Origin: Tribonema minus
Taxonomy: Eukaryota > Sar > Xanthophyceae > Tribonematales > Tribonemataceae
NCBI GenBank assembly: GCA_017506865.1
Contig: JAFCMP010000058.1
Span: 305,628-369,627 of the forward strand
DNA: 64,000 nucleotides
Reading direction: 5' to 3'
Shown here piece after piece: positions 1-64,000 of this stretch. The translations under genes and the position numbers were made by a program. Position 1 is the stretch's first letter, and each line of letters starts with the position of its first letter. The notes below the pieces were generated by a model. That model worked only from the letters and a program-made list of their open reading frames with translations. It did not search any database and was not told the origin of the DNA.

Positions 1-984
1 ACGAGTCAGAGGCTGCGCAGAGATTGGTGACTCTAGCAGTAAGTGGTTGAAATCTCAACTGCAATGCTGATATCTTAGAAAATGGAGACTGTGCAGAGCT
101 CGATGACTCGAACCCTAACCCTAACCAATCCAAACCTAACTCTTGCCCTGACCCTCATCCTTACCCTGCCACTCAGCGACTTCAAACCATCCTCGCACGG
201 CATCACCGCCACACGGGGCCGTTTTTTCAAAGTTTGGGGCCGCGTTCAAGTACTTCCGTGCTTGCTTCTAGGCGTGCACAAATGCATGACCGGTGCCTGA
301 ACACAGCAAAACCGCACGTGCAGATGGTCGTTTGGCCTGACCCTGAAACCTAACCCAGGGGGGGGCACTGCAGGCACACTTGCACCCGAGGGGGCGCCAG
401 CACAAACATACCACAGGCACAGCGCGGCTACTGGCTTCTGACTTCCTCGAGGGCGCACGTAATGGTGTATCATACATATACCTGGGGGTAGACGGCATGT
501 ATGTACGTATGGACTTGTATTTATATATAATATTGTTGACAGGAGGCTTCTCTTCGATGGCTAACCACACCTTGTCACCTAGAGCTCTACGATCTTTGGA
601 TTCGTTTCCATATGTACATACCTGGGGGGGCGACGGCGGCCGCAGCACTTGCTCATCGTCAGCTATGTCGATCATGCGCTCTGAGTCGCGATGCGGCGCT
701 GCTGCGGCAAGCAATTGCAGTAGCACTTGAAGTTACAAAAATGGGGAGTGGTTGGGGGGGGGGCATGAGCGTCGCATGACTGGTGCGCCAGAGCGGTGCT
801 GAGCACATGACGATTATGAAGTGATCCAAGTTTCAGTTGACGAAGGTGGCATCAGGACAACACGACAGCAAAGGTTGGGCTGGGAACTGGGTCCCGCCGA
901 TTGACCTGCACAAATCTGAAGAGCTGTTGTTGAATTATGCACAAGCACATATTGTAAAATAAGGTACTTTCTAGGATGTATGGA
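1..984. other. Intergenic region downstream of TRM1, no gene recognised
   Basis: No reading frame here resembles a known protein. The region has short CCCTAA-type runs near 112-125 and 345-358. It also has one copy (about 572-614) of a dispersed repeat found again at 28229 and 38074. The longest open frames are low in complexity and look incidental. Confidence 0.5.
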
Positions 985-3900
985 TCAAGTTGGGGGGACC
1001 ACACCTGCGCGTGCATCGTGGCCTCCGGCGCGGCGCTGCACGCATGCGGCCTTCACCGCCGCCATCACCGCGCGCAGTCCCGCATTGGTCTTGATGCCCT
1101 GGCGATGGCAGACAAGCACGTGCACGGCGCTGCCGTTCAGGAACAGAACAAACCCGACCCAGCAAGGATCATCAAGCTATCACATCGAACGGAATCTCTC
1201 AACAAGGACTGCGCCACTACTTCCACAACATGGCTACTTTTTGCTGCCACAAAAGCACTAGCAGGCCGCCCCCTGCAGTGAAATCAGGCGGGCCGGCGAG
1301 CGCACCCGACTCGCTGGGCCCTGAGCACTGCCGCGCCCGCCTGCAGACCTGCAGCAGAAGCAAATGCGCGCGCGAGAGCAGCGAGAGCAGCGCCGCTCAG
1401 CGCATGTGGCGCGGCTCTGCGCCGCCGGAGGCGTCAGCAGCGCTCGGCACTGCGCGCTCCGCTGTTGGCGTGACGGTGCACATGCGTCCTAACCCTAACC
1501 CTAACCCTAAACGTAACCCTAAACCTAATCCTAACCCTTTGGAGGACTCAGATAGATGACCACCGCGCACGAAGGTCCATGGCAACCGCAGTGCTTCCAC
1601 AGGGTTAGGGTTAGGGTCAGGGTTAGGTTTAGGGTTAGGTGTCACACTCTTCTCGCAGGGGGTCTGCCATGCGGTGCAGTTGAAATAAACCCCACCCGCC
1701 ATGAGCCCCACACTCTGTAGCGCGTGACAGACGAGAACCATGCGGCCTCGCCTCATGTGTAGGTTGGTGGCATCGCGATGCTTCTTCTCCCGCCAGGCCC
1801 GCATTCTGTCTGCGGGGTGTCCGCAATCCGGCGCAATTGAAGGAAACTCTCACCCGCCACCTACATAATCCCGCTTTGCCCAGGACATCTACCGCACGCA
1901 GGAATTGTGAAGGGGCAGGTTCACGCGCCACGAACACCGCCACTGGCGGTCCAGCACGGCGGTAGGTTCATGACGCAGGACTTGAACTTCAACTTCAAGA
2001 CCTACAAAGCGCGTCACCGCCGGCGGCAGCTGCACGCCCGCCACCACACACGAGCGCACGCACCTGCGGATCGGCGTGGCTGCCCGAGCACGCGTGCCCC
2101 GCAGTGCTCAGCGCGCGCAGCACGGCGCCGCGCCCCGGCCGCAGGCCGCGCACGCGCGCCGCGCGCGCCGTCGCCGGCAGCGCATGGCTCAGCAGCGCTC
2201 CGCGCAGCTCGCCGGCGAGCGCGGCGAGCAGCGCGGCGAGCACGTGCGCGGACGCCAGCGGCGGCGGCAGCCGCGACGGTGGCGGCGGCGGCGGTGGCGG
2301 CGGCGGCAGCGGCGGTGGACGGCCGCTCGCACGCGGCTGCATAAGGGGCGGGCTCATGGCATCCGCCATGGCCTCCCATGAAGGATCATCTGTTGTTGCA
2401 TGCGGCGGCGCCGGCGGCGCAGCGGACGTGCTGTCCGCTGCGGCGCGCGACGGAGGTTCTGTGGCAGCGGCTGCAACAGTGGCAGGCTCATCGACAGCGG
2501 CTGATGCGCCCCCACCGGAAAGCGGCAGCAGCGGCGGCGGCGGCAGCGGCGCGCGGTGACGGGAAGAGCGCTGCTGCGAGTCGCCACGCCCTGGCGGCGC
2601 CGCGCCGCAGAGGGGCGGCTGTGAACGGGCAATGCGCTCCCGCACCCTCGCCAAAAAGTCCGCGTCGTAGAGCGGCCCTGCCCAGATGGGACCGTACGCT
2701 GCGGCGGTGCCGCTGCCGCCGCCGCTGCCGCTGCCGCCGCCGCATCCGCTGCCGCCGCCGCCGCCACCGCCCCTGCCGCCGCCGCCGCCGCCGCTGCCGC
2801 CGTCGCCGCTGCCGCCGCCGCCTTCGCTGCCGCCGCCGCCGCCGCTGCCGCCGCCGCTGCCGTCACCACCGCTGCTGCCGCCACCATTGCCGCTGCAGCC
2901 GCCGCCGACGCCGCCACTGCTGCCGCCGTTGCCGCTGCCGCAGAAGTCATTTCCTTCAGTGCTGTCATGGCGCTGTATTGTGAAGTCGCAAGCGCCGCGG
3001 TAGTCTGTGACGTTTACCCGTGCGAGCGGTTCGGGGGGCGGCGGCGAGGTTTCGCAGGGCGATGCGCCGGTTTGACCTGGGGTGATGGCATGGTGCAGTG
3101 AGACGGAGCAGCGAAGGTTTGGCATAAGCATCGCGCAGAGCAGGCCGTTCGATACGCAGTTACGTAGGGTTAGGGTTAGGCTGCTGCCATGTCCTACTCT
3201 GGTGTGTCATATACGCCCTGTGGCGGCCATGCTGGTAGGGAGCGTGATCATCTGCATGCGGTGTGTGTGTCGACACGCACCAAACGCACTTTAAATCTCT
3301 ACGTGATTATGATGTAGCCAGTCTTAGCGTACGTGTCAGCTTGCCACGAGGGGCTTGAACAAGGCCATGGGCGCGGGCGTATTGCAGAAAACACACACAT
3401 GTTGTCATGAGAATCGTGTTCAGGTCAGTTCTTGCATTGCGGGCAGCGGTGATGGTTGTGTGTGGGGTCAGAAACAGCACACAAATGAAATTAGCTGCCA
3501 ATGGTGCTGAGCGGTCGCTCGCCGCTGCCTGGGGCCCAGAGCATCTCTATGTGCAGTAATACCTGTATGTAATGATTTTGAATGCGCATGAGACACTTTC
3601 AAGCCGTCCAAAGTACATTCGACTCTGGTGGCAAGCTTAGAATCCTCTGTCTGGGCTTTTTCGCACCCTAAGTGACATGCTGCGGGGCAGCAGCGCTTGG
3701 GCCTACAGACCCAATCCGAATGGTGCCACGATGGCACCGTCACTGCCAGAGCACAGTGTAATGCAGTAGTCCCTACATGCGCGATCCAAACTGACCCAGT
3801 CGACAGCAAGATGTGTCTGCATGAGAGAGCCGCGTGCACCGTCAAATGCGCGGCACACTTGCGATGCCGCTGCAGTACCGATGCCTCTCGCGCGCGCGGT

Positions 3901-6900
3901 TGCAACAACGGCAACACACGGAAAGTTACGTGTACGTATGGCCGCGCGGCAGCCCAAACTGTACTTGATGCCTGGTATCTTGGTGTATGCTTCAGAACTA
4001 CTTTAGTACTTAGAGCAGAATTATGTCTTGACGTACACTTCACAAGTAGCACTTGAAAAAGTGCTTGACGTCAAGATCGAGCAAGCGTGTATGAAACGCT
4101 ATATGGCTTTGAGCCAGCGCGCCCAGGAGCAATCTGTGAAAGATCCTGAGCCCCTCCTGAACCATCAGGAATGCCCCATATTCCACATCGAGACACTAGC
4201 AAACACATAGAAGTACATGCCCTACAGAGCAACGCTGGTGAATACACAGCGGTGCAAAGCTGTTTGCTCAACTTGTTGGTCATTTCTTGAAGCTGCACAT
4301 CCTGATATATAGCGCTCGGATGTCCAGATCAAGCAAGCGCTCGTGAGACGCTCATCAAGATAGTAGTGAACGAAGTCCACGACAGCAGTAAACCAGGTGT
4401 ACTATGGAGCGCTGCTGTGGATACACAGATACATACATGCCCCGCAGAGCGGCGCTGGTGGCTACGCAGCAATTCATACATGGTTGCTCACGACAGCAGT
4501 GAACATACAGGTGCACCATGGAGCGCTGCAGTGGATACGCAGCGATTCGCAAATGAGATGTCATCTCTGTGCTGGCAGCTACCTGCGAGGGCTGGCGCGT
4601 CGCACTCGGCGTCGTCCGCCATCGTGACGTGCAGCGATTCATGATCTAGTTGCTTCCTGTGCCCCAAGTTCCACATCGAGACACTAGGAGGTACATGGAA
4701 GCACATGCCCCACGTAATGCGCTGGTAAATAAACAGCGATCATGAGCTATTTGCTTACTGTGCCGGCGATCACCTGCGAGGGCTGGCGCGTCGCACTTGG
4801 CGTCGTCGTCCGCCGTCGTGACCCACGCATAGAAGCCAGTCTTGTAAATCTAAGATTTCTCGCACCCATAGTGACGTGTTGCAACAGGGCAGCGCCTGGG
4901 CCTACAGACCCCAACCCGAATAATGCCTCCATGGCATCACTGACAAAGCAGAGCTACCTGCATGGGTTGGCGCGTCGCACTCGGCGCCGTCCGCCGTCGT
5001 GACGCGCAGGAACACGCGCACGTAGAACTGCAGCGCGACGCACACAAGCGGCTGCACGCGCTGGTTGTTGTCACGGGGTCATTTGCAAACAGAGAGAGAC
5101 ACAACAGAGAGCGGGGGGGGGGGGGTGGAGGTTGAGTAAATTCAGGCCTTGTTTGACGAGGGCGCATGGCAGGTGAAGTTGAAAGTGACGCCGAAGCGGT
5201 AATTAGTTCATCTTCAAGTTGGACTGATGGCATAGTGGTGTGAGCTGATGCGCCGCGACATCGGAGGGATGTATGCATGTGCGGCGAAGAAAGCGGATGA
5301 GCCGCGGCCGGTGGGACAGGGTCAGGGTTTGAAATCTAGACTGAGGGTATGGGTTACGGACAGGGTTAGAGTTAGGGGTAGGGCGCACGGCACAACAGGC
5401 AGAGCCACAGAGCGGTGACCCCAGGACTACAGGTCGTACTGACCAGTCGCTGCGAACGTCCGCGTGAGTGTGCAAGCCGGCGCTGAGCGGCCAACAGCGC
5501 TCGTCGAGCGCACGCAAGTTGGACTTGTACACTCCTACTTCAGACTCAGAGGGGTGTGGGCGCGTTGAACTTAGAACTCTGATTGTCAGCCTGAATCTTA
5601 CTCAAACCCGCTGTCATTGCTCAGTATGCCTGGCTGCGCAGAAACGCCAGCTCTACCACTGCGTATGTGCGCAACGGACCGGCAGCATTCCCCGTCCCCG
5701 TCGTTGACATCTTCAAGTTGAAGTTCAATGCTGCCAGTTTATTCTGTGTGCTGCCAATGGAAACACGCTCCATGCGCACACCAACTGCTCGACGCCGTGT
5801 GCAAAGAGGAAAAAGCACCAGCGTCTCACTGCGCTCACCATCTAGACACGCTGCGCATCCGATTTGACTGTACGACACCCTGAGAAACCAAACGGCACCA
5901 GGTAGCTGCGTACTTCAACATGTGCTGAGGTTCAACAACACCCTCCATGCCGGCAACCGACCACTCGACCCCTGTGCGAAAAGAACAAAGTACTAGAGCA
6001 GCTGCGCACTCAAACGCACCCGTCCCTGCTGCCGCGCCGCTGCGGCGACGGCGCGCAGCAGCACGCGCAGCGCCACCTCCGACGACGCCATGGGCGGCGG
6101 CCAGCAGGCGTACGTCGCTGCGCACGCGCGCGCTGGCCGCCCGCAGAGCACCTGCATTACACAAAGACAACGTTATGAGTGGTTATGATTCAGTAATTGG
6201 CGTGTGCATGAGCTCGAGCGTTTCGGCGCTGCCACCTGCCCTGAGTGCACAGCGCACCGGTTTAAAAAAAAAACAATTTCGGCATCATGCGTGGTCATGT
6301 AGCGGAAGTGGTTCAGAGAAGTAATGTCTACATTGAAGTGCCGTTCCTTACTTCAATGAAATCTCAGCTGCGAGAGCTGGGTTTGATCAAGCGGCCGGTC
6401 AACACCTCCCGTTGAATTACTCTCAGACATACGCTGAAACTCGTGCAATGAGCTATGTGACCCAACCCTAACCTCACTCTAATCCTCACCTCTATGAGCG
6501 TGCGGAGCGCCTCGGCGTTGCCTCGAGCCTTAGGCGTGCATACCTTTCGTGACGGCAGCGGGCTTGCAAAGGCCTCCCATGTACATCAAGGTGACTGGAT
6601 ACCGTGGTTAAAGCAGCAGGCCTCAATTTCTCTCTGGCGCCCTGCAAGGCGCGCCAATGCGTCGCGACCTTCACGCCATCTCAGTGCACCAAACCACTTG
6701 CAGTGGCGGCGTTGACGTCAATGGCCTCACTGCAGACTTCAACTTGAAGCAAGCACTTCAATGCATGGGTGGCAGCAGCACGCCTCCAGCCGCGCAAGCA
6801 TGCATCGTCGCCCTCAGCAGGCGCTCAGCAACTGCCATTTTCCCTGCCTGCCTGCATGTCAGTGGCGGCGAGAACTCGAAGGCACGGCTCGCGCAAGCGC

Positions 6901-8341
6901 GCCGCAGCATTGCACGCACGTCATCCTCTGCACTCGCCGGCTAACTACTCACCCACGATGGTGGCAATGCGTGAGGGTTTTTGCAGTACGACTCTGGCGC
7001 AAGCGACGACTCTGGTGCAAGCGCGTCTCAGTACCGTAACCGCACAAATGTTGTGAGGGTCGTCTACTGTACATACCCACCTGCATGTCGGTGGCGGCGA
7101 GCGCCACGACGCCGCCGTCGGTGACCGCCGCCAGCGCCGCCGCCGCGAACGGCATCGGCGAGCCAAACGGGTCCACGTCCACAAAGTCGAACGCGCGCGC
7201 GTGTGCCCGCAGAAACGCGCACGCGTCGCCCTCGTGCACTTGGAAGTGCGCAGTGGCGACAGCAGTGGCGGCGGCGGCGGCGGCGGCGGTGGCAGTGGCG
7301 GTGGCGGTGGCGGTCGCTAGGCCGTTGGCCCGCGCGTTGGCGGCGATGGCGGCGGCGGCGGCGGGGCTGGCGTCGACGGCGGTGACGCTGACGCCGCACG
7401 CGGCGCGGCGCGCGTGTGATGGCTGCGGCGGCGCAGCCGTTGCTGGCGACGGTGCTGCTGGTTCGAGCGGGGGCGCTGGCTCTGGTGCTTGCTGCGCAGA
7501 TTCTGTAGGGGCTGGAGGTGTTGGCGGCGGCAGCGGCGATGGTGCAGTGGCTGATGCCGCTGGCGCTTCCACTGCCACTGCTTCTTCTTCGGCTGGTGCT
7601 GTTGATCTAGCTAGTTCTGCCTGCGTTGGCCAGCCACACTCAAGGGCATAGCGCAAGGCTCGTATGCCGCACCCAGCGAGGGCATCGCTGCCATGGACGA
7701 GAACGGAAGAAGTGCAGCCAATGGACGGGAGTGTCACAGCTTGCAGAGAACAACTGCATGTGAACCCGGCTTTGGAATTATATGGCTGCTCAGCTTGACG
7801 GCACCAGAATTGTAAGACGGCCAGATCAATGTCGTGGCTAAAGAGGAGGTCAAACATGCTTGCTGCTGCTACGCATTGTTGAAGAATTCCTAGAGCAGCT
7901 TGCTGGCTGCTACGCATTGTTGAAGAATTCCTAGAGCAGCTTGCTGGCTGCTACGCATTGCTGAAGAATTCCTAGAGCAGACACATACTGCTGAACTCTC
8001 AGTAGAGTTTTCCAGCCACAAGCATGAAAATGAGGCTTTTTGCAAACATCACGCTGCTGACTTCAAGCATTTTTGGCGTTCATGTACAGGAGCGAGACGA
8101 CCGGATGCTCCGACTGCAGCAGGTATTGTGAATTGTATGCTTATAATAAGTTTCACACGTACCAAACCCGCAATGGCTGCTGCTGTGCCCTTTCCAGGGA
8201 CAGTGTCTGCAGCACCGCCACGCTCAAATCCCTCTGCAGAAGCTGATGGGAGTTGAAGAAGACACCTTTTGGTATCGGCAGCAGCACTGCCGCCCCCTCT
8301 CGAATGACAGCAGGTTGTGGAGGCTGCTCATCTTCGCTCAT
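985..8341 (-). CDS. TRM1: TRM1, tRNA (guanine(26)-N(2))-dimethyltransferase
   Basis: Uses SAM to dimethylate guanine-26 of tRNA. Exons supported on the minus strand: 8341-8163, 7687-7081, 6151-6020, 5060-4958, one ending at 2064 (5' edge unresolved, between about 2750 and 2990), and 1098-985 with the stop at 987-985. The first four exons join in phase and the last two join in phase. The N-terminus reads IREGAAV...FFNSHQLLQRDLSVAVL, followed by CDALAGCGIRALRYAL, the SAM-fold segment VTAVDASP and the family signature DFVDVDPFGSP. Exon 3 has ASSEVALRVLLRAV, exon 4 has RVQPLVCVALQFYVRVFLRV, and a later exon has YGPIWAGPLYDADFL. The C-terminus is GSHADPQ joined to GIKTNAG. An exon for the Cys-rich segment usually found between FYVRVF and the GPIWAGP block was not located between 4957 and about 2990. 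A long Gly/Ser tract precedes GPIWAGP. Several exon-4 fragments are duplicated in the following intron. Confidence 0.9.
1488..1642. repeat. Facing CCCTAA and TTAGGG runs in the last TRM1 intron
   Basis: CCTAACCCTAACCCTAA-type units at 1488-1540 are followed by GGGTTAGGGTTAGGG-type units at 1601-1640, so the two runs form an inverted pair around a 60 bp loop. They lie between the TRM1 exon ending at 2064 and the last exon. Confidence 0.85.
2690..2945 (-). repeat. CCG/CGG microsatellite coding for Gly/Ser in TRM1
   Basis: An imperfect CCGCTGCCG-type trinucleotide tract of about 250 bp. On the TRM1 strand it reads as an open Gly/Ser run just before GPIWAGP. It may be a coding expansion or the end of the preceding intron, because the exon's 5' boundary is not resolved. 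Confidence 0.7.
4155..5012 (-). repeat. Partial tandem copies of TRM1 exon 4 3' end and intron
   Basis: The last 50-55 bp of exon 4 with its donor (original about 4956-5012, ending ...ECDAPTHAG) recur at 4769-4822 and 4578-4631. Both copies encode a CDAPALAG ending followed by GT. Flanking intron sequence is also repeated: the text around 4160-4245 resembles 4660-4735, and 3650-3760 resembles 4856-4955. In gene direction all exon fragments lie downstream of the intact exon. Confidence 0.8.
5113..5125 (-). promoter_or_regulatory. C13 tract upstream of TRM1 exon 4 acceptor
   Basis: Thirteen G on the plus strand read as C13 on the TRM1 strand, about 50 nt before the acceptor at 5061. It matches the C-tracts found before acceptors of the plus-strand genes, so the bias follows the transcribed strand. 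Confidence 0.5.
7858..7980. repeat. Three tandem copies of a 41 bp unit in TRM1 intron 1
   Basis: Three near-identical units contain CTACGCATTGTTGAAGAATT and end in CCTAGAGCAG. They differ by only a few bases and include the TTGAAG core seen in many introns of this window. They lie between TRM1 exons 1 and 2. Confidence 0.85.
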
Positions 8342-8651
8342 GCGGAGCTCAAGTATCGTGCTGGTATTGAAAGATGGATTCGCGGTGCTAGAAATGATGT
8401 GCTTGGTTGTTGTTATTTACAGGTATTTGTGAGCACCAATTATGCTGCGAAAGCCCCATGGAATCGTTGCCAACCTCTAGATGTACGGAGGAGGCTGCAC
8501 TCGCCACCGATACCTCAGATGAACGGATCTTCAACTTCAACTATCCTTCGTTCAACGGTCCAGGACATAATATACAACTTCGGTGTTCATCGTTGCTGGG
8601 AGGTGCACCGGTGCTGGTGCAGATGGGTGAAAGCAGGCGACCATAGCTGCT
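8342..8651. promoter_or_regulatory. Divergent intergenic region, probable bidirectional promoter
   Basis: The TRM1 start codon (8341, minus) and the GPAA1 start codon (8652, plus) are separated by only 310 bp, so both promoters and 5' UTRs must lie here or overlap the neighbouring gene. I see no clear TATA box near either start. An ACTTCAACTATCC-like segment sits at about 8530. Confidence 0.5.
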
Positions 8652-11600
8652 ATGGCGGTGCAGACGCGTCTGCAGCAAAGGCAAGCAGCAGAAGCAGCAG
8701 CAGCAGAAGCTGCTGATGCGGATGTCCCAAGATCTGATGCCGCTGCAGTGCAACAGCGTGCAATAGACGTCAACGATGAGACTGCAATCACACCAGATGC
8801 CAAACCCCAGTCGACAGGAGCTGTAAAAAAGCTGGAGCAGGCGCTGCGAGCAAGCTGGTGGCTTTACGGGTTCAGCATTATATGGGTCGTGTGTCTGTTC
8901 CCAGCTGTCACCATATCTACAGGCGAGCTCAAGCCGCGAGGCACTTACTTCGACGAAAATGCCATGTTGGTGAGTTGCCAGAGCCAAATTTCAAGGCTGT
9001 GCAAGATGCATATCATGCTTCCATAAACGTTGCCTTTGACATTCGGTGGTTACGGTCCGTGGAGCTTAAAAGAGCAGCCTGCTGTGTACGTTTAGCTCAT
9101 TCCGATTATACTTTATACTTGTAGCAGGCCCGTCAAAGCTGCGCTATGCACGGTTAATTGGTTGCAGCTGCAGCAAGCATACGCGTCAGATGGTACGCAG
9201 CCATGGCCGTCCGCCCAATGTGCAAAGCGGGTTGAGGCACAAGCTGTTGTCGACCGCCGCGGCCATCCGAGGTCCTGAAGGTGCCAACGTGTCACGCCCA
9301 ACTGTTTTGACGGAGCGTAGCGCGCTGCCTTACCATCGCCGCAGTGGCAAAGCAACGTTTTCTTCTGCTGCGTCAGCGGTCGTGAATGCAACGCAATCAT
9401 GATCAACAGCTGAGAGGTCAGCACGGGCCTGCTGCTGCAGTTTGAGCAGCACAAGGGAAACAGACATGATTTGAATGTGAACTTCGCAAACAAACTTCAG
9501 GAAAGCAGCAGCGGGGTACATCACTCCTTGACTGGTTCAGGCCAACAGCACTAGGATCAGCTACGCGGCTGCAACAGCTGGTCAGACCATACATCACTCT
9601 GTTGTTGGAAATGCGTACGTAGCCTTTGTGCCTACCCCTGCCTGTTTTCCTGGTACTGAAGTGATTTTTGCACACTAAACGGAGGCGCTACTGCTGAATA
9701 CGCCGCACCTGCACCTGCCCGCTCTCCGCAGGTGCACCACACGCGCGCGCTCATGCCTGCCGCCGCTGCGCTGCAGTGGGCGCACCCGCACGCACTGCAG
9801 TCCCGCCTCAGCCGCGCTTCCTCACCTCTTCTCACGACTCAACGCCGCAACACGGAAAAGGAAATTGCTGACGCGGACGACGCCTGGCTGTGCTCAGAGC
9901 TCGCAGCTCTGGACCTGCCCTGCCACACGCATACCTACCGCAGCAGCGGCAGCAGCGCCGGCAGCAGCAGCAGAGACGCCTACAGCCTCTACACGGTCCT
10001 GACGCCGCAGCTCGCGGCGGACGGCAAGGAGTGCCTCATACTCACCGCGCCGCTCTGGGGCGCTGCCGCTGCCGCGGGGGGCCCCCCCGATGACGGCGGC
10101 GCCGGCGATATGCGCCCCTCCGGCGGCGCAGCGCTCGTGCTCGCGCTGCTGCACGAGCTGCGCGACCGCGCGCCGTGGCTCAGCTTCAGCGTCGTCGCGC
10201 TCTTCACCGACGCGCCGCGCGCCGCCGCCGCCGCTGGCACCGACGACGACACGTGGCGCGCCGCCGCCGCCTTCGTAGACGACTATGTTGGCACTGGCGG
10301 CGGCGGCGGCGGCAGCGTGGTGCGGCCGCAGCACCTGCACCGCGCTGGCGCCCCGCGCTTCGCCCTGTCCCTGGACCTGCCCACTCCGCTGCCGCTGCCC
10401 GACGGCGGCGGCGGCGGCAGGGGGCGCGGCAGCGGCGGCGGCACCGGCGGCGGCGGCGGCGGCAGCGGCGGGTGGGAGGCGGCGCGCGTGCTGACGGCGG
10501 GCGCGGCGGGCCAGCTCCCCAACATGGACCTGCCCAACGCGGCGCTGCTGCAGCTGGCGGGGGGCGGGGGGAAGGTCGCGGTGGATGCGTGCGCGGGGGG
10601 TTTTCGCGTGGGGGAGCGCGCCGTCGGCGGCGGCGTTGGGGGTGAAACGGGGGGGCGGATGGGGGGGGGAGAGGGCGGCGAGGTGGGCGGGTGCGAGGAC
10701 TTGTTCTCAAGGGCGCACGCGGCGCTGCGGCGCGCCGTCCCGATGCGCGGCGGCGGGCGCGGCGCGGCCTACGCGGAACGGCTGTTCGCGCTGCTCGGCG
10801 GCATGGCGAGCGCGGCGCTGGGCCCCTCCGGCCCGCACGCGCACTTCCTGAGGTAACTACTCGCTTGGTTGCTGCAGTCATCGAGGGGTGCGCTCGCCCC
10901 ATGCGCACGTCCTGAGGTAACTGCTTGCTCGGTGATTGTGGGACTCGAGGGGGGGTGCGTGCGCGCACTTTTGCGATGGGGTTACCGCAGCGCGCATGGG
11001 GCTGCAGCTTCTTTGGCCGATGCCCGGCGCAGGCATGCAGGAAGTGAGTGCCCGGTAACAGTGGTCAAAGAGCGGTTGTCTACGCTGCTTAACGTCATGG
11101 CGGGTGCAACGCTGACGCCTGAGCCCTCTTGCTTAGCATGTCTGCAGCGGCGGCGGTCGGTTCTCGTGCGGCTGCATCTGCAGCTCCCCTCTAGATGTGG
11201 CTGCAACTCTCGGTGCGCCAAGACGCCAGCTGAAACACGTGCATGCTTCCAGTACCTGACGTTACCAAACACCCTTTTCGCTGCAGCACGCGACCGCATC
11301 GCGTCGCCGCACCGTTCGCGCGTGCACTGTCGCATGTCGCCTGAGCTTCAGCGCTGCGGAGCATCCAAGCCAACACAACCCTGCATCACCGCAAGCACCC
11401 GCGCCCTCGGCATTCCCTACTAAGGCCCCGCCCTGCCCTCACGCCGCGCAGCACCGCTCCCCGCGCGCAGGCACTCCATAGACGCCATCACGATACAGGG
11501 TCTGCCCCCCCCCGCCGGCGCGCCGCTGAGCTGGGGAGCGCTCACGTACGAACGCGCGGCGGGCGCGCTGCTCGGCCTCGTTCGCGCGCTCAGCAACGCG

Positions 11601-13449
11601 GAGGAGGACCTGCACCACTCGCACTTCTTCTACTTTCTGATGGGGGCGCGCGCGTTCGTGAGCCTCGGCGAGTATGCGTACCCGCTGGCGCTCGCGCTGC
11701 TGCCGCTGCTCGCGCGCGCGCTGCTGCTGCTGCTGCTGGCGACGACGCGCGGCGGCAGCGGCGGTGGTCGTGGCGGCAGCAGCAATGGTGGCGGCACCAG
11801 CAGCAGCGGCGGCGCTGAGGCAAAAGCTGCCGTCAGCGGTAGTGGCGCCAGCAACAGCACGGGTGATGGCGGTAGCGCCGGCGGCATCGGCGACGGCAAG
11901 GGTACTAGCACCAGGGGCGCAGATGACGACCTCAGCAGCAGCGGCGGCAGCCCCGGCCGCACCGCTGACAACAGCGCTGACGCCGTCGCTCCGCCGAGTC
12001 ATGAAAAAGGACTCAGAGAGCGCGGTGGCATCACAGACGAGAAGATTGTTCCATGCGTGTTCTGCGGCGCGTACGCGCTGACCACGGCCGCAGCGGCGGT
12101 CGCGTACGGAGCAGCCGTTCTCGCCGCTGCCGCGCGTGCCGCGCCGCCCGCTGCTGCCGGCGGCGCGGCGGCGGCGCGGTGGGCGCTGCTGCTGCAGGCG
12201 CTGCTGCTGGGGGGGTACCCCTGGGCAGCCGCCATGCAGCGGCTGACGCGGCGCATACGAGAGGTGGGCGACGTGAGCTGCGCGGACGGGCCTGCGGGCG
12301 CGCAGTCAGCGATCAGCGGGGGCGGTGCGGGAGCGGTGGGGGTGGACGGGGGAGCGGGGACACATGGCGTCGCTGCCAGAGATCGTGGCGGCGGCAGTGG
12401 CGGCAGCGGCAGCGGCGGCGGCAGCGGCAGCGGCGGCGGCGGCGGCAGCGGCGGCAGCGGCGGCAGCGGCGGCGGCAGCGGCGGCAGCGGCGACGCGCCA
12501 GCCTGTGAGGCGCAGTGGCGGAGCCTAGCGGCGGTGCTGTGCGTGGGGCTGGTCTACGCGAGCGTGGCAGCAGGCCTCATTTGTTGGCCGATAGCCTACG
12601 TGCACGCTCTGGGGGCGGTGCCTGTCGCGGCGGCGGCGCGGCCGTGGCGGCGGCGCGGCGGCGCTCAGCAGTGGCTGACGGTGGCGGCGCTCGTACTGTC
12701 GGCGCCGGCGCTAGCGCCGTGGTGGGTAGGGCTCGTCACGCGTGGACGCCCGGACTTTGGCGCAGGTGAGCGCGCGTTTGCTGAGCCGTGCTTACGTGCG
12801 ACTGCAGTGAAGCGGAACGTGTTACCAGGGGCTAGGGTTACGGTCAGGCTCGACCTAACCGTAATCCTGACTGGTTAGCCTAACCCTAACCCTGACCCTG
12901 TCACTAACCCTAATGCTGAAAGGGGGGTTAGGGTTGGGGGCAGGCTATACCTAATCCTCGCCCTATTCCTGTTTTTGTGTCCAACCGCTTGTCCTTTCGC
13001 TTCTGTCAATACCCCCGTCGCTGTCGCTGCAGCTGCAGAACTGGCGGCATGGTGCTGCTCGGCAGCAACGTGTGGCCGTGAGCGCATGCTTTGTCACAAT
13101 GGCTGTGACTGTCACCACTGCCATCGCACCCAGCATTCTAACAGACTTGCTGAGGAACCGCTCAGTTGAACCAGATGACTTTCGCTGCAACGATTATCGG
13201 ACGCCCCGCAGATTTGACGGCATGCTAAACAACGGAGGCTTGTTTGTTTATAACAGAAGTTCGTGCTGTGCGTCCCGTGCTGTTGACGCAGGCGCGCTCG
13301 CGCTGGCCAAGTCTGCACGATGGTGGCCGCTAGGGGGCGGTCAGGAGCTGGCGATGCTGTGCCTGGTGGCGCTGCCCGCGCACCTCCTGTCGGTTCTGCT
13401 CCTGTGCTCACGGGACGGTGCGGCTGCTGGCGCAAGCAGTAAAAGATAG
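8652..13449 (+). CDS. GPAA1: GPAA1/GAA1, GPI-anchor transamidase subunit
   Basis: ER-membrane subunit of the GPI transamidase, which attaches GPI anchors to proteins. Exons 8652-8969, 9732-10852, 11471-12765 and 13292-13449 join in phase with canonical GT-AG ends and give 963 aa, longer than the roughly 620 aa animal protein because of Gly/Ser/Ala-rich insertions. Near the N-terminus is a membrane segment (WWLYGFSIIWVVCLFPAV) followed by RGTYFDENAML, the family's conserved post-membrane motif. The lumenal part has the peptidase-like fold pattern (LILTAPLWG, ALVLALLHEL, LSFSVVALFTD) and LPNMDLPNAAL. Exon 2 to 3 joins as GPHAHFLRHSIDAITIQGL, then LHHSHFFYFLMGARAFVSLG, matching the HQSFFLYLL region of GPAA1. 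Exons 3 and 4 add several hydrophobic helices. The start is the ATG at 8652. Confidence 0.92.
10832..10920 (+). repeat. Copy of GPAA1 exon 2 3' end and donor
   Basis: The exon-2 end with its donor (GCGCACTTCCTGAG then GTAACTACTCGCTTGG) recurs about 65 bp downstream as GCGCACGTCCTGAG then GTAACTGCTTGCTCGG. The copy lies inside the following intron, in the position expected if a tandem duplication crossed the exon-intron junction. Confidence 0.8.
12828..12945. repeat. Interstitial TTAGGG/CCCTAA cluster in GPAA1 intron 3
   Basis: Several degenerate telomere-type hexamers occur in both orientations (CTAGGGTTACGG, then CCTAACCCTAACCCTGACC, then GGGTTAGGGTT). They sit inside an intron, so this is not a chromosome end. 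Confidence 0.75.
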
Positions 13450-14705
13450 CAGCAGCTGTCAATGAATTAGTTGATGCTTTGCAGGGTCGATGTTGTGTGG
13501 TCCATGCACACTACATGTGATGACCAAGATTTCTGCCTGCTATTGCTGTCTGGGGGTAAGGTTTGCGCACGGCGCCTGACGCTTGCGTGTATCAGCAAAA
13601 TGATGCTTAACGTCAAGCCACACACAGTATTGGGCCACACGTGAGCCGTCATTGCGAGTGGGCCGCTTGAAGATAGCATTGTGTGTCTGCAAAGCGATGA
13701 TTCGGGGACACTGGCGCCTGCAGGGACTGCAGGGCCTGCAGCGCACCCCCCCTCCTGCACATGTACCTTGCAGCGTTTCACGGCACTCAGGCGCACCGCC
13801 TGCTGCAAATAGTACCGTGCATGGTACCGTGCAGCGCTTCACACGGCACACGCGGTGGGAGTCAAGAGTGATGACGAGGGATGCTGATGTAGATAGAAGC
13901 TGCGGTGATGACGAGGGATGCTGATGTAGATACTATGGCATATACGTCCAGTAGCACTTGTAGGGTATCCATTCGATGCGCCGAGACGGCGGCGCGGCGT
14001 TGCCAACGCTCACCACGGCATCGACATGACGCCGCGGCCCACATACATGAATTCAACAACGCAAGAAGGCTGCGAGGTTGCTGAACTGTGTCAATTGTCA
14101 CACGCTGAGCGGCTTCCCTGCTTTTTTTGCCCGGCGGTTGTGGATTTCATGGCGTGTCCCCACGGCAGACGAAGTTGAAGAAGAATGAATATGGAGTGTG
14201 TAGCTCAGCAAACGGTAAAACGCCATCCGGGCGACAGCAAGACACCTAAAGTTCCGCATCCACCGCCTTCGTTCTCCAGTCACCACTTGCTGAGCTCCTG
14301 GACCCACGTTGCTGGTGAGTGAACGTGTTCTGCCTATGACGATTTTGTAGACATATTGACCAGGTTAATTGAGGTGCTTTATGCGGCGCAGGGAGCGCGC
14401 GTGCCTGCATGTAGTTCTCGGTGCTGCTGTTCATCGGCATCAACATGAATATCGAGCATCAGGCAACGCGCTCGTGCACGCTGATCTGAAAAAACATCAT
14501 GAACGCTAGAATGTTGCAGTCACCACTATCCGAGCGATGAGCCACGTGAGCCAGCGCCTCGGTTGTTGTGTTTCGGTCCTCATACGACTTTGGTCCGCGC
14601 TGGTCACTTGCAGGACACCGAGGCACAAGATACCGGGGCTGCCACGAACAAAAAAGTTGTCGCGCGGGAGCTGAAATTCCGGTGCTTCAAGTTGACTTAC
14701 ACATC
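13450..14705. other. Intergenic region between GPAA1 and the Cys/His-repeat gene
   Basis: No recognisable coding sequence. A short direct repeat is present near 13868-13930 (GATGACGAGGGATGCTGATG twice). The promoter of the next gene presumably lies in the right part. Confidence 0.5.
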
Positions 14706-17700
14706 ATGCGATATCATCAGCAGCAACCACAGGCTCGCCCTATAACCCGAGCTCAACTCAGAGCTCAGCAGTCCGCAATTGTGGAGCTCTCTGCGCTGTC
14801 GAAGAACAAGGCACCGCATGGGGGATCCGAGGGCGATTGCGACTCGGACTGCGACATCGTAGAGCTCACCGCGGAGGACGTACTGCAGCACCAACTGTAC
14901 GAGGCTTTAGAGCTGAGCAGCAGAGATGGCGAAGCCACCACCAGCTTCAGCAGGGCTGCTGCTGGCAGCCGCAGCAGCAGATGCAGCAGTGGCAGCAGCA
15001 GCGCCACTGGCGGCGGCGGCGGCGGCGCGAAGCGCCGCGCCGGCCTGTGCGAGCACGGCCGCAAGCGCTACTACTGCAAGCCGTGCAGCGGCGCCGGCAT
15101 CTGCGCGCACGGCCGGCGGCGCGCGGCGTGCAAGCAGTGCGGCGGCACGAGCGTGTGCGTCCACGCGCGCGACCGGTACCACTGCAGGTGCGCCAGCGCT
15201 CCGCACGGCTGTCGCTTATCAATGAGATTGTCATGTACTTGTAAAGAGTGATTGCCGTGATTTGAGAGTGGGATTTGCGGTCGTTCTTCGCGGATGCGTA
15301 TAGCCTGCAAGTGTGCAGACGTGCCGGAGTCGCTGTGAGCTCGCACAAAATTCCCTCTGGGGGTACACGTGCGACACGTAGTGTGTACCGGAGACCCCGC
15401 GTTGCACTGGCCTCCCCAAAACCATATGTGCGTGCGCATGGCGCGCTGCTGTGCTGTGCCAGCAGATTGCCGTAGATGCTCATGTTCGTTGTTCTGCAAG
15501 CGGCCCCTGCATCTACGCATGGATCATGGACGCTTTTGCACTGTCATCTGCTGTCTGTCGCGAGCACAATCCAAAGTGCGCTATATAGTCGTGCGTGTCC
15601 GCCAGCTTTTGCCCGGCGGCTCGCCTCATCTCTCACCTGGAGAGTACGGGGATGGCGGCGGCGGCGGCGCACATGTCTGCCGCCACAGACGCAGGTCAGT
15701 GGCAGCGCCGCGCACGCCTGAACCAAGTCACCACATCAGCTTGACTGCGCACTTCGGGTTGGGGTTAGAGTTAGCTAACCCTGACCCTTGTGCGCGGTTT
15801 ACCTCTGACCCTCGCACACGCTGAGTCGATGCTCCACAGGGCGCGCGGTGGTGCTCAGCTCCGCTACCACAAACGCTGGCGTTGCCAGTGCCGCGCACAC
15901 AAACGCCAGCTGCAGCCCTCACTCCGATAATTGGCTTTGCCGCTTTTGCTTTGCTGCACACGAGACGGTCTTCAACTCCAACCCTCTCACCGCTCTTGAA
16001 GTGTCCCAGAGAGCGCAACCGCAGCTGCTGGCACTTGCAGTGCCGCGACTTCATACATGGAAAACTGCACACCAAATCGGCACCTCCAACCGGTCGCGCT
16101 CGCCTGCACTTCAACTGTGACTCTCACACTCGTACCCCGGACGCCTCCCTCCACAGGGAGTGCGGCGGCGCGCAGTTCTGCCACCACGGGCGCTGGCGCT
16201 ACCAGTGCTGCGAATTTGTATACTTCCAAGTATGGATCTGACCTTCAAACCAGATCGGCGCCCTCGCTCGTTTGCACTCGCATGCACTTCAACTGCGCTT
16301 CTAGCACCTCCACCTGGTTGCCCTCGCATAAACTCCAACTGCAACTCTCACATTTAGCACCTTAACGCCTCTCTCCACAGGGAGTGCGGCGGCGCGCAGT
16401 TCTGCCACCACGGACGCTGGCGCTCTCAGCGCCGCGAATCCGTGCATGGGAATCTGATCTGCGAACCAAATCGACACCTCCACCCGGTCGCATGCACTTC
16501 AACTGCGCACTTCAACTGTGACTCTCACACTATTACCCAAAACGCCTCTCCCCAGAGAGTGCGGCGGCGCGCAGTTCTGCCACCACGGACGCTGGCGCTA
16601 CCAGTGCCGCGACTGCGGCGGCGGGCGCTTCTGCGTGCACGGCGCGCGCAAGGGCTTGTGCCGCGAGTGCGGCGGTGGCAGCGGCGGCGGCGGCGCCGGC
16701 GGGCGGTGCCGCCACGGCGCCGAGCGCTGCAGCTGCCGGTAAGTCACATATTCAGTTTGCAAATTGAAGCGCGTGTTCAATGCGATTTGAGGAGTTCATG
16801 CACTGCCATGTGTGCCGAAGCATGTGCTGTGGCACGGACGGTCGCTGCCTTGGGCCGTCCAGTGGTGGCAACAAAAAGCTGATGGTGCGCTTCACGAGCT
16901 CTCTGAGGCATGCGTGTGCTCTTTTTCATCGTGCACAAGGTTTCCTGCTGTGCTTGACCGAGCGGCACCAGGCCCTCGCAGTCTTTACCGAGTGGCCACG
17001 GGCTGTGGCAATTCCTAACAGCCAGCTTCAAGAGCCTTCAGCAAGTGCCTGCACGCAACAACGGCTGACAACTGCCGCTGCCTGCGGTATCTGCAGTTGA
17101 GGTGCGTGCGGTCTGAGCCGCCTGCGGCACGTGCACTGTCGCAGTGACTTCTGGCCTCAACGAATCGACGCGACCACCGGTGATATCACCGCTCACGTCC
17201 GGCGACGCTCGCCGATCGCTGCCGCAGCCTTGCTCCATAGCAACGTGCCCCCCCCCCCCCTGTCATTGGTCAGCAAAGCCGGTGGCTGCGCTCGCACATT
17301 GCCAACAGCGCCACCTGCGCGTCTGGAGAGTAGGTTGCCACGCAGTGGCTGCCGCTACGCGACGGTGTCTGTTACTGCGCCCAAGCTGCACACGCGGCCA
17401 GCGCAGCGTTTGCGCGGACGGCGGCGCTTGCGACTGCACCGACCAATGCCCGATGCTGTTCCCGCACCGCGCGCCGTTTCTGTCGAGTGCACGCACTGCC
17501 GAATGCGTGCTGGACATCTCAACCATCAAGTCGCACCTCGCAGTGGCCCCTGTCATCGTGCATGCGCGCAGACCGCGGCTCGAGCTGATGCAGCGCCCGC
17601 CAGCGCCGGCGGCCGGCGCTTCCAGCGCACCGGCTGCAGTGCCATACGCTGTCCTATGCCACTCGGCACATCTCACCCACGAGCCGTGTCTCTCGCAGCA

Positions 17701-18022
17701 TCAGTGCCAGCCCAACGCCATGCCGATGAATGCACCTCAACCCCCCCCTTCCCCCCCTCCCCCCCTCCCCCCGCCCCCCCCCCCGCGCCGCCGCGCGCGC
17801 GCTGCGCACCGCAGCGAGTGCGGCGCGCGCCGCGGCAGGGTCTGCGAGCACGGGCGCCAGCGCTTCTACTGCGCCGACTGCTGGGGCGGCGGCATCTGCG
17901 AGCACCGCCGCCGCCGCAGCGCGTGCGCCACGTGCCAGCGGCGCCGCGCCGGCGCGCTGTGCAAGCACGGCAACCGCCGCCGCTGCCGCCGCTGCGGCAG
18001 CACGCCCGTCGTGGCAATGTAG
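14706..18022 (+). CDS. Protein with nine C-x-H-G-x-x-R-x-x-C Cys/His repeats
   Basis: Function unknown. The model 14706-15187, 16556-16738, 17815-18022 joins in phase (290 aa; ATG at 14706, TAG at 18020). After an acidic, Ser-rich N-terminal 110 residues, nine short modules follow, each like CEHGRKRYYCKPC or CAHGRRRAACKQCGG: three in exon 1, three in exon 2 and three in exon 3. Spacing C-x-H-G-(x)3-R-x2-C-x2-C-x-G-G suggests small zinc-binding or basic nucleic-acid-binding units. Similar HG-R-C repeat proteins occur widely in protists, algae and large DNA viruses, mostly without assigned function. The spacing is not the brown-algal EsV-1-7 pattern. The frame is also open from 17144 into exon 3, so an alternative start or a longer last exon is possible. 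The intron before exon 2 carries decayed copies of that exon. Confidence 0.75.
15832..16600 (+). repeat. Decayed upstream copies of Cys/His gene exon 2 5' end
   Basis: The intact exon begins at 16556. Its acceptor plus first roughly 50 bp (RECGGAQFCHHGRWRYQC) recur at 16157 and 16381, each after CTCCACAG, and in a more degraded form at about 15839. After about 50 bp each copy runs into intron-like text with ACTTCAACTGTGACTCTCACAC. The 16157 copy keeps the Cys/His residues; the 16381 copy loses the last Cys. Confidence 0.85.
17738..17795 (+). promoter_or_regulatory. C-rich pyrimidine tract before the last exon acceptor
   Basis: A tract of almost pure C with a few T lies 20-75 nt before the AG at 17813-17814. 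It is a C-type polypyrimidine tract, as seen before several other acceptors in this window. Confidence 0.5.
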
Positions 18023-20378
18023 GCGGCGGCGGCGGCGGCACCCACGCCTGGGCGGCGACCGGCAGTATCAACACGTGACAGTGATTGCGCCAAAGCGCCG
18101 CGCACTTCTGGTGCAGCTGGCCGTTGACGCGGCGTAGGCTCAGCGGCGTGCACGAGCGACAAGCATTGGTGCGCTTTTTGTGATGAGCGGTGCGAGGCAT
18201 CATGCGCGCGTCGGAGCGTTGGGGGGGCGGCGCACGCGATGAGCACTGATGTCCGATGTGGTTTCGGGTATGAGCTCGAAGAGCGCTGCCGCCGCGGCAG
18301 ATGCCCTCGTGCATGAGCCAGCGCGGCCTGCATGAATGCGGCAATGTACATGCGGCTGCTGGCGCCTGCGTGCATGCCTCAGCAGCCTGTGAATGTGGTG
18401 GTGTGGCAATGCTCAGCGCCGGTGGCAGCGATCAACGGTGCCGGCGCAGCGCTGTATGCTACATGTAGAAGTCAGGGGTCACGAGTACACAAGGCTGAGC
18501 AATACTTCCGAAGTATATCAAAGCACCATGCGCGAAATGCTCTCTCTATGCCAAGGGATGTATGAAGGTAGTTGATGTACTACGTCACTATTCTACACCA
18601 GTCAGGCAGAAGCAATGGCTGAACTGTGGTACCGTGGTCAAAGCGTGCAGCTCCATGCGACGACTTGTCCAAGGTGTCACCAATGCCTGCTGTATGTTTA
18701 AGAGGCTGTAGCGAAGCATACAATCGATTGGCATAGGCGAGCGCTGTCAGCAACTGCTACGTCTGTGATGCTGATGGGCCAGCAGCTGTGAGTGCTCCTG
18801 CCTGAGGGGAATGGAAACACTGTGACACAGGATTGTCGCACAGTACTGCGAGAGGGGCCCTGATTATCAATAAATGCAAGTTTGCGTGTGCCAAGAGAGA
18901 CGGTGGTACCTGCTGGTGCCACTAGTGAGCACTCACTTTTTCGTTGTCAACTCTATGCCTCATCCACCTCACAGAGGTAACCCACTGCGCCGATGATGAT
19001 GCTGCTATTTATTACTTTTACGTACATACTGTAATGTATTGTAAATGTAATGACTGTCCCTGACCCTTGTCATCCTTTGCCCTTGCGCCCACTGTGATGC
19101 GCCGCGCGCGATCCTGCCTGCTTGTGGACTTGCACTCTGATCGCTGATGAAGCCCACACACCACGACAAAGGCCAAAAACTACTACTCTAGTAGTCACTC
19201 AAGGACTTAAATGGCGGAACTGGGAGGCCCAGTAGTGCGTCTATGCATGGGAGTCAGACTCCCTGTGCTGCTCTCAATGTGCGGCCTGCACACTGAACTA
19301 TCAATGTGGGGCAAGCAACGCAGTCATCTGTCTGGTGTACATCATGATATACTGTCTGGTGTGCATCATGATATATATGATGTTCAAAGCTTTTCGCAGT
19401 ATGGCCAGTCGGCCAGGACTGATGCAGTGTCTTTGTCGATCTCATTGAGGTTGCCTTGCCAACGGCAAGGGGTCAGCATTTCAGCGCTGCAACCAATGAC
19501 GATCATGTTGTGTATGCCATGTCGTTGAAACGCGTCGACTGACGTTTCAAAAAACGAGACGAAAGTCAAAATCAAAGTTGTTTGCTATGTCTTCATTGAC
19601 CCCCCCCCCCAAGCCCCCATGCTGCGCCGCCTCGGCGCATTCCGCGCCAGGACTTGTGTAGGCTTGCGCACGTCCTCTATACACTGCCAGACAGCCTTTG
19701 GGAGCATGCAGGTCTCCTCAACGCTGACATGTTGTGACGATATCACCTCGCGGTGCCAATGCCAGCGCCCAGCATGCGTAAATCCAAAACCCAGCCCCAT
19801 CCTGGACCCATGAAAACCCTACAGTAGTTGGCATACACAGCCCTTTCAAATATGCCTTCTTTGATGACAGCAAGCAGCGTTGTCATGGTTCTAGAAATCA
19901 TCTGCTGCCCATCAGAGGACTCGGAGGGACGCACGCAAGGCGGTCGTAGATGATGTGTGTCGTACTTTTCTTTTCTCAGAGCAAAACACACAAGCAAGAT
20001 CTTTTAAGTTTAAAAGAAGAACACTTCGCAGGTCAAAGTGTTGAGGTTCACCTATTCTAGGGTTAGGGTTTGGTGGACGATCTTTCGCCGGTAAGGCGAT
20101 GCAGTTGCGTTGAAGTTGCACTTCCTATGATTCCACAGCGTTGGTTGCTGGGGGGCTGCTGGTTGCTGCCGTGGCGATGTCATGCCGGTCTCAAGATACG
20201 TAACGGTTTCTTCTTCGCATGAACATCCTATTCCTCGTGCCTTGTCATGGTATCTGCCATCAAGATTTTCTTCCTTGTCGGCGGTGAATTCCCGTTCGCT
20301 CAAGTATATATACCGACCCCTTGCGCTGTCAAGGCCTTGCCTTGTTCACAACACTGTTCACACCTCGGTCGTGCCTCC
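18023..20378. other. Intergenic region, no gene recognised
   Basis: About 2.35 kb without a recognisable protein. It includes a direct repeat near 19335-19380 (CTGGTGTACATCATGATATA type, twice), a C run at 19600-19609 and a single TTAGGGTT at about 20061. The promoter of the large amidotransferase/SIS gene should lie near its right end. Confidence 0.45.
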
Positions 20379-23300
20379 ATGTGTGGGAATCTGGGCCTGC
20401 TGCTGCTGCTGCTCCAGCAGCAGCAAGAGCGTGCTGCCGCGCAGGGCAGCGATGAAGACGCCAAGGCCAGCTCCACCAGCCCTGCCGCTGGACTCATGCC
20501 TCTGCTAGACATCATTGAGCAGATGACTGCAGGTGTGTTTGCATGATCAGGTCGCCCTGTCAAGGCTGGCACTGAGCTGGTGCATTACTGCAACATGCGC
20601 TTGAAAGATGCTGCATTACCCATGTGCATGTGCATACTGGCGGCCGCGCGAGCCGGCGCACAATCGACGCTGCTGTGTAGCAGCGCGGCACTCATTACTG
20701 TACGCCTGCTTTCCTGCCATACCGGCCGTTTGAAATAAACTTATCTTGTCGGCACACTCAGTTGTTGGCCGATCTGACACACCCCGTTGTGACCAAGTCT
20801 CGTGTCAGGCAACATTCGTGCAGCAGCTTGAATGTCATAGAGCATGCCGCAATTAGCCAAGCAAGCCGCTAGAGTGCGCTCGCAGCACCAGCACATGCGC
20901 TTGCTCACACCCCACACCCGGGGGAGGAGAGCAAAGCTCAAACAAAAAGTTCACCACACCCCCGCCTCACCTGACACCGCGCAGCCACTGAGATCAGGGG
21001 CGGCCAGGCAGCGGGCATCAGCAGCTGCTCGTGGAAGGCAACGGGCGCGGACGGCGGCGCCGCCGACGTGCAGCCCGCGACGCTGCGCGTGCGCACCGTC
21101 GCGCGCAAGCGCCACCCGCTCGCGCAGGACCTGGTGGCGCTGTACCGGCAGCAGCAGCGCAAGGTGCGCGCAGATGAGAATCTGATGTTGAAGTTTGTTG
21201 CATAAATGTTGAAGTTTGTTGCGCTGCAAGAGGCACCATCAGGCGCAAGCGCCGCCCGCTCGCGCAGGACCTGGTCGCGCTGTACAAGCGCCAGCAGCGC
21301 AAGGTGCGCGCGGATGAGATGCACATGGTGATGCATGTCGCGTTCAACCTCAGTCGAGAAGGGAGCTCTGATCATTTGTTGAAGAGAGAAAGCGTGCAGT
21401 GCGACGCTGCGCGTGCGCGCCGTCGCACGCAAGCGCCGCCCGCTCGCGCAGGACCTGGTCGCGCTGTACAGGCAGCAGCAGCGCAAGGTGCGCGCAGATG
21501 AAAATTTGATGCGGATGCTCACATGAATCCTATTACAAAACTCGGTTGTTTAGGAGATGAGGTTTGGGTCTGTCCTATAAAGTTTTCGTTAAATGCTGAT
21601 GCATAACAAAATGCAAAAAAATGATGTTTGTTGCGTACATGTTGAAGTTTGTTGCGCTGCAAGAGGAGCTCTGAGAGCAACAGAAAACAAAAATCAGTAA
21701 CTTGAGAGCTGTTGCAGAGAGTGAGCGTGCAGTGTCGGTCCTGTGATGGCTCGAGCATCAGTGGCGTAGTGAGGCCGTTGTGGTGACGCGCAAAGACGTC
21801 AGGAGGCGTGCACTCGTGAGGCACAGTGGCACAAGCGAGCGCAAATACTGATGCTTATCGGTACACAAGTGTGCAGCCACTGTGTGTGCACCAATAGGCG
21901 TGGTGCGAACTGACTCGGGGGTAGGATTGGGGTTACGGGTTGATGACGGCCCTGAATTTATTTTTTAAAGTTACATAATCGTGTTGATCTTTTGCAGTAT
22001 GGCGGTGCGGAGCGCGCCGGTTTGCAAGGCCTAGAGAGATGCGAGCTGAATTTGATCAAGAAGGCAGTGATGACAGTGATATCACCCAATGACGTCAAGC
22101 AACATGCTGCAACTCAAGTGTATCCAAAGAGCAGCCTGTGATGCGTGCAAAGATGCCCGCGTGTGGCAATGCTGGTCTAGTGTGCGGTGCTTACGCACAA
22201 ACATGATTTGACAAGACATGCCTGGCGCTGAATTCGTGTTGTAGTGGCTTGTGAAGCACGGACCGTCCGATATGTGATGAGCTGGCAAGCACCGCGCCTG
22301 CGTGAGAGCCGGTAGCATGAGTGGTGCCCCGCTGAGCACTGGTTGGAGGAGGAGATGATGGCAGCGGCAGTATATAATCACTGGTGCCACGTAGAAGCAG
22401 AGATCCTGTAATCTGCTTCACCACAGGCACTGACTGTCAGTGAATTCAGTGCGTGCTGACGATGGCGTGCGGTGAGCGCGCAGGCGCTGCAATCACTTGA
22501 AGTTGTTTACTTGAAGTTTTTGACTCCGCGTGACGCGCGCAGGGCCAGCTGTGCAGCAAACAGTGGCCATCGAGCGCCGTGGACACGAGCACCGTGATCA
22601 TCGGGCACACCAGGTGGATGCGCGTACGTCACTGCTTGAATTAATGCATGTTGAAGTTGGGCAAGCATGTTACACCAAAGTCGTGTGTTGCTGGTAGCAA
22701 GTTTGGATGTTGAGCGAAGGGGTGCATCTCGCCAACATTGAAGTCGAGCAGCATTGCCCAAATACGTCACAGGCGCATTCTGGCGTGTGAGCGACAAGGT
22801 CTTCATTCAATCTGTATGAGCATGAGCACTTGTTCACACGGCATGCCTATTTGAGCGTTTTGGGTTTCGCGACATTGTCCAAGAACCTCGTGCCGGAGCA
22901 GCACGCGCACACTGCGTGAGCGCTCTCGTTGACTCACACTGCATGTCAAATTTTTTGCGCAGTGCGCATCGTGGCACGCATCGCGCTTCTGGCAGACCCT
23001 CATGCGCCGCGCACGCTTTTGCCCACGCGCGCCAGATTCGCGACATCGTCCAAGAACCTCGTTCCGGAGCTCCACCCACATGAGTTCGTGCCCTTCGCCG
23101 AGGAGGAGGTGTGGCTGCTGGCCGATGGCAAGTTTCAACCCGTCAAGGGCGCCAAGGTCGGCGTGCACATCACGCACAACGGCGACTTCGAGGCGCTGGA
23201 GGCCTTTGGCTCTACGGTGAGGGGTATAGTGGGTGTACAGTTGAAAACCATGTGTGGTTTCACATTGGAGTTGAAGTTTCAGTCCGTACAGAACGCAAAG

Positions 23301-26300
23301 GTCGGTGTGCACATCACGCACAACAGCGACTTTGAGGCGCTGGAAGCATTTGGCTCCGTGGTGAGTACAGTGGTGAATCATGTGCAGGGGTGTACGGTGC
23401 GCTGAACGCGTGAAAGGTGATTGTTGCAGTTTGACATTGAAGTTGTCGTTTCAGCCCGTCAAGGGCGCCAGGGTCGGCGTGCACATCACGCACAACGGCG
23501 ACTTCAAGGCGCTGGAAGCCTTCGGCTCCACGGTGAGTGGTACAGTGGTGTACAGCGCGCTCCTGCAGCGGATGTAAATAAAGTACAGTGCGCTGTATGT
23601 GTGAAGGTAACACATACGCGGTGTGATGTTGATGTTGAAGTTCCTGCCCGTGATGTTAAATGTTGAAGTTTCAGCCCGCCAAGAACGCCGAGGTCGGCGT
23701 GGTAATGACGCACAGCGGCGACTTCGAGGCGCTGGAGGCCTTTGGCTCTACGGTGAGTACGGCGGGGAATCGCGCGCTTCATGTGGTTCGGTGTGGACTT
23801 GAAGTTAAATTTTGAAGTTCTGGCAAGTTGCGGCCGATCAGGAATGCAAAGGTCGGCGCGCACATCACACACAACGGCGACTTTGAGGCGCTGGAGGCCT
23901 CTGGCTCCACGGCGAGTGGAACAGTGGTGTACAGTGTGCTTCATGCGCAGAAGGTCATTGTGCGGCTTGACCTTCAACATTGAAGTTCCGGCCCGTCGAG
24001 GACGCAAAGGGGTCAGGCGACTGATGACGCATCAGCTTTGCTACTGTGACGCAAGCCCAGGTTCACCAGCGCCAATGGCTTTTGCGGCCATAGCGCAGGC
24101 TATAAGATGCCTTCTTCAGTGCCGCAGGCAGAAGTTGCATCGCAGCATCACCCTAAGCCTCCCGCTGTTGACTGCTTTGTCGTGTCGGTGCCTGGCCGTG
24201 CAGGCGACCAATGAAGAGATAGGGCTGTGGCTGGAGCGCGTGCTGCACACGCCCAATGACTGCAAGGGCGACAGCCCCAAGGTGCGCGAAATGTATGCGC
24301 GCAGATGCTGCACACACACACACACACACACCCCTCCCGCCCCCCTGCGGCATGATTGTGCAAGCGTGTTGCTGCCTGTCTGTAACATCCACAAAAAGCA
24401 TGTATGCAGGCGCTGGGCACTGACGCCCAAGTGCGGCGCCAGCTTCATGCACTGCACGTAGCGCACAGGCTCGCATGCACGCAAATCCATGCAGCCCTAA
24501 GTTTGGATGGACAGTTCATCAGCAAGGTGGGCTCTTCCGCGTATTGCAAGAAGGCCTGTGCTCGCGTATGTGGAGCAGCGCGATGGCATTCAGTCAAGCA
24601 ATGGTCATGTGTATTACATGCGCATCGTTTTCCCCCACAAAAGTGGCTACTGCTTCAATGACTGCTCTTCGACCCCTTGCAACGGTGGGTTAGAGAACCC
24701 CCCTGTTCTGAAGTCAGCTGATTCACAACGGCGCCAGGTGCAGCTTGAGCTGTACATCAGGTTACAGTGACAATAATGGTTCGATGTCGTGTGCTCTGCA
24801 ACTGTCTCCAGTAGTCCGCCCTGCTGTTGTGTGCTTGTGAGCTGCTTTGAAGTTGAAGTGGTCGCAAGCAAGAGACCGAGCGCTGGTGCGTCACCTTGAA
24901 GTTCTCGCCAGGACACAAACCATGCCTTCCTCATGCCGCACGGTGCAGGTGGCGGGCATGATCGATCTGCTGCGCGTGCAGGGCAGGTGGGGCGCCAGCG
25001 CTCGGCTCGCTTACCAGGTAACTACTTCAAGACATGAAGCTGGGAATCAACATGTTGTGTATCTACAAGTAAGCGAGCGCCGCCAGGCACAGAGTTCAGG
25101 AAGTGAAGTTGAATGCAGCGACATATACATCTTGAAGTACATACTTCGAAGTATAGAGATAGGGAGTGCTGCCAGGTAAAAAGTTCAAGAAGTGAAGGTG
25201 TCGGGAACAGCAGGTAGGGCGCCAGTGTTCAGCTCGCTGACCAGCCAACTACTTCAAGAAGTGATATGGCAGGAAACAAAGTTCGAAGCATGACGTGTAG
25301 GCACCCAACTTCACGAAATAATTGTGTTTTTTGGAGGGGTACACACTGCACTTTGCTGTGCCCGCCACCATTTCATCAATGCGCCAAACTCATAGCCAGC
25401 GCAACTCACTTTTTTATTCGCTGCCGGTATGCGGTCAGTACATCATTCCCATCATAAGAGTATCCCTCTCGACACAAGAACTTTCAAGTATACTTTTTCA
25501 GCACCCGCATTTTCGTGCTTTTCTGGTCCTTCTGTCACCTGACTTGCAGCGGTTCCCCTGAACGTGCTGTGGTGCGCAGAGCGGGGCAGCACCGGCCTTT
25601 TTGAAGTTGACACTTCAAAGTAAACAAGCTGCAACTTCAAGCCTGGGTCGCTTGCAGTTTCAACCCTCATGCGGCGAGTCACTTACGTAACAGCGCTCAA
25701 CCACATTCAACCAAGTCACAACTTCAAATTTGAGTCGCTTGCTGTTCAAGCCCCCAAATGGCGGGTCGAACACATAGCAGCACTCAATTAAATGCTGGGC
25801 CGCTCACATTGTGGTTACCTGTGCCGTTTGCCCCCGTGCCGTTGCAGCGCACGATCCCGGAGTGCAAGGAGGACGCTGCAAAGGGGCCCTTGTCAAAGGA
25901 CGCACCCAATGAAGGTACTATTTTCATCGCGCACATACTGCATGCCCCACTCGATGTGTTTGCAGCGCGTGGTGGCAGATCAGCTTTACTTGCAGAAAGT
26001 GCGCGAGTCGAAGCATGCATTGTTGAGTTTCCTGGTGTTGTCAAGCGGTCACGGTGGCAGGTGATGTGGTATTGCGGCTGCCCCTGTTGCACTGTGTGGT
26101 GAGGCGCACGCGGTCATCACAGGTGGGGGAGGGGGGATGGGTATGCATCCGTGTGTATGCGCGGATACCTCTCTATCCATTGGATCAGGTACCCTGCAGT
26201 ATGCCGTAGTGGCGCCACGGTGACCGCGGCAGCAGCGGCGGCGGCGCACGCGCGGAGCGCACGGCCGGCGAGCTCGCCGTGAAGGTTAGGTCATGGTTAG

Positions 26301-29300
26301 GAGCGTTGCGGGCCCAGCGCATTGCTCAGCTGATGCGTGCATGCCGCGCGCCGCCGCTGATGTGAACCGCTTATGTGTGCGTAGAAATATCTGCGCTCGT
26401 AAGCCCAGCATTCACAGCAATGATTATCAGGCAACAGTGCCAAACCTGTCGCCTCCGGTATGACCCGTCACTTCCATTTCTCTTCTGCTGCCGTCTCTGG
26501 CAGCCCCGGGGCCGCAGTGGTGGACGGCGTGGGGGCAGTACCTGAGCGGCAAGTTCGCCAAGGCGGCAGCGGGCGTCGTCATCGTGGCGTCGGACGGACG
26601 CTCGTACCGCATCGACGCCGCGCAGGCGCGCGCCTTCGCCAAGCAGGTGAGCTGCGAGAGGAGGATCCCTTTGCGTCGTGTTGCAGTAGCTGTGTGCAAC
26701 TTTAATTTCACCTATTGAAATATACGGTCGTATAGCTGTGTGCAACTTCAATTTCAACGATTGAGATAAACGCTCGTACCGCATTGACGCCGCGCAGGCG
26801 CGCGCCTTCGCCAAGCAGGTGAGCTGCGGCGGGCGCGTTTGCGTCTTGTTTGCAGTAGCTGTGTGCAACTTCAAGTTCAACTGTGCAAATACGCTCGTAC
26901 CGCATCGACGCCGCGCAGGCACGCGCCTTCGCCAAGCAGGTGAGCGGTGGCGCGCACGTTTGAGTCGTGTTTGCAGTAGCTACGTGCAACTTCAACTTCA
27001 TCTATTCAAATACGCTGATACCGCATCGATGCGGTCCAGGCGCACACCTTCACCAAGCAGGTGAGCTGCGGCAGGCAGGCGCCTTCGCGCCATGTTGCAC
27101 TGCTGCGCTGGGTCGCTGTGGCGTAACTTCAACTGCAACTGTGCGTTGAAAGTGCTGTGCTTGCAGGTAGCGCGGCGGAGCTCCAAATGCAACTATCAAT
27201 GTGCATCACAAATTACCAACACGCACCAACAAAAGCGTTACCACCGTGCCGTAATGCACATGGGTCGAGCGTCTCCGCCAGTGCTGAGATGCGAGCGGCA
27301 CAGGTACTACGTGCTGGGTGAGCACCAGGCGACTCCATCGCGCTCGCTGCATCCTGTAACTGCGGTGCCCTGCGATACGTGTTGAGGCGCTGGCAACTCG
27401 CACAACGTCTCACGGCGAAGCGCCGGCAGCGCAGGATGCGTTGCGCACACTGCAGTACCACCGACCGAGCGCGCGCGTGCAGATGCGGCCCAGGCTCTGC
27501 GACAGCACGCACGCGCCTCACAGCGGAGTGCCAGTCAGCGAAACGCGTCACAGCGGAGCGCGGCATGGCGGTGCGCCGCCGCGTTCGCTTGAGAGCGCGG
27601 CGCGTCCGAGGAGTCGCCGGTGGCGGTATGCCCTCTTTCTCGCATGCCAGCATCGCCAACACGGCGTGCTGCGCGGGTCCGTGCTCCCTTTGTAGTGTGC
27701 GCGCCACCACTTTCGACACTAGAGTCGCACAGGTACCATGTTGCATCGACAACACCTGGCACTGGTGCCGTACAGGTACCGAGATGCGTTGTATCGGCGA
27801 CGCCGGGGCGCACAGTAGCTGCGTCATCTGGTCATCACCTCCTGCGCACAGTCGCAGATGGTGCTGCTCGCCCTCTCACATGAAGTTTGTGCGCGTGGCA
27901 GGTGGCCGGAGCCGTGCTGTCCTCTTCTCTGTCGCCGCACAACGTGCTGCGCCGGTCCATGCTGCCTACGCAGCTCCGTCATGACCATCACCCCCTGCGC
28001 GGTCGCAGTTGACGCTGCACAGTCGCAGTTGGTGCGTAGCTCAGCCCTCTAACTTGAAGTTTGTGTATGCATCAGGTTGCCGGAGCCGTGCTGCGGGAGC
28101 GCGGCGAGGCGTCCGCGGGACTGCCAGCAGATGTGCAGAACTGGTCCGAGGAGCAGGTGCGGAAGAATCTCAAATCATAAGTTCAGTTGTAACGGTTATT
28201 GGTGGCAGGCACTTGCAGCTTCCCACTCCTTGTCGCCTATGTAGAGCTCTACGATCTTTTGATTCATTTCCATAAATGAATCCACTTTCGAGCGCAGACA
28301 CCTCTCTCAAGTGGAGGAACAAATCTCAATTGTTTTCAGTGGAGCAGCAAATCAAACTCACCACCGTCGAGTCAGGCAACGCACGTGAGCGCCGCGCGCA
28401 CTGCTGACGCGCGGCTCTGTAGACTTATGACGTGAGGGCGTACGCACGTGCAGTGCGCTGTTATACTCCACGTACCCTGACACCCACTGCAGCCTTACTG
28501 CACAGTGGTTAGGGTTCATTTAAGAGTAGGGTAAGGGTTTCCGGTCAGGGTGTAGGGTTAGGCTTTCAGGTTAGGGTTAAGGGCAATACCTGTGGCATAG
28601 GTTGCTCATGGCCCCCGCAGAGCAGCCTCTCGCCACAACCGTGCAAAGGACGACACAGCGCGCGTTCGCGGCCATTCAACAAGCTGCCATCTCTCGATAT
28701 CGCTAGACCTCAGCACCAGCTCGCTAGACATAGCGCTGACATTGCCGCTCCAAGCGCTGCCGGAAGCAGCCTACAGCGCTTGCTCGCATGCATTGGTTCA
28801 GCCGACACGCGCAACAGCCAACGCGCATAATTGACCCCCCCCCCCCCCCCCTCCCTCCCCCACGCGTCCCCCTCCCCCTGTGCGCTGCGTAACTGACGTA
28901 CCCCCCCCCCCCCGCCCAATGCATCCCCCTCCCCTGTGCGCATTGCAGGTGCGCAGCTTTGTGCGGCACAGCGTGCGCGGCTTCCTGCGTGACGATCTAT
29001 ATGCGGCCCTCACAGAGCTGCTCGCGCGCGCGCACGGATCGTTTGGCGTCACCACCTGGAGGTGCGCTTGAAGTTTGGTATTGCAAGTTCATATTTGAAG
29101 TAGCCCTGACACAGGCTTTAATCTGTGCGCGGCGCTCACGGAGCTGCTGGCGCGCACGCACGGATCGTTCGGCGTCACCACCTGGAGGTGCGGTTGAAGT
29201 TCAAAGTGCAAGTTGAAGTAGTCATAAGTTGACCTGGATGCCGCATACAGAACGCGGCCCTCACGGAGCTGATCGCACGCACGCACAGGCGCACGGATCG

Positions 29301-32300
29301 TTTGGCGTCACCACTTGGAGGTGCGCTTGAAGTTTGCAATTGCAAGTTCAAATTTGAAGTAGCCATAGTGCTGCGCGCCGCCTCGAAAGCTTCGTGCACA
29401 CCGCCGTCGGGCATCTGACGCTATTTGGTGCACGAGCTGACTGCTACATTCCGGCCCCCCTTCCGTCGTGCTGCGCTACACAACGGTGCTGATCGCTGCC
29501 ACCTCTGCCGCCCGCGCACGGCCGTCGGAATGTCTGACGCCATCCGGCGCGCGGGCTGACCGCATACGTACATACCAGCCCCTTCCTCTGCGGCGCTTGG
29601 CCTTTGAGCTGCGCTCTGCAACGGTGCTGATCGCTGCCATCGCTGTCCCTGCGCAGCACACTGGAGCCTGCGGCGGCAGTGCTCGGCAGTAAGGGCCAGC
29701 CCATGGCGCTCGCCGTGGACGACGCGCTGCCGCTGGTGCTGTTCGGTGAGTGCAATGGCAGTCTAAACGGAACGCTGCTGCTGTCATCGCACGGCATTGT
29801 AATTACAGCCAAAGGGGGGGGGTGGAGAGCTCGGACGTGGGGTCATGTGCTTGCATATTGCCTGTGCAGACACGCGAACACACACACACGCCTCTCGCAT
29901 CTGGCTGTCTTTGCGGGCTTGAACTGGTGCTGCTCGGTGAGTGTGGCGGTGATCAAACGGAGCGCTGCTGCTACTGTTGCGCGGTGACGCAGACGCGGCC
30001 ATAAGGGGGGGGAGGGGAGCGGGGTCACATTCGCTTCCGAATCGCCTGTGCAGACTCGCGCATACGCCTCTTGCAAGTGATTGCTTTCACGGGCTTAGAT
30101 GAGATGGCTCCACAGGCACGGACACGCCCCTTGCACGTGTTTTGTTTTTTTCCAATTTTTAACACAAGAGGCGCGTGGACAGAAGGAACTCATGCTGCTG
30201 GTGTGCGCATGCGCGCTTCCGCAGGCAGCGAGGCCGCGGCGGTCACGCCCCTTGCGCATGATTGTTTTTCCGATTTAAAACAGAAGAGGCGCATTAACAG
30301 ACAAGACTCATGCTGCTGCGTGCGCCTTTGTGTGTGCGCTCCGCAGGCAGCGAGGCCGCGGCGGTCGCCGTGGCTGTCAAGAAGGCGCAGCAGGCACGCG
30401 CCGCCGCCGAGAAGGGTGGCAGCGCTCAGCTCAACGGAGACAGCGCGCCCAAGGCGACCATTGATGACCTCGAGGTGATGCGATTCCCATAATCATCAAA
30501 CCTAATTCTAGGGTTAGTAATCCTAAGTAACCCAAAAGTTAGTAACCCTAGCTGTAACAGTCGACGAACTTGAGGTGATCCGGTTGTCCGTTAAAGTCGC
30601 GGACTTTGCCTGTCTTACACTTTGATGTGCAAGGCAAGTACAACAGCGCAGAGTGGTCATTCTCGCGCTGATTTTAGGGTATGTAAGTCGTGCGTTACAT
30701 GTTGTGCGCGTGCGTGCGCCGCTCGGCACCGGCAACTGCGGCGGCGCAGGAGTCGTGCGCGTGCCGCGCTCCATGGCGGCGGCGGCGGCGCAGAGCGCAC
30801 GTGCGCTGAGCACTGACACTGGCAGTGCGCCGCGCGCCCCAATGCAGAGGGGAGCGGCAAGAGGAGAGTGGCTCACTCCGCTGACTCATGTCTGCATGAT
30901 GTGTGCGTGTTGCTCGCTGATACCGTTGGCATGCCATCTGCACTGGCACAGAGGGACACGGCACGCGCGCCTGCGACGCAGTGGCGCGGCCTGCCGTACA
31001 GGCTGGACAGAGACAAATAATAGGTGGCTTCAAATGTTGTGTGCCTCACAATTCAGAAACGCGCGCTCAGGCATGTGCTGCGAGGTGCGCCGAGTGTGCT
31101 GACGCACCACTGTACATTGTACCTGCTCCCTGGCGCAGAGGGGCACGGCGAGCGCGCCTGCGACGCAGTGGCGCGGCCTGCCGTACAGGCTTGACATCAC
31201 AACTCAAGTGCAACTTCACCTAGCAAGCACATGTAGAACAGAAGGGAAATGGTATGCATGCGTACGCTGCGCACTGTCGGCATTGGCGCGGCACGCATCC
31301 GAGGCTGACATTCCGATCGCCGCCTCCGCTTGCGGCGCAGAGGGGAGCGGCGAGCGCCGTGCCTGCGACGCAGTGGCGCGGCCTGCCGTACGGACTGGAC
31401 GGAGACACACACTAAGCACAACTTCAACTGATGTGTGTCTCAACCTTCAGGCAATGAGCGGCGCACGCTTAGGCATGTGCCACGTGGCTTGTTGCGTGTG
31501 CTGACGCGCCATTGCACCCATCCGGGGCTGATTTCACGTTGCAGGGGGGCACGGCGAGCGCCGTGCCTGCGACGCAGTGGCGCGGCCTGCCGTACAGGCT
31601 GGACATGGACGAGCGCGGCGAAGTGATGCGCGTGGGCCAGCCGCATCCGCTGGTCGATGCTGACGAGTATGTTGTGGGCATCACGGAGACCGTTCCCGAG
31701 GCCGAGGTGAGACTTGTTGTGTGCAGTTGCAGTTGTTTTCTGGCAGGCTGTACATGCAATACTTGAAGTATGCGTTCGTCCTCCCTACGCTGCAAGATGT
31801 CGCACTTTAGTGCAGCGGCGAGGTGCTGCATGTGGGGCAGCCGCCGTCGAGTACGTCGGGGGCATCACCGACGCCTAGGTGCGAGGCTATTGCACTTTGG
31901 CAGCCCACACTGCGCCGAGGCTGGCTGATTTTCGCTACGTGCCTACCACGGCTAAACACCGCTTCCAAGCATCCACCTCATTTCTGCTGCCGCGCGTGCA
32001 CGGCCGCAACGCCCAGGCGCTCGGCCAACAGCCCCGCCGCCGCCGCCGCAGCGAAGCCCCAAAAACACTGCTGCGAAGTATCCGTCTCACTTGTGCTGCC
32101 GCCCGCGCGTGCATGCTTTTATCGCTCAGGCGCTCGGCAACAGCCCCACCGCCGCCGCAACCAAGCCCTCCAAGGAGGCGCGCGGGTGGCAGTGCTCCTC
32201 GGGCGTCCAGATCCGCGCGTACTCGCTGCTGACGCGCGTGGAGGCGACCGCCGCGGAGCTGCAGCGGCGCCTGTGCGCGCTGGGCGGCGCCGGCGCGGAG

Positions 32301-35300
32301 GAGGCCGTCAAGCCGCCGCGCCTGCCTAATGAGGATCTGGTGAGTACCAGTGTTTTGGATCACGTGCTTTGAAGCAACGATCTTTTCGAATCACGAACTT
32401 TGAAGCAACGATCTTTCTCAAATGACACAACTAGTGATCGCTGTCATAAGTTCAACTTGTCTGTTGGAGTTTTGATCAGTGACTGTGTGCCCGCTGGGCG
32501 GCGCCGGCGCGGAGGAGGCCGTCAAGCCGCCGCGCCTCCCCAACGAGGATCTGGTGAGCACAAGGGTTGTAGATTTGCATAACAATGATAAGTATTGGAC
32601 GGTCTTAGGAACTAGTTTCTGAACTTGAAGTTTCACAATGAAGTTCAACTTGAAGTTTGAATTTGAAGTTTGACAGCGCCTGTGCCCGCTGGGTGGCGCC
32701 GGCGCGGAGGCCGTCAAGCCGCCACACCTGCTCAACGAGAACCTGACGAGTAGAAGAAACGCTTGCGAAATAACATGCTTCACGGCAGCAATCTTATTGA
32801 AAAACGACACTGCTAGATCGCTTTCAGAACTTCAATTTGGATGTTGAACTTTGATCAGCGACTGTGGCCGCGGCGCACGCGCGGCAGGTGACCCTGCGGC
32901 GACGCGCGTCCCAACACCCAACTTCAAGCGTGCTCAACGCCCACCCTCAACTTCACGCGCAGGGGCGCACCCTCACGCGCCATCCTCCTCATCGCTCCTT
33001 CGCTGCGCACCAGGTGGCGTACGACCTGCGCTGCACGCATCCCAACAGGCAACGAGAGGCGCGACAAATTGCCCGATCTCAACCCCCGCCAAACAAAGCA
33101 GCGCACGCTCACGCGCCGTTCTCCTCATCGCCCTCTGCTGCGCGCCAGGTGGCGTACGACTTGCGCTGCACGCCGGCTGTGCTCGCGCAGATAGACGCCG
33201 CGTGGGACGACGAGGCGCAGGGCGGCGCCAGCGGCCGCGGCGACACCCTAGCTGGCAATGGCGGCAGCAGCGGCGGCAGCGGCGGCGGCGGCGGCGGCAG
33301 CGACGCCTTCGCGTCCGTGACACTGCGCACGGCGCAGGCCATGACGGAGAAGCTGCACGCGTGCATGGTGGCGCGGCGCGCGCAGGGGGCGGCGGTACGT
33401 AGGTGTCGCGGTGCCGCGTAAGTAGAGGGGATTGTCATGCGGAGCGATGCAGTGGTGCGTGCGGTGCCGCGGCGCGCACGGGAGGCGGCTGTGTGTATGT
33501 ACGACTACGCGCGGGCGTGGAAAAAGGGAGGGCCACGGCCGTATTGCATGAATGAGGGTCGTGCCCTCTAAGGTCAGCAGGGCCCGCGCCTGGCTCGGGC
33601 GCCCCTGCGAAAGCATCGGCTTCCCTGCTCGACCTGCCGGCTGTGTGCTTTCAAGCAGCATGACTGCGAACAAGCGCCTAACTCAATCCTTATCCTGACC
33701 CAGTTGTACTGCAGCAGTTCAATTCAGGAAAAGTTGCTCATTACCACCGTCGAGCGGCAATGCTGTCCATCTCAAGAGATGTGCTCATGATCACCAGTGC
33801 GGTACTGAATTTCATGCCGTCCTTGCGAAACTCTGCGGAGGGTGACAGCCGGCTCGACCTCATGCTCGCCGGCGCGGTGTTGTTGCTGTGGATTGCATCG
33901 GCTTCCCTGCTTGACATGCTGTTTGCGTGCCTCCGAGTGGAATGTCCGCACATGCACGCCATCACTCAAGCTTGCAATACTGTTCACCGCATCAGACGTG
34001 TTCGTTGTGACCGTTGCAGCACTGCAACGCAACATTATCCCTGTGTATGCATGTTTGGCCTGATCACTGTGGTCACAATGACACCCACCCCGCTGGGCAT
34101 GCACCCTTGCCGACTCGATTTATCTTATCAGCTTTGCTCGTGAAACATTGCACAGGGCGACAGCCGGCTCGACCTCGTGCTCGCCGGCGTGGAGGCGTCG
34201 CTGTGGATAGCGGAGCAGTTTGCGTGCGACGTGAAGAACCTCTTCCCGCACATCAACATCGCCACCGTGAGCGCCAACAAGCTGCTGGGCATCGGGCCGC
34301 ACTCCAGCGACAAGGTGACCAGCAGCGCTCAGCCAGCTGGTATACATACTGTACCGAGAAGACGGCTTTTATTGCCGGTTCTTGGCAGCTCTGCAAGCAC
34401 GTTCGCACGTTCGTGCCTGCCCCAGGCTTCAAGTGCGCTCATTTGCCACCCTTCAGAGCGGCCCCTGGACTCATTCCAGCGATGAAGCGGCATTTCTCGA
34501 GCAGCAGCAGCGCTCAGACGGCCGATGCGCGAGCGCCAGAGCTTGTGCAGGCATTGGCGGCGCCGCATGCTGCGTTGGCGCATCTCGCACATCGCTTGTG
34601 AGCTTTCTGCCGTGATGTTCAGCGGCCGCCACACATGAAGTGAAAGCTGGAGCAAGTCCGCGTGCGCATCGTGGCGCGACGCGTGCGCTGCTTGAATGCC
34701 TCAATTGCTCCGTCTGCATCTCATGTTGCTCAGCCACGTGCACAGACCTTCAGCAGTGCAGGTGGCACATGAACTGGGCGCGGCTCCTGTTACACAACGC
34801 GTGATCCTGCTGAGCACTGACCCTTGGGAATTTCTCCACCAACCGCTGCAGCTTCAGATTGCTGAGCATCGCCCGCTGTACCTGTCGAGCGCTGCCGCAG
34901 GTGTTCTTCAGCGGCGGCGCCAACATCGCGGGGCGCACCGTGAGCCACGGGACGGTGGTGCTGCTCATCTCGCAGAGCGGCCAGACGTTCCCGACGCTGC
35001 ACGCCACACGCCTGATGGTGAACGACTTGAAGTTGTATGGACTTCAAATTTGAATTGATGTCGAACATTTGATATGGCTTGCAGTGGTGCTGCTCATCCC
35101 GCAGAGCGGCCAGACGTTCCCGATGCTGCACGCCACGCGCCTGATGGGTAGTGGCGTGGCTTGAAGTTTTATGAACTTCAAAATTGAAGTGAAAGAACAA
35201 CTCTTACTAGGGCTTGCGGTGGTGCTGCCAATTGTCACAGAGCGGCCCGACGTTCGTGACGCTGCATGCCACGCGGCTTAATGTGAGTTTTCTACAAGAA

Positions 35301-38300
35301 TTTTGCAACTGCTCAAACTTGAGTGACGCAACCGAAACCTGGAGGTGCTTGAGGTTTTAGTTTTATTGGACCAGTCCTGCTGTTTTGTAAGTCGGTGGGA
35401 CACGCGCGCGCTGTCGGTTAGCCATGACGCAACAGGAGCAGCCTGGTGGAAAACCGAGTTGACACAGCTGCATCACGTGAGTCTCTGCTCTATCAACCGC
35501 TGGTGACATGGCGATACATGCCTCTCCCACCCTAATCACTGCCCCTCCGCACAGGTGAACATGCTGGGGGACAATGTGTTCCTGCTGACGGGCGTGAGCA
35601 ACTCCAAGATGGAGCAGGCGCTCAAGCAGGTGATACTTGAAGTTGAAGTATGCATCAGCGCTCAGGCCACGCTGCATTGTCCTCTTTCTTGCAGTACTGC
35701 TGAACCTAAGAATCACTGGTGGCAGCCTCTGGGCATGTTGACGTGTCAGCATTTCAGCAGTGCTGCTCTGAGAGCCTTTGGGCATATTGACATGTCAGCG
35801 TTCCGGCACTGCTGCTCTGATAGCCTTTGGGCATGGCGGCGTGTCAGCATTCTGGCAGTGCAGCTCCATCTTGCCGGCACGCTGTAGGTCCGGCAACACG
35901 GCTGGCAGCGCCGCCTACGACGTCCTCGCCGCTTGCGCCACTGTTTCTCAGCTTTCTGCTGAGCGCTGCCTGGCTTGTGTCCACCCACGCTACTCCCGTT
36001 GCGCCTGGCACACAAGTCTGCGCACAGGCATGCCGCAAAAAAATCGCGTCGGGCACTGCTTGTTGTCAAGTTACTGCTTCACATCGCAGCCTTTCAAGCC
36101 TGCTGCTGGACAAGCTACCCCGACTGCTCCAGCTTTGAGCGCTGCTCCCCTTGCGCAGCCCATCCCGAACGACGCTCGTATTAGGGTTAGGATTAGTTCA
36201 GGGCGACACAGCCCGTCTCATGGCACCTCTGCAGGACTACTGCGATTGAGCGCTTCGGTCACATAATGATGCATTAGCAAACGAGTATAGCTCATGGTTC
36301 AAGCACCCATCTCTATCAAAGAACAAGTCAAACAGCAGTACAAAGCGAACTTCAAGTTGTTGCTGACCGTTGCATCCCCGACCCCCCTGCCCCCCCCCCC
36401 CCCCCCCCCCCATCGGCGCCCGCGCACAGGTCCACCGCGACAAGCGCATGCCACTACATCAAGTGGTGATCTATTAGCAAAAGCCCAGCACATTCTTTAA
36501 ACACCTCATCTCCATCAAACACAAATCAAAAGCCGTGCGGATGTGAACTTCAAGCTGCTGCTGACCGTTGCATTCGCCCCCCTGCCCCCCCCGTATGGCG
36601 CCCCGCGCGCAGGTCTACCGCGACAAGCGCATGCACTACGACGGGTGCCGCGTGTTCAACAACATGAGCGGCCACTGCCCCGCGGAGCCGACGTCGCTCG
36701 CCGTCGCGGCGGCGCACCACACCCTCACCAAGCTGCTGCTATTCATGGTGCAGTGCATCAAGGTGCGTCACCCCTGAAGTACTTCTTCTAAGTATGGACT
36801 TACAAGGTATGAAGTTGCGAGAAGAAGTTTGTTTGGCCGTAGCAAAGGCGCACCACACCCTCACTAAGCTCCTCCCCTTCATGGTGCAGTGCATCGAGTA
36901 CGCGGTGCCATTACGTTAAATTTACAAGATGAGCTCATGGAACCCATACCAAGCTGCTTCTTTATGTGCATACTTCAACTGAGAGGTTGCTTGCGGCAGC
37001 GTGCACCGCACCCTGACCAAGCTGCCGTTCATGGTGCAGTGCGTCAAGGTGCGTGACTGGAAATTCCAAACTTCAAGGGGGGTGGCAACGACTGCGCGCT
37101 GTGAGCAAAATCTGAAGCTGGAACACTTGTGAAGCTGGAACACTTCAAGATGGCCGCACCATACCATCACCAGGTGTTGTTGATGTTGTTGTTGTTGTTT
37201 ACGCTTTCTCACAGTTTGCAAGCCGATGTCTTTGAAGTGGCATGCACAAGCCCCTGCTCCCATAGGCGCCGGCGGCAGCGCTCAAACCCACCTCTTGTCC
37301 ATTTTTCCGCCATATCTGTGTCCCCGCGCGCCCATTGCGAGGGCGCTGCCCCGCCGCCTACAGTCACATGACAGTCTCACCTCGAATTGCTGCCGCCGCC
37401 AGGTGCACGAGGAGGTGGTGCAGAGCACTGCATCAACCAGCACTACAGAGGCAGCGCCAGAGCACCGCCTATCAGTGAACACGGCGGGCGCGGGGCAGCG
37501 GCGCCGTCAGAGCCTCTACGACATCGCCGTGGCGGAGGTCAAAAAGAGTCGCGCCAGAGAGGAGGGCGGCGGCGGCGGCAGCGGCAGCGGCGGCGGCGGC
37601 GGCGGCGCGCCGCGCCAGAACCTGGTCCAGATAGCCTTGGAGGCGGTGAAGGAGGTGCGCAGGGAGGAGGAGGCTGCTGCCGGCAATGGCGGGGGTGATG
37701 GGGGGGGGGCGGCGAGCGCTGCTGCAGCGGAGAGTGCGCTGGCGCCGCAGAAGTCGCACGTGCGTACGGCGAGAGGCAGTGTGGGCTTGAGGTCAGAATC
37801 TCAGGGTTTGGGAATACTGTGAGATTCATCCAAGTAGCCCGCAGGTGGATGGAAGGAGGGGGGGGGTCAGTAGTATACACCAACGGTGTTTGAGACAAGC
37901 ATACCGAGGCTCGGCAACTGCAAAAAAAAAACTCAACTGATATCCATGCTTCACCACTTGCAGGATCCCCCCGTGGTGCTGGAGCCCCTCATGGGCAGCC
38001 TCACCACGTCAGACATCCAGGACATGGGCATGATGCTCAAGACGAGCACGCTGGCTAACTTCAACTGAAATTCATAGAGCTCTACGATCTGTTGAATTGT
38101 TTGCATCCATGCCTCACCACTTGCAGGACCCCCCTGTGGTGCTGGAGCCCCTCATGGGCAGCCTCACCGCGTCCGACATCCAGGACATGGGCATGATGCT
38201 CAAGACGAGCACGCTCGCGAACCTCAACTTCAATAGTAACTTCACATGGTACCATGCTTCATCTCCGCTCGCAGGACCCCCCTGTGGTGCTGGAGCCCCT

Positions 38301-41300
38301 CATGGGCAACCTCACCGCGTCCGACATCCAGGACATGGGCATGATGCTCAAGACGAGCACGCTCGCGAACCTCAGCGCGATCGTCGGCGCCGACAGCGAC
38401 GGCGCGCAGCAGCGCTCGGCGACGCACGACGCGCTCGTGCGGCACGGGCGCGCGTGGGCGCGCCACGTACGGGAGCCGTGGCAGGTGCTGGTGCTCGCGG
38501 GGGCGTACATCTTCGTCACGGTGATCTTCCAGGTACATACATGAAGACATACGAATGTATAGTGTTTGTGCGGCGGCCCATCGCCTCAGGGTTAGGGTTA
38601 GAGTTAGGGGGGTTAGGGTAAGGCTAAGCGCACCCGGGTCCTCCTGGCCTCGCTGCTGCTGGCCGTCATCGTTGCCATTGCGGTCACCGTCTGGCGTGTA
38701 CTTCAAATGGCGCTGGTACCGTCGTGCAGGACCCTTGTTTCAAACGCCTCGAACATTGTGAAACATAGTCGCACTGCTACATACCTGCAGCAATGCATGG
38801 CCTTCGCAAAACCACTGCAGGTGCCCCTGGCCTCACTGCTGCTGGCCATAATCATGGTCATTGCAATCGCTGCCGGCCATTGTCACACTGCCAACTGCAG
38901 CAATCCATCGCCTCGCAGAATCAGGTCCCCCTGGCCTCGCTGCTGCTGGCAATGATCGTCGCCATCGCTGACGCCGGCGACGCCGACGTGTGCTCCCAAT
39001 GGCGCTGGCACTGTAATGCAAGACGCCTGTGCACACGCCTTGAGAAAATTTTGAATTATTGTCGTACTGGTACATACCTGCAGCAATCATGGCCTTGTGA
39101 AACCACTGCAGGTGCCCCTGGCCTCACTGCTGCTGGCCATAATCATGGTCATTGCAATCGCTGCCGGCCATTGTCACACTGCCAACTGCAGCAATCCATC
39201 GCCTCGCAGAATCAGGTCCCCCTGGCCTCGCTGCTGCTGGCAATGATCGTCGCCATCGCTGACGCCGGCGGCGCCGACGTGTGCTCCGAATGGCGCTGGC
39301 ACTGTAATGCAAGACGCCTGTGCACACGCCTTGGAAAATTTTTAATTTTTGTCGTACTGGTACATACCTGCAGCAATCATGGCCTTGTGAAACCACTGCA
39401 GGTCCCCCTGGCCTCGCTGCTGCTGGCCATGATCGTCGCCATCGCGGACGCCGGCGGCGCCGATGTGTGCTCCGACTGGTGCTGGGAGGGCAACATGTGG
39501 CAGAGCGGGACGTGGGGCGAGGACCCCGCGCTGGCAGCTGTTGGGCTCCTGGTGCGCACGCTGGATGCGTTCCTGTACGTGTTCGTCGGCTACGCGCTGA
39601 CGCTGGTGATGAGGTGCGTCGCCGCTTGAAGTTGTGAAACGGCAGCTTCAAGATGAGAACATGTCTTACTTGCAGTTTCTGTTGAGTTGTTGCGTCGTAA
39701 ATCTGTCCCTGAATCTTCATCACCCGCAATCTCCCATGCAAAGTGCACACAACTAGTACAATGGTTTGACCCCAATTCTAACACGCTGCACCTGCCTTCA
39801 ACTGCGTGCTGCGCGCGCCTGTCGCGACAGGTGGTACCAGGGGCGTCCCATCAGGGCGCGGCTCGGCAAGCGGACGCTGGTCATCGTGGACATGCCCATG
39901 GTGCACCAGCTGACGGAGGCGTTCGCGAGCAAGCTCTTCTCCATGTCGTACAGCTTCTGCGGCCTGGAGGTGCACGGCGCGAGGTACGTACGTATGATGG
40001 TGTGCATGGCGCAAGCTGAGCATCGCTGCACGCATTTAAACATATCATGTCATAACACATGTATGCATACGTATACGTATATGAAGCATATTGAGGTATA
40101 CGTTGATGAACATATCTTTCTCGGCGAAGTTGTTGCACTTCAAAGTGCGTGAGATCGTGAATGTCTGCAGGCAGCGCAAGACATTAATACACAAGCGCCC
40201 GACGGAACACCGCCTGCTCAAGCTATGATGCACTCTGCATGCACGCTCGTCCCAGCAGATGCGCCATGTCTGCTTCGAGGCTGCTAAGATTTCAAGTTAG
40301 GGTATGATCAATGTTGTTCTCCAAAGGTGTTGCTGCGCCCGATGCTGCCAGTCTTGGCTTGCATTGGCATATCCCATACAGTCCTGATGATGCTCATACT
40401 AATGCCATCCTTCCTGGTGTTGCCATGTCCGTGTCGTACCTTCACGTTACTTCAAAGGTTTTGCTGTGCCTATACTGCCGTCCCCGGCCCGCACCGGCCT
40501 GTTCTGTGCAGTCCTGGTGATGATGCTCATAACCCTAACCCTAACCCTCTTTCTGTTGCCATGTCCGCGTCATGTCTGCACGGCGCGCAGCGAAAGTTGT
40601 TGCTGCGCACCTGATCATGATGCTGCCATTCCCAGGCTCGCATCTGTGTGTCTTGTGTAGTCCTGATTATGCTGACGTGCCCTCCTTTCTGTTGTTGCCG
40701 TGCCCCTCTTTCATTAATTTTTTAATTATTCTGAACGCCACAATCTTGACAATTATAAGCATCCTAAAAGCTGCAAGTCTTATTTTCCTTCCCGTGTTGC
40801 GTACCCCTGGCGCGCAGCGGGCCCGACCACTTTGTGCACCGCTTCACGCACCGCGTCGCGCGCGGCGTGCTGCTGGCGGTGGGGCGGCCCGACGGCAGGT
40901 GCGCGATGCGACGCAGCAGCGCTCGACCGCGGGCAATGTCGATCGCGTCTCAGCTTGACTTGTGCTCTGGGACATTGGTGCAATGCACGTGTGCCGGTGT
41001 GCTTGTGGGGAGCATTGTTCGCGTTTGTAGCCTGACTTGTGCCCTGGGTGGGGCGAGAGCATGCTACGCGACTGATTGGCTGGAAGCATGCACGCCCGTG
41101 TTGCTTCGACGCCAGTGAGGCTTGTCGGGGGTACATGTAGTTTGCGCCTTTTTATGGATATACAGTGGCTCACATTTGTTTTCACTCAGAAAGTGCATGT
41201 TGAGCTCGGTGCAACTTTCACGCTGCGCTGCTGATGTAGTGTGACCGATGTTAGCGGGCCTCGCTCCTGCATGTGACTATGCACGACACTCAAGCGCAGT

Positions 41301-44300
41301 TCACACACAAATCAGCCGGTGCACTCAGCTGTACCCGCATCACGCAACACATTGATGCACAAAACTGAGCTCAGTTGACTCACAAGCAGTGCACCCAACT
41401 TGGGGTTAGGGTAAGGGTCAGGCAGCTCCTAATGTGTGAGGGTCTTAACAAATGGCACAGCAACGGCACGACACCCACCGGACCTGATGCCCTGTCATTT
41501 GTAACCGCCGTAACTGTCGCCTGTGCGAGGGCAGGCTCACGGCGCTCACGAAGACGGAGGCCACGGTGCTGCTGGCCGTCAAGCAGGCAAGTCACCTCCT
41601 GCACACACCTTCTTGAAATACCGAACTGGGTGGCACATGCGCACAGCACAGATGTACATGCTCAACTGCTCTAGCGAATGTCCTGATAGCACAGAAATGC
41701 AGGCGCACGATGTGATGTCAGCACCTCGACACCGGAAGCTCTTGGCAACTGGGGCGTGATCCGCGACGCGCCTTTAGTACATGCTGCTCTCGTGAACAAT
41801 GACGAATAAACCCCACCACTCACTCTGTTTCGTGCCTCAGGCGGTTGTTGACATCTGGGGCATGATCACCGACATGCCTTTCATCACATAATGCCCTCAC
41901 GAGCAGTAGTGAATGAACACCTCCGCTCAGTCTGTGCCGAGCCTCAGGCGGTCTTCATCAACATAGGCCCCGATGCGCTATTAATCACCTGATGCCTTCA
42001 TGAACAATAACCAATGATGAATGAACACAGCCGCTCACTCCGCGCCCTACCTCAGGCGGTCTTCATGACAACTGGGGCCTGGAGCCCAACACACAATTGA
42101 TCATGTGTATTCATGACTGAATGCACCCCGCTGCTCGCTCTGCGCCGTGTCTCAGGCAGTCTTCATTGACAACTCGGGTGTGGGCCCCGATACGCTGTGA
42201 ATCATGTGTAGTCATGAATTTCAACTCGATAAATGAACCCAGCCGCTCACTCCAGTGGGCCCACGATAATCTATGAATCATGTGTATTCATGAATTTTAA
42301 CTCAATGTATGAACCCGGCCGCTCACTCCGCGCCCTGCCTCAGGCGGTCTTTATTGACAACTGGGGCGTAGGCCCCGACACGGTGACCATAGGGCACAAC
42401 CCCTACACGCCCGGCGTCTTCGACCACCACATCAAGCTGCCCAGCAACCGCAGGTGCGCGCTGAGACGTGTGACAACGATGCAGCCTGTTTGCGTGTGCA
42501 TTTAATTTTGTTGAATTGAAAAAGCAGACGACTACGACGATCAGATTCAAGCTGCCCAGCAACCGCAGGTGCGCGCTGAGTCATGTGACAATGACAGGCA
42601 GGTAGGCATGTATGGCAAAAGCTTGCACCCGCTGTAATTTGTCAGCAGCAGGCTTGATGTTGCAGGCGGTGATCGAACGCTGCTCGCGCTGTTGTCCGTG
42701 ACAGTGCTCAATCACACCCTTTCTTGCCCCGCGCGTTCATCGTCAACTGAAACTGACGGCATGCCTGCGCATCGCCGCTGGCGTCTCTGTTCCCGCGGCC
42801 GCTTTTGAACACAGGATGTTCATTCACGAGGAGGTAAACGGGCTGCTGGCACAGGCCATATAACAAATGACTAGCATGCCAAAATAGGTGAAAAACCTGT
42901 GATGAGAATTAAGGAAACTATGTGAAACTGATGCCATGCCCGCGTGTCGTTGCACCCGCAACCGCTGTGATCACAGGAAGTTCATCGACGAGGAGGTGTA
43001 CGAGCTGCTCGCGCAGGCCGCCAAGCCGTTCACCGGCACGCTGCTGGAGAACATTGGCAAGCGCGTGCACCACGCCATGACGCACGCGGCGCAGAAGGTG
43101 ACATACATCTGAAGAAGTATGGGTTATGAGAAGTGCAGTAGTTGGCGGTAATGTCCAGGGCAAAAGTGGTGGCTGAGTGAGGCACTTTTTCCCTGAGCAG
43201 TTGCAGCTGGTGAAAGCACAGCACAACCTAAAGTAGTTTGCAGAAATTTCAAGATACTTCTATTCAAAATTTCAAGATATTCAAAGTACGAGTAGTTGGC
43301 AATAATGGGCAAATTTATTTGTTGATTGAATTACCTTCCAATCGGTCAGTGAGTGACGCAGTACTTGTCTCCCGCGCTACAGATTTCAAATTTGCAGCAC
43401 TGGCCAGTGTGGCTCAAACAAGGTGCCGGTCCATGTTTGTACGATGTACAAGTATTATAAGGTATTTCAAAGTTGGACAGACCAGCGGCTGCGGTGTGGT
43501 TGTTGGATTGGCAGCATCTGTACACTTTACGGCAACAGTGAGGACGTGCGCCCAGAACATGCAGCGCAGCGGTACGCCTCAGTTGATCGGTACAATACGT
43601 GCACACAACAGACACCCGTAGCGAGGGTTGTGCCAAGCATCTGGCCTTTTGTTGCGCCTGAAGCGACAAAACACCCTGCAAGGGGTGTACTCATCATCTG
43701 GGCTTCGGTCAGGACCAAAGCGACAAGATACTCTCTAGAGGCAGCAAATACTCAAGTAGTCTAGTACTCACTCCAGCCCCTGTGCGTGCATGCCGCTAGG
43801 TGGCGGAGGCGCACGGCGGCAGCGACGCCGCTAGCCAGAGGAAGCTCGCCGATGCAAAGGGCGTCGGCGGCGGCGCGAGCCACAGGAAGCTGGACGAGGT
43901 CAAGCGCCAGATGGGCCTGTCCACACTGCTCAGCGTGCGCAACCTGTACGAGGTACGTATGCATGCATGTATGTTAGCGGATGATGTCTTCTTCGAAGCC
44001 CAACTGCAATTGGGATGAACCTGGCGGTTGGTGACCGTCATTCATATGTAGGCAGTGCATGTGCTCTTTTCATAAGGTTTCCGCCCCTCAAGCGGAACTG
44101 AAACAAGTACTTCGCAGTCGTCTGCAGCTAATCCTAACCCCAACCCTAACCCTAACCCTAATGTACCGCCGCGGTTGCATGCGCGGGCCGCCGCAGCGGG
44201 TAGGCGGAGGGGTCCGACGGCCGATGCCACGCTTACTGACGATGGCGTATGTTCTCTCTGCCGAGCGTTGCCGCGCGCCGACCAGAGACAGACGGCGTGC

Positions 44301-47300
44301 TGAATGCGCTTGCGCCAACCCTAGGAACTCTCTATATCGCTCTGTCCAAAGCACGCTCTCTCTCACACACACACACCGTGCATCGTTGTGGCCCCGCCGC
44401 CGCGTGAGCTCGAGCGCGCCGTGCAAGCCGTGTTGATGTGAGCATGGTGATGGTCAGCATCGGCTGCAGCACATGTGCGGCACTAAGGAGTGTGGGCGCC
44501 CCGCCTGCATCCATCATCTTGGACGCACGTGCTTCTGTACCGGTCGTGCCACCGTGCGGGCTTTTTTGCAGAGCCTCCGACGTTCACCGCGCACCGACCA
44601 GCGACAGATGCAGTGCCTCACCCCCCCCCCCCCCCCCCCCCTCACTACATCGTTTACCCAACTTCATCAGGCGCTGCCGTACGGAGCGCACCACTGCGTG
44701 GGGTTCCGCGCGGGGCAGGAGGCGTCGGAGCAGGCGCACCAGCGCATACGCGACAACGGCGCGCTCTTCGCGCAGCCGCTGCGCCAGATGCGCATGTCTG
44801 TGTCCACCAAGATGCTCAAGAAGAAGGTGCGTCGCACGGCAAACTTCAATGCAAACTTCAATGGGTGACGCCCCGCGCTCTTCGCACAGCCGCTACGCCA
44901 GATGCGCATGTCCGTGTCCAGCAAGATGCTCAATAGAAGAAGGTGCGTCGCGCGTTGCGAACTTCAACGGGTGACGCCCCGTGCTCACCACGCGGCAGAA
45001 GTGTGCATGCATAGCCTCTGTGACTGCTGAGTGTCACGCATAGTCCTGGCGTTGGCGCAGTTGTGATTTTGCACCGCACACTCCGTTGAATTCATTCACA
45101 TCAGTGAGGAAGCAAAGGGAGGCCTGGGGGGAAGTTGGGAGCCTTCATGAACTTGTGCTTGAACATGACATCATTGAAGTTGACCCACCGCCAGCTCTGA
45201 GCATCTCACGCCCCCCTGCGCGCGACTGACGCCCCCCCTCGCACTTCGCACTCTCGCTGCCCCTCACCACGTTGCAGGAGAACCCCAGCTTCCTGTACGA
45301 CCCCAACCTCTGCATGGCCTTCGCCAGCAAGCTCGACGCGCGCAGCCGCCAGATACAGGACACCATGCTGCCGCTCCAGGTCTTCTACGAGTCGCGCATC
45401 GCGGCGCTCGACAGGTGAGCGCTGACTAGGTGTTAAAGTTGAAGTTGGAGTAGCATGCATGCCGCGCAAGTCGGAAATGTCTGTAACGATAGACAAACGT
45501 GCTGCCGCTCCAGGTCTTTTACGAGTCACGCAACATTGCGGCGCTCAACAAGTGAGTGTTGAAGTTGAAGTAGCATACATGCCACACAAGTTGGGAACGT
45601 CTACGTAACAATAAACACCATGCTGATCGTCTACTAGTCGCGCACAACAGGGGACCACTAAGTGTTGCAGTTGAAGCAGCATGTATACCACGAGTCTCTG
45701 AGATTGAGGTACCAGAAACTCAGGCGGGCAGCATGACACAAATGCGCTCGCGGAGGCCGCAGAGCTTCTTCCGTGGTCGTTACTTCCTCTATCGTGCTGC
45801 CCGACTGTACCACGTTTCAGTTGCCAACTTTGAACAGCGATGTAGCACCTGTTAGAGAGGACGCATATGGTCAACTGAGAGAATGACGAATCGTCCTGGT
45901 TTTTCAATGTGATGGATGACTGGTACATAACGAGAGAAGTAGATGCAACAACATGGCTGAAATCTTCTCCTCTGTTGGCGAGGGTGCAAGCGGTCAAACA
46001 AGGTGCACACACCAACAATGCTCTTGCTGCAATCCCGCACTCCATGGCAGAGGAGCTGCCGACGCCATGCCTCGTGTGACAAATGGCGCACGCGCAGCAG
46101 CCCGCGCAGCACCTAACATGCATTTTGCTGATGCGGCGCAGTCGGACGATGCACGTCATTGTCCATCCTCTGATGGCCCCAGTCAGACTATGCATGTCAA
46201 TGTCTATCGTGTCAGACTGATGCTGTCAGTAACGGTCACTGTGGACCTTGAACGGCACCGACACTTCTTCTCATGACCGCTGGGGTTCAACTGGTGACGC
46301 TTCCCTGGCGCAGGTACATGTCCTTCTGCGTCATGTTCCACAGCATGGCCAAGGACTGCTGCACGCCGTGGCTGCGCCCCGCGTGGGACATCGCGCGCTC
46401 GCAGGTGGGTTGAAGTTGAAGTTGTCAGACAGACCGGGAAGGAGGAGCGTCAGGGGTAGGGGATGAGCAGTACGCATGGAAAGGCGCAATACCTACGAGT
46501 TCTCCTTTGTCGCAAACTAAAACTTGGAAAAAAGTACCAGAGGAGGTCGGGGGGTAGGGGTAGGGGAATAGGCTTTGGCAAGGATAAGCATGCATCTAGA
46601 GGCATCATAGGGCATTTTTGTGTGCTCTTTCCGCACGCTGTCTGCAATGCCAGTCCTGTGTTCATGGCGTCCAGCAGTTTCGAGCCGTGCCCCACTCCCG
46701 CCACGGCATTCATGCATGACTTGCCAGGAGCAGAAAGCGCCAAGAGAAGTACCTGCAGCAGCGGTAATTGTTGCTTACGCGTTCCTGGTCCTCACGGCTG
46801 AGGGGCATGGGTGGTTGAGAGCAAGTGCGCTGTTGTCGTGTGGTCCCGTTTCACTGCCGAGCAGTGGTGCACGCCCGCTGGGCGCATTAGCAGTGTCCCT
46901 CGCGTTGCAGGCGCAGCACTGCTCTGCGGGCCAAATGTCCTAAACACAGTGACTGTTGCATCGTCCAGCGCAAGTAACGAATTTCATGCTGAGGGCTGTG
47001 CCAGGGACGCCCTGACAGATGCCCGTGTGGTGTCCTGGTGCAACACTAGATTGGTATACTTTGGCGCAGAGACATGCTTTGAAACATTGAAGTATAAGAA
47101 GGGTGTTGATGTACCTATGCACTGTTTGAAATAAATCAGCACAAGTGAGGGTTTGCTCTGCGCAGTATCCTCACTTATGGCAGTAGATCAGCGACGCGTA
47201 CGCACAATGCTGACTCAGCGGCGTGGCGCTTGTGCTGTGCGCTGCTGCGCTTGCGCGTGGCACCTACCACGATGCAGCAGGTCATCACAGCTTTCGAACG

Positions 47301-47610
47301 CGTCGCGCTGCTCCGAGCCAATGCACACGTGCCAGTATGCGAGGGCAGTCTCCCGCACCCGTCCCGACATTGCGCCTGTATGCGCCGCTTACCCCCCCCC
47401 CCCCACCCCCCCTGCTTACCCCCCCCCGCCCCCCCCCCCCCGTGATGATCATTTTGTGTCACCGCTGCGCAGTCCAACCTGCGCGTGGCGACCACGGCGG
47501 CGCCCGTCAACAGCGGCGGCGGCAGCGACGAGAAGCCCACCTCGCTGGAGACCAAGCTGATCATCCGCAAGGTCGCGCTCAAGGTCTCCGGCCTCATCAA
47601 CCAGTTCTAG
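20379..47610 (+). CDS. Giant class-II glutamine amidotransferase / SIS-domain membrane protein (GlmS-like)
   Basis: I trace 32 exons whose phases all agree (1496 aa): 20379-20532, 20985-21163, 22543-22613, 23036-23216, 24204-24281, 24949-25017, 25848-25914, 26504-26646, 28076-28156, 28949-29061, 29657-29745, 30347-30474, 31545-31706, 32130-32339, 33149-33394, 34156-34314, 34901-35017, 35555-35629, 36613-36762, 37403-37759, 38275-38532, 39402-39613, 39831-39983, 40818-40898, 41535-41586, 42344-42453, 42977-43097, 43800-43952, 44671-44826, 45278-45414, 46314-46404, 47473-47610. MCGNLG gives the N-terminal nucleophile Cys2; TEIRGGQAAGIS (about 53), HTRFATS (133) and HNGD (182) are amidotransferase motifs. 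ISQSGQT (733) and PAEPTS (797) mark a SIS domain. Hydrophobic helices lie at about 1011-1045 and 1075-1098. The C-terminal part includes SGPDHFVHRFTHRVARG. This is a GlmS-like architecture; substrate unknown. Intron 25 starts with GC. Confidence 0.88.
21164..21487 (+). repeat. Two downstream copies of exon 2 3' end (amidotransferase gene)
   Basis: The end of exon 2 (ARKRHPLAQDLVALYRQQQRK) with its GTGCGCGCAGATGAG donor recurs at 21239-21303 and 21401-21487. Both copies end in the same donor. Spacers carry TTGAAGTTTGTTGC. The third copy includes more exon sequence than the second. Confidence 0.85.
22858..22900 (+). repeat. Upstream copy of exon 4 5' end
   Basis: GGTTTCGCGACATTGTCCAAG followed by AACCTCGTGCCGGAG repeats the start of exon 4 (ATTCGCGACATCGTCCAAG at 23036), encoding the FATSSKNLVPE region. 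The acceptor AG is not kept. Confidence 0.8.
23283..24025 (+). repeat. Array of 26-codon cassettes copied from exon 4 (HNGD loop)
   Basis: Exon 4 residues 170-195 (PVKGAKVGVHITHNGDFEAL to the exon end) recur at 23283-23360, 23455-23532, 23675-23752 and 23834-23911, each exactly 78 bp and open, plus a decayed start at about 23991. The first three copies are preceded by TTTCAG and followed by GTGAGT, so they are phase-0 symmetrical exons. The fourth has CGG instead of CAG and a GCGAGT donor. The loop reads HNSD, HNGD, HSGD and HNGD in order. Spacers of 94, 142 and 81 bp contain TTGAAGTT. Confidence 0.9.
25205..25265 (+). repeat. Decayed downstream copy of exon 6 3' end
   Basis: GGGCGCCAGTGTTCAGCTCG and the following CTGACCAGCCAACTACTTCAAG repeat the end of exon 6 and its donor (GGCGCCAGCGCTCGGCTCGC, TTACCAGGTAACTACTTCAAG at 24989-25027). 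The donor GT has changed to CC, so this copy cannot splice in the same way. Confidence 0.7.
26771..27060 (+). repeat. Three downstream copies of exon 8 3' end
   Basis: The last roughly 48 bp of exon 8 (RSYRIDAAQARAFAKQ) with GTGAGC donors recur at 26771-26818, 26892-26939 and 27012-27060, at a spacing of about 120 bp. Spacers share TGCAACTTCAA and ATTCAAATACG text. The first two copies are nearly identical to the exon; the last has several substitutions. Confidence 0.88.
27700..28075 (+). repeat. Tandem copy of exon 9 acceptor region
   Basis: About 170 bp ending in TTGAAGTTTGTGTATGCATCAG before exon 9 (28076) is preceded by a similar block ending in TGAAGTTTGTGCGCGTGGCAG followed by GTGGCCGGAGCCGTGCTG at 27903. 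That is a copy of the exon-9 start (VAGAVL). The upstream TCGCAG and CATCACC text is repeated too. Confidence 0.75.
28229..28274. repeat. Dispersed repeat with AGAGCTCT palindrome (copy 2)
   Basis: CCTTGTCGCCTA then AGAGCTCTACGATCTTTTGA then TTCATTTCCATA matches 572-614 almost base for base and, less well, 38074-38110 (AGAGCTCTACGATCTGTTGA). The three copies lie in intergenic or intronic DNA of different genes. Confidence 0.8.
28505..28580. repeat. Interstitial TTAGGG cluster
   Basis: Degenerate TTAGGGTT runs lie in the intron before exon 10 of the amidotransferase gene, interrupted by TCAGGTTAGG-type variants. Confidence 0.75.
28835..28913 (+). promoter_or_regulatory. Two long C tracts upstream of exon 10 acceptor
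   Basis: C17 at 28835-28851 and C13 at 28901-28913 precede the acceptor at 28947-28948 by about 100 and 35 nt. The block around each (CGCGTCCCCCTCCCC / GCATCCCCCTCCCC, then TGTGCGC) is repeated. Confidence 0.55.
29129..29321 (+). repeat. Two downstream copies of exon 10 3' end
   Basis: The end of exon 10 (ALTELLARAHGSFGVTTW) with its GTGCGC or GTGCGG donor recurs at 29129-29187 and 29255-29321. The second copy carries a short internal insertion (ACGCACAGGC). Spacers contain TTGAAGTTTG and CAAATTTGAAGTAGCC. Confidence 0.88.
29926..29985 (+). repeat. Downstream copy of exon 11 3' end and donor
   Basis: CTGGTGCTGCTCGGTGAGTG and the following ATCAAACGGAGCGCTGCTGC repeat the exon 11 end and intron start at 29734-29782 (CTGGTGCTGTTCGGTGAGTG). 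The donor GTGAGT is intact. Confidence 0.8.
30218..30580 (+). repeat. 5' and 3' fragment copies flanking exon 12
   Basis: Upstream, TTCCGCAGGCAGCGAGGCC at about 30218-30242 repeats the acceptor and start of exon 12 (30347). Downstream, GTCGACGAACTTGAGGTGATCC at about 30559-30582 repeats its end and donor (ATTGATGACCTCGAGGTGATGC at 30459). This exon shows both sides of the pattern at once. Confidence 0.75.
30952..31402 (+). repeat. Three upstream copies of exon 13 5' end
   Basis: The start of exon 13 (GGTASAVPATQWRGLPYRLD at 31545) recurs at 30952-31012, 31137-31195 and 31340-31402. Each contains CCTGCGACGCAGTGGCGCGG and CTGCCGTAC and follows a GCGCAGAGGGG-like segment. A weak copy of the exon middle (GEVLHVGQP) lies downstream at about 31812-31880. 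Confidence 0.88.
32010..32050 (+). repeat. Upstream copy of exon 14 5' end
   Basis: GCCCAGGCGCTCGGCCAACA followed by GCCCCGCCGCCGCCGC repeats the acceptor and start of exon 14 (CTCAGGCGCTCGGCAACAGC at 32126). The preceding CTGCCGCGCGTGCACGG is duplicated as well (CTGCCGCCCGCGCGTGCATG). Confidence 0.75.
32491..32744 (+). repeat. Two downstream copies of exon 14 3' end
   Basis: The exon-14 end (LGGAGAEEAVKPPRLPNEDL) recurs at 32491-32552 with an intact GTGAGC donor and at 32681-32744 with a damaged ACGAGT donor. The spacer includes alternating TTGAAGTTT and AACTTGAAGTT elements at 32620-32670. Confidence 0.88.
33005..33048 (+). repeat. Upstream copy of exon 15 5' end
   Basis: GCGCACCAGGTGGCGTACGA followed by CCTGCGCTGCACGC copies the acceptor and first codons of exon 15 (VAYDLRCT, 33149). 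About 45 bp of the preceding intron (CACGCGCC..TCCTCCTCATCG) is copied too. Confidence 0.85.
33838..33905 (+). repeat. Upstream copy of exon 16 5' end
   Basis: GGTGACAGCCGGCTCGACCT and the following CATGCTCGCCGGCG repeat the start of exon 16 (GDSRLDLVLAGVEASLWIA at 34156). The copy stays open for about 20 codons but has no AG directly before it. Confidence 0.75.
35083..35280 (+). repeat. Two downstream copies of exon 17 SIS phosphate-loop segment
   Basis: The exon-17 end carrying ISQSGQTFPTLHATRLM recurs at 35083-35146, where the loop reads IPQSGQT, and at 35216-35280, in more decayed form. Spacers contain AACTTCAAAATTGAAGTG. The second copy's donor region reads GGTAGTGG. Confidence 0.85.
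35728..35870. repeat. Three tandem copies of a roughly 50 bp unit
   Basis: AGCCTTTGGGCATATTGACA-like units followed by TGTCAGCRTTCCGGCA and a GCTGCTCTGA end occur three times in the intron after exon 18. They do not match any exon of the gene. Confidence 0.8.
36390..36411 (+). promoter_or_regulatory. C22 tract in a duplicated acceptor region
   Basis: A C-run just before the decoy copy of the exon-19 start at 36425. The equivalent site before the real exon is much shorter (CCCCCCTGCCCCCCCCG at about 36579). Confidence 0.45.
36425..37051 (+). repeat. 5' and 3' fragment copies flanking exon 36613-36762
   Basis: The 5' end of the exon (VYRDKRM) is copied upstream at 36425-36460 after GCGCACAG. 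Its 3' end (AHHTLTKLLLFMVQCIK) is copied downstream at 36838-36899 and 36994-37051. The last copy keeps AAG plus GTGCGTG; the first downstream copy has lost the GT. Spacers hold ATGAAGTTGCGAGAAG and ACTTCAAC text. Confidence 0.88.
37965..38228 (+). repeat. Two upstream copies of exon 38275-38532 5' part
   Basis: Both copies (37965-38060 and 38128-38228) start right after CTTGCAG and encode DPPVVLEPLMGSLT through MMLKTSTLAN, about 95 bp, nearly identical to the intact exon. They then run into AACTTCAACT intron-like text. Their acceptors look functional but they lack the exon's last 160 bp. Confidence 0.9.
38588..38625. repeat. Interstitial TTAGGG run
   Basis: GGGTTAGGGTTAGAGTTAGG followed by GGGGTTAGGGTAAGG lies in the intron just after the transmembrane exon ending at 38532. 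Confidence 0.8.
38636..39401 (+). repeat. Five upstream copies of exon 39402 5' end, including a 291 bp tandem duplication
   Basis: The start of the exon (VPLASLLLAMIVAIADAGGA) recurs at about 38636, 38819, 38925, 39110 and 39216. The block 38808-39098 is repeated almost exactly at 39099-39389, with only a handful of differences (for example GGCGACGCC versus GGCGGCGCC), so that last step is recent. The acceptor context CACTGCAG or ATCAG is kept in several copies. Confidence 0.9.
41838..42343 (+). repeat. Ladder of upstream copies of exon 42344 5' end
   Basis: The start of the exon with its acceptor (CTCAGGCGGTCTTTATTGAC, AVFIDNWGVGPDT) recurs near 41838, 41943, 42050 and 42150 at a spacing of about 105 bp, plus a shorter piece near 42255. 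Each is followed by text like GAATCATGTGTATTCATGAA and AACCCAGCCGCTCACTC. A 3' copy (CAAGCTGCCCAGCAACCGCA then GGTGCG) lies downstream at 42547-42573. Confidence 0.9.
42812..42860 (+). repeat. Upstream copy of exon 42977 5' end
   Basis: ACACAGGATGTTCATTCACG followed by AGGAGGTAAACGGGCTGCTG repeats the acceptor and start of the exon (RKFIDEEVYELLAQA). It is partly diverged. Confidence 0.8.
44130..44162. repeat. Interstitial CCCTAA run
   Basis: CCTAACCCCAACCCTAACCC then TAACCCTAAT lies in the intron before exon 44671. Confidence 0.85.
44621..44641 (+). promoter_or_regulatory. C21 tract before exon 44671 acceptor
   Basis: Twenty-one consecutive C end 29 nt before the acceptor AG at 44669-44670. 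This is the position of a polypyrimidine tract. Confidence 0.55.
44868..45652 (+). repeat. Downstream copies of exons 44671-44826 and 45278-45414 3' ends
   Basis: 44868-44945 repeats GALFAQPLRQMRMSVSTKML of the first exon with an intact AAG-GTGCGTCGCG donor but a small insertion near the end. 45502-45553 and 45618-45652 repeat the end of the second exon (LPLQVFYESRIAALD). The later copy has an in-frame TAG. All lie downstream of their source exon. Confidence 0.85.
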
Positions 47611-49329
47611 CGGCAGCGCTCAGCGCCGCGGCGGCGGCTGCAGTGCGCGGGGGGCGCCTTCGCGCCACAAAGCAGCATGTCTCAGCAGTATCGCGCTTCC
47701 GCCACTACCCTCTGTTTCTGCATCGGTCCGCAGCACACACACACACACAAAGCCGTGCGTCGACGCGCGCTCACGCATGGCGGCGAGCCGTATGGCAGCG
47801 CTGCACCTGCGCACGCTTGCGCGCGCTGCGGGCTGCAGATGGCGTACGCGGCAAGCATCGCAGCGCAGCATGCCGTGCACACAACGAAACGTGCATCACG
47901 TTGCCAAGTGCCTCCCACCGCCAATCTGTACGACACACACCACAGATTGGCGCACGCACGCATCCATCCCCCACTCGTCATAGTCCGGCTGGCAGCAGCG
48001 GCCGCAGTTCGCGGTCTCGCATCGCGAGCGCACTACAAAAAAGCACAAGGCGGCTACTTTGGCACAGGCAACGTGGTAGCAGGCGTGCGGGTTCTGGCAG
48101 CTTGCGGCTAGCAATGCCGCCTCTTGAGTGCAGCCCGAGGGCTGCGTACTGTGCTAGATAGAGCAGGTTATCTGGCTGGGGCGCAGAAACGTTTGCACGC
48201 TCAGAATCAGCTCCGCATGGGACGGACTCGCGCCTACAGAGTATGCGCGGCCCTCTTCCCAAAGGCAAGCTCACATCGCGCATTGGGCGTCGGCGGTGCA
48301 AACCAGCGAGACGGGGACTTGAGAACGGATGCGCTTCCCCTGGGGGTGCCTCAGCGTACTATGGAGCAGTAGGTTTCTCAGTGGAATTGTCATCAAGCGC
48401 TGAGACGCTCTGTGTCAAGGCGTACATGTAGACCTCTGGTACATAACTGGCTTGGTGATTGATCATTTGGGTTTTCTTGGCGCCCAAGTAGTCAGCTCTG
48501 AGTACACTTCTGTACTACAGCAAATCTTGAGAAAAAAATTGTTGACAAGACAGAGTTTGCGTCTCATGCCTGGCCACACATGTCATGATTGCTGTCGTCC
48601 TTTACAGGTTATCGCACAAAATGTTTTGCATTCATGTGTACACTGCAATGCACTGCCACCGAAGCGTGCGCCATTGGCGTCTCTGCGGCAGGTTGACCCT
48701 CAACAGCTCGACTACAGGCACGACGTGCAAGCATATGGTCAACATGAGCTACATGTCACACTCCTGCGCACAGTGCTCCTAAAATTGTACGAGATTGTTG
48801 GCTTGGTATCCAACTTGGGCATGTGCTCCATGTCAGGCAATTGGGTGCCATGAATCGCTGAAGGTATGTGCGCATGTTCAGTTCCTTCAACTGAATCTTG
48901 TGTGCTTAGCAGGGTGCCCCGCACACTTTGAGTTGCCATCCCGGCTCTAAATTCATTTGCGTATCGTCAATGTATCAAAAAGATGTAGTCCGGTCTGTCT
49001 AGCTACTTTCAGCCAAACTGGCCAAAGCCGTTGTACTTTCCAGTTTGAGCACTGCCGTCTGATTGTATGGCGCCTCCCGTGCAGTGTACTGTGCACACAC
49101 ACCACCAAGTTCCAAGGAGGAAAGTTAGGGAGGAACAATAAATTACACTGGTGCCGAGTACAAGCTGTCTCTGGTTCATGGTCGCTATGTTTGCGCAGAC
49201 CGTGAGCATTGTGGGCGTGCGGGGGGGGGGGGGTAATCGCCAAGGATGAAGACACACAGATAACCCTGCATTAATATCCTGCCAATGGTGGTCACGGTAG
49301 CGAGGTACCCACGCCTGCGTCCGCTGACC
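47611..49329. other. Intergenic region, no gene recognised
   Basis: No protein similarity recognised. The frame 48452-48853 (133 codons) is open but unfamiliar, and I do not call it. CA repeats occur near 47733-47748 and a G run near 49220-49232. Confidence 0.4.
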
Positions 49330-50470
49330 CCCTAGGCATGTCGATGCAGTGGCCGCAGAGATGGCGCAAGTTGATGCAGTGCTGATGGCCGAGGGACTTG
49401 CAACAGGCACCACACCTAGTATGGATGTGGAGAGACGGAGAAGCTGCACTCATCATCGCCTCTGAACACTCCTTCACAGGCATTATACAAATCATGCAAC
49501 TCATCAACTGGCCGGCATTCAGGATAGTGCGTGGCGAGCATGGATGATGCGCGATTGCAGGGCTGGTCGCCGTCGCCGTCGTTGATGTTGTTGGTTGAGC
49601 GGTTTCTTCTTGGGTGGAGTCCTGAAACCGAGCTACGCTGTTGTGGCAAGGTCTGTTGTGACGGGGTCTGTTGTGGGGGGGTCCCGGGAGCCCATGATGG
49701 CAGCAGCACACTCTGGAACGGCGCATCTGTGGCCGCGTTCTTTGGCCTCATGGTGTACAATGTACATGAAGCGCTCACAGCGCAGGTAAACCTGCGCAAA
49801 ACAACTGAGCCAGCACGACCTGCGTCTGCAAATGGCTGCTCAGGTTATACAGATGCGCCGATCTGTAAACTGATAGCCGATCTGTCGACTCACAGATCGG
49901 TAAACTTGCAGATCGGCGCATCTGTAAGATTGGACCAACCACCTGAACACGCAGGCCGTGCTGTCCCACAACCTTATTTTGCCGACTGGCAGATACACCT
50001 GTGCATTAAGGGCTTCGTGGACATGGTACACCATCAGGCCGAAGAAGGCGGCCGCCAAGCGCACCGATCCAGAGATTGCGCACCAGTGCTGACCTCCCAT
50101 CATGCGTTCTCGGGACCCCCCACAACAGATCCCGCCACAACAGCGTAGCTCGGTCTCGGGACACCACCAAAGAGAAACCGCAACCAAAATCAACGACGCC
50201 AACGCGACCGGCCCTGCAGTCATGCTGCTCACCATGGACTTGAACCCTGGCCAGTCGATGAGTTGCATGATTTCCATGACGCCTTGCACGGAGCATTCTT
50301 GCAGCAAGTGGCGATGATGGTCGCAGCTTCAGCTTCTGCATCTGTCCGTGTTCCATTACTAGAGTGTTGGACACTGTTGTCCTTTTGCAAGTCCCTCGGC
50401 GATCAGCACTGCATCATTCATCTCGCGCCATCTTCGCGGCCACTGCACGACATAGATGCAACCAGCGCCT
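49330..50470. repeat. About 1.1 kb imperfect inverted repeat with duplicated gene-like arms
   Basis: The left arm (49330-49794) and the reverse complement of the right arm (about 49988-50455) align over their length. Shared peptides in the converging direction include AEGLATG/AEGLAKG, IMQLINWPAF/IMQLIDWPGF, PETELRCCG and AAFFGLMVYNVHEAL/AAFFGLMVYHVHEAL, each ending in an AG-GT donor-like site. Both arms carry stops, so they look like exons or remnants of an unrecognised gene duplicated tail to tail, or arms of a mobile element. The 190 bp centre holds a hairpin. Confidence 0.8.
49850..49924. repeat. Hairpin at the centre of the inverted repeat
   Basis: CAGATGCGCCGATCTG (49850-49865) and CAGATCGGCGCATCTG (49909-49924) are perfect 16 bp inverted partners. 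Inside them CCGATCTGT (49877-49885) and ACAGATCGG (49892-49900) form a second stem around a 6 nt loop. Confidence 0.9.
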
Positions 50471-50600
50471 GCAAAACTCCGGCTGGCGTGTCCGCTACTC
50501 TTGAAGTTGATGCATTTGAAGGTGACAGTTGCAGTAAGTCTCGCAAAACGAAAGAGCTCATCATGGCGCCAACCTAGCATACTGTCTGGCTGCAGTGCTC

Positions 50601-53600
50601 ATGTGGGCGTGGCTGGAGCTGCTTGTGCCGCCATGGGCAAGAACTCTTGTGTCTTTCTCAGGCACTTCAGGCACTTCAACAACGCATGCCGATGCCAAAA
50701 CGCTCAGGATCTCAGTGGGCTGGGGCACTCTCGCAGTAGAGAATGTGCAATTTAATACACAGCAGTTGTCTTCATGGCTCGGAGGGGCATTGGGGCTGGA
50801 TGTCGCCCAGGCAAGAGTGTCCTCAATCATGATCCAGGTGCCGATACTGACAGCTCTGTTCAGTCCGCTGGTGCTGGTCATAGATGGAGTTGACATCACG
50901 CTGCAACGGGCAGGATCCACAGCTGCTGCTGTCGCTGGCGGTGACAGTGATGGCGCCCTGGACACTCACGTCCCAGCAACACCAGCAGCACCACTCCCCA
51001 AGCCTCGCCGCGGAAGTTTGCCGGCATGGCTGCTGCGGTGGCTGATCAACAGGACGCGCTTACGGCTGCGCAGGCTCAGCATCCGCTACGAGTCAGCCGG
51101 CGCATGCCCGTACCAGGCCGCGCCGCCCGCATCGCTGGAGCTTTGGCTTGCCGTGATGGAGCTGGGTGGCGGGGGCGCTGACTTGCTGCCAGCAGGCACG
51201 GAGCGGGGCCCAAAGGCGTTGGGGGGGAGGATGCTGGTGCAGGGCGCTGCGCTGGCGGTGAGTGGAGGACGCGGCGCTGACAGCGACGATGCCCACGTGC
51301 TGCTGGGTCCTGTCACAGCGGAGCTTGCTGTGTTGGTGCACGGCAGCGGCGGCAGCGCGGCAGCAGCGCAGGCGCAGCCATCCAGAGCAGCAGTAGCGCT
51401 GAGGGTGTCCGGCGACGCAGCGCACTCGTGTCCGGTGCGCGCTCATCTGCAGCAGGCGGCGGTGGCTCTGGCATGGGGGGTGGTGGAAGAGCTCACGCTC
51501 TTCCTGCCCAGGCCGGAGCGCACGATCGAAGTGTGGCACGACGCTTGCCAGGAGCTGCTGGGGGAGCCCGCGGAGCGCCATCGGCCGCAGTCGCCGCCAA
51601 CGCCGCCGCGCTTGCCGCCCTTTGCTGCGTCCCTCACGCTTGCGGGAGTGGTGGTGAAGTTTGAGCCCAGCGGCGGCGCCGCTGCCGCCGCAGTGCCGTC
51701 CGCGTGCTACCAGGCAGCGCTCGGCGTCGTCACCGCGCATGCAGCCCATGATGGCGCCAACAGCACGAGCGCGATGCTGCGCATCGCGCAGCTGTCAGTG
51801 ATTGACACTGCCGCGCCGCGAGTGCCGCTGGTGCTGCTGAGCCCGCCGGCCGCCGATGCTGCCGCTGCTGCTGGCGCGAGCTCACATGCCTTTCTCAGTA
51901 TCGAATGCCGCCGCGAAGGGCAGTTCACAGATGTTGCGGCAGCTGTTGGCGACGTGCGCATCATCACGCTGCGAGAAGCGGCAACAGCGGCGGCAGCTTG
52001 CGCATTGCCGGAGGCGGGACTGCACGCGCGCTTTGCGTGCCGCCGCCGCCCCGCCGCCCGGCGCTGCCGCCCGCCAGGGGCTGCTGCCGCCGCGCCGCAC
52101 ACGCCAGCGGGCACAACGCTCCAGCTTTCAGTTGGCGCAGTGTCTGTGGCAGCGCCGCTCGAGGCGCATGATTGGTGCGCGGGGCGCGCTCTCTGGGTCA
52201 CCTGCGGCGGGGCAGAGGCGGCGGCGGGGGGGGGCGAAGCTGCTGATGGCGCCGGCGAAGGCGGAGGCGCAGGCAGCGGCGGCAGCGGCGGCGCAGCGGG
52301 AGCGCTGGATGTGACGGTGACGCTGCGGCGCTGCGCGGTCGCCTGGCGCGTCCCTGAGGCGGCAAACAGCGCGGCGGCGCAGGCGCTGTGCGAGGTGGAG
52401 GACGGCGTCGCAGCGCGCTGGGCAGCGGGGCAGCTGTCCCTGCGGCTGCCGCGCGTGCGCGTGGCGCTCTCCGCGGCGGATGCTGCGGCTGCGGCATGGG
52501 CGGTCGGCCGCTGCATCGGCGGCGGCAGCACGAGCGCTAACGCTGCTCTAACAAAGCCGCGAGCACCTCCGCCGCCCCGCGTGTACACCATCAGGGCGGG
52601 AGCAGGCGAGGGCGCGGTGACGGGCTTGACGGTACACTGCGCGGCCATTGACGTATCGATTTTGGGCTGCGCGCGCGAGCCATACGTGGGCATCGGTCCG
52701 GAAGTGCTGACGGCGACGATGCCGTGGGTTATGGCGGACGGCGGCGCCGCCGCGCAGCCTCTCTTTACGCTGTCCGTCACGGCCGTCGATTGCAGGAGGT
52801 CGAGCGTCACGCAGCTGCGGCACAGCGCAGCACCGCTGCGGTCTGAGCTGCTGATTGCTGTCAGCACGCTGGAGCTGCGGGCGGCGGCGGCGGCGCACGA
52901 CGACCAGCCGCCGCTTGCGCAGCAGCAGCTGCAGCGAGTGCCGCCAGCCGCGGAGCCGCTGACGCTGGCGCGCATGATCGGCGCGCGCGTGTCGGCGACG
53001 ACTGCGCTGCACGCGCTCTCTGCGCCGCCAGAAGCCGTCGCTGTTGCTGAGGTCGGTGGTGCTGGCGGCGGCGGCGACGGCGCAGCGCTGCCGCTGCGGC
53101 TTGCCATGCCCGCCACGAGCGCTGACGTCCGCATTGCGGAACTGTCTTCAGAGGTAGAGCCAGTGCTGCTAGGCAGGCTGCTGCACCTGTGTGCAGCTTG
53201 CGGAGCGGCTCTGGTGCTGGCCAGGGGGCCGGCAGACTCCCCTGGGGGCGACAGTACCGGTGGCGAGGGGGGAGGGGTTGGCGCAGAGGGGCAGATGTGT
53301 CCCCCGGACAGTGCGGCTGTGGCGTTGGAGCTGAGCGTTGAGGTTGGGCATGCGCGCATCGCGGCGTACTTCCAGGTGAGCTGGTGCAAAACGCAGGGGT
53401 GGGTGCTCGACGATGCCCATGTGGTCACATCTTGGCAGCAGTGATGCCCAAACGGGTAGTTGAGTTGCCCTGCTTGCATGACTGCGCAACTGTGTGCGCA
53501 GAGAAGGGCGTCAACCATCAGATGAAGGTCCGCCGTCTCAACGCAGCTGCTTGTGGCTGAGCTCTGACGCCAGATACACATGACCTGCGCAAACATAATC

Positions 53601-56600
53601 TCCGCGCGCAGCGCCTGCCATTCGCGGAGCTGCTGGTCAACGGCGGCGCGACCGTCGCGTCCGCGCGCTGCCACGGCGCCGCGCGCGCGACCGCCGTCAC
53701 CGCCCGCGGCGTCGAGCTCTGGGAGCGCTCGGGCAGGCGAGTGCGGGCCTGGACCACGCGCTCACGGGCATCGAAGCGAGCACGGCCGGCGCACTTTTTG
53801 AACTGAGCACTGTGGTGCCGCACGCGGACGGCGCGGCGCCGTGGTGCCTGCTGCCGTGGCGGCAGCGCGCCGCCGCCGCCGCTGCCGCCGCCACCGCCAC
53901 CGCCGCCAACGAGGACCTCACCGATCTCCATGACGATGAGCGGGAGCTCGTCGAGGCGGCGCGCGCGCCGCCGCGCGGCGCGCAGGTCCGCGTCACCGGC
54001 GCGCGCTACGTGTTTCTCAACCGCTTCCTGGCGGAGGTGCTGGGCTGGACGAAGGAGCGCCTCGCGCCGGCGCTCGCGCTCGCGCGCCCGCGCGTCCGCC
54101 GCGAGGACCTGCTCGCCGGCAGCCCTGTGCCGCGCCTCTTTCTTGCGGCAGCGCGGCGGCGGCGGCGGCGGCAGCAGCGGCCTGCCCGTCGCGCGGCGCT
54201 GGAATGGGTGCAGGGTGCGACGGCCCCGCCGCCGCCGCCGCCGCCCGCCGCTGCCGTCGGCGCGCTGGAGATCCTGTTTGCGGACGTCGAGGTGCACCTG
54301 CCGGAGGGCTCGCGCGGCATCGACGCTCTCGTCGTGGCGGCGCCGCGCCTCACAATGCGGCGGCGCCACCCGCTGCTGCCGCGCGGCGTGCCGTCGCCGT
54401 TCCTGAGGCTGGGACGGTTTCCGCACGAGGCGACGCGCGCCGAACTGAGCCTCCTCGCGTACCATGATCCCGAGAATGCGCCAGCGGACATGCTGCAGGT
54501 GGCGGAGGCAGCAGCGGCGGCGGCGGACGCGGCGGCGGCAGCAGCGCGGGGCGAGGCGGCGCGGCTGCGGCGGCGGCTGCGCCTCGCCACGCGCGCTCTC
54601 GCAAAGCTGGAGTCGCCGCGAGGCCACGACGCTGCCGCCAGCGCCACTGCGCTGCTGGAGAAACGCGACAGCGGCGACGCGGCAGCAGCGCTCGGCGCCG
54701 GCGATGACACCGACGCGGCCGACCTCGTGCGCCGCGCGAACGCGGTCGCCGAGCTGCAGCTCGCCGTGGACGGCGCGGAGGCGCTCGCCGCGGAGGCGGA
54801 AGCGGCAGCGGTGGCGGCGGCGGCGGCGGTGGCGGCGCAGGCAGCGGCGGCGGCGGAGGCGGAGGGCGCGGGCGCGCCGCCGCTGCCGCCGCCGACGTGC
54901 CTTGAGCTCGCGCTCGAGGGCGCGACGCTCACGTCGTGGCGCAACCGCGGCGCCATGGCGGAGGACCTGCACCTGACGGCGCACCTGGCGCCGGGGGCGG
55001 CGGCGACGCCGGGCAACGTGCTGCGCCGCGGCGCGCCGCAGCCGGCGGCGGCGGCTATGTACGAGGACGTGTGGCGGCGGATGGCGCTCGAGGCGGACGC
55101 GGGGCCGGCAGCGCTTCGCGCGCCGCTGCGGCTGCGCATCCGCGCGGCGGCGCGGCGCCCCGTGGAGTGGGTCATGGCGCGAGGCCAGTACGCGACGCTG
55201 CTGGCGGTGGTCATGGGCAACTGCGGCGAGGAGCGCGGCGCGGTGCCGGCGGCGCGCGCGGGGGCGCGGAACCGCGTGCGCGCGGGCGCGCGCGTCGTGC
55301 GCGAGGCGCAGCGCGGCCTCCCGCTCGCGCAGCTGATCGACGTCACGCTGCCGCTGGTGTACGTGACGCTCACGTCGGACGAGCCAGGGTTCGCCGCCGC
55401 GGCGACGGCGGCGAACGCGCTCGCGCACGCGCCCGGCGGGGGGCAGGCGCGGGGGGGGATGCGGCCAGCATCCCCCCTGCAGGGCGGTTTCGAGGGGGGC
55501 GACGGCACAGGCGGCGGCGTGGAGGTGATTGCGGAGATCACTGCGCGCGATCTCTTCTTGGCGATCGACAGGTGCGCAGGAAGGGCGGGTTGCGCGGGCG
55601 CAAGCTGATGCTGCTTCGTATGCGCACGGTACATGCGTAGGCGCCTGGCATGCGCTCTTCATGCGCATCTCAGCACTGCATGCCGGTCGTGATTGCGTTT
55701 TTGTGAGTTTGAATCTTCACACTACTGATTGCGGTATGGCGTGTGGACTCTGAGGGATGCACGTTTTGGACCTCATGACCATGGCGCGCAGTGTCCATCC
55801 GCCAACCCCAGCCCTCTCAACTGATTAACCTGCATGCACGCATCACACGCGCCCGCCAGATGCGCGCAGGGCGCAGGCGCCACCATCCTGGCCGGCGCGC
55901 GCACCTTCGACATCGCGGAGATCACCGGCGGCGGCGACGGCAGCAGCAGCGCTGCCGCCTTGGCGCTGAGCCTGCGCCCGCTCCTGAGCGCGCTGCCGCC
56001 GCGGCACAGCGGCGCCGCCGCCGCCGCGCCGCCGGACCCGCGCGTGCGCCGCGCGCCGCAGGTTTGGTACGAGCAGCAGAACGCGGCGGACTACCGGCGC
56101 ATCGCGCTGCGGCTCGAGCGCACCGCGCTGACGGCGCACGCCGCGGCGCTCCTCCGCGTGGTGCGCTACTTCGTCGACCCCGTGCACGAGATCCGCAACG
56201 CGTCGCGCGCGACGCACCCTGACAAGTGGGCCGCCGAGAACCCGCGCAACCTCGACGTCGAGGTGACGTTCGACGGTGACGTGCACCTGCCGGATGCGGA
56301 CGCGGCGGCGGCGGCTGCCGCTGCTGTCGGCGGCGGCGGCGGCGGCGGCGATTCTCAGGAGGCGGCGGCGGCGGCGGCGGCGGACGCGCCAGCGAAGGCG
56401 CGGCTCGCGGTGCTGCGGCTGGAGGCGCGCGCCGCGCTGCAGTGGCGCGGCCTCGTACAGGCGGGGCCCGGCAGCAGCCGCGTGCACGCGGACGCGCTGC
56501 TGACGTCGCTGCGCTTCAGCAGCGGCGGCGGCGGCGGCGGCGGCGGCGCGCGCGGCGGCAGCGCGGCGGCGCCGTCGCTGCTCACGCCGGTCGCGCTCGC

Positions 56601-59600
56601 GGCACGCGTCTCGACGCGCGTCGTGCCTGCGCCCATGCGCATCGTCGTGGTGGGCGAGGGGGATGCAAAAGGGGGCGGCGGCGGCGGCAGCGGCGGAGAT
56701 GCGGGGCGCTCGGGGAGATGTTTGCGCGGCCCGCGACGCCGCTGCAGGACCGCGCCGTCGCCCTTCAGATGACGGAGCTGACGGCGGCGCTGCTGCGCTC
56801 GTGGCGCGTGGATGGGGCGCTGCCGCCGCCGAGCGCTGCTGCTGCTGCTGCTGATACTGCTGCCGCTGCTGCGGGAGACGGAGGGGAGGATGACGATACC
56901 GCAATGTGTCTTTATGAGGACGGCGGGAAGGCGGGCGAAGGGGGGAAAGAGCGCTGCGGCGCCTTGCAGGTGGGTTTGCGCTCCTCAGCATGGTCCCAGA
57001 AGGGAATCAAAAAGGCTAGTGGACTACTGTAATGCACTTAGCGGACAGTACAGTACAGTACACTGTACAGTGGACAGTGCACTACAGTACACTCGATGAC
57101 AGTACAGTACACAGCATGTACAGTGGACAGTGCACTACAGTACACTCTATGACACCACAGTGCACAGCATGTGCTCTGAGAAGCACAGAGGTGGCTGCGA
57201 GCAACGGCAGCGTATCAGCCCTCGCCAAACATGTCAAATGCTTGCATGTACTCATAGCGGACGTGTGTGTGCAGCTGCTGCACAGGCGGCGCTCCACCCT
57301 CTGCCCACAGCCCCATTCCGAAGCATGGCGGTAGTGCAGCTGCTCAGCCACCAAACCCCCATTCGCCGCGTTGGCGTCGGCGCAGGTGGATGACCTAGGC
57401 CGCTGCGAGGTGCACATGTCGCTGCCGGACGCACACCTCCTCATCGACATGGCGCGCGCCGCCGCCGCCGGCGCCGCCGCCGCCGCGGCCGCCGCGCGCG
57501 CCGACGCCGCGCGCCGCCCGCTGCTGCAGCCGCCGCTCGCGCCGCCGCCGGCGCCGCCGCACGCGCCGCGCAGCCTGGCGGTGTCGGCGCGCGCCGCCGA
57601 CGCGCGCATCGCGCTCGTGAGCAACGCGCTGGGGGTCCCGCTCTTTGCGGTGGATGCGGGGGGGGTGCAGCTGGCGCTGGCGCGGGGGCCGCCCCCCGCG
57701 GCGCAGCGGGCGTCCCCCTCGCAGTCTCCGCTCGCCGGCGACGGCGGGCTGAGTGGCGGTGGCGGCGGTGGCGGCAGCGGCAGTGGCAGCGGCGGCGGCG
57801 CTGTGGCGGGCGCGTCGGAAGGATCGTTCCAGGCGCTGCTGTCCGTGCGGTACTTCAACCAGGCAAGGCGCGCGGCGCGCGAGCGGTGCCCACTCTCTGT
57901 GTTGGTCATGCACGCTCATGGCGTTGTTGACAGCTTCTGCTACTTGTGAAGCACTGCAAATGTCAGAGAACACGTACGGCATGCGCCTTCGTATTGTGAA
58001 GGGTGTTACTCTGGCTGTCGAGTGCTGCCGCCGTGCGCTTCAGGCGTTCGACGCTGCTGCGTGTACGTCCAGCCCCCGAATGCGCTGCTTCCGTGGCGCA
58101 CCAGCTGAGCCGATCGTCCGTGTTGGTTTGTGGTCATTGTGCCTGACTCGATCGCTGAGGTACATGCAATGATTGAAGGGGCAGGGGTGTGAGGCAGCAG
58201 AGGCGACCTCCATCATGGTCGATCATAGGGATGTGCACATACATGCATACGTGCATACATCCTGTGACATACATAAAGTGCACCTGCAAGGTGTGAAACG
58301 TGCGCTGTGAGTCCCGCGTGACGCTGCGCTCGTTTGGGCGACCCTCTATTGTACGGCCGTTGCTGACGGACAGCACCTTGCGGTGCACGCTTATGCGCAT
58401 CTGCACGAGTCTGCGCACTCGAGCAGGCCTTGCGTTTGCGGCAGCTAAAACCAACGCAGCGTTTCTGGGGGTACTGTGTGCTACTACTCATGATGAGAGC
58501 CGTCCAGTGCCCGTGCTCGTACTCTTTGTGTGCTGCCACGTCGCCGCCGGGGCGGGGTGCGCGTGGCCTTCAGCTCCACCAGTACACTTCAACAGTACCC
58601 TCCAACAACGTTGCTGGGCGCTCTTGCCAGCGCGTGCCTCTAGCACACGTCACGCGCTTGACAAGCGACACAACGAACGGCCGCGCACTCGCTGAGGCGT
58701 GCCGTCATCAACTTCAACTTCAACTTCCAAAGACTTCCTTGCGACCCTGCAGGGCCTGTGCCGCTGGGAGCCGGCGCTGGAGGCGACGCCGCTCGTGGTC
58801 GCCTTCGGCGGGGAGGCAGGGGGGGACGGGGGCTTCACGCGCATCGAGGCGACGGTCATACATACCGCCAACGTGAACGTAACGCACGCGGCGGCGGAGG
58901 CAGCGCGCTGCGCGGCGGCGGCGCTGGGCGCCGGCGACGACGTCGCCAGCGACGGTGAGCGTCACTTGTTGCAGTTTTGAGAAAGAATTTGTGGTATGAA
59001 AATGCTCAGTATGCACTGCTCGCACTTGAGCAGTGCTGCAATGTACATGCCGTGGCAAATGCAGAGCGGGAGCGTCGCATGGTGGGTGTAATGCGGCTTG
59101 GCCATCTGAGAGTAGTTATCCTCTCCGCCCCTTGTTTCTGCCCCCGTGCCATCCCAGGCTGTGCGGATCTCACTGCAGCTCTACGCCTGCTCGCATCCTC
59201 CGCCAACCACCCCCTGCACACACACACGCTCCCTTCCACAAAAAAAGCCTCGGCAACCCCGCACCGCCACACCGTGTGCCCCCCCCCCCCCCCCACACAC
59301 ACACACACGCGCGTCAACGAGTGCGGCGCCGCTTGCGCTGTGGCTAGATGGCGACCCTGCCGTCGGTCGCCGCTGCAAGACAAACCACCGCCTGCGCACA
59401 CACACTCCCCTCTCCCCTCATCAACCCCCTCATCAACCCCCCTCCGCCCGCCGCCGTGCCGCCGCCCTCGCCTGCCGCAGGGCGCGCGCGCCGCCCGCGC
59501 CGCCGCCGCGTCGTCAATGAGTGCGGCGCGCCGCTCGCGCTGTGGCTCGACGGCGACCCCGTCGTCGGCTCGCCGATGCAGGACGGCGCCGACGTCGCGC

Positions 59601-59856
59601 TAGAGCCGCGCGAGGAAGAGGGCGTGGCGGCGGCGCGCGGCGGCGGCGGTGGCGGCGACGGCGACACGGCGCCGCGCCGGCGTGCGTCACGGTCGCAGCG
59701 CTCCCGCAGCAACGCTCAGTTCAGGTGAGGCGCGGGGTGTGTGGGGGGGAGGGGGGGGTCAGGGGGGGGGCTGTTTCACCGCACAGCGCTGCTGCGGAGG
59801 CGCGCGTCGCGGACGCAGCGCTCTTGCAGCAACACTCAGCTGAGGTGAGGCGCGCA

Positions 59857-59888
<32 letters not shown>

Positions 59889-62800
59889 CGAAGTCACCGT
59901 GCAGCGCCGCGGCGGCGGCGCGCGCCTCGGACGCAGCGCTCACGCAGCAACGCTCAGTTCAGGTGAAGCGCGCAAGGGGAGGGGTGGGGGGGATGTGGTG
60001 TCACTGCGCAGAGTTTGTGTTGATCGCATGGTGTGAAGCGCGCTGGAGGCGTGAGTGCAGCGCGCGGTGGCGGCGCCGGCGGTGTCATGGTGCGACACCG
60101 AATGCTCTTGTGTCGGAATCTCATGCTTGCAGGCGCTCCTGATCTGGACCTGCCTCTCGCCCCACCTTGTCCAGAAAAGAAACGCAGCATGCTGCAGCAA
60201 GTGCGCATTCGCTCTGCTGCTGCCACCCCTGACGCTCTTCCCGATCCCCGCCCGCCGCAGCGCGCTCGACCTAGGCGGCAGCGGCGGCGGCGGCGGCGCT
60301 GCCCGCGGCCACTTTCTCGCCCTGGCCGCGTCGCTGGGACCGCACCTGTACGAGTCCGTGGCGCCCATTCTGATCGACGTTGGCGTCGGCGCGCACCACG
60401 TGCGGCTGCGCCGCGCTGCTGGCCGCGGCGGCGGCAGCGGCGGCGGCGGCGGCGGCGGCGGCAGCAGCAGCAGGGGGCACTGGCACTCTCCGTCCGCGCC
60501 CGTCGCGGGCCCGCATGCGCAGGTGACGCTCCCCGCTGCAATCGTCATGTGCGATGCGGAGACTCGTGCTGGCGTTTGTTGAGGCCTACCAATGCCGGCC
60601 TGTTGCCATCTGGCGCACGAAGTGTTGAGACTCGTGCGACTCAGAGTGAGCGCGTGCCACTCTCTACATGTTTGCATGTAGAGTATAGTCTGCTGCCACT
60701 TGCAAGCGTCTGTCTGCTCGGTTTGCACGCAGACTGTGCCACTCCCAATTCGACGTGTCGTGGACTCCTCCTCTCCTGTTCTGTCTAGTGTGAGGTCATG
60801 TAGCTTGGCCAGGCCCACCTTTAGTGCGCCACGCGTCGCACAGCAAGTCAGCGCTGGAGGCAGCTCCACGGCGGCGCAGCCACGGCACATGCACGCGCAG
60901 CACCAATGCGGCAGCGCTCTACCCCGCGCCCCCCCCCCCCCCGTGCGCGCAGGCGCCGGACGCGTCGTCCGCCGCCGCCGCCGCCGCGCTGCCGCCGCGC
61001 TGGCTGCTGCTCGTCGCAGAGGTCGCGCTGAGAGGTCGCGCTGAGCGCCGAGGGAGCGCGCACCATCACGCTGCGCTCGCGCTTCACGGTCGTCAACGAC
61101 AGCGGCGTGCCGCTGGAGGTGTGCCTGCACTGCCCCGCGGTAGGCGGCAGCGCGGCCGGCGGCGGCGGCGGCGGCGGCGGCGGGGGCTGCGCGCGCCGCC
61201 GCTGCGGCGCGACTTCCTGCTGCTTCCAGGTCGGTAGTATGCGTGCTCAGAGACACTTGCAGTTGCATAGAGGAAGCATCAAGTATGATGCGCCCTTGAC
61301 AATCTGTGGCGCTGCATCACGACTGATGCTGGTTTCACCGTGTTTAACAGCAGCCGAGTGCCACTAGTGACATTCATACGCTGCTGTGCGGCTGCCGGCA
61401 GCGCAGCCTGCTGTTTTTGTGGTACACTAAGTACTGTATTGTGTACTGTGCATGTACTGCAAACTGCACGCTGTCGCAGTACAGGCCATGCCATCGTAGG
61501 CGCATTTCTTAGCTTTAGGGTTCAGATAGGGTTAGGGTTAGGGTTAGGGTTAGGTTAGTGTCAGCGTCAGGGTAGGGAGGACACCGCCTCACAATAACTG
61601 TACTTCTAGACCGCTCCACAGCAGCGGCGATGACCACAGTCGCCTGATGCTCGGGTGCACTCGCGCTGAAGTCCGGCTTCATGTGATGTAACAGCACGCG
61701 ATGGAGTGGTTCCAAGAGTGCTTTTTGTGTTTGCAAGCCAAGTCACGTGCGCTTGTAGCCGCCGCGTCCCCTGTGCTGACCTAGGTGCTGCAGTTGCATG
61801 TGGCTGAGCCACTTTCACATTCTCTGCGTCCCCATGCCTCTGCTACCCCCCCCCCCCCCCCCCCTCGCCCCCCAGCCCACACTGCAGGCGCAGCGGTCCG
61901 CGCGCTGCTGCCGCCAAGGCTGCTGTGTACTAACATCAGTAATTCGCATTGCTGCTGCGCGCTTCGCACGCACCAACCTGCAAACTGCAGGCACCCATTT
62001 ATAAACCGATACCCCCCCCCCCCCCCCCCCCCCCATGCCCCCCGCAGCGCCGCCGTCGGCGTGCCGCTGCCGCTGCTGTCGCCATGGCTGCGCGTGCTGG
62101 CACGCCCCGCGGACGCCTCCACGCGCTGGGGCCCCCCTCGTACCGTCGCTGCGCGACGCGGAGGAGCGCGCGCGCGCTGCGGCCGCGATGCCGCGTTTGC
62201 CGTGTGCGCGCCGGATGCGCGCGGCGGCTCGCTCTCGCGGCTCGCCGGCGCCGCCTCAGGTCCGCGCGCCGCTGCTGCTGCTGCTGCTGCCGCTACTGCA
62301 GCTGCTGCTGCTGCCGCTGCTGCTGCGGCGGCGGCGGCGGCAGCAGTGCCGCTGCGCGCGTGCGTGCGCTGCTGGCCCTGTGGTGGCGTGCTGTGTCGGG
62401 CTGATTAGGCCGCACCACTACGTTTCGCCGCTTCTCACGGCAGCGTTGATGGGGCCAAGAAGTCATTTCTGCTTGCAAGCGCATTGTGCATAATTGGCAA
62501 ATGCTGCAGCAGCTCACAATAGCCCTAATACGCTCTCCAATGTCACATGGCGGCAGCAGCAGGCGGACCACCACTTGTGACAATACATTATGTGAGCCAC
62601 GGGATTTGGCTGCCCAGCTCACGCCATAGCAGGATAACTGGATTGATATGGCGCGGCAAAGCCCTGAAAAGGGTGTGTATGGGTTTGCGCAAAGCACTAG
62701 ACATGGTGGATAAATTGCCTCCACTGCAGTGCTCATCTCCACCCCCCCCCCCCCTCCTCCTCTTTCCCCCAGGTACAACGCTTGCGGCGATCCTGGCGGC

Positions 62801-64000
62801 GCCGGAGTGGTGTGTGCACGGCGTCGTCGCCCCTGCGGGCGCCGCCAGCGCCGCCGCCGCGGACGCCGCTGCCGCCGCCGCAACCGCCGCCATGCACGCC
62901 ACCGGCCAGCCGCTGACGCCGCCGGCGGCGTCGCTGTCGCCGCCGCCGCGTCACGCGAGCGCCGCCGCCGCGAGGCCGCCACCACACGCCCATGCCGTCA
63001 GTTGCGACGTTCGTAACTGCCGCCGCAGCGCCGCCGTCGCCGTCGTCGCCGCGGCGTGCGAGCACGGGCAACCAGCCCGTAGCGGAGGCGGCGGCGGCGG
63101 CGGGGGGCGCAGTCAACTTTAACTTGAAGGGCGCGTTCGCGCGCTTCCAATCGCCGCCGCGGCGCGCGCACGGCCGCAGCGGCAGCGCGAGCGAGGGCAC
63201 GCGCTCGCCGCTGCACCCGGCGCCGCCGCCGCCGCCGGAGGCGCACTTTGGCCCCGCCGTGCCGGGCTTCCCGACGGAGGACGCGCCGCCGGGAGGGGCG
63301 CAACAGCAGCAGCAGCAGTCGCCGCGGCAGCGCTCGGCGTCGCCGGCGGGCAGCCCCGCGCGCGCGGGCGCGTCGAGCTGCGAGGAGACAGGTGAGGAGT
63401 GACGCGCCGCTGCTGCTGAGCGCTGATGCCGCACCTTGTTGGCGCAGCCGTGTGGTGGCGTGATAATTCTACGGGCTCTGATGCAGGCCGTGCTTCGTCG
63501 GGGGGCACTGCGCTGTGGTGTGTGCGGATGTGGTGGCGTGAGCATGCTCTGCGGGCTTTGGTGCTAGCGGCGCGAGGCCGCCGATGCCGCGACGCGAGGA
63601 TGCCTTTGGCTGTGATATCGGCAGGGGGTGAGGCGTTGCGGCTGTTGTGTGCTTGCTGATGCGGGCTCCGCGAATCAGGCAGCGGTCGCCCGAGAAGCCG
63701 GGCGGATGGCCTTTGCTTGCGGTGTCCAGTACATGCGCTACAGCAGACCCAGCAAAAACGGGCAAATGAAGCGTCCAGGAGCGCAAACCAAATGCAACAC
63801 TGATAACTGTGGTTTTGTCTGTACACACCACGGTCAATGCAGTCAGGGAACCGGTTGTCCACGCAAAGGTTCATTATTCTGGTAGCAGTCATTGGCCCTT
63901 GCACAGATTCTGGCAGATACACTCTTGCTGGGGCCACAACTGGGGCCACAACTAAGGTTAGGGTTAGGGTCAGGGCGAGGCCAAGCCGTGTTCGCACCTC
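50601..64000 (+). CDS. VPS13: VPS13-family bridge-like lipid-transfer protein, 3' end probably outside the window
   Basis: VPS13 proteins are long lipid-transfer channels at membrane contact sites. Supported exons: 50601-53375, 53612-55571, 55860-56969, 57386-57862 (GC donor), 58753-58954, 59481-59724, 60261-60522, 60953-61229; weaker: 62048 to about 62262, 62773-63391, the last ending in a GTGAGG donor. The N-terminus is chorein-like (LRISVGWGTLAVENVQFNTQ, then PLVLVIDGVDITLQ). Exons 57386 and 58753 join as LLSVRYFNQGLCRWEPALEA, then ANVNVTHA, which match the YYN...WEPLIEP...N-x-N-V-T part of the family. RVVNECGAPLALW and FTVVNDSGVPLEV resemble adaptor-binding (VAB) repeats. Long Ala/Gly/Arg insertions are present. 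Reading frame breaks near 53735, 56703 and 61031, so the sequence or model has errors there. The ATG at 50601 is the first plausible start. The exact paralogue is uncertain. Confidence 0.8.
57037..57175. repeat. ACAGTACA/GTACAGTGG tandem repeat
   Basis: Two units of about 65 bp share GTACAGTGGACAGTGCACTA and CAGTACACTCTATGAC. Many GTAC and GTGCAC palindromes allow hairpins. The repeat lies in the VPS13 intron 56970-57385. Confidence 0.85.
59300..59964 (+). repeat. 5' and 3' fragment copies flanking VPS13 exon 59481-59724
   Basis: Upstream, 59308-59380 copies the exon part encoding VNECGAPLALWLDGDP together with CA-rich intron text. Downstream, the exon end (RRRASRSQRSRSNAQFR) and its GTGAGG donor recur at about 59785-59843 and 59903-59962. 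Both sides of the junction-duplication pattern occur around one exon. Confidence 0.85.
59857..59887 (+). repeat. G31 homopolymer
   Basis: Thirty-one consecutive G directly after a decoy copy of the exon end and its GTGAGG donor in the VPS13 gene. It is the longest homopolymer I noticed in the window. Confidence 0.9.
61019..61044 (+). repeat. Exact 13 bp tandem duplication in a VPS13 exon
   Basis: GAGGTCGCGCTGA occurs twice in a row. With one copy the frame reads VAEVALSAEGARTITL and continues into FTVVNDSGVPLEV. With two it shifts by one base. Confidence 0.9.
61518..61556. repeat. Interstitial TTAGGG run
   Basis: Four to five consecutive TTAGGG units lie in the VPS13 intron after 61229. This is one of the cleanest telomere-type runs in the window. 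A further short run is at 63955-63975. Confidence 0.88.
61846..62034 (+). promoter_or_regulatory. C19 and C23 tracts before exon 62048 acceptor
   Basis: C19 at 61846-61864 and C23 at 62012-62034. The second ends 11 nt before the acceptor AG at 62046-62047. Like the others they lie on the sense strand upstream of an acceptor. Confidence 0.55.

Follow-up and report, generated by a model that had tools for sequence, protein, structure and literature searches.

The window analysed here is the whole stretch of 64,000 nt, and most of its exon-edge arrays are hosted by one gene on the + strand at 20379-47610, the model of which has 32 exons and a CDS of 4464 nt in a single open frame of 1487 aa. The protein aligns end to end with Tribonema minus P0001 (54% identity over 99% of the searched region), a match that makes a yellow-green alga the probable source of the DNA. 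A Pfam profile search with the whole 1487-aa protein (E<=0.001) gave no match, and from homolog names and known motifs we take it to belong to a SIS/class-II glutamine amidotransferase-like family. Its exons are 69% G+C, the filler between copies 49% and the remaining intron 56%. The other genes concerned are a TRM-family gene (PF02005 match at window 6949-7950, - strand), a Cys/His-rich gene, a GPAA1-like gene with no Pfam match and a VPS13-like gene, the last two names being those of the initial annotation. The copies are as follows, those of the amidotransferase gene first.

21067..21487, +: 3' end of exon 2 (21012-21163), copied twice downstream with junctions at 21303 and 21487 (blastn, full-unit comparison)
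22865..23070, +: 35-nt fragment of the exon 4 5' end, lacking the AG and lying upstream of intact exon 4 (blastn, self-BLAST)
23130..23911, +: 87-nt 3' end of exon 4 (23036-23216), copied four times downstream with junctions at 23360, 23532, 23752 and 23911 (blastn)
24983..25259, +: 3' end of exon 6, copied once downstream without its GT (blastn, self-BLAST)
26598..27072, +: 49-nt 3' end of exon 8 (26504-26646), copied three times downstream (TRF, blastn)
27846..28093, +: exon 9 acceptor/5' end, copy upstream (self-BLAST)
29003..29364, +: 3' end of exon 10, copied twice downstream (TRF, blastn)
29733..30096, +: exon 11 3' end (~13 nt of exon) with intron, duplicated downstream (self-BLAST, 66% over 192 nt); assigned to the edge arrays by hand
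30119..30366, +: exon 12 acceptor/5' end, copy upstream (blastn, self-BLAST)
30943..31606, +: exon 13 (31545-31706) 5' end, three upstream copies (blastn)
31815..31844, +: exon 13 bases 71-100, downstream internal match, by eye a gapped 3' fragment (blastn, E=0.002)
31954..32159, +: exon 14 5' end, copied once upstream (blastn, self-BLAST)
32267..32745, +: exon 14 3' end, copied twice downstream (blastn)
32965..33173, +: exon 15 5' end, one upstream copy (blastn, masked scan)
33457..33489, +: exon 15 3' end, a single weak copy downstream (blastn, E=0.001)
33827..34211, +: exon 16 5' end, one upstream copy (blastn, self-BLAST)
34953..35286, +: exon 17 3' end, two downstream copies (TRF, blastn)
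36267..36640, +: exon 19 5' end, one upstream copy (blastn, self-BLAST, masked scan)
36700..37057, +: exon 19 3' end, two downstream copies (blastn, self-BLAST)
37942..38374, +: exon 21 (38275-38532) 5' end, 100 nt, two upstream copies (blastn, full-unit comparison)
38637..39485, +: exon 22 (39402-39613) 5' end, copied five times upstream, the copies forming two classes (TRF, blastn, masked scan)
41742..42385, +: exon 26 5' end, array upstream (blastn, self-BLAST, masked scan)
42415..42594, +: exon 26 3' end, one downstream copy (blastn, self-BLAST)
42792..43019, +: exon 27 5' end, one upstream copy (blastn, self-BLAST)
44760..44986, +: exon 29 3' end, one downstream copy (blastn, self-BLAST)
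45366..45691, +: exon 30 (45278-45414) 3' end, downstream copy (blastn, self-BLAST)
4583..5060, -: TRM-family exon 5060-4958, 3' end, two downstream copies (blastn)
10831..10952, +: GPAA1-like exon 9732-10852, 3' end within a tandem array of 64-bp units (TRF and reading)
15661..16738, +: Cys/His-rich gene, exon 16556-16738, 5' end, four upstream copies (self-BLAST, blastn)
59308..59993, +: VPS13-like exon 59481-59724, 3' copies downstream at 59791 and 59905, upstream copy at 59308-59381 (self-BLAST, blastn)

Edge copies occur in the introns adjoining 20 of the 32 exons of the amidotransferase gene, and in 20 of its 31 introns, by a list compiled by hand from exon blastn and self-BLAST that includes edges visible only by self-BLAST. 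When its exons were compared with the 64,000-nt window (blastn, E<=1e-2), 42 matches fell in the intron next to their source exon, all in direct orientation: 19 five-prime (19/19 upstream), 22 three-prime (22/22 downstream) and one internal (downstream). All but one (41/42) come within 5 nt of an exon end, and none of the 42 is a whole-exon or an inverted match. The initial annotation had stated that 5' fragments lie upstream of the intact exon and 3' fragments downstream; this is confirmed in the amidotransferase gene, where reversed cases were looked for and none was found among the 42. This count leaves out two inverted matches within their own exon and 453 far matches, 396 of which derive from exons 15 and 20; by an entropy cut, 447 far matches are of low and 6 of high complexity, and the three of edge type in the window are all short and of low complexity.

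Over 39 copies in 21 arrays, the spacing is 100-315 bp (median 150), the exon part 20-100 bp (median 59) and the number of copies per array 1-5 (median 2), and TRF finds periods of 121-291 bp in five exon-edge arrays. Self-BLAST gives 83 local direct pairs against 8 inverted ones across the window, with no inverted local pair inside the amidotransferase gene; in that gene 5' and 3' copying are not associated on the same exon or in the same intron (P=0.72 and 0.72). The copies were said always to carry their acceptor or donor, which is mostly the case (AG retained in 17/19 five-prime copies, GT in 17/22 three-prime copies) but not always. Short head-to-tail duplication across splice junctions, as originally proposed, is supported by blastn, self-BLAST and full-unit comparison. 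Because the duplication is head-to-tail, the extra piece falls upstream when an acceptor is crossed and downstream when a donor is crossed; the strict polarity is thus forced by geometry, no finding of its own, and we reject it as a sign of a special mechanism. As for the suggestion that introns grow in this way, 6230 of the 22768 intronic bases of the gene lie inside the tabulated arrays, but its copy-bearing introns are not significantly longer (mean 774 with copies vs 663 without, P=0.44).

In the other genes, 13 exons with hand-set ends were searched by blastn for matches up to 3 kb away, with low-entropy matches filtered. Besides the copies listed, TRM exon 7865-7081 (- strand) has a single weak downstream copy of its 3' end (21 nt, E=0.003); the GPAA1-like copy fell below the cut-off of this search. 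The VPS13-like exon bears out the earlier description in its two downstream 3' copies but only partly in its upstream copy, which begins at exon base 27 and so lacks the first 26 nt and the acceptor. Four further kinds of match were left uncounted: (i), those among three Cys/His coding exons, including a 3'-type upstream match at 15009-15077 (inside exon CH_1) and a whole-exon match at 17816-17988 (exon CH_3), which we read as paralogous coding repeats; (ii), a weak internal match of the Cys/His exon 16556-16738 in an intron (16027-16050); (iii), four more internal matches of the VPS13-like exon, one of them inverted; and (iv), internal matches of GC-rich TRM, GPAA1-like and Cys/His exons. Viral contigs searched with the first open frame of the VPS13-like gene yielded no related loci.

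The acceptors of exons 21 and 22 carry footprints of exchange. Copy 2 of exon 21 is identical to the intact sequence at 99/100 exon positions and at 29/48 positions of the aligned adjacent intron, and in the nearest intron, compared by eye, at 9/15 (P=1e-5 against the exon). The exon 22 array contains a 291-bp higher-order unit identical at 218/220 sites over 38820-39039. This unit is recent, the clearest recent event found, and by eye it is bounded by acceptor homology; the intact exon 22 joins an alpha-type intron to a beta-type exon, and breakpoints differ within this one array (base 57 and base 84).

All enrichment statistics concern one gene, the amidotransferase gene, with array boundaries chosen by hand: there, 24 of 27 arrays touch an exon edge (23/27 by rule), against a simulated fraction of 0.385-0.467 for a constrained exon and neutral copies (P 1e-7 to 6e-6 for 24/27; 8e-7 to 4e-5 for 23/27). 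It may be that the same duplication mechanism acts uniformly and that exon-derived copies merely stay recognisable for longer, which would make the edge focus illusory. In keeping with this, the exon parts of the units are better conserved, and the intron parts are detectable alone in only 9 of the 24 edge arrays; once this real detectability is applied the edge excess is milder, with 14.4 intron-only arrays expected and 3 seen (P=3.5e-4; binomial P=0.0024). The simulation nevertheless falls well short of the observed fraction (0.39-0.47 against 24/27) and, with exons and copies masked, 9 of 12 hand-assigned arrays still lie at edges where 0.30-0.335 is expected (P 0.0016-0.004). Under a strict rule, by which both copies must abut a masked segment, the masked enrichment is weaker because only 7/12 qualify (P 0.04-0.07). 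We consider a detection effect unlikely, although it is the alternative that retains most weight.

A second alternative, which we regard as rather improbable, is that duplications start at an intronic motif, TTGAAGTT/AACTTCAA, acting as a replication stall or marking a mobile remnant. The two forms occur at 62x and 53x their Markov-2 expectation in introns, the motif reaches 5.5/kb in filler against 1.45/kb in other intron and 0 in 4464 exon bases, and 7-mers peak near donors (P=2e-6). However, the filler is itself duplicated, so that motif counts are not independent, the motif lies within 60 nt of 6/14 donors with 3' copies and of 4/17 without, and the exon 22 event has acceptor homology at its boundaries. 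Hairpins of TTGAAGTT/AACTTCAA were also considered and dropped, as the gene has few close pairs (5 listed).

In the amidotransferase gene, copies are 79-100% identical to their source exon by blastn, and 174 of 280 copy-exon mismatches are transitions. In 11 arrays with at least two copies, changes private to the decoys fall on the three codon positions as 33/36/58, and those private to the intact exon as 5/2/13; over all copies the ratio of synonymous to non-synonymous changes (123/153) is 0.80, where ~0.83 is expected for one free and one constrained copy. Synonymous changes are over-represented among the decoy-private ones (53 vs 37.7 expected, P=0.006), an excess that staggered duplication from an evolving exon, or weak constraint, would yield. 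With this caveat, the copies evolve largely without protein constraint and the intact exon stays constrained. An assembly artefact is an unlikely source of the copies, because they are 79-100% identical to the exon, differ mostly by transitions and change like unconstrained DNA. Simple neutral decay from a single age fits poorly: intact-decoy identity is 1118/1249 in exon parts and 864/1317, with 656 gap columns, in intron parts (decoy-decoy, 0.84 vs 0.71), so that the intron parts diverge faster and are more gapped than the exon parts predict. Scoring supports the earlier view that the introns carry candidate decoy splice sites: median donor scores are 9.2 bits for decoys, 8.4 for real sites and -2.8 for other intronic GT, and acceptor medians are 6.0, 7.0 and -1.1 respectively.

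That decoys score like real sites could mean that the copies are functional, as regulatory decoys or as cassette or mutually exclusive exons under selection. The synonymous excess is compatible with this, as are the four 3' copies of exon 4, which contain neither stop nor gap, the 8/21 3' copies able to form an in-frame cassette (weak, vs 75/300 random intronic GT) and the Tribonema protein model P0001, in which the exon 30 end occurs a second time. A tandem self-similarity scan of 85 homolog proteins gave matches in 8, of which we read 7 as low-complexity or non-conserved stretches; P0001 remains. Yet private changes in the four exon 4 copies are spread 9/10/10 over the codon positions, 15/39 copies have gaps, and the 0.80 ratio agrees with one free and one constrained copy. 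Coding selection on the copies is therefore not favoured by the codon-position and substitution counts, though the synonymous excess persists, and we hold functional copies to be very unlikely. It is scarcely credible that the introns themselves are exon copies, gained as in the model of AG|GT duplication inside exons: exon-derived sequence with splice sites does sit in them, but the units hold intron-derived sequence between copies, and 3'-end copies follow their own donor and filler, unlike the layout of an exon-internal duplication.

In the amidotransferase gene no whole-exon copy is seen where ~4.8 are expected (P=0.008). The initial annotation held that fragments survive because one complete exon remains; this is incomplete, since whole-exon copies would leave one too, and the missing partner splice site explains their absence better. 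Recurrent short tandem duplication with unequal exchange, tolerated as fragments without the partner splice site, is in our judgement probably the best explanation of the data. On the evidence of the sequence, short segments straddling one splice junction were duplicated head to tail, with copies about 100-315 bp apart; the differing breakpoints suggest that such duplications were many and independent, at most exon edges of the amidotransferase gene. Between existing copies, unequal exchange or conversion may then lengthen, shorten or re-homogenise the array, perhaps generally. The fragments are pseudo-exons which, the caveat of the synonymous excess aside, decay with little protein constraint whereas the intact exon remains constrained, and they may be tolerated because each lacks one of the two splice sites required by exon definition: with one site of the pair, a fragment would be ignored by an exon-defining spliceosome, whereas whole-exon copies would be spliced in and removed by selection. 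The constrained exon, the best-matched sequence in a fast-drifting intron, likely serves as a lasting template for exchange, which would create the edge focus. It is tempting to speculate, tentatively, that exon-edge stuttering is a general and ongoing way for introns to turn over in the GC-rich genomes of eukaryotes remote from birds, in which selection-held exons act as permanent recombination templates and arrays are re-seeded at splice junctions, invisible to splicing through exon definition. Now and then a fragment might acquire the splice site that it lacks and turn into a new coding segment, a step suggested by the Tribonema protein with its doubled exon 30 end.

Whole-exon tandem duplication copies a complete exon with both splice sites; the local head-to-tail copying is common to both, whereas 0/42 adjacent matches here are whole-exon. 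Introner elements are likewise intronic and carry splice sites but have similar copies dispersed over many unrelated loci, unlike the edge copies of this window, which lie beside their source exon.

Exon stuttering, or sequence stuttering, was named in 2026 from bird microchromosomes, the dot chromosomes of the chicken (Hron et al., PMC12954441). In the searched library of openly licensed PMC papers, neither phrase was found outside PMC12954441, and the matches listed, seen by title and abstract start, include no algal case of exon-edge copying. The authors report no other vertebrate case except GC-rich genes of gerbil (data not shown), a rodent in which the intronic pattern is similar (PMC12954441). 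Chicken and alga share (i), partial copies of exon edges that take along the donor or acceptor and form imperfect direct tandems in the flanking intron, each unit tens to hundreds of bases long, (ii), intact, GC-rich coding sequence (exons 69% G+C here), a proposed association of exon stuttering, (iii), exon parts of 20-187 bp there and 20-100 here and (iv), copies reaching the exon border, over 90% within 1 base there and 41/42 within 5 nt here (PMC12954441). They differ in host, a bird there and probably a stramenopile alga here, and in density: 190/5572 dot-chromosome introns (3.4%) have exon copies, against 20/31 introns of one gene here (PMC12954441). In chicken, expansion confined to intron sequence is expected to outnumber exon copying by far, whereas 24/27 arrays here touch an exon, and arrays hold 1-44 copies (median 4) there but 1-5 (median 2, 21 arrays) here (PMC12954441). 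Intron repetitiveness is the first of three main features of exon stuttering, and on this point the fit is weaker: 6230/22768 intronic bases of the amidotransferase gene lie in the tabulated arrays, but TRF covers 2541/22768 (11%), and none of its median intron, against median simple-repeat coverage of 7-93% in dot-chromosome introns (PMC12954441). Intron length varies widely between chicken individuals (PMC12954441); here a single sequence is at hand.

A very similar phenomenon is thus already described, and the novelty is such density in an organism distant from chicken. Dense stuttering in a probable yellow-green alga would point to a process that recurs, not to a peculiarity of dot chromosomes, and would offer a tractable organism for tracing the cause of exon stuttering. 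It would also bear on how introns fill, on splicing's neglect of strong decoy sites and on the doubling of exon edges in proteins, and it is a warning for annotation, as exon-like fragments with good splice sites may be mistaken for exons. The process here appears to work like exon stuttering in chicken, with more copies at exon edges and less repetition elsewhere.

The amidotransferase gene, a SIS/class-II glutamine amidotransferase-like gene on which most of the analysis was carried out, lies in GC-rich eukaryotic DNA (composition of the whole window), and its exon set was obtained via splice-site anchoring:

20379-47610, + strand, amidotransferase gene, 32 exons in a single open frame of 1487 aa

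Its 31 introns start with GT in all but one (GC) and end with CAG in all but one (TAG). The top protein match is Tribonema minus JKP88DRAFT_264782 (54% identity across 99% of the searched region), and a pairwise alignment of the two products gives 63% identity. The 1487-aa protein starts MCG and, searched whole, has no Pfam match at E<=0.001; the motifs it keeps are presumably class-II amidotransferase-like. Of the copied segments, 15 that were each 14 aa or longer were looked for in homologs: 13 occur once in the Tribonema protein, that of exon 30 twice and that of exon 29 not at all, and each is present at most once in three other homologs. That copied segments are mostly single in homologs supports our choice of the exons called intact.

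The initial annotation reported partial exon copies in adjoining introns, and exon-against-window BLAST confirms them, with 42 matches in introns adjoining the source exon in the amidotransferase gene. All 5' fragments lie upstream (19/19) and all 3' fragments downstream (22/22); one internal gapped match also lies downstream, and none of the 42 is a whole-exon, inverted or reversed match. This tally excludes 453 distant matches, of which 396 stem from exons 15 and 20, both rich in simple sequence, six are high-complexity, and three, short and of low complexity, touch an exon end. The copies had been said to carry their acceptor or donor, which holds for most: AG is kept in 17/19 and GT in 17/22, two AG and five GT being lost. 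The other genes agree with the pattern, subject to some reservations: (i) for the VPS13-like exon, the copy on the upstream side starts at exon base 27, without the acceptor; (ii) the GPAA1-like copy rests on TRF; and (iii) the Cys/His gene has matches among its three coding exons, including one upstream 3'-type and one whole-exon match, which we read as paralogous coding repeats and left out of the tally. In the TRM gene (- strand), 7858-7980, where an exon starts, holds three copies of a 41-bp unit (97% matches), in which an AG, a possible acceptor, was noted by eye.

The strict polarity thus stands as a count, but not as the central surprise it was taken for. If a unit made of intron and the first part of an exon were doubled head to tail, the product would read unit, unit, rest of exon; only the second unit runs on into the remainder, so that the extra fragment must lie upstream with its acceptor, and mirror-image reasoning would apply on the donor side. 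Head-to-tail duplication across a single junction always yields strict polarity. The pattern argues well for such duplication and against dispersed insertion, and carries no information beyond that; being forced by geometry, it is rejected as a discovery in itself.

Self-BLAST found 27 direct arrays inside the amidotransferase gene. Under the rule applied (15 nt or more of an exon edge), 23 are edge arrays, the exon 11 array (~13 nt of edge) was added by hand to give 24/27, and three are intron-only. Random placement of the observed unit sizes gave an expected edge share of 0.385 in simulation, and at most 0.467 when exon-derived parts decay more slowly (P 1e-7 to 6e-6 for 24/27; 8e-7 to 4e-5 for 23/27). 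The intron-derived parts of units have diverged further than the exon-derived parts and contain many more gaps. They are detectable in 9/24 edge arrays, and at that rate 14.4 intron-only arrays would be expected where three were seen (P=3.5e-4 at real detectability; binomial 0.0024). Once exons and copies had been masked, an unchanged cut-off left 12 arrays; nine of them were assigned to edge arrays by hand, against an expected share of 0.30-0.335 (P 0.0016-0.004), and seven by a strict rule under which both copies must abut a masked segment (P 0.04-0.07). The excess of arrays at exon edges is thus probably real, for one gene and with array boundaries of our own choosing. In the same gene no whole-exon duplication was seen against 4.8 expected (P=0.008), and no exon-internal one against 2.2, which is not significant (P=0.11).

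Other repeats share this DNA. The introns of 20379-47610 are enriched 62x and 53x in the 8-mers TTGAAGTT and AACTTCAA, which are absent from the exons of that gene and dense between exon copies; their 7-mer forms peak within 40 nt past donors. Telomere-like arrays of the TTAGGG/CCCTAA type are scattered at 1488-1644, 28526-28583, 44128-44161 and 61527-61577, and long C or G homopolymer runs at 17741-17792, 47392-47441 and 59857-59888 are possible replication obstacles.

Sequence change was tabulated for 39 copies in 21 arrays, leaving out the weak exon 15 3' copy, the exon 4 5' copy and the exon 9 and 11 arrays. Mismatches between intact exon and copy number 71/74/135 by codon position, each of ~792; 123 changes are synonymous, 153 non-synonymous and four stop changes, against 80/192.5/7.5 expected without constraint. 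The synonymous to non-synonymous ratio of 0.80 compares with ~0.83 expected, by our own arithmetic, for a free copy beside an intact exon that changes at synonymous sites only. In the 11 arrays with at least two copies (exon 22 represented by its beta class only), changes private to copies number 33/36/58 by codon position and those private to the intact exon 5/2/13; in the exon 4 array, which has the most private changes, the copies show 9/10/10. Synonymous copy-private changes are in excess (53 vs 37.7 expected, P=0.006). Sequential duplication from an exon that itself changes slowly would account for this, though weak constraint on the copies is a possible source of the excess as well. Gaps are present in 15/39 copies.

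Two arrays bear marks of exchange between copies. At exon 22, a 291-bp unit, ending by eye in acceptor homology, is identical to its neighbour at 218/220 sites (38820-39039); intact exon 22 follows an alpha-class intron (97% over 103 nt), and its exon part is closer to the beta class (0.94 vs 0.79), a combination expected from a crossover or deletion at the acceptor. At exon 21, copy 2 matches the intact exon at 99/100 exon sites and at 9/15 sites of the nearest intron (by eye; P=1e-5), or 29/48 aligned intron sites. These arrays show expansion, contraction and homogenisation, which we infer to be general to such arrays.

The copies fill the introns with decoy splice sites, which matrices built from the 31 real introns score as highly as real ones: no significant difference was found for decoy donors (n=21, median 9.2 vs 8.4, P=0.60) or decoy acceptors (n=18, 6.0 vs 7.0, P=0.67). 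The remaining intronic GT and AG score far lower (-2.8 and -1.1), while 16/21 decoy donors and 14/18 decoy acceptors lie above the tenth percentile for real sites. Outermost of all is the intact junction, as first donor or last acceptor; this restates the polarity. The spliceosome must then skip inner sites that are equally good. The simplest account, judging from sequence, would be exon definition, whereby a fragment with one splice site and no partner would be passed over. An in-frame upstream acceptor is possible for 8/21 3' copies, compared with 75/300 random intronic GT.

In our own reading of a scan of 85 homologous proteins, a conserved segment is doubled in the Tribonema protein only, in tandem (residues 1355-1392 of JKP88DRAFT_264782). 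It corresponds to the 3' end of exon 30 (45278-45414), an edge also copied in the intron (45500-45551). By our list 14/31 donors of the gene are stuttered, so that the coincidence at exon 30 is weak by itself; the doubling suggests that a fragment can become part of the coding sequence, or cause errors in gene prediction.

A closely similar phenomenon was described in birds in 2026, when Hron et al. named exon stuttering in chicken dot chromosomes (PMC12954441). There, lateral exon parts with a donor or acceptor form imperfect tandem copies along the neighbouring intron, with 1345 hits spread over 236 introns in 115 genes, and intron length is polymorphic; the authors put forward two possible causes, replication stress where DNA is GC-rich and conversion at meiosis (PMC12954441). 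The window arrays work like exon stuttering and agree with it in layout, unit size and GC richness. They differ in several respects: (i) the host is different; (ii) they are denser, affecting 20/31 introns of the amidotransferase gene vs 3.4% of chicken dot-chromosome introns (PMC12954441); (iii) edge arrays outnumber intron-only ones in that gene, while in chicken intron-only expansion is expected to predominate (PMC12954441); and (iv) simple-repeat coverage, a measure of the intron repetitiveness that is among the three main features in that paper, is lower, TRF marking 11% of intronic bases and none in the median intron, against chicken medians of 7-93% (PMC12954441). Its dense occurrence in an alga is worth following, and so is the probable excess of arrays at exon edges.
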